In this document: positions 1 through 33,852 of the stretch, piece after piece
Numbering within the stretch: position 1 is the stretch's first letter
Layout: each line of letters starts with the position of its first letter
Assembly: GCA_030524205.1 (NCBI GenBank)
Contig: JAUNGZ010000026.1
Location: 1-33,852, forward strand
Origin: Eubacteriales bacterium
Lineage (GTDB): Bacteria > Bacillota > Clostridia > Oscillospirales > Butyricicoccaceae
DNA: 33,852 bases
Reading direction: 5' to 3'
Program-made: the position numbers and the translations under genes
Notes under the pieces: generated by a model
What the model was told of the DNA's origin: nothing
Seen by the model: only the letters and a program-made list of their open reading frames with translations
Databases searched by the model: none

Positions 1-1
1 G

Positions 2-76
2 GCGGCTTCGGCGCTCGGCGGCTTCGCCGGCGCGAATATGCGCAAGAAAAAACGATACAGCCATGTAAAAAAGTAG
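2..76 (+). CDS. C-terminus of a small membrane protein (TIGR04086-like), partial
   Basis: An open frame enters from the left edge and gives 24 residues: a Gly/Ala-rich hydrophobic stretch (ALGGFAGAN) followed by a basic tail (MRKKKRYSHVKK) and TAG. This is how a polytopic membrane protein typically ends. From general knowledge, SCIFF genes in Clostridia are often preceded by a TIGR04086-family membrane protein gene, so that is my best guess. The stop codon overlaps the scfA ribosome binding site, which suggests co-transcription with scfA. Too little sequence is present for a firm family call. Confidence 0.45.
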   Translation, partial: AASALGGFAGANMRKKKRYSHVKK

Positions 77-88
77 GAGGGAATCTCT

Positions 89-235
89 ATGAAGCACGTA
101 TCTACCCTGACCTCTGCCACCTTGAAGCAGACTGCGGCTCACGGCGGCTGCGGCGAATGCCAGACTTCCTGCCAGTCCGCCTGCAAGACCTCTTGCACCG
201 TGGCGAACCAGAAGTGCGAGCACGCTTCGAAATAA
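89..235 (+). CDS. scfA: SCIFF ranthipeptide precursor
   Basis: Encodes 48 residues with six cysteines at 21, 24, 28, 32, 36 and 43 and the signature GGCGECQTSC-SACKTSC. This matches SCIFF, the six-cysteines-in-forty-five-residues peptide found across Clostridia. The family is modified by a radical SAM enzyme that installs Cys-to-Thr thioether links; four Thr/Ser residues lie between the cysteines. AGGAGG sits about 8 nt before the ATG. The maturase gene scfB follows after a 249-nt gap filled with hairpins. The mature product's function is unknown in the family. The gene is too short for routine ORF callers. Confidence 0.95.
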   Translation: MKHVSTLTSATLKQTAAHGGCGECQTSCQSACKTSCTVANQKCEHASK

Positions 236-258
236 GTCGTTCCGACCTATTTCGAGAG

Positions 259-454
259 GCGCTTTGCCGGACTGCGTCCGGACAAAGCGCACAGTGAAAA
301 AAGTTCCGACACGCGAAACTTTTTTCGCTCTTTGTATAAAAACCCGTGCGCATGTCGCGGGTTTTTATGAAAATGACCGCGGTGCGGCCATTTTCTGTTT
401 TCATGCGCGCTGCGGCGCGCGGAGCTTTCAATGGGGCGCGCCGTTTGGCGCGCC
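259..454. repeat. Hairpin string between scfA and scfB (6 inverted repeats)
   Basis: Six consecutive inverted repeats fill the gap: 259-290 (8+6 bp, one bulged A, loop TGC); 296-326 (GAAAAAAGTT/AACTTTTTTC, 10 bp, ending in a T-run); 338-366 (AAAAACCCG/CGGGTTTTT, a textbook intrinsic terminator); 369-395 (7+4 bp, loop GGT); 405-420 (GCGCGC-TGCG-GCGCGC); 435-454 (GGCGCGCC-GTTT-GGCGCGCC). The second and third look able to stop transcription after scfA and so lower maturase expression relative to the peptide. The fifth is the reverse complement of a module found in the other strings of this window. Confidence 0.8.
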
Positions 455-484
455 TTGTTTCCTGTATATCGGAGGAAAAAAGAT

Positions 485-1855
485 ATGATCCATCGCTACC
501 AGAAAAACGGACTGAACTTTGTGCTCGACGTGAATTCGGGCGCGGTGCATGTGCTGGACGACGTGAGCTACGCGGTGTCCGGCCTGCTCGACGAGGATAT
601 GGCGGAAGCCTGCCCGGATTCGATTGCCGCCGCGTTGCCGCAGTATGAGGCGGACGCGGTGCGCGAGGCTTACGGCGAGCTGTACGAGCTGAAAAAGTCC
701 GGCCAGCTTTTTGCGGCGGACGATTACATAGATGTCAGCAAATATATCCCGGTCGGCGCGCCGGTAAAAGCGCTTTGCCTGCATGTGGCGCATGATTGCA
801 ACCTCAGATGCAAATACTGTTTTGCGTCGACCGGCGATTTCGGACAGGGCCGCAAGATCATGCCGCCCGAAATTGCAAAAAAGGCGATCGACTTTGTGAT
901 TGCGCGTTCGGGACAGCGGCATAATATCGAGGTCGATTTCTTCGGCGGCGAGCCGCTGATGGCGTGGGATACGGTGACGCAGACGGTCGACTACGCCCGT
1001 TCGCTCGAGCAAAAGGCTGGCAAAAAGTTCCGTTTTACCATTACCACCAACGGCGTGCTGCTCGACGAGGACAAACGCGCCTATATCAATGAAAATATGG
1101 ATAACGTCGTGCTGTCGCTCGACGGACGTCCCTTGGTCAACGACGAGTTCCGCAAGACCGTGAACGGGCAGGGCAGCTATGAGGCGATCGTGCCCAAATT
1201 CAAGGCGCTGGTCGACGCGCGCGACCCGCAGAAGGATTATTACGCCCGCGGCACGTTTACCTCGCACAATCTCGATTTTGCGGACGATGTGACGCATATC
1301 GCCGACGCGGGCTTCGACCGCCTGTCGGTCGAGCCGGTCACCGCCGAAGCGGGCTGCGGCTACGATCTCACCGAGGCCGACCTGCCCAAAATCGAAGCCG
1401 AATACGACCGCCTGACCGAGATTATGCGCGAGCGCAAAAAGGCGGGCAAGCCGTTCTCGTTCTTCCATTTCATGGTCGACCTCGACCAAGGGCCGTGCGT
1501 GGTCAAGCGTCTGCGCGGCTGCGGCGCGGGTTATGAATATGTGGCCGTCACGCCGGACGGCGATATTTACCCCTGCCACCAGTTCGTCGGCAAGGACGAA
1601 TTCAAGCAGGGCAGCGTGCTCGACCAGTCGTTCGACATGGACATCGCGAAAAAATTCGCGTCCATGAATATCTATTCGCGCCCCAAGTGCCAAAAATGCT
1701 GGGCGAAATTCTATTGCTCGGGCGGCTGTTCGGCGGCCAACTACAATATGAACGGTGATATGAACGATTCGTACGATCTCGGCTGTGAGATGGAGCGCAA
1801 ACGGTTGGAATGTGCAATTTACCTGAAAGCGGCGGATCGGCTTTGCGCGGATTAG
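485..1855 (+). CDS. scfB: SCIFF radical SAM maturase, thioether-forming (SPASM domain)
   Basis: 456 residues. The N-terminal ~95 residues resemble the peptide-recognition region of such maturases. The radical SAM signature CNLRCKYC follows (C105, C109, C112), then FGGEPL, typical of the SAM-binding barrel. The C-terminal third is a cysteine-rich SPASM region (GCGAGYEYVAVTPDGDIYPC, KCQKCWAKFYCSGGC, LGC, LEC) expected to bind two auxiliary 4Fe-4S clusters. In the family it cross-links Cys sulfur to Thr alpha-carbons in SCIFF. I chose the ATG at 485 because GGAGG precedes it at normal spacing and it gives the usual N-terminus; an upstream in-frame ATG at 431 lies in the hairpin string. The substrate gene scfA is directly upstream. 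Confidence 0.95.
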   Translation: MIHRYQKNGLNFVLDVNSGAVHVLDDVSYAVSGLLDEDMAEACPDSIAAALPQYEADAVREAYGELYELKKSGQLFAADDYIDVSKYIPVGAPVKALCLHVAHDCNLRCKYCFASTGDFGQGRKIMPPEIAKKAIDFVIARSGQRHNIEVDFFGGEPLMAWDTVTQTVDYARSLEQKAGKKFRFTITTNGVLLDEDKRAYINENMDNVVLSLDGRPLVNDEFRKTVNGQGSYEAIVPKFKALVDARDPQKDYYARGTFTSHNLDFADDVTHIADAGFDRLSVEPVTAEAGCGYDLTEADLPKIEAEYDRLTEIMRERKKAGKPFSFFHFMVDLDQGPCVVKRLRGCGAGYEYVAVTPDGDIYPCHQFVGKDEFKQGSVLDQSFDMDIAKKFASMNIYSRPKCQKCWAKFYCSGGCSAANYNMNGDMNDSYDLGCEMERKRLECAIYLKAADRLCAD

Positions 1856-1893
1856 TCAATGCGCCAAAAAGATGAAATTCCCTGTAAAATGGA

Positions 1894-1923
1894 TTGCAAA
1901 CAGGGCTTTTCCTGTCTTATAAT
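1894..1923 (+). promoter_or_regulatory. Sigma-A-type promoter
   Basis: TTGCAA at 1894-1899 and TATAAT at 1918-1923 are separated by 18 bp, upstream of the gene at 1970. A 9-bp inverted repeat, ATGGATTGC (1889-1897) and GCAATCCAT (1946-1954), brackets the promoter and start site; its role is unknown. Confidence 0.7.
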
Positions 1924-1969
1924 GAAATACGCTATGACCATATGAGCAATCCATGAAGGAGTTGATTCC

Positions 1970-2461
1970 ATGCCGCAGAACGTACTGGTATCGGTGCTGG
2001 GCGAGGGTGAATATTTACAGCCGCTGGTTCGGGCGATTTTGGAGCGGGAAGTCATCCCCGCGCGCAATTTATTTTTATCTTCAAAGAATGCGGCCGCCTG
2101 TCAGGCGGCCGAGGGCTGCGAAGTGCGTATCTGCGAGGATGACGCGGCCGCCATCATCAAAAGCGAAATTGTGCTGGTGACCGCCTCCAAGCGCGAAATG
2201 CCGACACAGCTCGCGCAGATTTCGAACTGTACGCAAAAGCGCGTGGTCGTCACCGTGTGCGACAGCGAACGGGTCGACCTCGCCTATGTGCGCGACCGCA
2301 TCGTCGCGGCGACCGAATTTGTCGCCGCCGTGCTGCACAGGGACGAGGCGGGCAAAGTAAGCGCTGCGTTCGAGATCGCCGAGAAAACGCGCCTGTTTCT
2401 GCATCAGCCGTGCCGCGATCTGGTAAACGCGCTGTGCGACGAGCTTAACGCGGCGGATTGA
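1970..2461 (+). CDS. Stand-alone pyrroline-5-carboxylate-reductase-like NAD(P)-binding domain protein
   Basis: 163 residues. The start (VLVSVLGEGEYLQPLVRAILE) has the position and pattern of a beta-alpha-beta nucleotide-binding motif, and KSEIVLVTASKREMPTQLAQI resembles the second half of the P5CR/F420-type Rossmann fold. Full P5CR is about 270 residues with a C-terminal dimerisation/substrate domain that is absent here. GXGXXG is only partly kept (LGEGEY), so cofactor binding is uncertain. GAAGGAG lies 9 nt before the ATG and a good promoter is upstream. A catalytic function cannot be assigned; a regulatory or degenerate role is possible. Confidence 0.6.
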   Translation: MPQNVLVSVLGEGEYLQPLVRAILEREVIPARNLFLSSKNAAACQAAEGCEVRICEDDAAAIIKSEIVLVTASKREMPTQLAQISNCTQKRVVVTVCDSERVDLAYVRDRIVAATEFVAAVLHRDEAGKVSAAFEIAEKTRLFLHQPCRDLVNALCDELNAAD

Positions 2462-2476
2462 CCGCGTTCTAAAAAC

Positions 2477-2555
2477 AGAAAACCGGGAATATGCTGTTGT
2501 ATGACCTTCCGTAAGGGGGAGACGTATGAGGAAGCGGCATATTCTCGGTTTTTTT
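2477..2555 (+). terminator. Terminator-like hairpin spanning the next gene's RBS and start
   Basis: Positions 2477-2497 pair with 2534-2554 as RNA: 21 bp including four G-U pairs, leaving a 36-nt loop, with the final arm running into seven T (2549-2555). The loop contains the ribosome binding site (AAGGGGGA, 2513-2520) and the ATG at 2526 of the downstream membrane protein. It may terminate the upstream gene, attenuate the downstream one, or both. Confidence 0.65.
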
Positions 2556-3065
2556 GATTCACTGGTGCGCACGCCTGCGTTTTTGTTCCTGTGCGCGATG
2601 TTTCTCTGCGGCGCGGTGGCCGGCGGGCTGACCGGCCTGCACGCCGGAGAAGGGGATAACGCGGTGCGCCTGACGGCCATGCTGTCCGCCCTGCCCGCAC
2701 AGGCGGCGAAAAGCGTGCTTTGCGCGGTGCTTTGGGTGGCGCTGCCGCTTTTGTGCGCGCTGCTGCGCCCCGCGGCGCTGTTTTTGTCCGCGCTGACGGC
2801 GGCGCGCGGCTTTGTGCTCGCGCTGACCGTCGCGGTCGGTATCGGACAGGCGGGAAGTTTCGGGCTGTCGCTGTGCGCGACCGGCGTGCCCGCCGTGCTG
2901 TCCGTGCCCGCGCTGCTCGCGGCGTGCGCGATGGTCTGGCAGAGCGGCGAGGCAACGGGGCGCTATTCGCTGCGCGGCTGCCGCGCGCCGTATGTGCTTT
3001 GTCTGACGCTGGCGGCGGCGTCAGCGATGGTGAGAGTGGGATTCGCGGTTTTGTGGAATTTGTGA
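2526..3065 (+). CDS. Polytopic membrane protein, possibly SpoIIM/DUF95-like
   Basis: 179 residues with about five hydrophobic segments (roughly 18-38, 62-80, 85-108, 112-135, 158-178). A short basic N-terminus (MRKRH) precedes the first. The opening membrane segment with GAVAGGLTG and the later GVPAVLSVPALLAA resemble SpoIIM, a B. subtilis engulfment protein of about 210 residues, but this protein is shorter and the match is by eye only. The start is supported by AAGGGGGA 5 nt upstream; both sit inside the loop of a long hairpin. A terminator follows the stop directly, so this is the last gene of its transcript. Confidence 0.5.
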   Translation: MRKRHILGFFDSLVRTPAFLFLCAMFLCGAVAGGLTGLHAGEGDNAVRLTAMLSALPAQAAKSVLCAVLWVALPLLCALLRPAALFLSALTAARGFVLALTVAVGIGQAGSFGLSLCATGVPAVLSVPALLAACAMVWQSGEATGRYSLRGCRAPYVLCLTLAAASAMVRVGFAVLWNL

Positions 3066-3100
3066 AAAGAGGCGCGCGGCGTTGCTGCGCGCCTCTTTTT
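3066..3100 (+). terminator. Intrinsic terminator
   Basis: GAGGCGCGC/GCGCGCCTC stem with a 9-nt loop followed by TTTTT, immediately after the 2526-3065 stop codon. Confidence 0.85.
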
Positions 3101-3166
3101 ATGATAGAATAATTGTAATAATCGGAGGACTTGGGGTGGTTCTTTTCAAAAGGAAGGATCAAAGAT

Positions 3167-3799
3167 ATGAAATTTCAAAACAATGTGAAATCCTATCTCA
3201 CGGCTATTGGTTTGGGCGCGGCAGCCGGTTTGCTGACGACCGTGCTCAATCTGTTTCCGTATGATACGCTGTGGAGCTTCAGCTCGATTGCAAGCGCGTT
3301 CGGGTTCTGGATCATTACAACCACATTAGTGATATATGCGAGCTGCTCCAATGTAAACGCGGCTGTTAACACTTTTTTGTATTTAGGCACGATGAATCTG
3401 GTGTTTTACAGCATGCAAGGCGTGCTGGGGCTGTTTTTGCCGAGGTTTTATAGCGTGGATTCCTTTATCAACTGGGGCCTGCTCAAGCGGTTTACCCTGC
3501 TGGCGCTGCTGTGTGCGGCTGTGGCGTTTGTGCTGTATTATTGGAATCGGGACAGCAAATTCAGCAGCTTTTTGTATGCGCTGCCGTTGTGCGGTTTGGT
3601 GGCCGAGTTGATCGGTGCGTGCGTTTTCCTCTGGCAGACGCACACCTATCTGTTTCAATTACTGATGGATGCGGCGGGACTAGCGTTTCTGCTCTCGCGG
3701 TTCTGGAAAAAAGCAGCCTCCAAACCGCTGTTGTTGGCAACGGCGGCAGTCGGCGGCGCGGCGGGCGCGTATCTGTTTTATCTGCCAAACCTTTTGTGA
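3167..3799 (+). CDS. Membrane protein of unknown function (six or more TM segments)
   Basis: 210 residues, strongly hydrophobic, with segments near 10-30, 40-60, 65-90, 105-128, 138-158 and 190-208. WNRDSKFSSF and FWKKAASK mark likely cytoplasmic loops. I do not recognise a named family. The ATG at 3167 has AGGAAGGA 8 nt upstream; an in-frame TTG at 3131, which also has GGAGG in front, would add 12 residues. I prefer the ATG because it gives a normal short basic lead (MKFQNNVKSYL) before the first membrane segment. Less GC-rich than its neighbours. The gene is monocistronic between terminators. Confidence 0.6.
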   Translation: MKFQNNVKSYLTAIGLGAAAGLLTTVLNLFPYDTLWSFSSIASAFGFWIITTTLVIYASCSNVNAAVNTFLYLGTMNLVFYSMQGVLGLFLPRFYSVDSFINWGLLKRFTLLALLCAAVAFVLYYWNRDSKFSSFLYALPLCGLVAELIGACVFLWQTHTYLFQLLMDAAGLAFLLSRFWKKAASKPLLLATAAVGGAAGAYLFYLPNLL

Positions 3800-3816
3800 T
3801 TTTGCGTGTTTTATAG

Positions 3817-3856
3817 AAAAAACGCCTGCGGAGTAAAAAACCGCAGGCGTTTTTCG
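3817..3856. terminator. Bidirectional terminator between convergent genes
   Basis: AAAACGCCTGCGG/CCGCAGGCGTTTT stem with A-rich and T-rich flanks. It serves the plus-strand membrane protein and thiC on the minus strand, which ends 6 bp away. Confidence 0.9.
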
Positions 3857-3861
3857 TTATT

Positions 3862-5184
<1,323 letters not shown>

Positions 5185-5246
5185 TTTTATTGCTCCTTTT
5201 TTAATACCCGTCAAAGCGGTGCGCTCTCGCGGGCGAATTGGCGTTG

Positions 5247-5275
5247 TTGCGGGGGATTTGATAATATGATATAAT
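5247..5275 (+). promoter_or_regulatory. Promoter of the AT-rich lipoprotein gene
   Basis: TTGCGG (5247-5252), 17-bp spacer, TATAAT (5270-5275), 36 bp before the ATG. Confidence 0.65.
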
Positions 5276-5310
5276 GAGCCCAATAAATCGGAATTGACGG
5301 AGGTAACTTT

Positions 5311-5766
5311 ATGAAAAATATGGTAATTCTATTCGTTATGCTTTTAAGCATGGCTGGTTTGACAGCGTGTGTGAGTGCTAACGCTAATGCGCCTAACACA
5401 TCAAGCGAGAATAACACAACTATTGAAATGAAATTAGATGAAAATTATGATGATACAGACCCTTTTATCAATGAACGATTATTTTGTGTATCAGAAGATT
5501 TGTCCACTTTAACCGCTGAGGGAACTTTTGAAATGGACGGCGAAAGCGGCATTTTAGAAGTAAAAGACAACAAAACAAAGGAAGTCTTATGGAGTAATAC
5601 ATGGGAGGGAAGTGTTAAATCAGAAATCTTTTCAATTTCACTTGAAAATTTAAAAAAAGAAACGGAATATGCAATGTCTTTTACTGGAACAAAAATAAGC
5701 TATGCTACTATAGGAATCTCCTTTGAAAGTGATCTGGTACAGGAGAGAGAAGAGCCATTGCGATAA
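5311..5766 (+). CDS. Small lipoprotein, AT-rich, unknown function
   Basis: 151 residues. The signal peptide ([16 protein letters not shown]) ends in a lipobox, L-T-A-C with Cys20 as the lipidation site, so the protein should be anchored on the outer face of the membrane. The mature part is acidic and mostly predicted beta ([48 protein letters not shown]), which suggests a small beta-sandwich. GGAGG precedes the ATG. Codon use is strikingly AT-rich (AAA, GAA, ATT, TTA) among G/C-biased neighbours, and the gene runs opposite to thiH and thiC on both sides. I infer recent acquisition; the function is not recognised. Confidence 0.8.
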
Positions 5767-5804
5767 CTTCCAGTTTGTGTGAAAGAAAAATTCCAGTTTA
5801 TCGG

Positions 5805-5831
5805 GCGGCCGCGCTTGGCGCGGCCGCTTTT
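5805..5831 (+). terminator. Intrinsic terminator
   Basis: GCGGCCGCGC-TTG-GCGCGGCCGC, a perfect 10-bp stem with a triloop, followed by TTTT. It separates the lipoprotein gene from convergent thiH. Confidence 0.85.
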
Positions 5832-5856
5832 GCTATGCAAGGGGTATCAAAACCGG

Positions 5857-7035
5857 TTACACGTATAAATAATCCGCCATAACGGGCTGCAGGCCGTGGC
5901 TTTCGATGGCGGCGTATACCTCGTCGACCGAGCGGCCGTCCGAGATTTCAAACTGCTCGTCGCCCTTATCCTCGCCCGAGTGGCCGCCGATGCCGACGTC
6001 CACGCCCGCCGAAATCTTAGTTGCGGCGATGCCGATGATGTTGTCGCGGAAGCCCGCGCGCTCGCGCGTCGAAATCGTGATGGACGCGAACGGCATGAAG
6101 ATGCGGTAGGCACAGACCACCTGCAAAAGCTGCGGCTCGTGCACGTCCTTGGGGTTTATTTTGTCGTTGTTGATGATCGGCCGCAGGCGCGGGCAGGAAA
6201 ACGCGATTTCGGCGTGCGGATATTTGCGCTGGAGCAAATAGGCGTGCAGGCCGGTCGCAAACGCGTCCTTTCGGAAGTCAGACAGGCCCAAAAGCGCCGC
6301 GAAGCCGACTCCGCGCATACCGCCCTTCAGCGCGCGCTCCTGCGCGTTCAGCCGGTAGGGGAAAATGCGCTTGTGGCCGCCAAGGTGCAGGGTCTCGTAC
6401 TTGTCCGCGTCGTAGGTTTCCTGAAAAACGGTCACGTAGTCCACGCCGCATTCATGCAGGTAGGCATACTCGTCTACGTTCAGCGGATAAATCTCCACGC
6501 CGATGACGCGGAAATACTTGCGCGCGAGTCTTACCGCCTCGCCGATGTATTCGACGGGCGACATTTTGCGGCTCTCGCCGGTCAGCAGCAGAATTTCCTG
6601 CAGGCCGGTGGCCGCGATGGCTTGCAGCTCGCGTTCGATCTCGTCCGCGTCGAGCTTGGCGCGGCGGATTTTGTTGTGGCAGTTGAAGCCGCAGTAAATG
6701 CAGTAATTTTCGCAGTAGTTGGCGATATACAGCGGCGTGAACATCTGCACGGCGTTGCCGAAGTGCTTGCGGGTCTCGGCCTGCGCGCGCGCTGCCAGCT
6801 GCTCTAAAAACGGCGCGGCGGCGGGGGAGAGCAGGGCGGCGAAATCGTCCGGCGACAGCACGTCCTCAGCCAGCGCGCGGCGCACGTCGGCGGCGGTATA
6901 GCGGGACGCGTCGTAGGCGTTCATGCGGGCGACGACCTCGTCCTGCACCTCGCTGCCGATGTCGTCCATGCCGGGCTGATACTGCATATGATCGGTTTCG
7001 CGGGTGATGTATTTTGCGGAAATGACATTGCTCAT
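5857..7035 (-). CDS. thiH: 2-iminoacetate synthase ThiH
   Basis: 392 residues. A radical SAM enzyme that cleaves tyrosine to dehydroglycine and p-cresol, providing the glycine-derived part of the thiazole ring used by ThiG. The cluster motif is CENYCIYCGF (C108, C112, C115). YPLNVDEYAYLHECGVDYVTVFQETY, HLGGHKR and the C-terminal ITISTRERAGFRDN and GDEQFEISDGRSVDEV blocks are typical of ThiH. AGAAGGG precedes the ATG at 7035; the frame is open upstream, but those residues translate a hairpin string. ThiG lies 242 nt upstream on the same strand, separated by that string. Confidence 0.96.
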   Translation of the reverse strand: MSNVISAKYITRETDHMQYQPGMDDIGSEVQDEVVARMNAYDASRYTAADVRRALAEDVLSPDDFAALLSPAAAPFLEQLAARAQAETRKHFGNAVQMFTPLYIANYCENYCIYCGFNCHNKIRRAKLDADEIERELQAIAATGLQEILLLTGESRKMSPVEYIGEAVRLARKYFRVIGVEIYPLNVDEYAYLHECGVDYVTVFQETYDADKYETLHLGGHKRIFPYRLNAQERALKGGMRGVGFAALLGLSDFRKDAFATGLHAYLLQRKYPHAEIAFSCPRLRPIINNDKINPKDVHEPQLLQVVCAYRIFMPFASITISTRERAGFRDNIIGIAATKISAGVDVGIGGHSGEDKGDEQFEISDGRSVDEVYAAIESHGLQPVMADYLYV

Positions 7036-7084
7036 AAGGAACCCTTCTTTTGTTGATTGATAAGGTGCGCGCAAAAAAACTCTC

Positions 7085-7282
7085 GGGGCAAGGGCCGCAG
7101 CCCCAACCTTCGCGCCGCAGCGCGCTTTCGCGGCCACAGGCCGCTTTATCGTTTCACGGCTTCGCCGCGAAACGATACCCCTGCCCTTGGACACGTGTCC
7201 AAGGCCGCGCCCGCCGTGCGGGCGCGAGAGGGTTATCGCCGCCACCGGCGGCGTATCTAAGGGGGACAGCGTCCCCCTTAGA
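7085..7282. repeat. Hairpin string between thiG and thiH (8 inverted repeats)
   Basis: Eight adjacent inverted repeats: 7085-7104 (GGGGC/GCCCC); 7112-7123 (GCGC-CGCA-GCGC); 7130-7144 (GCGGCC-ACA-GGCCGC); 7147-7177 (9+4 bp, one mismatch, loop TTC); 7185-7204, a perfect 20-bp palindrome centred on ACGT; 7206-7226 (CGCGCCCGC-CGT-GCGGGCGCG); 7237-7253 (CGCCGCC-ACC-GGCGGCG); 7256-7282 (12-bp stem TCTAAGGGGGAC, loop AGC). The last overlaps the thiG stop codon. I see no coding gene in the gap. The final module recurs at 33751-33799. Confidence 0.85.
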
Positions 7283-8042
7283 GTTCTAAAAAGCCGGTGA
7301 GCGGCGAGGAGGCCGAAGCGGTATCGCGCACGCGGCCAAGGCCGGAGAGATAAGCCGTGCGTCCGGCCTCGATCGCTTTCTTGAACGCCTCGGCCATTGC
7401 GGGCACGTCGCCCGCCGTGGCGATGGCGGTGTTCGCCATGACCGCCGCCGCGCCCAGCTCCATCGCCTCGCACGCCTGCGAGGGGCGGCCGATGCCCGCG
7501 TCCACGATGATGGGCAGGTCGATCTCGTCGATCAGGATTTTGATGAACTCGCGCGTCGCCAGCCCCTTGTTGGTGCCGATGGGCGCCGCGAGCGGCATGA
7601 CCGAGGCCGCGCCCGCATTGACCAGATCGCGCGCGACGTTCAGATCGGGATACATATACGGCATGACGACGAAGCCCTCGTTGGCAAGGATATCGGTCGC
7701 GCGGATGGTTTCCTGATTGTCGGGCAGCAGGTATTTGCTGTCCCGCATAATCTCGATTTTGACGAAATCACCGCAGCCGCATTCGCGTGACAGCCGGGCG
7801 ATGCGCACAGCCTCGTCGGCGTTCCGCGCGCCCGAGGTGTTGGGCAGCAGGGTCACGCCCTTGGGGATGTAGTCGAGGATGTTTGCCGCGCCGCCCTCGT
7901 TCGCGCGGCGCAGCGCGAGCGTGATGATCTGCGCGCCCGCGTTTTTCACGGCGGCGTTGATGAGGTCGAGCGAATACTTGCCCGAGCCGAGAATGAAGCG
8001 GGACGTAAATTCCCGTCCGCCGAGGATGAGTTTGTCGTTCAT
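7278..8042 (-). CDS. thiG: Thiazole synthase ThiG
   Basis: 254 residues. ThiG builds the thiazole phosphate from deoxyxylulose phosphate, dehydroglycine and ThiS thiocarboxylate. [19 protein letters not shown] at the N-terminus, the Schiff-base lysine in DFVKIEI (K95), [13 protein letters not shown] and [20 protein letters not shown] are family hallmarks. The start at 8042 (MNDKLILGG) has AAAGGAG about 10 nt upstream and the usual length; an upstream frame extension would overlap the mscL promoter. It is separated from thiF by mscL on the other strand, and I see no convincing promoter of its own in the 91 bp to mscL. Confidence 0.97.
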
Positions 8043-8073
8043 GTGAAAAAAGCTCCTTTTGTCGAATCCTGCC

Positions 8074-8102
8074 TTGACCGGGAAAACCAAGGCGTGTAAA
8101 CT
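8074..8102 (+). promoter_or_regulatory. Promoter of mscL
   Basis: TTGACC (8074-8079), 17-bp spacer, TAAACT (8097-8102), 31 bp before the ATG. Confidence 0.7.
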
Positions 8103-8133
8103 GGTTGTAATAAGAAGAAACGGGGTGTTTTAT

Positions 8134-8553
8134 ATGAAAAAGTTTTTTGAGGAGTTTAAGGCCTTCGCGCTGCGCGGCAATGTGATGGATATGGCAATCG
8201 GCGTAATTATCGGCGGCGCGTTTTCGTCCATCGTCACTGCGCTGACCGATAACCTGATCTCGCCGATTCTGGGCATGCTGGGCGGCGCGAATTTCGACCA
8301 ATATTCGGTGACGCTTTTGGGCGCTGAATTTCGGTATGGCGCTTTTCTTACCGCAGTGATCAATTTCATCATCATGGCGCTCGTGCTGTTCTGCCTGCTC
8401 AAGGCCGTCAATAAGATGACGCACCTTGGCAAAAAGCCCGAAGCGCCCGCCGCTCCCACCACGAAAATCTGTCCGTACTGCTGCTCGGAAATCCCGATCG
8501 CGGCGACTAAATGTGCGCATTGCGCGTCTGAACTGCCGAAAACAGCGGAATAA
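8134..8553 (+). CDS. mscL: Large-conductance mechanosensitive channel MscL with C-terminal zinc ribbon
   Basis: 139 residues. FKAFALRGNVMDMAIGVIIGGAFSSIVTALTDNLISP is the MscL pore-forming first helix; a second TM segment lies at 70-92. The channel opens under membrane tension to release solutes on osmotic downshift. The C-terminus adds a CPYC/CAHC pair (C113, C116, C127, C130), a probable zinc ribbon that also occurs in other Clostridial MscL proteins. The ATG at 8134 starts the canonical sequence; the ribosome binding site is weak. The gene sits in opposite orientation between thiG and thiF. Confidence 0.95.
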   Translation: MKKFFEEFKAFALRGNVMDMAIGVIIGGAFSSIVTALTDNLISPILGMLGGANFDQYSVTLLGAEFRYGAFLTAVINFIIMALVLFCLLKAVNKMTHLGKKPEAPAAPTTKICPYCCSEIPIAATKCAHCASELPKTAE

Positions 8554-8567
8554 TGCAAGGAATTCTG

Positions 8568-8593
8568 GAAAAAAGACCGAGAGGTCTTTTTTC
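8568..8593. terminator. Bidirectional terminator between mscL and thiF
   Basis: GAAAAAAGACC-GAGA-GGTCTTTTTTC, perfect 11-bp stem with A and T tracts on either side. Confidence 0.9.
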
Positions 8594-8601
8594 TTTTATC
8601 A

Positions 8602-9246
8602 TTAAGGCTCGTCTTCGCTGAGCAGCAGCCGCAGTGCGACGGTTGCCTGCTGGGCGGCGCACAAGGCGACGCGCGGCGCCATCAGGCCGAGGCCGCCCGC
8701 GATGTCGCTTGTTCCGTCGCCGCACACGTATAGGCGGCTGAGCCTGCGCGCGGCGCGCATCGCGTTTACCGAGCCATAGCCCGCCATGCCGCTGCCCGAC
8801 ACGACGCGCGTATCCGGCAGGCAGGCAAGCGCCGTTTCGATCAGCATGGCCTTTTGATCGGCACGGTCGAACGCCTCGCACAGGATATCGCAGCCGCCAA
8901 ACAGCGCCGAGACAGTTTCTGGTGTGACACGCTTGGTATACGTTATGTAATTTAAATACGGATTGATTGCTCTAAGTTGATGAAGCAGCGCGGTCGTTTT
9001 GGGTTTGCCGAGGTCGTCCATCGTGTAGTGCTGGCGGTTGAGGTTGGAAACCTCGACCACATCAAAATCGACAAGCACAAGCGTCCCCACGCCCAGCCGC
9101 GCGAGCTGAACCGCGATGTTTGAGCCCAAGCCGCCCAGTCCCGCCACGCCCACGCGCGCCCGGTCAAGCTTTGCCTGAATCTCCGCCCCATGCCGTTTGA
9201 CCAGCGCCGCGTGCAGTTGCTCCCGTGTCAGCATCGTATTTCCCAT
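8602..9246 (-). CDS. thiF: ThiS adenylyltransferase ThiF (short family-2 type)
   Basis: 214 residues of the E1/MoeB/ThiF fold. GLGGLGSNIAVQLARLGVG is the ATP-binding glycine loop, followed by VDFDVVEVSNLNRQHY and GKPKTTALLHQLRAINP. It adenylates the ThiS C-terminal glycine so sulfur can be loaded for thiazole synthesis. The zinc-binding CXXC pairs of longer ThiF/MoeB proteins are absent, as in short Clostridial ThiF. I used the ATG at 9246, which has a G-rich SD-like stretch (GGGGGACGAG); the ATG at 9234 is an alternative. ThiS lies 321 nt upstream, with a hairpin string between. Confidence 0.92.
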   Translation of the reverse strand: MGNTMLTREQLHAALVKRHGAEIQAKLDRARVGVAGLGGLGSNIAVQLARLGVGTLVLVDFDVVEVSNLNRQHYTMDDLGKPKTTALLHQLRAINPYLNYITYTKRVTPETVSALFGGCDILCEAFDRADQKAMLIETALACLPDTRVVSGSGMAGYGSVNAMRAARRLSRLYVCGDGTSDIAGGLGLMAPRVALCAAQQATVALRLLLSEDEP

Positions 9247-9271
9247 CTCTCGTCCCCCCGTCCTTCGTCCC

Positions 9272-9569
9272 CGCGCGCCTTTCGGCGCGCGCATAAGGAT
9301 ATCGGCTTTGCCTCGCAAAGCCCTCCCCAAGGCAGCCGCCATCAGGCGGCGAGCCTTTACCCCCGCGCCGCAGCGCGCGCGCCGACAGGCGCGATTTCAT
9401 CCGGAAACGGCTCTGCCGTTTCCATCGAAAAGCCCAGCTTCGCCGGGATTTTCGATCCCCCGACCCCAGCGGCCCCGGGCCGCGCCGTTCGGGTATCGGA
9501 AGGGAGTTTATAAAACTTCCTTCCGTATCCAGAGGGCTTTTGAAGCCCCCTGAAGAGCGCGAAGCGCTC
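9272..9569. repeat. Hairpin string between thiF and thiS (10 inverted repeats)
   Basis: The 321-nt gap contains no gene but about ten inverted repeats in a row: 9272-9291 (CGCGCGCC/GGCGCGCG), 9304-9322 (GGCTTTG/CAAAGCC), 9335-9350 (GCCGCC-ATCA-GGCGGC), 9365-9376 (GCGC-CGCA-GCGC), 9378-9393 (CGCGCC-GACA-GGCGCG), 9403-9423 (GGAAACGGC-TCT-GCCGTTTCC), 9425-9455 (TCGAAAA...TTTTCGA with inner CCC/GGG), 9497-9525 (13 bp, loop ATA), 9534-9548 (GGGCTT-TTG-AAGCCC) and 9555-9569 (GAGCGC-GAA-GCGCTC). The last overlaps the thiS stop codon. This is the longest string in the window. Confidence 0.85.
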
Positions 9570-9762
9570 ATCCTCCGCCAACAAACTGCACGATCTCGAG
9601 CGTGTCGCCGTCGTCGAGCGGCTCGTCCGGAAATGCGGCGCGCGGGACGATCCGCCCGTTTTTCTCCACCGCGACGCGGGCCGGGTCGTGCCCGAGCTTG
9701 ATCAGCAGAGACTGAACGGTCAACGCGTTCTCACAAGGCATGTTTTTTCCGTTTATTTTCAA
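9568..9762 (-). CDS. thiS: Sulfur carrier protein ThiS
   Basis: 64 residues of the ubiquitin-like fold (MKINGKNMPCENALTVQSLL, RVAVEKNGRIVPR, DGDTLEIVQFVGGG). The C-terminal Gly-Gly is adenylated by ThiF and converted to a thiocarboxylate that donates sulfur to ThiG. The start is TTG at 9762, 5 nt after GAAGGG; the next in-frame ATG (residue 8) would remove the first strand, so TTG is preferred. It is the first gene behind the TPP riboswitch. Confidence 0.93.
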   Translation of the reverse strand: MKINGKNMPCENALTVQSLLIKLGHDPARVAVEKNGRIVPRAAFPDEPLDDGDTLEIVQFVGGG

Positions 9763-9782
9763 AATATCCCTTCTTTCGGCAT

Positions 9783-9821
9783 AAAAAACGCTCCGGTTTC
9801 ACCATGCGGTAAAACCGGAGC
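9783..9821 (-). terminator. Riboswitch terminator upstream of thiS
   Basis: On the minus strand, GCTCCGGTTT pairs with AAACCGGAGC and is followed by a T-run, between the TPP aptamer and the thiS ribosome binding site. This is the expected expression platform: TPP binding favours termination. Confidence 0.88.
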
Positions 9822-9849
9822 ACTGAAATTTACGCGTTCTTTTCGATGC

Positions 9850-9940
9850 GACAGCTTCCCTACGATGGTGCTAACCAACAGGTTCAAAGGGTTAGGCTCT
9901 CGCCCTCTCAGCCGCTCATCACGGCACCCCTGCTTGCAAG
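9850..9940 (-). promoter_or_regulatory. TPP riboswitch (THI element)
   Basis: The minus strand carries the conserved THI-box blocks in order: AGGGGTGC, GGCTGAGAGG, ACCCTTTGAACCTG, TGGTTAGCACCA and GTAGGGAAGC. These form the thiamin-pyrophosphate-binding aptamer. It lies downstream of a strong promoter and upstream of an intrinsic terminator and thiS, so it should repress the thi transcript when TPP is plentiful. Confidence 0.96.
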
Positions 9941-9944
9941 ATTC

Positions 9945-9973
9945 AGTATAGGCCCGCGCGGCGGACTTGTCAA
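9945..9973 (-). promoter_or_regulatory. Promoter of the thiS transcript
   Basis: Minus-strand TTGACA (9968-9973), 17-bp spacer, TATACT (9945-9950), just upstream of the riboswitch. Its -35 overlaps the -35 of the divergent dinB promoter. Confidence 0.85.
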
Positions 9974-9995
9974 GTGTCAAATTATGCGGTAAAAT
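9967..9995 (+). promoter_or_regulatory. Promoter of dinB
   Basis: TTGTCA (9967-9972), 17-bp spacer, TAAAAT (9990-9995). It shares its -35 bases with the divergent thi promoter, so both polymerases probably cannot bind at once. I see no clear LexA box. Confidence 0.7.
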
Positions 9996-10029
9996 AAAAG
10001 AAACAAATGTTCGGAGGGGAGGGCGCGCC

Positions 10030-11259
10030 ATGGACCGCACAATACTGCACTGCGACTGCAACTCGTTTTATGCGTCGGTGGAAACGCTGCTCGACCCCTC
10101 GCTGGCCGACGGGCCGAGCGCGGTCTGCGGCGATCCGGAAAGCAGGCACGGCATTATACTTGCCAAAAACGAGCAGGCGAAGAAATACGGTGTAAAGACG
10201 GCGGAAACCATCTGGCAGGCCAAGCGAAAATGTCCCGAGCTGCGGCTGGTCGCGCCCCACCGGGAGGAATACGTCAAATTTTCGCGCCGCTGCAACGAGC
10301 TGTATCTGCAATATACCGATCTGGTAGACCCGTTCGGCATTGACGAATCGTTTTTGGACGTGACGGGCAGCCTGCACCTGTTCGGCACGGGAGCGGAAAT
10401 CGCGGACGAGCTGCGCCGCCGGATGCGGCAGGAGATCGGGCTGACGATTTCGGTCGGCGTGTCGTTCAACCGCGCGTTCGCCAAGCTTGGCAGCGATTAC
10501 AAAAAACCGGACGGCACGACTGTCTTTTCACGCGAAAATTACCGCGAAACAGTTTGGCCGCTGCCGGCGGACACGCTGCTTTACGTCGGCAAAAGGGCGA
10601 TGGACCGGCTCGAACGCCTAGGGGTGCGCACGATCGGCGATTTAGCGGCGTGCGAGCCTGCGCTGATGCACAGCGTGTTCGGCAAGATGGGGGACACCCT
10701 GCTCCGTTATGCGCGCGGTGAGGACGACGAGCGCGTGCACTCCTTTTACGAGGAACGCGAGGTCAAGTCGGTCGGCAACAGCATGACCTTCGCGCACAAT
10801 CTTGTGGGCGAGGACGAGTGCCGCATGGGGCTGACCGCGCTGTGCGACAATGTCGGCCGCCGCCTGCGGGGGCGGGGGCTGATGTGCCAAACCGTGCAGC
10901 TTATCATCCGCGATCCGGATTTCAAAAACCGCTCGCGCCAGACGACGCTCGAGCGTCCGACCAATTCCACCCGCGCGCTGATCGAGGCGTCGATGGCGCT
11001 GCTGCGCGCGAACTGGACGCAGGGCAGGCCGGTGCGGCTGCTGTCGGTGACGGCGACGGGCCTGCTGCCCGAGACGCAGGCCTGCGAGCAGCTTTCCCTG
11101 TTCGACGCGGCGGGCGCGGCCGCGTCGCGAGAGAAGCAGCACCAGCTCGACCAAACCGTGGATGAGCTGCGGAGGCGGTTTGGAGACCGGTCGGTCGTTT
11201 TTGCGCATTCGGTGCGAAAAACAGAGGGAAAAAACGAAAAAACAAAGAAAATGCCATGA
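10030..11259 (+). CDS. dinB: Y-family DNA polymerase IV-like (DinB)
   Basis: 409 residues. HCDCNSFYASVE (catalytic D9), the second catalytic pair in GIDESFLDVT (D105, E106) and SVGVSFNRAFAKLGSDYKKPDG are Y-family polymerase motifs. A helix-hairpin-helix region (LGVRTIGDLAACEP) and a little-finger domain follow. Such enzymes copy damaged templates with low fidelity. CGGAGGGG precedes the ATG at 10030. The C-terminal tail (VRKTEGKNEKTKKMP) is basic; I see no obvious beta-clamp motif at the extreme end, but LSLFD (near residue 360) fits one. It runs divergently from the thi transcript. Confidence 0.93.
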   Translation: MDRTILHCDCNSFYASVETLLDPSLADGPSAVCGDPESRHGIILAKNEQAKKYGVKTAETIWQAKRKCPELRLVAPHREEYVKFSRRCNELYLQYTDLVDPFGIDESFLDVTGSLHLFGTGAEIADELRRRMRQEIGLTISVGVSFNRAFAKLGSDYKKPDGTTVFSRENYRETVWPLPADTLLYVGKRAMDRLERLGVRTIGDLAACEPALMHSVFGKMGDTLLRYARGEDDERVHSFYEEREVKSVGNSMTFAHNLVGEDECRMGLTALCDNVGRRLRGRGLMCQTVQLIIRDPDFKNRSRQTTLERPTNSTRALIEASMALLRANWTQGRPVRLLSVTATGLLPETQACEQLSLFDAAGAAASREKQHQLDQTVDELRRRFGDRSVVFAHSVRKTEGKNEKTKKMP

Positions 11260-11297
11260 TTTCCGCCTTCCTCTGCGACGCAGCGCGCATACAAAAG

Positions 11298-11502
11298 GGA
11301 AATGCGGCAAGCCGCATTTCCTATAAAAAGCGCGAGCTTTGCCCGCGCTTGCTCTCATCTTATCGCTGCACGGCGGCGGTAAGATGAGAGAGGCTATGGG
11401 CTTATACAAAGGCGAAGCGCCGTCGGAATTTTGATTCCGGCGGCGCTTCGGCGCAATGGGCCGAACGGCCGTCTCTCAAACCGAACTGTACGTTCGGTTT
11501 GA
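11298..11502. repeat. Hairpin string between convergent dinB and the MocR-type gene
   Basis: The 255-nt gap between two 3' ends holds at least six inverted repeats: 11298-11321 (GGAAATGCGGC-AA-GCCGCATTTCC), 11328-11350 (AAGCGCG/CGCGCTT), 11352-11390 (CTCTCATCTTA/TAAGATGAGAG, 17-nt loop), 11413-11450 (17-bp stem with one G-T, loop TTTG), 11459-11470 (GGCC-GAAC-GGCC) and 11476-11502 (TCAAACCGAAC/GTTCGGTTTGA). A GCGACGCAGCGC module variant lies just before at 11275-11286. Two of the units recur in the 14860-15033 string. None is followed by a long T-run. Confidence 0.85.
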
Positions 11503-11514
11503 CCGCCAAGAGAT

Positions 11515-12912
11515 TCATTTCCACGCCTGCCGCAGCAGGCGGACGGCCTCCGCGATCTGCGGCTCGGTCAGGCCCGCGTAACCCAAAACAAGAGTAGCGC
11601 GCGGCGGTTTGGCGGGAGCGGTATAGTAGCCCGACAGGCCGTATACGCGAACGCCCGCCTCGCGGGCGCGGGAAATCAGGGTCTGCTCGTCCATGCCGTT
11701 TGGCACGGACAAAAGGATGTGCAGCCCGGCCTCCGCGCCCGAAACCGAATAGGGCAGGCCGGTAAACTCGCGGGCAAGCGCGTTCAGCAGCGCGTCGCGG
11801 CGCGCCTGATAGACCTTGCGGCTGCGGTTAATGTGCCGTTCAAAGCCGCCGGTGCGCATGAATTTGGCAAGCGTGTGCTGCTCAAAGCTGGGCACGGTAG
11901 AGGAGTACAGGGAAAACCGCTCGCGGTACCGCGCCATAAGGGCGTCGGGCAGCACGAGATAGCCGATGCGCAGGCTGGGCGCGAGGCTTTTGGCGAAGGT
12001 ATTGACGTAAACGACGCGTCCCGCGCGGTCAAGCTCGCCCAGCGCCGGGATGGGGCGGGAGGAATAGCGGAACTCGCTGTCGTAATCGTCCTCGATGATA
12101 TAGCGGTCGGGCGCGGCGGCGGCCCAGCGCAGCAGCTCGGCGCGCCGCGCCGCGGGCATGACCGTGCCGAGGGGGAAATGGTGCGAGGGCGTCAGATAGA
12201 CGGCGGAGGCGTCGCTCGCGGCGAGCGTGTCGGCGCGCAGGCCGCTGCCGTCCAGCGGGATGGGGCGCACCGCCGCGCCGTTTGCCGCAAAGATTTGGTA
12301 CAGCTTGCGGTAGCCCGGGTTTTCCAGCGCGTAAACGCGGCCGCGTCCCAAAAGCTGAATCATCAAATGGATCAGGTATTCCGAACCCGCGCCGATCAGA
12401 ATATTATCGGCCGGCACGTTGATGCCGCGGAAATCGTATAAATAGCGCGCGATCTGCTCGCGCAGCTCCAACGCGCCGTTCGGCGCGGCCGCGCGCAGCA
12501 GTTGGTCGGAATATTCGGACAAAACAGCGCGCGACAGCCGGGCCCAGGTGGAAAAGGGGAAGCACTCGGTGTCGACGATGTTGGTGCGGAAGTCGAAGCG
12601 GCAGCCGTCGTCCGGCCGGGGGGCGGCGGACGGCGTGCTCGGCGCGGCGGGCGCGGGCGGCGGCATCAGAAGCTGCTTTTGCACGAAATAGCCGCGCCGC
12701 GGTTCGGATTTGATATAGCCCTCGGCGAGCAGCTGGCCGTAAGCGGTTTCGACCGTGATTTGACTGACGCGCAGGTGTTCCGCAAACTGCCGCTTGGAGG
12801 GCAGCCGGTCGCCGCCCGCGAGCGTGCCGGACATAATATCCGCGCGCACGGCGCGGTAGAGCTGCTCGTACAGCGGCGTTTTGGCTTTTGCGTCAAGATG
12901 GTAGGTGAGCAT
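11515..12912 (-). CDS. MocR/PdxR-type regulator (GntR HTH + class I aminotransferase)
   Basis: 465 residues. Residues 10-80 form a GntR winged helix (LYRAVRADIMSG, GDRLPSKRQFAEHLRVSQITVETAYGQLLAEGYI). A Pro/Ala linker (83-100) leads to an aminotransferase fold with EDDYDSEF and the PLP lysine in NTFAKSLAPSLRIGY (K308). Members sense PLP or amino acid aldimines and often control vitamin B6 or amino acid genes. No pdx gene is nearby, so the target is unknown. AAAGGAAA precedes the ATG at 12912. The DUF5655 gene ends 20 nt upstream, so the two are probably one transcript. Confidence 0.9.
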   Translation of the reverse strand: MLTYHLDAKAKTPLYEQLYRAVRADIMSGTLAGGDRLPSKRQFAEHLRVSQITVETAYGQLLAEGYIKSEPRRGYFVQKQLLMPPPAPAAPSTPSAAPRPDDGCRFDFRTNIVDTECFPFSTWARLSRAVLSEYSDQLLRAAAPNGALELREQIARYLYDFRGINVPADNILIGAGSEYLIHLMIQLLGRGRVYALENPGYRKLYQIFAANGAAVRPIPLDGSGLRADTLAASDASAVYLTPSHHFPLGTVMPAARRAELLRWAAAAPDRYIIEDDYDSEFRYSSRPIPALGELDRAGRVVYVNTFAKSLAPSLRIGYLVLPDALMARYRERFSLYSSTVPSFEQHTLAKFMRTGGFERHINRSRKVYQARRDALLNALAREFTGLPYSVSGAEAGLHILLSVPNGMDEQTLISRAREAGVRVYGLSGYYTAPAKPPRATLVLGYAGLTEPQIAEAVRLLRQAWK

Positions 12913-12932
12913 GGCGGTTTTCCTTTCCGGCG

Positions 12933-13322
12933 TTACCGTTTGGCGGCGGAGAGCGCGTAGGACGCGGCGAGCCAGCCCAGCAGCTCGGCGTCCGCCTGCG
13001 CGGGGTCGGTCAGCAGAACGTGGTGCGTCCAGCGGTTGGGGCAGGGCTCGACGGCCTGCGCGACGCGGGGCGAATCCAGCCGGTACGTCAGGCCGAAGGT
13101 GACGACCAGACAGACCGCCGGCCAGCCCTTCAGCCGCCGCACGGGCAGGGAGGCGAACGCAAACCGGCGGCGGTTGGAAAACGCGATCTGCGTTTTCTGC
13201 ACGGTGATCTCCACCGGGTCGAACGCGGCGCATATTGCGTCCTCCAGCGCCTGATAGATAGGAAAAACATCGGGCATTTTTTCAAAAAAATGCAGGATAT
13301 CCAATTCGGTAAACGCGGACAT
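12933..13322 (-). CDS. DUF5655-like protein
   Basis: 129 residues. DPVEITVQKTQIAFSNRRRFAFASLPVRRLKG followed by LVVTFGLTYRLDSPRV and WTHHVLLTD matches my memory of the DUF5655 domain, a YdhG/DUF1801-like small fold found alone or after other domains. Function unknown. Its ATG immediately follows a T-run, and its ribosome binding site (AAGGGGGG) is the 3' arm of a terminator hairpin; a promoter inside that hairpin solves the problem (see 13358-13386). It is likely co-transcribed with the MocR-type gene 20 nt downstream. Confidence 0.75.
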   Translation of the reverse strand: MSAFTELDILHFFEKMPDVFPIYQALEDAICAAFDPVEITVQKTQIAFSNRRRFAFASLPVRRLKGWPAVCLVVTFGLTYRLDSPRVAQAVEPCPNRWTHHVLLTDPAQADAELLGWLAASYALSAAKR

Positions 13323-13377
13323 AAAAAACCCCCCTTCCGGCTGGCCTTGTTAAAACAAGCATACCAGCCGGAAGGGG
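13323..13377 (-). terminator. Terminator of the auxin-efflux-carrier gene, overlapping the next gene's leader
   Basis: Minus strand: CCCCTTCCGGCTGG (13377-13364) pairs with CCAGCCGGAAGGGG (13344-13331), with an inner CTTGTT/AACAAG, followed by six T at 13328-13323. The T-run abuts the ATG of the DUF5655 gene at 13322. Confidence 0.85.
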
Positions 13378-13386
13378 CGATGTCAA
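13358..13386 (-). promoter_or_regulatory. Promoter nested in a terminator, driving DUF5655-MocR
   Basis: Minus-strand TTGACA (13386-13381, overlapping the carrier's stop codon), exact 17-bp spacer formed by the terminator's 5' arm, and TATGCT (13363-13358) preceded by TG as an extended -10. Transcription should begin near 13350 in the hairpin loop, giving a leader that contains only the 3' arm, so the ribosome binding site stays free. Confidence 0.7.
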
Positions 13387-14327
13387 ATCAGTCCCGCCGA
13401 CCGCAGGATAAACAAAATGACCGTCAGCGTGACCGCGCTCAAGGCGGTCGACAGCACGATGATGGACGAGGCCAGCACATGGTCGCCGCCCATGTTTTTC
13501 GCCATCACGTAGCCCGTGACCGTGCTCGGCGCGCCGTACAGGATGACCAGCGCGACCATGGTCTGACCGGTAAAGCCCAGCAGCGCGGCGACGGGCAGGA
13601 AAAGCAGCGGCAGGCCGATCAGCTTGATGAAAACCGCCGCGCAGGTCGGCCCAAGCTTTTTGACGGCCTTGGCGCCCTCGAACCCGGCGCCGATGCTGAG
13701 GAGCGCAAGCGGCGTGGCGCAGCCCGCGAGCAGGTCGAGCCCCTTGGACAGCATGGGCGGGAAGTCGATTTGCAGCAAAGAAAACGGCAGGCCCGCGAGG
13801 ATGCCGAGGATGATCGGATTGGTTACGATGCCGCCCAGCGTGCGCGCGGCGACGCCGTGGTGCTGCTCGCCCTTCGGGGCGGTCACGGCCAGCACCAGCA
13901 CGGAGTAGATGTTGTAAAGCGGCACGGTCGCCACAATCATCAGCGGCACCAGCCCGGCGTTTCCGTACATATTCTGCACGAAGGCCACGCCCAGAACCGC
14001 CTGTGAGCCGCGGAACGCGCCCTGCGTGAACGCGCCGACCATGCTTTTATCGGGCAGCAGCACTGCCGCGCCCAGCCAGACGGCGAAAAAGTAAAGCGTG
14101 GTCGTGCCGGCGCAGAACAGGAAAAAGCGCAGGTCAAACTGCTCGGTGATGCGTCCGCCCGCAATATCGCGGAACAGCAGCACAGGCAGCAGCACCTTGA
14201 ACACGAGCCGGTCCAGATCGCCCAGCGTCGCCGGGGCAAAAAAACGCCGCCCGCGCAGCAGGCGGCCCAGCAGGATGACCGCAAAAACCGGAACGGTCGC
14301 GTTCAGGCAGAAAATCAGGTTATCCGT
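13383..14327 (-). CDS. Auxin efflux carrier (AEC) family transporter with probable ACG start
   Basis: 314 residues if translation begins at ACG 14327. About ten TM segments; GSQAVLGVAFVQNMYGNAG, IVTNPIILGILAG and ATPLALLSIGAGFEGAK fit the AEC/malate permease family, usually 300-320 residues. The frame stays open and family-like upstream of the first normal start (GTG 14204), giving DNLIFCLNATVPVFAVILLGRLLR, the expected first TM helix. No ATG, GTG or TTG occurs in that part. GGGAGGG stands 7 nt before ACG, exactly where ATG is expected, and the codon overlaps the marR stop. The alternatives are CTG 14318 or a mutated start. Substrate unknown. Confidence 0.8.
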   Translation of the reverse strand, partial: TDNLIFCLNATVPVFAVILLGRLLRGRRFFAPATLGDLDRLVFKVLLPVLLFRDIAGGRITEQFDLRFFLFCAGTTTLYFFAVWLGAAVLLPDKSMVGAFTQGAFRGSQAVLGVAFVQNMYGNAGLVPLMIVATVPLYNIYSVLVLAVTAPKGEQHHGVAARTLGGIVTNPIILGILAGLPFSLLQIDFPPMLSKGLDLLAGCATPLALLSIGAGFEGAKAVKKLGPTCAAVFIKLIGLPLLFLPVAALLGFTGQTMVALVILYGAPSTVTGYVMAKNMGGDHVLASSIIVLSTALSAVTLTVILFILRSAGLI

Positions 14328-14784
14328 TGCCGTTCCCTCCCGAACCGGACTCCTCCGAAAGGAAAAAGTCCTGCAATTTTTCCAGACTCTGCGCCAAAAC
14401 GGCGGCCTGCTCGGGCGTGAGCGTGTCCATCACCGAGGCGACCATACGGCTGTGGAAGGCCTTATGGTATTCGTAGGCGGCGCGCCCCTTGTCCGTCAGC
14501 GTAACGTTGACGACGCGGCGGTCGTTTTTGTCACGCTTGCGGCGGACCAGCTCCTTGGCCTCCAGCTTATCGCATGCGACCGTCAGCGTGGCAAGCGTAA
14601 CGCCGATGGATTTGGCGACCTCGCTCATGCGGATCGGCTCCATCGCGCCGATTTTCTCGATAATATGGATTTCAGTGATCGAAATGGAACTGCCAAGCCC
14701 GTCTGCCATGGCGCGTTCCTCGATTTTGTTGACGCGGCCGAACACGTCGACCAGAAAGGAGTTGATTTGCTCCGCGCCGCCCAT
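14320..14784 (-). CDS. MarR family transcriptional regulator
   Basis: 154 residues. ISITEIHIIEKIGAMEPIRMSEVAKSIGVTLATLTVACDKLEAKELVRRKRDKNDRRVVNVTLTDKGRAAYEYH is the MarR winged helix-turn-helix with the DRR wing. Such dimers usually repress a neighbouring transporter and release DNA on ligand binding. Its stop overlaps the probable start of the AEC carrier by 8 nt, so the carrier is its likely target and the pair is translationally coupled. A palindrome suited to autoregulation lies 23-39 bp upstream. The C-terminus is Gly/Asn-rich (GSGGNGNG). AAGGCGGTG precedes the ATG. Confidence 0.9.
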   Translation of the reverse strand: MGGAEQINSFLVDVFGRVNKIEERAMADGLGSSISITEIHIIEKIGAMEPIRMSEVAKSIGVTLATLTVACDKLEAKELVRRKRDKNDRRVVNVTLTDKGRAAYEYHKAFHSRMVASVMDTLTPEQAAVLAQSLEKLQDFFLSEESGSGGNGNG

Positions 14785-14806
14785 ATCCGCACCGCCTTTC
14801 CATCAC

Positions 14807-14823
14807 TTACTTATACTAACTAA
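14807..14823. promoter_or_regulatory. Putative MarR operator
   Basis: TTACTTA-TAC-TAACTAA, a 7-3-7 palindrome with one mismatch, in the AT-rich region just upstream of the MarR gene start. Size and position suit an autoregulatory MarR site. Confidence 0.5.
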
Positions 14824-14859
14824 ATACTAGCATAATAACGTGAAAAATGCAAATAAAAA

Positions 14860-15033
14860 AGGGCTTGCCGTTCAGCGGCAGGCCCTGTTCGCCATTTCTT
14901 GCGCCGCAGCGGGCAGTTTCATGAAAAGTGCGAGCTTTGCCTGCGCTTTTCGTATAAACAGAGAAACGGCCGCGGAATCAAAATTCCGCGGCTGTTTGTC
15001 TGCAATAGCCCTTTCCGTCTTCGCCGGAAGGGC
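14860..15033. repeat. Hairpin string downstream of the sulfite reductase gene (5 inverted repeats)
   Basis: Five inverted repeats: 14860-14886 (AGGGC-T-TGCCG/CGGCA-G-GCCCT, with a T-run on the minus strand, so a real terminator), a GCGCCGCAGCG module at 14901-14911, 14923-14951 (GAAAAGTGCG/TGCGCTTTTC, loop GAGCTTTGCC), 14964-14997 (15-bp stem around GGAAT-CAAA-ATTCC) and 15008-15033 (GCCCTTTCCG/CCGGAAGGGC). The 14923 and 14964 units match units in the 11298-11502 string. No gene is visible between 14785 and 15070. Confidence 0.8.
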
Positions 15034-15070
15034 GTCCTTCGATTATGCGTGCGGTCGCAATCAACTTTTT

Positions 15071-15961
15071 TTATAGGTTTAGCAGTTTATCCTGCACATT
15101 GGCAAAGCCGAGCCGCGCGACCGTGTCTGAAAACCGTTCGCCGGCAACGCCTTGATCGCGGAACAGGGTAAGGGCGCGCTCGATTACGGCGAGCACCTCG
15201 TCCTTGCTCGAGAAAATGGGGTCGAGCGCGCGGCCCTGCGCAGTGCGCTTGCCCCAGCGGCCGCCGATGTAAATGCGGTAGCCCTCCATCTCCGTGCCGA
15301 CCACGCCGAACGGGCATTTGCCGACGCACCGGCCGCAGTGGTTGCAAAGCTCCTTATTGACCGAGAGCTTCTCATTGCCTAGGCGGCTCGCGCCAACCGG
15401 GCAGGCCTTTTCGATCTGGCAGACCTTGCAGCCGCGGCACTTGTCCATATCGTGCGCGGGCACGCGCTGGCCGATCACGCCGATGTCGTTCAAATCGGGC
15501 TTGACGCAGTTGTTTGGGCAGCCGCCGACCGCGATTTTAAACTTGTGCGGCAGCTTTTGGTCGTTCCAGCCGACGAAGAACCTCTCGTGGATTTCTTGGG
15601 ACAGCGCAAAGGTATCGATCAAGCCGTATTGGCAGGTTGTGCCCTTGCAGGAGACGACCGGCCGGACCTTCGCGCCCGTACCGCCGGTTTCCAGACCGCG
15701 CTCTTTGAGAAAGGCGCGCATCGGTTCGATATTGGCAAAGGGGACATGCTGCACCTCGACGGTCAGGCGCGTTGTCATCGCAATTTCGCCGTTGCCGAAA
15801 CGCTCGGCAGCTTCGGCGATCGTATGACTCTCGGCGGCTGTGATTTTGCCGTTGCGGGTGATCACACGGCCGTTGAAACAGTCGTCCGTGTTTTTGTCGC
15901 GCAGGAAGCCAAGGCCCTTGACGCGCTTAACGTCCTCGGCGGTCGGCAGTGATGTACTCAT
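15071..15961 (-). CDS. Small siroheme sulfite/nitrite reductase-like protein with ferredoxin domain
   Basis: 296 residues. The N-terminal half has the ferredoxin-like nitrite/sulfite reductase fold (ITAAESHTIAEAAERFGNGEIAMTTRLTVEVQHV). Siroheme/4Fe-4S ligand cysteines follow in VVSCKGTTCQYG (C105, C110) and GGCPNNCVKPDLND (C148, C152). Two 4Fe-4S motifs come next: CRGCKVCQIEKACP (C175-C187) and CNHCGRCVGKCP (C206-C216). The C-terminal WGKRTAQG and IYIGGRW blocks match the AsrC/small sulfite-reductase group. It probably reduces sulfite or a related oxyanion, but no partner subunit or siroheme gene is nearby. AGGAGG precedes the ATG at 15961. Confidence 0.88.
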   Translation of the reverse strand: MSTSLPTAEDVKRVKGLGFLRDKNTDDCFNGRVITRNGKITAAESHTIAEAAERFGNGEIAMTTRLTVEVQHVPFANIEPMRAFLKERGLETGGTGAKVRPVVSCKGTTCQYGLIDTFALSQEIHERFFVGWNDQKLPHKFKIAVGGCPNNCVKPDLNDIGVIGQRVPAHDMDKCRGCKVCQIEKACPVGASRLGNEKLSVNKELCNHCGRCVGKCPFGVVGTEMEGYRIYIGGRWGKRTAQGRALDPIFSSKDEVLAVIERALTLFRDQGVAGERFSDTVARLGFANVQDKLLNL

Positions 15962-16015
15962 GATTTTCCTCCTTATGTCCGGTACCCGGATGGTGGATTT
16001 CCACCTATTAAGGAG

Positions 16016-16044
16016 ATTATAGCAGGATTTTGCCGGCATAGCAA
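16016..16044 (-). promoter_or_regulatory. Promoter of the sulfite reductase gene
   Basis: Minus-strand TTGCTA (16044-16039), 17-bp spacer, TATAAT (16021-16016) with TG one base upstream. The roughly 50-nt leader holds two small hairpins (GGTGGA/TCCACC and TCCGG/CCGGA). Confidence 0.7.
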
Positions 16045-16258
16045 TTGCAATATCCGATACGGCAGGGAAATGCTCCCATGGCGCGCCTGCGGCGGTTCAT
16101 GAGGGACGGTATTTCAGACTGTGGCCGCGCTGCACGGCAGGATATAGAAAATATATACAAATATTATATGATCATGTTATACTAATTCTACAGCAGGAAG
16201 TAGACAGCGTTTTTTGACGCAATAAAGTAGAGTAAAATCCCTAAAATGGAGGGGTTTT

Positions 16259-16474
16259 ATGTCAATCAATGCAAAATTTTCTGGCTATTTGTATACATAT
16301 CGTATATCAAATCAAATGACGCAGAAAAAGATGTCCGAGCTGTGCGGCGTTTCATTGCGCCATTATCAGGATTTGGAGATCGGCCGGGCGCTTCCTAATT
16401 TAACGAATGCGGTTCATATTGCGGCCCAATTAAATATTAGCTTGGATTCGCTGAAAAGCGAGGTGTCGCGATAA
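16259..16474 (+). CDS. Small XRE-family helix-turn-helix regulator
   Basis: 71 residues. YRISNQMTQKKMSELCGVSLRHYQDLEIGRALPNLTNAVHIAAQLNISLDSL is a complete Cro/C1-type HTH with no added sensor domain. GGAGGGG lies 4 nt before the ATG. The next gene begins directly after the stop codon (TAAATG), so the two are translationally coupled. Upstream, 16140-16258 is AT-rich with a possible extended -10 (TGTTATACT near 16173); between there and the sulfite reductase promoter I see nothing definite. Confidence 0.85.
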   Translation: MSINAKFSGYLYTYRISNQMTQKKMSELCGVSLRHYQDLEIGRALPNLTNAVHIAAQLNISLDSLKSEVSR

Positions 16475-16708
16475 ATGCAGTACCGTTACGCTTGGTTTGA
16501 AGAGGAACTGACGGATGCGGGAGGCGTGCCGCACCGTTCGCTCGGCGTTGCCGGGTACCGGCAGGATCGCGGCGGGCCGCATCTGGTCACGGTGGTCGCA
16601 GACGTGTCGGCCGATCGGATATGGATGGAGCATTTTGTGAACAAATGCACGCGGATGCAGTTGCATCCCCTGCATTTGCTGGATACGATTTTGGATGCGC
16701 TGCCTTGA
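16475..16708 (+). CDS. DUF6514-like small protein
   Basis: 77 residues. YRYAWFEEELTDAGG-LGVAGYRQ-VTVVADVSADRIWMEHFVNKCTRMQLHPLHLLDTILDALP follows the DUF6514 pattern as I remember it: an N-terminal beta-rich part, a D-[IV]-S-x-D centre, then a helix with a C/N-x-x-x-L-x-P-x-H-L-x-D-x-[IL] ending. Function unknown. It starts immediately after the stop of the small XRE regulator with no separate ribosome binding site, so it probably depends on translation of that gene. No membrane or secretion signal. Confidence 0.7.
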   Translation: MQYRYAWFEEELTDAGGVPHRSLGVAGYRQDRGGPHLVTVVADVSADRIWMEHFVNKCTRMQLHPLHLLDTILDALP

Positions 16709-16761
16709 GCAGCGCGTCCGGATAGGGTGGAGATAGGTGCGGCATACCGCCGCGGTTTGTC

Positions 16762-16800
16762 AAAAGAAAGAGCCGGTATTCGAACCGGCTCTTTCTTTTT
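16762..16800. terminator. Bidirectional terminator
   Basis: AAAAGAAAGAGCCGGT/ACCGGCTCTTTCTTTT stem, 6-nt loop, T-run. It lies between the DUF6514-like gene and the convergent TetR gene. Confidence 0.9.
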
Positions 16801-16876
16801 GGATGGACCCAAACGGGCCGCGCGCCTTCGCTCCGTCGGGCTATTCGCCAGAGGCATGGGAGGCGCTTAGCCGGCG

Positions 16877-17404
16877 TTACCGGAAATTGTTTGCAAGCCG
16901 CAGAAATTCATCCGCCATGGCCTCCGGCGTTTCTCTTGTGCCGCTTTCGAGCCAGCAGAGCATCATGTTATAAAACGCGCCCGAAAAATAATAAATCGAA
17001 TATTTCGATATCGAGCTGGCAGGTATGTCGCCGTACGCGTTGATTTCACAGTCCGTGATGACGTCCAGCAGTGTGGCGGCCATTTTGGCATGATGGAAGG
17101 CCAGCACCAGCCCGGCATTTTCCTGATAAAACCGGAACTTATACAGCATGGCCTCTCTGCTGTAAAAATCCCCGCTTGCACACGGTTTTCCCTCGTGGTA
17201 GCGCTGCGCCATGCACTCGACGCCATAGTCTATCAGCTCTTTTACGGATTTAAAATTGCGGTAGAAGGACGCGCGCGCCACCCCCGAGGCTTCGATCAGC
17301 TCGCTCGCGGTTATTTTTGACCAGTCCTTGCGCCCCGCAAAATCAACCAGTGCGGCAAATAAACGGTCCTTTACCCGTTTATTGGCGGATTTTCGTTTGT
17401 CCAT
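16877..17404 (-). CDS. TetR/AcrR family regulator
   Basis: 175 residues. The N-terminal HTH is clear (KDRLFAALVDFAGRKDWSKITASELIEASGVARASFYRNFKSVKELI). The C-terminal ligand domain is helical, with a W in the last helices typical of the TetR_C family found in Firmicutes (YYFSGAFYNMMLCWLESGTRETPEAMADEF). It faces the EFR1-type gene across a 108-bp gap holding a perfect palindrome over that gene's -10, so it probably represses the flavodoxin gene; a half-site (TGATACA) also lies at its own start codon. The ligand is unknown. Confidence 0.9.
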   Translation of the reverse strand: MDKRKSANKRVKDRLFAALVDFAGRKDWSKITASELIEASGVARASFYRNFKSVKELIDYGVECMAQRYHEGKPCASGDFYSREAMLYKFRFYQENAGLVLAFHHAKMAATLLDVITDCEINAYGDIPASSISKYSIYYFSGAFYNMMLCWLESGTRETPEAMADEFLRLANNFR

Positions 17405-17439
17405 GATACAATTTCCTCAATTTGTCTCAGGTTTACACA

Positions 17440-17467
17440 TTGACATCGCCATTCAATATGATACAAT
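17440..17467 (+). promoter_or_regulatory. Promoter of the EFR1-type gene
   Basis: TTGACA (17440-17445), 16-bp spacer, TACAAT (17462-17467). The -10 lies inside the TetR-type palindrome. Confidence 0.75.
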
Positions 17468-17479
17468 ATGTATCATATT
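17455..17479. promoter_or_regulatory. Probable operator for the divergent TetR regulator
   Basis: AATATGATACA-ATA-TGTATCATATT, a perfect 11-bp inverted repeat with a 3-nt centre. It covers the -10 of the flavodoxin promoter, as expected for repression by steric block. Confidence 0.8.
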
Positions 17480-17512
17480 AAAACGCATCTATTTTGTCAA
17501 GAGGAGGACGGT

Positions 17513-18289
17513 ATGGTTTTATATTTCAGCGGCACCGGCAACAGCCAGTTTGCAGCGGTCGAATTGGCCCGGCTGCTCGCGGACGGACGGGCGGTTTCGA
17601 TCAACCGCTATTTGAAAACGGGCGGGAAGGCCGCCATTCGGTCGGAGCGGCCGCTGGTGTTTGTGGCGCCGACCTATTGCTGGCGCCTGCCAAAGGTTGT
17701 GGAGCGGTGGATTATGGAAACCGAGTTTGCGGGCAGCCGGGACGCGTATTTCATATTGACCTGCGGCGGAAACAGCGGCAACGCCGCGGCTTATGCGGAA
17801 AAGCTGTGCGCGAAGAAGGGGCTGCGGTTTTGCGGGCTTGCTTCGGTGGTCATGCCGGAAAATTATTTGGCCCTGTTCCCAACGCCCGACGAGCCGGCGT
17901 GCCGGGCGGTCATGGAACGCGCCGCGCCGCGCATCGCCGCGCTGGCCGGACAGATCCGGGAGGGCAGGCGCTTTGCCAAACAGCCCGTATCCCTTGCGGA
18001 CAGGCTGGAAAGCGGCCCGGTCAACCCGCTGTTTTACGCGCTTTTTGTGCATGATAAGGGCTTTGCCGTTTCGGAGAGCTGTGTTTCCTGCGGGAAATGC
18101 GCCATGCGCTGTCCGCTGAACAACATCGGGATGGCCGATGGCAGACCCGAGTGGAAGGGCAACTGCACGCATTGCATGGCGTGCATCGGCGGCTGTCCCG
18201 CCGGGGCGATTTCGTACAAATCGAAATCCAAGGGACGGAATCAGTATTATATCATGAACGATTCGTTATGCTGGGAAGAGGAGGTCTGA
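17513..18289 (+). CDS. EFR1-family flavodoxin/ferredoxin fusion protein
   Basis: 258 residues. A flavodoxin-like N-terminus (LYFSGTGNSQFAA, FMN-phosphate loop at residues 5-11; APTYCWRLPKVVERWI) is joined to two C-terminal 4Fe-4S motifs, CVSCGKCAMRCPLNNI and CTHCMACIGGCPAGAI. This is the EFR1 (ferrodoxin) architecture, taken to move electrons between flavin and clusters in anaerobes; specific partners are unknown. GAGGAGG precedes the ATG at 17513. The stop codon lies inside a terminator hairpin. Expression is probably controlled by the divergent TetR regulator. Confidence 0.88.
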   Translation: MVLYFSGTGNSQFAAVELARLLADGRAVSINRYLKTGGKAAIRSERPLVFVAPTYCWRLPKVVERWIMETEFAGSRDAYFILTCGGNSGNAAAYAEKLCAKKGLRFCGLASVVMPENYLALFPTPDEPACRAVMERAAPRIAALAGQIREGRRFAKQPVSLADRLESGPVNPLFYALFVHDKGFAVSESCVSCGKCAMRCPLNNIGMADGRPEWKGNCTHCMACIGGCPAGAISYKSKSKGRNQYYIMNDSLCWEEEV

Positions 18290-18309
18290 CGGTGTCAGAC
18301 CTCCTTTTA
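18280..18309 (+). terminator. Terminator overlapping the EFR1 stop codon
   Basis: GGAGGTCTGAC-GGT-GTCAGACCTCC, 11-bp stem with a triloop, followed by TTTTATT. The first arm contains the last codons and the TGA. Confidence 0.9.
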
Positions 18310-18321
18310 TTGAGGCAAAAT

Positions 18322-18350
18322 AAAAAAGCCCGCAAAATGCGGGCTTTTCT
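18322..18350 (-). terminator. Terminator of tRNA-Gly
   Basis: AAAAGCCCGC/GCGGGCTTTT stem with a T-run on the minus strand, starting 4 nt after the tRNA CCA end. Confidence 0.9.
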
Positions 18351-18353
18351 GCG

Positions 18354-18427
18354 TGGAGCGGATGATGGGAGTCGAACCCACCTATGCAGCTTGGGAAGCT
18401 GCCGTTCTACCGATGAACTACACCCGC
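18354..18427 (-). tRNA. tRNA-Gly (anticodon CCC)
   Basis: The minus strand folds as a full cloverleaf: acceptor GCGGGTG/CATCCGC with one G-U pair, anticodon stem GCAGC/GCTGC with loop TTCCCAA (anticodon CCC, reading GGG), T-arm with GGTTCGACTCC, and an encoded CCA end. It has its own promoter and terminator. Confidence 0.96.
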
Positions 18428-18440
18428 GGATACAACTGTT

Positions 18441-18469
18441 ATTTTAAGGGCATCGCGCCGGTTTGTCAA
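18441..18469 (-). promoter_or_regulatory. Promoter of tRNA-Gly
   Basis: Minus-strand TTGACA (18469-18464), 17-bp spacer, TAAAAT (18446-18441), 14 bp upstream of the tRNA 5' end. Confidence 0.85.
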
Positions 18470-18481
18470 GTCCGGTCTTAT

Positions 18482-18515
18482 ATTGTAAACCAAAAAATAA
18501 AACGTAGTTGACAAT
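18482..18515. promoter_or_regulatory. BirA-type biotin operator
   Basis: ATTGTAAACC (18482-18491) and AGTTGACAAT (18506-18515) form an imperfect inverted repeat with a 14-bp spacer. This matches the known BirA operator layout (ATTGTnAAC halves, about 14 bp apart). It covers the -35 of the bioY promoter, so bioY should be repressed when biotin is sufficient. Confidence 0.75.
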
Positions 18516-18536
18516 TTGCCGCCGCTTTGGTAAACT
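18508..18536 (+). promoter_or_regulatory. Promoter of bioY
   Basis: TTGACA (18508-18513), 17-bp spacer, TAAACT (18531-18536). The -35 is part of the right BirA half-site. Confidence 0.8.
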
Positions 18537-18571
18537 GTTCCGGAACGATAGCTTTGGAAGGAGAATGCTCA

Positions 18572-19144
18572 ATGAGCAAGAAAAAGACAGAAAACGTCCG
18601 TATGCTGGCAATCAGCGCGCTGTTTACCGCGCTGATTGCGGTCGGTGCGTTTATCCGGATCCCGGTGCCGCTTTGGCCGTTTACCCTGCAAACGCTGTTC
18701 ACCACGCTGGCGGCGCTGCTGCTCGGCCCGCGGTACGGCGCGCTGGCCTGCGCGGCCTATATGGTGCTGGGGCTGGCCGGGCTGCCCATTTTCACTGGCG
18801 GCGGCGGACCGCAGTACATTTTCCATCCGACCTTTGGGTGCATTGTGGGCTTTGTCCTTGGCGCGCTGCTCGCGGGTTTTATTGTGCGGCGCGCGTCCCG
18901 CCGGGGATTCGGGGTCTATCTGGCCGCCGGTCTGGCCGATATGGCGGTTGTATACGTGATCGGCATGGCATGGTTCTGGGCCGTCAAGGCGTTTTACATG
19001 GGCGATCCGATCGGCATGTGGACGCTGTTCCTGACCTGCTTCCTGCCGACGGCCGGCGTGGATATCCTAAAAGCGGCGGCCGCCGCCGCGCTGGCGGTGC
19101 GGCTGGTTCCGGCGCTTGGCTTATCCCGCGCCGAAGCGGAATAA
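18572..19144 (+). CDS. bioY: Biotin transporter BioY (ECF S component)
   Basis: 190 residues with about six TM segments. RIPVPLWPFTLQTLFTTLAALLLGPRYGALACAAYMVLGLAGLPIFTGGGGPQYIFHPTFGCIVGF is the characteristic BioY core. It binds and imports biotin, usually with shared ECF ATPases and an EcfT that are not in this window. AAGGAGA precedes the ATG at 18572. The upstream BirA-type operator independently supports the call. A terminator follows, so the gene is alone on its transcript. Confidence 0.96.
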   Translation: MSKKKTENVRMLAISALFTALIAVGAFIRIPVPLWPFTLQTLFTTLAALLLGPRYGALACAAYMVLGLAGLPIFTGGGGPQYIFHPTFGCIVGFVLGALLAGFIVRRASRRGFGVYLAAGLADMAVVYVIGMAWFWAVKAFYMGDPIGMWTLFLTCFLPTAGVDILKAAAAAALAVRLVPALGLSRAEAE

Positions 19145-19176
19145 AAGAAAAGGACGCTTCGGCGTCCTTTCTTTTT
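19143..19176 (+). terminator. Terminator of bioY
   Basis: AAAGAAA-GGACGC-TTCG-GCGTCC-TTTCTTT hairpin with a UUCG-type loop and T-run, overlapping the end of the stop codon. Confidence 0.88.
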
Positions 19177-19239
19177 GCCGGCCGCCGTGTTATACTGTAT
19201 CTTGTTTGGAAAATGCTCTTACGGAGAAGGGAGGCCGTT

Positions 19240-20094
19240 ATGGCCAAGGGAAAAAAGCCCGCGGCGGAAAAAATGGTGGAAACGCGCAGGCGCGTGCGGC
19301 GCAGGCTGACGATCCGAGGCGTTTTATCCTTTTTTATTATACTGACGCTGATCCGCGCGGTTTTTATGCGCCGCTATGAAAATGTGTTTGTGTGCGTGCT
19401 CGCGCTGATCCTATTCTGCATTCCGATGAAGCTGGAAAAGCAGCTCGCGATCGACATTCCGCCCGTGATGGAAGGCATCATCTACTGCTTTATTTTTGCG
19501 GCGGAAATTTTAGGCGAAATCAATTCGTTTTATACGATCATTCCGGGCTGGGATACCATGCTGCACACGATCAACGGCTTTTTGGTCGCGGCGGTCGGTT
19601 TCTCGCTGGTCGACCTGTTCAACCGCAGCGAACGGTTTACGTTTAAGCTGTCGCCCGCGTTCCTCGCCATCGTGGCTTTCTGCTTTTCGATGACGGTGGG
19701 CGTGCTGTGGGAATTTTACGAGTTCGGCATGGACCAGTTTTTCGGCACCGATATGCAGAAGGATTTTCTGGTGACGACCGTCAACTCCGTGCTGCTCAAT
19801 CCCGATGGGCTGAACACGGTGGTGCATGTGCCGATCGAAAGCTTGGTCGTCAACGGGCAGGACTGGATGCAGTTCCCCGGCGGGTATATCGACATCGGCC
19901 TGATCGACACAATGAAGGATCTGATGGTTAATTTTGTCGGCGCGACGGTGTTTTCGGTCATCGGCTTTTTCTATGTCAAGCATCAGGGCAAGGGCAAGCT
20001 GGCGGCGTCGTTTATTCCGGTTGTGCTGGACACGGAGCAGGAGGAAGAAAAAAAACAGGAATTTGCGCAGGATACGGAACCGGAGGGGGACTGA
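19240..20094 (+). CDS. Membrane protein, YjdF/DUF2238-like
   Basis: 284 residues. A basic N-terminus (MAKGKKPAAEKMVETRRRVRRR) precedes about six TM segments. PGWDTMLHTINGFLVAAVGF, VGVLWEFYEFGMDQFFGTDMQ and the closing IDIGLIDTMKDLMVNFVGATVFSVIGFFYV carry the acidic, membrane-embedded pattern (WEFYEF, DT-x-D/N-GA) of the DUF2238/YjdF group. The C-terminus is acidic. GAAGGGAGG precedes the ATG. A possible extended -10 (TGTTATACT, near 19187) lies upstream. Function unknown. The SLH protein begins 44 nt downstream and may be co-transcribed. Confidence 0.65.
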   Translation: MAKGKKPAAEKMVETRRRVRRRLTIRGVLSFFIILTLIRAVFMRRYENVFVCVLALILFCIPMKLEKQLAIDIPPVMEGIIYCFIFAAEILGEINSFYTIIPGWDTMLHTINGFLVAAVGFSLVDLFNRSERFTFKLSPAFLAIVAFCFSMTVGVLWEFYEFGMDQFFGTDMQKDFLVTTVNSVLLNPDGLNTVVHVPIESLVVNGQDWMQFPGGYIDIGLIDTMKDLMVNFVGATVFSVIGFFYVKHQGKGKLAASFIPVVLDTEQEEEKKQEFAQDTEPEGD

Positions 20095-20138
20095 CTGCGT
20101 CTATCAAAACAGATAAACTGAAAAGGGGATACCGATCT

Positions 20139-21914
20139 ATGAAAAAACAATTTACCGGCGCGGCGCTTGCCGTGCTGATGGCGGCCGCCCTGCCGATTTC
20201 CGCATGCGCGGCGGACGCCGATACCTCAAACAAGCCTGCCGCGCCGGAGCTGAACCGCACGGTGCACATGCAGTATATGAACGGGTATGAGGACGGCACC
20301 TTCCGTCCCGACGCGACCATCACCCGCGCCGAAACCTGCAAGCTGATTTCGGCGCTGCTGACCGAAAAATCCGCGGGTCCGGACTATCTGTTCACCGATG
20401 TGGACGTTTCCGCTTGGTATGCCGGCGCGGTGCGCGAGCTGGTCGGCTTTTCACTCGTGAGCGGCTATAAGGACGGCACGTTCCGCCCGGACGCCTCGAT
20501 CACCCGCGCCGAGTTCGTCACCATTCTCTCGCGCTTCCCGCACAACGATATCGGCACGGAAAAGCGCTTTTCCGATGTTCCCTCGACCTACTGGGCGGCG
20601 GACGCGGTGCAGACCGCAGCCGCGCAGGGCTGGGTCGGCGGCTATAAGGACGGCACGTTCCGTCCGGACGATTTCATCACCCGCGCCGAGGCCGTGACCA
20701 TGCTGGGCCGCGTGCTCGGCCGTCAGGGCGATGCCGTCATGGCGGCGTCCGGCGACGGCATCCGCATCATGCCCGACGTGCCCGATACCCATTGGGCGTA
20801 TCTGGCCATGCTGGAGGCAACGACCGATCACCAGTATGAAAGCAAAGACGGCGCCGAGGTCTGGACGAGCTTTGACAAGGAAACCACCGCGCTTGCCGAG
20901 GGCTGGCACAACATCGGCGGCGAGCTGTTCCATGTCAACGCCGCGCAGCAGTTCGACAGCGCCGCGACGGTGGACGGGCTTGCGCTCGACCGCAACGGCC
21001 GCTACACGACCGGCAATGAAACGCTCGACAAGCTGCTGACCGCGGCGGCCGCCAAAACGGTCAACGATAAGATGACACAGCCGGAAAAGCTGCGCGCCAT
21101 GTACGATTACGCCAAAGCGGCGTTCGGCTATCTGGGCGTCGGCACGATCGACACCGCGAAGGACGGCTGGGACGTTGAGCAGGCGATCAACATGCTGCAA
21201 AACGGCAAGGGCAACTGCTATTCGTGGTCGTCCGTCTTTACGCATCTGGCGCGCAAGGTCGGGTATGACGCGAAGCCCGTCGTGGGCACGGGCGTCAGCC
21301 CCAAGGGCAGCGAATCCGTGCATGCGTGGACGGAGATCACGATCGACGGCGTGCCCTACACCTTCGATCCGCAGATTGAAAGCGTGTACGCGGCCCGCTA
21401 CGGCGAGCAGTACGACCTGTTTATGAAGAAATACGGCGAGGCCGAGTGGGGCTACAAAACGGCCGACGCCGAGACCCCGGAAACGCCCGAGGCGCCCGAG
21501 GCGGATAAGGCGCTTACCGCCCTGATGGAGCAGGTCTACGGCGATAAGCCGTATCAGAGCATGGTGCAGCAGTCCGTGCTGTACGACGGCATGAGCAAGG
21601 ATGAGAACGCCCGCCCGCTGAGCTGGTACCTTGGCACCGACGAGCTGGAAAGCCAGATCGCGGCCGGCCTCGCCTCCGAGTCCGCCATTACCTCGCAGGC
21701 GCATTCGGTCGTGCTGCTCCGCCTGAAGGACGGCGCGGACGCTGCCGCCGCGAAAAAGACGATTGCGGACAAGGTCGATCCCTACAAGTGGATCTGCGTC
21801 GGCGTCGACCCTAAAAACGTCAAGGTGGAGAGCGTGGGCAATTTGATCTGCGTCGTGCTCGACAACGATAACGCCGAGACCTATATCGACAATTTCAAAG
21901 CAGCCGCCCAGTAA
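20139..21914 (+). CDS. S-layer-homology protein with transglutaminase-like and DUF4358-like domains
   Basis: 591 residues, exported: signal peptide 1-24 ending at ACAA. Three SLH motifs follow (GYEDGTFRPDATITRAE near 49, GYKDGTFRPDASITRAE near 109, GYKDGTFRPDDFITRAE near 168), expected to anchor it to the cell-wall polymer. Residues 290-430 form a transglutaminase/protease-like domain with a complete candidate triad: C360 in GKGNCYSWSS, H395 in VHAWTEI, D410 in YTFDPQ. A Pro/Glu-rich linker (near 445-460) leads to a C-terminal region resembling DUF4358. The activity could be cross-linking or peptide cleavage. AAAAGGGGA precedes the ATG. Confidence 0.88.
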   Translation: MKKQFTGAALAVLMAAALPISACAADADTSNKPAAPELNRTVHMQYMNGYEDGTFRPDATITRAETCKLISALLTEKSAGPDYLFTDVDVSAWYAGAVRELVGFSLVSGYKDGTFRPDASITRAEFVTILSRFPHNDIGTEKRFSDVPSTYWAADAVQTAAAQGWVGGYKDGTFRPDDFITRAEAVTMLGRVLGRQGDAVMAASGDGIRIMPDVPDTHWAYLAMLEATTDHQYESKDGAEVWTSFDKETTALAEGWHNIGGELFHVNAAQQFDSAATVDGLALDRNGRYTTGNETLDKLLTAAAAKTVNDKMTQPEKLRAMYDYAKAAFGYLGVGTIDTAKDGWDVEQAINMLQNGKGNCYSWSSVFTHLARKVGYDAKPVVGTGVSPKGSESVHAWTEITIDGVPYTFDPQIESVYAARYGEQYDLFMKKYGEAEWGYKTADAETPETPEAPEADKALTALMEQVYGDKPYQSMVQQSVLYDGMSKDENARPLSWYLGTDELESQIAAGLASESAITSQAHSVVLLRLKDGADAAAAKKTIADKVDPYKWICVGVDPKNVKVESVGNLICVVLDNDNAETYIDNFKAAAQ

Positions 21915-21923
21915 CAACGCAAT

Positions 21924-21959
21924 AAAAAAGCCGCAGCCCAAAAGGCTGCGGCTTTTTTT
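21924..21959. terminator. Bidirectional terminator
   Basis: AAAAAAGCCGCAGCC/GGCTGCGGCTTTTTT stem between the convergent SLH gene and fbp. Confidence 0.92.
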
Positions 21960-21967
21960 ATGCTTTT

Positions 21968-23947
21968 TTAGTCTGCGCTGCGGTTGTCCTCCTTGATCTC
22001 GCCGCGGCGGAAGGCGCGCACCAGCTCGGTCAGGTCGTCGATCGTCTGCTGGAGGCACAGGCCGTTGTCGGTTTCGCGGATGCGGATGCGCGTTTCCGCG
22101 CGGTCAAACGCCATCGAGGTGGACAGGATATCCCGGTTGCTCTGGATGGCCGTGCGGCGGCCGGGGAAGGGCTCGTGCGCGGTGATGTGGATGCCCCATG
22201 AATCGTAGACCAGTGTGTAGCCCGCGATGCCGGTGGTCGGCTGGTAGGCGCGGCAGAAGCCGCCGTCGATCACGATCAGGCGGCCGCCCGCCTTGATCGG
22301 GCTTTCGCCGTCCTTGCTCTTGACCGGCACATGGCCGTTGACGATATGGCAGTGCTCGCCCTCCAGTCCGAACTCGCGCAGGATGCGCACGCATACCTCG
22401 TCCTCGTTGTAATAGGAGTAATAGGGGTTCTTCGGCTCGGCCCACGTGCGTTCGTCCGCGATCAGGCGACGCTCGAAGGTGGCGATGTGGTCGCGCCCGA
22501 ACGAGGGCGAATTGCGCCCGCACCACAAAAACCACAGGAAATCCTTGCCGAACTGGCGTTCGTCCGTGCCCTCGCGGGCGTAGTAGCCCTCGCGGGCGAC
22601 CGTTTCGCACCAATCCATCAGCGCCTTGCCGGACAGCTCCTTGCCGCCGAACGAGAATTTGAGGAACGCGCCCTTCTCGTCCATCGGGATGCAGCCGTGA
22701 TACAGCAGATTGCCGTTAAAGCACTTGTACAGCCCGCCCTTGGAGTACAAAAAGCGGATATGCCGCTGCAATTTCTCGCTGTGCAGAAAGGCGTTTTTGA
22801 GCTGGGCCATCAGCTCGCTCTCCTCGGGCGACAGGCGGTACGGGTCGGCGGGGTCGATGGTCGGAAAGTCGCAGTCGCGCAGGGGATACACGCCGTCCTT
22901 GAGCTGCACGGTGCCGCCGGCAAAGTCGATTTTATCGAGCAGCAGACGGTCGTCCATGCCGAAGGAGGGGTTGCGCAGGATGGTCTGCCCCTCCAGCTTG
23001 AACTGGATGACCGCGATCGCCTTGTGCATGCGAGCGGCGCGCCGGACGTCCCGGATATCGTCCTCGTCCCCCTCCGCGGTTTTGGGCAGAAAGCACGAAA
23101 CGTCCGAGCTGCGGTAGGTTTCGTCCGCGAACAGGGCGAGCGGGCGCAGGCTGATGCCGTAGCCCGTTTCGATCATCTCCAGATTGTTGTAGGTGATCGA
23201 GTTGCTCAAAACGGTCGCCACGCAGGTGCGGCTGCCGGTCGCGGCGCCCATCCACAGCACGTCGTGGTTGCCCCACTGGATGTCGACCGAGTGGTGGTCC
23301 ATCAGCAGGTCCATGATGATGTCGGCGCGCGGGCCGCGGTCGAAGATATCGCCCACGATGTGCAGGTGGTCGACGACCAGCCGCTTGATCAGGCTGCACA
23401 TGGCGATGATGAAATCCTCCGCGCGGTCGGTTTCGATGATCGAGGCGATGACCGTGTCGAAATATTCGCGCTTGTTGAAAATGTCGTTGTTTTTGTTGAG
23501 CAGCTCGTTGATCAAATCGCCGTTCCAGCGGGGCAGGGCGCGGCGCACCTTGGCGCGCGTGTATTTGGAGGCGCACAGCCGGCAGATGTCGATCAGGCGG
23601 CTGAGCGTGATGCGGTACCATTCGGCGCGGCTGGGGGCGGCGGCGGCCAGCTCCTCGAGCTTTTCCTCGGGATAGTAGATCAGCGTGGCAAGCTGCGCGC
23701 GTTCGTCCGCCGGCAGGCTGTCCCGCAGCACGATATCGACCTTTTCGCGCACGGCGCCCGAAGCGTTGTTCAGGATGTGCACGAACGCCTCGTGCTCGCC
23801 GTGCAGGTCGCTCATAAAATGCTCGGTGCCCTTGGGCAGGCTGAGGATGGCCTGCAAATGGATGATCTCGCTGCTCGCCGCGCGCACGTTGGGGTATTGC
23901 TGCGCGAGCAGACGCAGGTATTTTTGTCTGTCGGTTCGGTTGTCCAT
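21968..23947 (-). CDS. fbp: Fructose-1,6-bisphosphatase class III
   Basis: 659 residues, the usual size of Firmicutes class III FBPase. Metallophosphatase motifs are SDLHGEH (46-52), GDIFDRGPRADI (199-210) and GNHD (226-229), with HIVNGHVPVKSKDGESPIKAGG near the C-terminus. It converts fructose-1,6-bisphosphate to fructose-6-phosphate in gluconeogenesis. GAGGAG lies upstream of the ATG at 23947, and the protein begins with the family's usual SEIIHLQAILSLPKGTEHF block. Monocistronic. Confidence 0.96.
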   Translation of the reverse strand: MDNRTDRQKYLRLLAQQYPNVRAASSEIIHLQAILSLPKGTEHFMSDLHGEHEAFVHILNNASGAVREKVDIVLRDSLPADERAQLATLIYYPEEKLEELAAAAPSRAEWYRITLSRLIDICRLCASKYTRAKVRRALPRWNGDLINELLNKNNDIFNKREYFDTVIASIIETDRAEDFIIAMCSLIKRLVVDHLHIVGDIFDRGPRADIIMDLLMDHHSVDIQWGNHDVLWMGAATGSRTCVATVLSNSITYNNLEMIETGYGISLRPLALFADETYRSSDVSCFLPKTAEGDEDDIRDVRRAARMHKAIAVIQFKLEGQTILRNPSFGMDDRLLLDKIDFAGGTVQLKDGVYPLRDCDFPTIDPADPYRLSPEESELMAQLKNAFLHSEKLQRHIRFLYSKGGLYKCFNGNLLYHGCIPMDEKGAFLKFSFGGKELSGKALMDWCETVAREGYYAREGTDERQFGKDFLWFLWCGRNSPSFGRDHIATFERRLIADERTWAEPKNPYYSYYNEDEVCVRILREFGLEGEHCHIVNGHVPVKSKDGESPIKAGGRLIVIDGGFCRAYQPTTGIAGYTLVYDSWGIHITAHEPFPGRRTAIQSNRDILSTSMAFDRAETRIRIRETDNGLCLQQTIDDLTELVRAFRRGEIKEDNRSAD

Positions 23948-24024
23948 CGGAAAACACTCCTCTCTCTTCCTTCCAGTATGCCATAAATCGGCGGCTAGCA
24001 CAAAGGCTTTCGTGTAAAATGGGT

Positions 24025-24056
24025 GAAAAAAACCGCCGTCCGGCGGGGACGGCGGG
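24025..24056 (-). terminator. Terminator of the TtcA-family gene
   Basis: Minus strand CCGCCGTCC/GGACGGCGG with a 5-nt loop followed by seven T. Confidence 0.88.
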
Positions 24057-24064
24057 CAAACCGG

Positions 24065-24799
24065 CTATTTGGGGCGTTTGCGCGTGCGGTCAGGCTGCCA
24101 GCCCTTGAGCGGATACCGCTGGATCGCGCCGAAAATCCGGTCGCGCAGGCCGGGCATGGTCGTTTCGAGCGATTTCAGCAGCTCCTTGACCTCCTGCCGC
24201 TTGGTGTTGCCGTCCGCCGGACAGGGATTAAAGACAACGGGCAGCTCGTGCCGCGCAGCGAACGAGCGCACGTAGTATTCCGGCGTGTACAGCAGCGGGC
24301 GGATCAGCGTGACGCCCGAGCGGTCGAGGAAGGTGACCGGCTGGAAGCAGGAAATGCGCCCCTCGTAAAAGAGCGAGAGCATGTAGGTTTCAACCACGTC
24401 GTCAAAGTGGTGGCCGAGCGCGACCTTCTTGCAGCCCGCGGCAAGAGCGGCTTCGTGCAGCGCGCCGCGGCGCATTTTGGCGCACAGCGCGCAGGGGTTT
24501 TCCTCGTGCCGGATATCGAAGATGATCTGCTTGATCTGCGTCGGGATGCGGATGTATTCGACCCCGAGCCGGTCGCACAGCGCCTGCACGGGCGCGAAAT
24601 CCATCTCCTCATAGCCCGTTTCGAGCGTGATGGCGGCGACCTCGAATTTCCGCGGGTAAAACGCGCGCAGCTTTGCCAGCGCGACGAGCAGCGTCAGCGA
24701 ATCCTTGCCGCCCGACACGCCGACCGCGATCCGGTCGCCCTCCTCTATCATATGGTAATGGTCCACCGCGCGGCGGACGTAGCTGAGCATCTTCTGCAT
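24065..24799 (-). CDS. ttcA: TtcA-family PP-loop ATPase, tRNA 2-thiolation
   Basis: 244 residues. The PP-loop SGGKDS (29-34) adenylates the target base. NPCALCAKMRRGALHEAALAAGCKKVALGHHFDDVVETYMLSLFYEGR contains the CXXC pair (C103, C106) and GHHxDD block of TtcA, which thiolates cytidine 32 in tRNA with an iron-sulfur cluster. NPCPADGNTKRQEVK gives the third expected cysteine. Many Firmicutes homologues are only assigned to the TtcA/TtuA group, so the exact base modified is an inference. GGGGAG precedes the ATG. Confidence 0.85.
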   Translation of the reverse strand: MQKMLSYVRRAVDHYHMIEEGDRIAVGVSGGKDSLTLLVALAKLRAFYPRKFEVAAITLETGYEEMDFAPVQALCDRLGVEYIRIPTQIKQIIFDIRHEENPCALCAKMRRGALHEAALAAGCKKVALGHHFDDVVETYMLSLFYEGRISCFQPVTFLDRSGVTLIRPLLYTPEYYVRSFAARHELPVVFNPCPADGNTKRQEVKELLKSLETTMPGLRDRIFGAIQRYPLKGWQPDRTRKRPK

Positions 24800-24967
24800 G
24801 GCTTGCTCCCCGTTTTCTTCGTAAAATACCTATTATTTATATCAGAAAACCAAGAAGGACGCAAATGAAAAATCTAAATTGAGAAGAGAGAAAAAAAGAG
24901 GATAGAAGAGATATCTAGCGATTAGAAGAGTATAGAACGGATTTGCAATAAAATTTAGAAAAAACGC

Positions 24968-24996
24968 TTGACTTGCCGAAAACGATGTGTTTTAAT
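24968..24996 (+). promoter_or_regulatory. Promoter of rplM-rpsI
   Basis: TTGACT (24968-24973), 17-bp spacer, TTTAAT (24991-24996). The roughly 65-nt leader has one small hairpin (GCTC/GAGC, near 25005). Upstream, 24840-24960 is an AT- and purine-rich tract with TAGAAGAG repeated 20 bp apart (24903, 24923), perhaps an UP-type element; no gene is visible there. Confidence 0.75.
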
Positions 24997-25066
24997 AGAC
25001 ATGCTCGCTTAGAGCGACTGAAAATGTTGTCAAATTATTTTGATATAGAAAACGGAGGAAGAAAAC

Positions 25067-25495
25067 ATGTCTACTTTTATGGCTAAGGCAGAGACTGTCG
25101 AGCGTAAGTGGTACGTGCTGGACGCTGCCGGCAAGCCGCTCGGCCGCACCGCCGCCACCGCCGCCATGCTGCTGCGCGGCAAGCACAAGCCCGAGTTCAC
25201 TCCCCATGTCGACTGCGGCGATTTCGTCATCGTCGTCAACGCCGACAAGGCGGTCCTGACCGGCAAGAAGCTCACCCAGAAGTACTACCGTCATCACACC
25301 GGCTGGGTCGGCGGCCTGAAGGAAGTACAGTACAAGACCATGATGGCTGAAAAGCCCGAGTTTGCCATGCAGCTCGCGGTCAAGGGCATGCTGCCGAAGA
25401 ACTCGATCGGCCGCCAGTCCGCCACCCGTCTGAAGGTCTATACGGGCGAGAACCACAACCATCAGGCGCAGAAGCCCGAAAACTGGGAAAAGTAA
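25067..25495 (+). CDS. rplM: 50S ribosomal protein L13
   Basis: 142 residues. [55 protein letters not shown] and [33 protein letters not shown] are diagnostic of L13, which binds 23S rRNA early in large-subunit assembly. CGGAGGA precedes the ATG. rpsI follows 16 nt after the stop, the conserved rplM-rpsI operon. Confidence 0.98.
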
Positions 25496-25511
25496 GGGGA
25501 GGAACTAACTG

Positions 25512-25919
25512 ATGTATACACCTAAGAAAGCTTATTTCTACGGCACCGGCAGAAGAAAGTCCTCCGTTGCCCGCGTTCGTCTGTTCCCCGGCGGCACCGG
25601 CGAGATCAAGATCAACAACCGCACGATTGACAACTACTTCGGCCTCGAAACGCTGAAGATGGTTTGCCGCCAGCCGTTTGAAACCACCGGCACCGCCGGC
25701 AAGTTCGACGTGGAGTGCACCGTTTCCGGCGGCGGCTTCACCGGTCAGGCCGGCGCGATCCGCCACGGCATCGCCCGCGCGCTGCTACAGGCCGATACCG
25801 AGCAGTACCGCGCCGCGCTGAAGGCCGACGGCTTCCTGACCCGCGATCCGCGTATGAAGGAACGCAAGAAGTACGGTCTGAAGGCCGCGCGTCGTGCGCC
25901 GCAGTTCAGCAAGCGCTAA
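25512..25919 (+). CDS. rpsI: 30S ribosomal protein S9
   Basis: 135 residues ending in the conserved basic tail [12 protein letters not shown], which reaches the P-site t[21 protein letters not shown] at the start and [19 protein letters not shown] in the middle are S9 hallmarks. GGGGAGGAA precedes the ATG at 25512. A terminator follows. Confidence 0.98.
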
Positions 25920-25940
25920 ACCGCTTCTTCATCAAAACCC

Positions 25941-25977
25941 AAGAAAGCCCGAAGCCTTCGCTTCGGGCTTTCTTTTT
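25941..25977 (+). terminator. Terminator of rplM-rpsI
   Basis: AAGAAAGCCCGAAG/CTTCGGGCTTTCTT stem with a 6-nt loop and T-run. Confidence 0.92.
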
Positions 25978-26045
25978 ACGTATGGAACGGCGGCGGCTGG
26001 GGCATGCTGACACTGATTCCATAATGAAGAAGGAGGGGAGCGGCG

Positions 26046-26207
26046 TTGCAGAAATATGTGTGCGAGCCCTGCGGCTATGTTTACGATCCGGCCGACGGCG
26101 ATCCGGAAAACGGAATTCAGCCCGGTACCGCGTTTGAAGACCTGCCCGAGGATTGGGTCTGCCCGATCTGCGGTTTGGGCAAGGATCAGTTCCGCGCTGT
26201 GGACTGA
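26046..26207 (+). CDS. Rubredoxin
   Basis: 53 residues, too short for routine ORF callers. Two iron-binding pairs, [12 protein letters not shown] and [10 protein letters not shown], surround the typical [16 protein letters not shown] core. A single iron held by four cysteines carries electrons, in anaerobes often to peroxide- or superoxide-reducing enzymes. The start is TTG at 26046, 7 nt after AGGAGGGG; no ATG is available in frame near the normal N-terminus. It lies alone between two terminators. Confidence 0.96.
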
Positions 26208-26213
26208 AAAAGG

Positions 26214-26244
26214 AAAACCGGTCGGTTGCTCGGCCGGTTTTTTT
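26214..26244 (+). terminator. Terminator of rubredoxin
   Basis: AAAACCGG/CCGGTTTT stem with one internal mismatch, followed by a run of T. Confidence 0.85.
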
Positions 26245-26374
26245 ACTGCGCCGACGGCGCAAGCCGGGTGGGTGAGCGTGACGCCGTCCGCCCGGCGTAT
26301 CAGGCGGTTTGCCGTTCCCATTTGGCCGCTTTTGTGGTATACTGTTTTTATTACATACAGCGGAGGAAGGGCAT

Positions 26375-27040
26375 ATGGAGCTGACTGATTTTCTGGAAAT
26401 GGATATGCTGACCGAGCACGATGCGGAAAAACTGATCGAATCGGCCTTTCAGCTGCAGCAGATCATGATGCTGTACGAGGCCGGCATTCGGGAAATTAAA
26501 ACGAAACTCGATATCCTGAGCGACGAATCGCGTATTTCTGGCAAACCCAGCCCGATCGACTCGATCAAAAGCCGCATCAAAACGCCGCGCAGCATCATCA
26601 AGAAGCTCAAGCGGCGCGGTTTTGCGATCTCGCTGCGGTCGATGATGGATAACTTGAACGATATTGGCGGCATCCGCGTGATCTGTCCGTTTATCGACGA
26701 TATTTATACCGTGGCCGATATGCTGATGCGGCAGGACGACCTGACGCTGATAGAAAAGAAGGATTACATCAAAAACCCCAAGCCGAACGGTTACCGCAGC
26801 CTGCACCTGATTCTCGAGGTGCCGATTTTCCTGTCCGACCGCACGCAGCCGGTGCGCATCGAGCTGCAGCTCCGCACGATGGCGATGGACTTCTGGGCCA
26901 GCTTGGAGCACCAGCTCCGCTATAAGGCGGACGTGGCCGTGCCGCCGCATGTGTCGGACGATCTCAAATCGTGCGCGGACGTCATCGCCGCGACCGACGA
27001 GGAAATGCAGCGCATTGCCAAAGAGCTGCGCGTGCTGTAA
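26375..27040 (+). CDS. Small alarmone synthetase, RelQ/YjbM-like (p)ppGpp synthase
   Basis: 221 residues: a stand-alone RelA/SpoT synthetase domain with no hydrolase, TGS or ACT domains. RIKTPRSIIKKLKRRG, LNDIGGIRVICPFIDDIYTVADML, KNPKPNGYRSLHLILEVP and VRIELQLRTMAMDFWASLEHQLRYK are the conserved GTP/ATP-binding blocks. The known family is tetrameric and makes pppGpp under cell-wall or other stress. GGAGGAAGG precedes the ATG at 26375, and an extended -10 (TGGTATACT) lies about 33 bp upstream. rmuC follows after 23 nt, so they may form an operon. Confidence 0.9.
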   Translation: MELTDFLEMDMLTEHDAEKLIESAFQLQQIMMLYEAGIREIKTKLDILSDESRISGKPSPIDSIKSRIKTPRSIIKKLKRRGFAISLRSMMDNLNDIGGIRVICPFIDDIYTVADMLMRQDDLTLIEKKDYIKNPKPNGYRSLHLILEVPIFLSDRTQPVRIELQLRTMAMDFWASLEHQLRYKADVAVPPHVSDDLKSCADVIAATDEEMQRIAKELRVL

Positions 27041-27063
27041 TTTGACCGAAAGGAACGAATCCC

Positions 27064-28329
27064 ATGCAATATATTCCTGTTATCACTCTGGCGCTGACCG
27101 TCGTGCTGCTTGTGCTCGTCATCCTGCTGCTGGCGCGCCGTCCCGAACAGCGGGCAAACGACGCGAGCGGCTCGATTACCGCGCTGGGCACGCTGGTCAC
27201 GCAGAACCTCAAGGAGGGGCGCGAGGCGCAGATGAGCCAGCTCTCCGCGATGGACAAAAGCCTGACCGACAAAATGGGCGGCGTGACCGGTCAGCTCGGC
27301 CAGTTTGAAAAGCGCCTGCACGGCTTTACGGCCGAGACGACGCAGAACATGGAGAACATCCGCGCGACGGTCGATAAAAACCTGCGCGCCATGCAGGATG
27401 ACAACAACAAAAAGCTGGACGATATGCGCAAAATCGTCGATGAAAAGCTGCAAAAAACGCTGTCCGAGCGCATGAACGAATCGTTCAAGCTGGTAAACGA
27501 GCGGCTCGAGCAGGTGTACAAGGGCCTTGGCGAAATGCAGACGCTCGCGCAGGGCGTGGGCGATCTGAAAAAGGTGCTGACCAACGTCAAAACGCGCGGC
27601 ATTGTGGGCGAGATACAGCTTGGCGCGATTCTGGAGGATATCCTCGCGCCCGAGCAGTATGAGACCAACGTCGCCACCCGTCCGGGCAGCCGCAACGTGG
27701 TGGAATACGCGGTCAAGCTGCCGGTCGAGGAGGGCGGGCACGTCTGGCTGCCGATCGACTCCAAATTCCCCGGCGACACTTACGGCGCGCTGCGCGACGC
27801 ATATGAGGAAGGCTCGCGCGAGCAGATCGACGCCTGCGCCGCCAGACTCATCCAAACGCTGAAAAACGAGGCCAAGGACATCCGCGACAAGTACCTCGAG
27901 CCGCCGTACACCACCGATTTCGGCATTCTGTTCCTGCCGTTTGAGGGGCTGTACGCCGAGGTGGTGAGGCGCGGCATGGTCGAAACCTTGCAGCGCGATT
28001 ACCATGTCAATATCGCGGGGCCGTCGACGATGGCGGCGCTGTTAAACTCGCTGCAAATGTCGTTCCGCACGATTGCGATTCAAAAGCGCTCGGGCGAGGT
28101 ATGGAACGTGCTTGGCGCGGTCAAAACCGAGTTTGATAAGTTTGAGGCCTGCCTGACGCAGACGCAGACACGGCTCGATCAGGCCAGCCGCGAGCTGGAC
28201 AAGCTGGTCGGTACGCGCACGCGCGCGATCAAACGCCGGCTCAAGGGCGTGACCGAGCTGTCCGAGGCCGAGAGCCAGTCGGTGCTGGGCTTTGACGAGC
28301 AGCTGTCCGACCCGGAAGGCGAAGAATAA
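27064..28329 (+). CDS. rmuC: DNA recombination protein RmuC
   Basis: 421 residues. One N-terminal TM helix (5-23) is followed by a long coiled coil (about 50-165), then the RmuC nuclease-like core: RGIVGEIQLGAILEDILAPEQYETNV, WLPIDSKFPGDTYGALRDAYEEG, TTDFGILFLPFEGLYAEVVRRG and GPSTMAALLNSLQMSFRTIAIQKRSGEVWNVLG. The family limits inversions at short repeats and has a PD-(D/E)XK-like fold. GAAAGGA precedes the ATG. Confidence 0.95.
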   Translation: MQYIPVITLALTVVLLVLVILLLARRPEQRANDASGSITALGTLVTQNLKEGREAQMSQLSAMDKSLTDKMGGVTGQLGQFEKRLHGFTAETTQNMENIRATVDKNLRAMQDDNNKKLDDMRKIVDEKLQKTLSERMNESFKLVNERLEQVYKGLGEMQTLAQGVGDLKKVLTNVKTRGIVGEIQLGAILEDILAPEQYETNVATRPGSRNVVEYAVKLPVEEGGHVWLPIDSKFPGDTYGALRDAYEEGSREQIDACAARLIQTLKNEAKDIRDKYLEPPYTTDFGILFLPFEGLYAEVVRRGMVETLQRDYHVNIAGPSTMAALLNSLQMSFRTIAIQKRSGEVWNVLGAVKTEFDKFEACLTQTQTRLDQASRELDKLVGTRTRAIKRRLKGVTELSEAESQSVLGFDEQLSDPEGEE

Positions 28330-28341
28330 AGGAATCGGAAC

Positions 28342-28379
28342 AAAGGAAAGCGTCCCCCGAGGGGGGCGCTTTCCCTTTT
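28342..28379 (+). terminator. Terminator of rmuC
   Basis: AAAGGAAAGCGTCCCC/GGGGGCGCTTTCCCTTT, a long GC-rich stem with one bulge and a TTTT end. Confidence 0.85.
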
Positions 28380-28545
28380 CGAAAAATTTCCGCGCCGCGG
28401 GCGGAATATTCGGTCGCGCATGGCCGGGGTTAAAACACCGCCAAGCGTTTTGCACAATCCTAAGAAAATCTTAATGATTTCAAGAGGGAAACCATAAGAA
28501 AACGGTGGTAAGATAGAGACAGTAAAAGGATAGGAGGGACATGGC

Positions 28546-28659
28546 ATGAAACAGGACAAGCTGGGCCGCGGCGGGCTGTGGACCCTGCTGGGGCGGTGGA
28601 TCGGATGCTGGTTCGGACCGATCGAGCGCGGCAAATACCGCGGCTTCCGAACCATGTAG
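28546..28659 (+). CDS. Small basic Trp/Gly-rich peptide (37 aa), unknown
   Basis: Encodes MKQDKLGRGGLWTLLGRWIG, then CWFGPIERGKYRGFRTM. AGGAGGG lies 7 nt before the ATG, and a terminator begins directly after the stop, so it is a well-formed gene despite its length. The centre is amphipathic and aromatic (three W, one C); charge is strongly positive. A two-codon frame, ATGGCATGA, overlaps its start. I do not recognise it; a membrane-active or regulatory peptide is possible. The upstream region (28455-28514) has TAAGAAAA twice and a TAAGAT -10 without a clear -35, which suggests activator control. Confidence 0.6.
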   Translation: MKQDKLGRGGLWTLLGRWIGCWFGPIERGKYRGFRTM

Positions 28660-28696
28660 AAAAGCGCGGCGCCTGCTGACAGGCGCCGCGCTTTTT
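28660..28696. terminator. Bidirectional terminator
   Basis: AAAAGCGCGGCGCCTG-CTGA-CAGGCGCCGCGCTTTT, 16-bp stem between the small peptide gene and the convergent Ig-like gene. Confidence 0.93.
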
Positions 28697-28698
28697 GT

Positions 28699-29106
28699 TC
28701 ATTCGGTTACGACGACACGAACCGGGGCGGTCAATTCGTCCCCCATGTCCGCACGAAGCACGGTGCTGCCGGGAGCGGCGGCCCGCACCTCGCAGATCAC
28801 GCGGCCCGGCGATGCGTTTTTCAGCCGCAGCGTGGCAACCGCCGGGTTTTCGCTGCCGAACGTCAAATCGGTGATCTCGGCGTTTGCCGGCGCGTACCGG
28901 AATTCGATTTCGCCTGTTTGGCCCGCCGGGAGCGTCAGCTCCGGGCTTTGGGCGATGAGCGCGGTCGGCTTGGGCGTGGGGAACAGCAGCGCGAAAGCCA
29001 GCACGATCAAAAAGCCGAGCGCGGCAATACGCGCTTTCAAAGGCCAGCGCGACGGATGCGCCAGCCTGCGCCAAGTGAAGGCGGACGCCTTGGTCGTATG
29101 TGCCAT
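28699..29106 (-). CDS. Membrane-anchored protein with Ig-like (BIG2-type) domain
   Basis: 135 residues. A basic N-terminus (TWRRLAHPSRWPLKAR) leads into one TM helix (about 26-43) and an extracellular domain (50-135): LTLPAGQTGEIEFRYAPANAEITDLTFGSENPAVATLRLKNASPGRVICEVRAAAPGSTVLRAD. This follows the bacterial Ig-like group 2 pattern (value-added sentence NPAVATL, then G-x-V). A surface binding or scaffold role is likely; the ligand is unknown. AAGGGTG lies 6 nt before the ATG. Confidence 0.75.
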   Translation of the reverse strand: MAHTTKASAFTWRRLAHPSRWPLKARIAALGFLIVLAFALLFPTPKPTALIAQSPELTLPAGQTGEIEFRYAPANAEITDLTFGSENPAVATLRLKNASPGRVICEVRAAAPGSTVLRADMGDELTAPVRVVVTE

Positions 29107-29220
29107 AGTATCACCCTTTTTTCGCGGAACGCGCGGAAGCGTCTGCCGCCGCGGTCTCAGGCGGGAAAACCATTCTTGATCATATAATGATTATACCAGA
29201 ATTGTGTGCGGAAAACCAGC

Positions 29221-29886
29221 TCAATCCGCGCTTGTTTCCAAATAATACCCGACGCCGCGCGCGGCGCATACGCGCAGCGACGACCCGGCCCGGCGCAGCT
29301 TGCGCCGCAGCAGGGAAACATAGACCTCGACGCTGTTGTACGCGGTTTCGGCGTCGCAGCCCCACAGCTTTTGCAGCAGCAGGTCGCGCGGCAGGATCTG
29401 GCGGGGATTGAGCAGGAAAAGCTCGAGCAGCTGCTTTTCGCGGGCGGACAGGCGCACGGCGCTGCCGCCGCAGCGCAGCAGGCTTTGGCTGGTGTCAAAG
29501 GTCAGGTCGCCCGCGCGCAGCAGGCTGGGCCGCAGCACCGAACCGCGCCGGGCAAGGGCGCGCACGCGCGCGATCAGCTCGCCCATCAGGAAGGGCTGGG
29601 TCAGAAAATCGTCCGCGCCCGCGTCGAGCGCGGCAATGCGGTCGCGCGCGGAGGCGTGCGCGGCGAGCACCAGAATGGGAATATCGACCCCGTCCGCGCG
29701 CACCGCGCGCAGGATCTCCGCCGCGCGCCCCTCGGGCAGCGTGGTGACCGCCGCGTCATACAGCCCCTCACCGAAGTTCGGCGGCGTCCGTTCGGGATCG
29801 GGAATGCGGTCGGTCAGCACATGTTCGCGGCGGAACGCCTGTTCGATCTTGTCACTTCCGGCTTCGCCGAGCAGCAGCACACGCAT
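29221..29886 (-). CDS. OmpR/PhoB-type response regulator with degenerate receiver
   Basis: 221 residues. The C-terminal winged helix is intact (LSAREKQLLELFLLNPRQILPRDLLLQKLWGCDAETAYNSVEVYVSLLRRKL, ending GVGYYLE). The receiver lacks its key residues: the acidic pair is GEA instead of EDD (residues 7-9), the phospho-acceptor region reads VTTLPEGR with Thr where Asp is expected (near 48-49), and the switch lysine is Gln97 (LTQPF instead of LTKPF). It is therefore unlikely to be activated by phosphotransfer, and no histidine kinase gene is present. It is divergent from the MacAB-like operon, its most likely target. AAAGGGGG precedes the ATG. Confidence 0.88.
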   Translation of the reverse strand: MRVLLLGEAGSDKIEQAFRREHVLTDRIPDPERTPPNFGEGLYDAAVTTLPEGRAAEILRAVRADGVDIPILVLAAHASARDRIAALDAGADDFLTQPFLMGELIARVRALARRGSVLRPSLLRAGDLTFDTSQSLLRCGGSAVRLSAREKQLLELFLLNPRQILPRDLLLQKLWGCDAETAYNSVEVYVSLLRRKLRRAGSSLRVCAARGVGYYLETSAD

Positions 29887-29976
29887 ACGGCCGCCCCCTT
29901 TCTCAAGTGGTTTCAGCCTACGGCCTGCCTGTGGAGATTGTGTGTCCGTGTGATGAATTCTTTGTTAAGCAGCGGA

Positions 29977-30006
29977 TTCTTCAATGTTTCTTCAAGGCTT
30001 CTTCTC
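29977..30006 (+). promoter_or_regulatory. Three 11-nt-spaced direct repeats upstream of the efflux operon
   Basis: TTCTTCAA at 29977 and 29988, and TTCTTCTC at 29999, each exactly 11 nt apart. Head-to-tail repeats with helical spacing are typical of OmpR-family binding sites. A TAAGAT -10 candidate (30007-30012) follows at once, with no -35. The site lies between the divergent regulator and the adaptor gene. Confidence 0.6.
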
Positions 30007-30049
30007 TAAGATAACGGCAATCGAATGAACGCGCAGGAGGGATCTGGCC

Positions 30050-31837
30050 TTGAAGCTGCCATGGATACGAAAGAAGAAAACCGCCGTTTCGGCGCAAGCC
30101 GCCGCGCCGTCGGCGGACGCGGCGCCCGGCACACACGCAAAAAAGAAGAAAAGACGCGTGAAACTGAAGAAGAAGGTGCTCATACCGCTGGCGGCGGTCT
30201 TGCTGGTTGCCGGGTTTTTGGGCGCGCGGCATTTTCTGGCCGCGCGCGGCGGAGCGGACGTGCGGACCTATACCGAGAGCCAAGCAGCGCGGCAGGACAT
30301 CCGCCTGACGCTGTCCTCGACCGGCACGGTCGCGCCGGCCAACCAGTACGATGTGACCGCCTCGGTCAAGGGCGAGGTGCTCGCCTGCACCTTTGAGGAG
30401 GGCGACGAGGTCAAAAAAGGCGACACGCTCTACGAGATCGACAAGACCGAGGCGCAGAACTCGATCGACAAAGCCAAGCTGTCGCTGCAAAAGAGCCAGA
30501 ACAGCTACAACGAGACGCTCGAGAGCCTCGACGATCTGAACGTCAAGGCGGACGAGACCGGTGTTGTGACCGAGCTGCACGTCAAGGTGGGCGATCAGGT
30601 GCAGAACGGGACTAAGATCGCGGACATCCGCGACTCGTCGACGATGGAGCTGACCGTGCCGTTCAACGCGGCGGACGCGGACAGCTTTGGCGTGGGCGCG
30701 GCCGCGACGGTCACGATGGACGGCTCGTTTGAAACGCTGTCCGGCACGGTGACCGCCATCGACGCGGTCGAAACCGTTTTGGACGGCTACCAAATCGTTA
30801 AAAACGTCACCATCCGCGTATCGAATCCCGGCGGACTGTCCGCTTCGTCCGCCGCGACCGCGACGGTGAACGGCACGGCCTGCAATCAGGGCGCGAACTT
30901 TACATATTTGTCCGAGTCGACGATCACCTCGACCGCGTCGGGCAAGATTTCGAGCCTCAATATCCGCGAGGGCTCGTCCGTCTCCAAGAACCAGACGGTG
31001 GCGACGCTCACCTCGACCTCGGTCAGCAATCAGGTGACAAGCAGCAAGCTGTCGCTTGAGGACGCGCAGCTTTCCTATCAGTCGACGCTCGACCAGCTCG
31101 ACGATTACACGATCACCGCGCCGATCGACGGCACGGTCATCACCCGCAACACCAAGGTCGGCGACACGCTCGACGCGACCAACGGGCAGACGACGCTCGC
31201 GGTCATCTACGACCTTTCCTATCTGACCTTTGACATCGCGCTCGACGAGCTGGACGTCAATCAGGTCGAGGTCGGGCAGAACGTGACGATCACCTGCGAT
31301 TCGCTGACCGACGCGGGCGAGTTCGCGGGCAGGGTGACCAAGGTGTCGGTCGCCGGCACGACCTCGAACGGTGTGACCACCTACCCCGTCACCGTGCAGA
31401 TCGACAACCCGCCGGACGGCCTGCTGCCCGGCATGAACGTGGATGCGACCATTGTCCTCGACGAAGCGGCGGACGCGCTCGCGGTGCCGGTCGCGGCGGT
31501 GCAGCGCGGCAACACGGTCTATGTCAAGGAGGCGGGCGTGAAAAATACCGATAACACGATGGTCGGCGGCAGTCCGCTGCCCGACGGCTGGAAGGCCGTC
31601 GAGGTTGAAACCGGCCTGTCGGACGAAAGCTATATTGAAATTCTCTCCGGCATCGAGGAGGGAGACACCGTTTATGTGCCGCAGATCGAGCGCCAGTCCT
31701 CCGGCGATGAAATGCAGATGGGCATGGGCATGACCATGGGCGCGGATATGGGCGGCGGCATGCCCCCCAGCGGGGGACAGGGCGGCCCGCCCTCCGGCGG
31801 CGGAGGCGGCATGGGCGGCGGAGGCGGTATGCCGTGA
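30050..31837 (+). CDS. HlyD/MacA-type efflux adaptor with duplicated modules and Gly/Met-rich tail
   Basis: 595 residues, longer than a usual MacA-like adaptor (about 400). A Lys-rich cytoplasmic start and one TM helix (43-60) precede two copies of the lipoyl/hairpin unit: TASVKGEVLACTFEEGDEVKKGD...LSLQKSQNSYNETLESLDDLNVKADETGVV near 105-185, and TASGKISSLNIREGSSVSKNQ...LSLEDAQLSYQSTLDQLDDYTITAPIDGTV near 300-365. Beta-barrel and membrane-proximal domains follow. The last ~40 residues are almost only Gly, Met and Pro. The start is TTG at 30050, 8 nt after AGGAGGG. It overlaps the ATPase gene by 1 nt and should link it to the cell exterior in a tripartite-like exporter. Confidence 0.9.
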   Translation: MKLPWIRKKKTAVSAQAAAPSADAAPGTHAKKKKRRVKLKKKVLIPLAAVLLVAGFLGARHFLAARGGADVRTYTESQAARQDIRLTLSSTGTVAPANQYDVTASVKGEVLACTFEEGDEVKKGDTLYEIDKTEAQNSIDKAKLSLQKSQNSYNETLESLDDLNVKADETGVVTELHVKVGDQVQNGTKIADIRDSSTMELTVPFNAADADSFGVGAAATVTMDGSFETLSGTVTAIDAVETVLDGYQIVKNVTIRVSNPGGLSASSAATATVNGTACNQGANFTYLSESTITSTASGKISSLNIREGSSVSKNQTVATLTSTSVSNQVTSSKLSLEDAQLSYQSTLDQLDDYTITAPIDGTVITRNTKVGDTLDATNGQTTLAVIYDLSYLTFDIALDELDVNQVEVGQNVTITCDSLTDAGEFAGRVTKVSVAGTTSNGVTTYPVTVQIDNPPDGLLPGMNVDATIVLDEAADALAVPVAAVQRGNTVYVKEAGVKNTDNTMVGGSPLPDGWKAVEVETGLSDESYIEILSGIEEGDTVYVPQIERQSSGDEMQMGMGMTMGADMGGGMPPSGGQGGPPSGGGGGMGGGGGMP

Positions 31838-32562
31838 TGACAACCGCCGAAACCAAAGCGCCGCTGATCGAGCTGCGCGATATTTATAAGATCTACCAAA
31901 TGGGCGATACCGAGGTGCGCGCGTCCGACGGCGTTTCGCTCTCCGTGTACGAGGGCGAATTCGTCGCCATCGTCGGGCAGTCCGGCTCGGGCAAGAGTAC
32001 GCTGATGAACATCATCGGCTGTCTGGACGTGCCGACGAGCGGCACCTACCTGCTGAACGGCGAGGACGTGTCCGAACTGACCGACGACGAACAGGCCGAC
32101 ATCCGCAACAAAACGCTGGGCTTTATCTTCCAGCAGTATAACCTGATCCCCAAGCTGAATGTGCTGGAAAACGTCGAATTATCGCTGCTGTACGCCGGCC
32201 TGCCCGCCGACGAGCGCGAGGCGCGGGCGCGCGCGCAGCTCGAGCGCGTCGGCCTTGCGGGCAAGGAGAAAAACCTGCCCAGCCAGCTTTCCGGCGGCCA
32301 GCAGCAGCGCGTGTCGATCGCGCGGGCGCTCGCGGGCGACCCCTCGGTTATTCTGGCCGACGAGCCGACCGGCGCGCTCGATTCGCGCACCAGCCGCGAG
32401 GTGCTCGACTTTCTGCAAAAGCTAAATGACGAGGGCAACACCATCGTGCTCATCACGCACGACAACTCCATCGCACAGGAGGCCCGCCGCGTCGTGCGCG
32501 TGGCGGACGGCAAAATCATATTCGACGGCCCCGCGCGCGAGGCCTTTCCGAGAGGGGACTGA
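31837..32562 (+). CDS. ABC transporter ATPase, MacB/LolD type
   Basis: 241 residues. Walker [10 protein letters not shown] (47-55), Q-loop FQQYNLIP, signature LSGGQQQR (151-158), Walker B VILADEP (171-177) and H-loop THD are intact. [38 protein letters not shown] is typical of the MacB/LolD/FtsE-like group that pairs with FtsX-fold permeases. The ATG overlaps the adaptor's TGA (TGATG), so translation is coupled; an in-frame GTG one codon earlier is also possible. The permease follows after 3 nt. Confidence 0.95.
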
Positions 32563-32565
32563 CCG

Positions 32566-33744
32566 ATGGGATTTACACAGGCCTTTAAGCTCGCGGTCAA
32601 AAGCCTTGCGGGCAGCAAGATGCGCGCGTTTCTGACCATGCTGGGCATCATCATCGGCGTGGGGTCGGTCATCATCCTCGTTTCGCTCATGCAGGGCATG
32701 ACGGGCGAGGTCACCTCGATGTTCGAGGACATGGGCACCAATACGCTGACCGTCATGGTAACGGGGCGCGGCTCGTCCCGCACGGTCGACGTGGACGATC
32801 TGTACGCGCTTTATGAGGAGAATACCGATGTCTTCCTCGGCATGAGCCCGACCGTATCGTTAAACGGCACGGTCAAATCGGGCGCCGATTCGGATTCCTT
32901 TTCCTCCACCAGCGTTACCGGCGTGTCCGAGCAGTACGCGGAAATCAAAAAGCTGACCCTTTCGGACGGCCGCTTTATCAGCTACGCCGATTTGAACGCG
33001 CGCGGCAAGATCGCGGTCGTCGGCAGCTATCTTGCAAACACCGTGTACGGCGGCAATGCCGTCGGGCAGACGGTCAAGGTCAACGGCAGCGCGTTCACCA
33101 TCGTCGGCGTTTTGGAGGAGCAGAGCGATTCGACCGCCGGCTCGACCGACGACTGCCTGTACCTCCCGTACACGACCGCGTCCAAGCTGACCTTTGGCTC
33201 GATTTCAAGCTTTACCTTTGCCACAAAGGACGCCTCCCTCAATTCGCAGGCCACCACGCTTTTGGATAACGCGCTCTACGCGGTGTTCCAAAACGAGGAC
33301 TATTACAACATCTCCGACATGCAGGAAATCGTCGACTCGATGGAGGAGATGACCGGCATGATGACTATGGTGCTGGTCGGCATTGCGGGCATTTCACTGC
33401 TGGTCGGCGGCATCGGCATCATGAACATTATGCTGGTGTCGGTCACCGAGCGCACGCGCGAGATCGGCATCCGCAAATCGCTCGGCGCGAAGAAAAGGGA
33501 CATCATGCGCCAGTTCGTCATTGAGGCGGGCACGACCTCGGCGCTCGGCGGCGTGATCGGCATTATTTTCGGCGCGGTGGTCGCGGTCGTGCTCGGCAGG
33601 ATCATCGGCATCAGCGCCGAGCCGAGTGTGTCGGCCGTGCTGGTCAGCTTCGGCGTGTCGGTGGCAATCGGCGTGTTCTTCGGCTTTATGCCGGCGAACA
33701 AGGCTGCGAAACTCAATCCGATCGACGCTTTGCGATACGACTGA
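32566..33744 (+). CDS. ABC transporter permease, MacB-like (FtsX fold)
   Basis: 392 residues. One N-terminal TM helix (about 20-42), an extracellular MacB_PCD domain (about 45-260) and three C-terminal TM helices (about 275-300, 325-350, 355-378). [20 protein letters not shown] at the start and [41 protein letters not shown] near the end are MacB hallmarks. With the adaptor and ATPase it forms a mechanotransmission-type exporter, possibly for peptides or toxic compounds; the substrate cannot be read from sequence. It ends the operon. Confidence 0.95.
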
Positions 33745-33750
33745 CGTCGG

Positions 33751-33799
33751 TCTAAGGGGGACTCTGTCGCCGTCTAAGGGGGACGCCGTCCCCCTGAGA
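33751..33799. repeat. Palindromic repeat copies after the efflux operon
   Basis: TCTAAGGGGGAC occurs twice (33751-33762 and 33773-33784). The second copy pairs with GTCCCCCTGAGA (33788-33799) across a GCC triloop. This is the same 12-bp stem module found at the thiG stop codon (7256-7282, loop AGC). To the window end at 33852 I see only another small inverted repeat (CCGGT/ACCGG) and no gene. Confidence 0.8.
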
Positions 33800-33852
33800 A
33801 CCCAAGCCCGGTCCCCAGGAAACCGGCGACGTGAACCCCCTCGCGTGTGCCC

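What the first reader, a model, noticed from the sequence alone, without database searches (positions are those of the whole stretch)
259..15033. Strings of adjacent short hairpins fill five intergenic gaps next to gene 3' ends
Five gaps (259-454, 7085-7282, 9272-9569, 11298-11502, 14860-15033) are almost wholly made of back-to-back inverted repeats, about 35 in all, many with 3-5 nt loops and stems of 4-17 bp. Each string lies between a stop codon and the next gene, and two overlap a stop codon (thiG, thiS). Only a few hairpins have T-runs, so they are not all terminators. Elsewhere in the window gaps hold just one ordinary terminator. This looks like a modular 3'-end element family: possible roles are RNA 3'-end protection, transcription/translation insulation, or a mosaic of tiny mobile palindromes comparable to REP/BIME elements but with varied units.
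Basis: seen in the sequence. Interest (0 to 1): 0.75.

Follow-up and report, generated by a model that had tools for sequence, protein, structure and literature searches.

The report
Mobile hairpin mosaics at gene ends
The five hairpin strings are copies of one modular, hairpin-packed element family of the gut-bacterial genus Agathobaculum that repeatedly appears just behind genes in the reading direction and keeps its hairpins while their sequence is rewritten; what it does is not yet tested.

Summary
All five gaps fold far better than shuffled sequence, and 41 of 433 gaps in a 776-kb sample of the genome hold strings. They are copies of one dispersed, modular family with two interchangeable heads: A (7085-7282, 9272-9569) and B (227-454, 11298-11502, 14860-15064). 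Covariance models match 25 of 25 genomes of the genus (Agathobaculum) and 3 of 35 other relatives examined. In 67 A elements, 96% of stem cells pair and 47 of 54 pairs show two-sided changes. A elements lie in sense orientation behind an upstream gene in 53 of 53 cases, with the next gene on the same strand in 54 of 55; four follow SRP RNA. B elements are sense in 28 of 34. Orthologous spacers exist filled and empty, and A and B heads swap between close relatives. So this is a REP/BIME-like mobile mosaic, but with rewritten stems, Y1 transposase matches in only 5 of 25 genomes, and strict sense placement of head A. A 3'-end border role is my inference; how it spreads is unknown. New variant of a known kind.

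The parts
227..454 (+). Head-B element behind the SCIFF gene (89-235), before the SCIFF maturase gene (485-1855); first hairpin 227-255 includes the SCIFF stop codon
   Evidence: R2 match 227-369, 128.9 bits (this element is one of the 15 rows from which R2 was built); z -6.2 for 259-454; 41 other matches of 255-460 in the genome
7085..7282 (-). Head-A element behind thiG (7278-8042, minus), before thiH; first hairpin 7256-7282 overlaps the thiG stop
   Evidence: R1 match 7125-7281, 48.3 bits; z -7.0; 5 other matches in the genome
9272..9569 (-). Head-A element, long form, behind thiS (9568-9741, minus), before thiF; hairpin 9555-9569 overlaps the thiS stop
   Evidence: R1 match 9399-9553, 152.9 bits (one of the 12 rows of R1); z -7.2; 17 other matches in the genome
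11298..11502 (-). Head-B element behind a PdxR-like MocR regulator gene (11515-12912, minus), in a convergent gap
   Evidence: R2 match 11356-11502, 36.2 bits, E 2.7e-7; z -9.9; 41 other matches in the genome
14860..15064 (-). Head-B element, partly degenerate, behind a sulfite-reductase-like gene (15071-15961, minus); ends in a terminator-like hairpin (14866-14880)
   Evidence: R2 match 14920-15064, 48.8 bits; z -3.9 for 14860-15033; terminator-like site; 32 other matches in the genome

Best explanation
The five strings are copies of one dispersed, non-autonomous, modular palindromic element family of the genus Agathobaculum. An element is a head of three hairpins (type A or B) followed by a tail of two or more hairpins of a kind that both types share. 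Shown: elements are present or absent at orthologous spacers, heads and hairpins are exchanged, stems are rewritten while staying paired, and copies sit in sense orientation at the 3' end of the upstream gene (53 of 53 for head A; 28 of 34 for head B). Inferred: the element spreads as a mobile, REP/BIME-like palindrome mosaic, probably through its folded single-strand form, and is kept where, co-transcribed behind a gene, its back-to-back hairpins act as a border: a block to 3'-5' decay of the upstream segment and to coupling with the downstream cistron, with the tail hairpins as weak terminators at most.
For: Many copies with a common hairpin order. Two-sided changes: 29 of 54 pairs in 12 sequences, 47 of 54 in 67, covariation 0.529 against 0.142 shuffled and at most 0.098 when slid. 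Sense placement 53 of 53, downstream gene on the same strand 54 of 55. Four elements lie 23-28 nt behind SRP RNA, so the rule is 'behind a transcribed unit', not only behind a stop codon. Filled and empty sites: infA-rpmJ 2 of 16 filled, rpmA-obg 5 of 19, with the flanking leader or terminator-like hairpin kept; fewest changes on one tree 2 and 3, and 5 head changes at rpmJ-rpsM. Two identical tail-hairpin alleles on A and B heads. One copy lacks exactly one hairpin. Elements sit between neighbours such as rpmJ-rpsM, rpsJ-rplC and pheS-pheT, so they are unlikely to be full terminators there, unless unrecognised promoters follow.
Against: No RNA data. Strand symmetry argues against pure RNA-level selection: in A stems G-U (44 apart from one fixed pair) does not exceed A-C (65), unlike 17 to 0 in ten tRNAs; antisense folds score better than sense in all five gaps. 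Six of 34 B elements are antisense, some just upstream of a gene start. No mobilising enzyme was found: Y1 transposase matches in 5 of 25 genomes; other enzyme families were not searched. No target-site duplication was recognised by eye. Elements at orthologous sites are barely more alike than unrelated copies (0.679 against 0.633), so stable function of one sequence at one site is not shown.
Confidence: 0.55

Rival explanations
1. Purely selfish or neutral palindromes: they spread by a DNA-level process and persist behind genes only because insertion there does least harm; stems stay paired by template-switch correction of quasi-palindromes, not by selection.
For: Strand-symmetric pairing with few G-U in head A; fast turnover at orthologous sites; B elements sometimes antisense. 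In the window the SCIFF hairpin uses the end of the coding sequence as one arm (read directly at 227-255).
Against: Neutral tolerance does not by itself give 53 of 53 sense copies, 49 of them within 4 nt inside to 28 nt beyond the gene end, nor the rarity of head A in convergent gaps.
Confidence: 0.28
2. Structured RNA regulators: a family of cis-acting or processed RNAs whose conserved caps (GGC-NNA-GCU, GCGCAUGUC) are bound by a protein.
For: Conserved linkers and two recurrent hairpin caps; in B stems G-U (23 apart from one fixed pair) exceeds A-C (14).
Against: No Rfam match at gathering score and only sub-threshold ones with E 0.09-0.9; no common function seen by eye among the flanking genes.
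Confidence: 0.09
3. Clusters of transcription terminators.
For: Tail hairpin T1 has A-runs before and T-runs after the stem; hairpins are densest in convergent gaps; six terminator-like sites lie in the five gaps.
Against: Head A is rare in convergent gaps (1 of 55) and lies between co-directional genes; only six of some 31 hairpins have terminator-like tails, one of them on the strand opposite to its element; at rpmA-obg the terminator-like hairpin is separate and is present in filled and empty sites alike, 18 of 19 by one pattern.
Confidence: 0.06
4. Decayed genes or chance.
For: None found.
Against: Shuffles, repeated homologous copies, covariation.
Confidence: 0.01

Closest known systems
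REP / BIME (palindromic units and bacterial interspersed mosaic elements of enterobacteria)
   Same: Extragenic palindromes in many copies, close to gene 3' ends, a fraction of them within 15-20 nt of a stop codon (passages of PMC12306157); mosaics of several units (recalled)
   Different: REPs are described by shared consensus motifs (passages of PMC12306157), here several stems are freely rewritten; strict sense orientation in head A; up to nine hairpins per string; no Y1 transposase match in 20 of 25 genomes
SLS repeat families such as Efa (Enterococcus), Ype (Yersinia), Bor (Bordetella)
   Same: Repeats spanning stem-loops; [quoted passage not shown]
   Different: Only passages of that paper were seen; no sequence comparison was run; head swapping and stem rewriting are not described in the passages seen
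Double hairpin elements of fungal and algal mitochondria (recalled)
   Same: Mobile hairpins said to vary in stem sequence
   Different: From memory only; none of the ten papers listed holds the term; two hairpins, organelles

Membership tests
REP/BIME | Extragenic, multi-copy palindromes near gene 3' ends | tested here: met
REP/BIME | Mosaic of units in different combinations | tested here: met
   Head swap and shared tail alleles; lost hairpin
REP/BIME | Conserved palindrome sequence motif | tested here: not met
   50, 40 and 43 distinct stem alleles in 67 elements for H2, T1 and T2; 669 two-sided changed cells. H1 and H3 are more conserved (12 and 15 alleles), and linkers and caps recur. 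The E. coli motif itself was not searched
REP/BIME | Associated Y1 (RAYT) transposase | tested here: not met
   PF01797: 0 in own genome (81.9% complete), 5 of 25 in the genus, 4 of these over the cut-off, 4 of 15 near-complete genomes, while 25 of 25 carry elements
Intrinsic terminators | Hairpin plus T-run ending transcription | tested here: inconclusive
   Some hairpins fit; termination not measurable here
Known Rfam RNA families | Match above gathering score | tested here: not met
   Window: only a tRNA and a TPP riboswitch; in six element loci only TPP and sub-threshold matches
Transposon-like insertion sequence | Target-site duplication | tested here: inconclusive
   None seen by eye in filled and empty spacers; no systematic test

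The most novel reading that the evidence does not exclude
A new class of mobile palindrome mosaic that is recognised by fold rather than by sequence: a single-stranded (perhaps RNA-templated) intermediate is inserted in sense direction at the 3' ends of transcribed units, including SRP RNA, by an enzyme that is not a Y1 transposase, and palindrome-restoring copying keeps the hairpins paired while their sequence runs free.
Probability: 0.15. Interest if true: 0.85.

Novelty: new variant of a known kind. Interest (0 to 1): 0.62.

Why it matters
It gives a natural experiment: operon spacers such as infA-rpmJ, rpmA-obg and rpmJ-rpsM exist in related species with no element, head A or head B, so the effect of a hairpin string behind a gene on mRNA ends and cistron ratios could be read directly. 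The stems offer a rich record of paired changes (669 two-sided cells in 67 elements) with few half-way states, useful for deciding whether palindromes are kept by selection or by copying errors that restore them. It also adds a REP/BIME-like mosaic in a genus of Clostridia where most genomes show no Y1 transposase.

Tried and rejected
Rfam: no family for the elements. Phages, plasmids and IMG/VR: no match to one A element in each of 'plasmids' and 'phages' and none for two exact patterns in viral contigs. The thi locus of 80 genome records: R1 matches at E up to 1 in one record only, L127, so the window's own positions are not widely shared. Hairpin density at the thi locus in 32 of those 80 records: above shuffles in most, Agathobaculum or not; gene calls fail there for low-GC genomes, so I drew no conclusion. 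G-U against A-C as a test of RNA-level selection: no excess in A, modest in B (23 against 14 without one fixed pair), not decisive. Linkage between module alleles: above permutation for five of six pairs tested, most clearly for H1-H2 and H2-T1, and not for H1-T2; modules are neither fully linked nor free, and relatedness was not controlled. Paper searches with no relevant hit; led to PMC12306157 and PMC1590033, of which I saw only the passages; one search was seen as a listing only.

Row selection: the 55 A elements are the 12 own-genome rows of 99 bits or more (of 55 rows), the top 22 rows (of 39) and 21 rows from three genomes; one search lists more rows than were fetched, and its own list is cut. 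For B, one search used 36 of 66 rows: all 34 of 47 bits or more, plus L100 (40.7 bits, antisense) and window 11356 (36.2, sense); three other rows of 36-41 bits (L087, L081, L086), one that is an A element (L104) and all weaker rows were left out. By the gene of 34 are sense; one of the seven others (C28:50321) proved to follow a DUF815 gene on its own strand that my caller had missed in favour of a shadow frame, hence 28 of 34. For A, one search used 13 of the 55 R1 rows (12 strong ones and window 7125); low-scoring R1 rows include opposite strands and B elements. The B pairing counts use the best 27 of 66 rows. The orthologous-spacer counts leave out genomes whose contig ends cut the pair (rpmJ-rpsM 17 printed; G007, cut, was labelled A in the tree; the infA-rpmJ and rpmA-obg counts on the tree use 16 of 18 genomes each). 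Notebook figures '5 of 21' and '18 of 18' are wrong; one search prints 19 and 17.

Full report
WHAT IS THERE. The window is contig C38 of a genome of 2.21 Mb in 47 contigs, 81.9% complete. The five gaps lie behind SCIFF, thiG, thiS, a PdxR-like regulator gene and a sulfite-reductase-like gene. Each folds much better than its shuffles.

A DISPERSED FAMILY. Each gap, used as a DNA query against its own genome, gave further matches: 5, 17, 41, 41 and 32 beyond itself for the gaps at 7085, 9272, 11298, 259 and 14860. Some are the two strands of one palindrome, and only 40 candidates were scored in each search, so these are neither exact counts of places nor upper limits. Twelve copies of the thiS-thiF string, window included, align over a core of about 156 nt with the same order of hairpins. 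In gene sense the A element reads: hairpin H1 (TATAGGGGGCTTCAAAAGCCCCCTATA type), H2 inside TACG...CGATA, a bulged H3, tail hairpin T1 with a GGC-NNA-GCU cap, T2, and then varied further hairpins. One copy (C5) lacks H2 alone. The B element has its own H1', H2' and H3' and the same kind of T1 and T2. T1 occurs with two main caps, GGC-NNA-GCU and GCGCAUGUC; two complete T1 alleles are found on both heads.

PAIRED CHANGES. RNAalifold gave 54 pairs with 29 changed on both sides in 12 A copies, and 37 pairs with 27 changed on both sides in 15 B copies. Model R1 collected 67 A elements, the 12 it was built from included: 96.0% of cells paired, 47 of 54 pairs with two-sided changes, 669 such cells against 155 in shuffles, covariation 0.529 against 0.142, and at most 0.098 with partners slid. 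The alignment was fitted to the model, which favours the structure, but the shuffles and slides are far below. Half-way states are rare and not biased to G-U: 44 G-U apart from one fixed pair, 65 A-C and 76 other, of 3554 cells; ten tRNAs of the same sample gave 17 G-U and no A-C among 215 pairs. B leans to G-U, 23 against 14 apart from one fixed pair. So head A does not fit simple RNA-level selection and leaves room for palindrome-restoring copying or selection on single-stranded DNA; B is undecided.

PLACEMENT. For 55 strong A elements from 17 genomes, the upstream gene is in sense in all 53 where one was called; 49 of these start between 4 nt inside and 28 nt beyond the gene end, six of them supplying the stop codon themselves. 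The other four lie about 350 nt beyond a called gene because SRP RNA lies between, ending 23-28 nt before the element. The downstream gene is on the same strand in 54 of 55; in the sample, 70 of the 353 convergent and tandem gaps are convergent. Flanking pairs look like classical operon neighbours: rpmJ-rpsM, rplI-dnaB, rpmA-obg, rpsJ-rplC, pheS-pheT, ilvC-ilvD, frr-uppS, grpE-dnaK (names recalled from the protein starts printed, not from a family search). For B, 28 of 34 elements of 47 bits or more are sense: 27 by the gene calls, and one more behind a DUF815 gene that my caller had missed. Of the 27, 22 start 1-8 nt behind the stop. Six are antisense; one of these lies just upstream of a gene that reads like infB, in reverse orientation.

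GAIN, LOSS AND SWAP. At infA-rpmJ, 14 of 16 genomes have a spacer of 98-127 nt and two (G000, G017) carry an A element between the stop codon and the conserved leader. At rpmA-obg 5 of 19 carry one, 12 have 68-117 nt, and two are longer without a match. At rpmJ-rpsM all 17 carry strings, 11 with head A and 6 with head B (heads assigned by reading). On a tree of 18 genomes from DNA downstream of rpsM, 5 of whose 15 inner branches are well supported, these need at least 2, 3 and 5 changes. The well-supported sisters G023 and G015 differ in head type, as do G006 and G018 (weaker support). G008 has an A head with a T1 of the kind common in B. G015 has a nested insertion in H1 and a second, antisense element at rpmA-obg. 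Elements at orthologous sites are only a little more alike (0.679, 81 pairs) than others (0.633 between genomes, 0.641 within).

RANGE. R1 matches in 25 of 25 genomes of the genus, 1 of 12 genomes of other genera of the family, 0 of 23 genomes of other families of the order; R2 in 25 of 25, 1 of 12 (G036, 51 matches) and 1 of 23 (one match). Both searches used stricter filters and scored only about 50 candidates a genome, so weak relatives may be missed. No match in the plasmid and phage collections or, for two patterns, in IMG/VR.

MECHANISM. Shown: dispersed, modular, present or absent at orthologous sites, swapped, paired, mostly sense, at 3' ends. Inferred: mobility through a folded strand, and retention where the co-transcribed string borders the upstream RNA. 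E. coli REPs are reported to stabilise mRNAs and, within 15 nt of a stop, to lower translation (passages of PMC12306157); the spacing here would allow both, but the cases behind SRP RNA argue that translation is not required. A Y1 transposase is unlikely to be the general carrier: 11 of 15 near-complete genomes show no match.

NOVELTY. Architecture and placement are those of REP/BIME and of stem-loop repeat families; the freely rewritten stems on a fixed scaffold, the head swap and the strict sense placement of head A set it apart. Paper searches on Agathobaculum or related groups with palindromes listed no description of it in the held library, which lacks most subscription journals.

Noticed in passing
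L112, about 7978-8075 and 8360-8463 (own genome, before rpmJ and rpsM); L236-L252: Two conserved structured leaders before rpmJ (16 of 16 genomes aligned) and rpsM (17 of 17), the latter with a GCCTC that could pair with the ribosome-binding site; no Rfam match at E 0.01 in five loci. Possibly undescribed ribosomal-protein leaders.
   Followed up: partly
window 33751-33852: A sixth, cut-off string: two TCTAAGGGGGAC-type hairpin starts like that of thiG follow the stop of the gene 32566-33744, then the contig ends. No R1 or R2 match was listed there.
   Followed up: partly
G036 (another genus of the family): 51 matches to the B model although 11 other genera of the family have none: a related string family may exist there.
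   Followed up: no
L275 (G015 rpmA-obg spacer): First hairpin carries a nested insertion in its loop, and a second A element lies antisense in the same spacer.
   Followed up: no
L214, L217, L222, L232: A element between SRP RNA (RF01854) and a dnaX-like gene in four species.
   Followed up: yes
window 9840-9941, minus: TPP riboswitch upstream of thiS.
   Followed up: no
window 13323-13382: Short gap with a very strong fold (z -8.0) that is not one of the five strings.
   Followed up: no
G010:C1: Nine Y1 transposase matches in this genome while 20 of 25 genomes of the genus have none.
   Followed up: no
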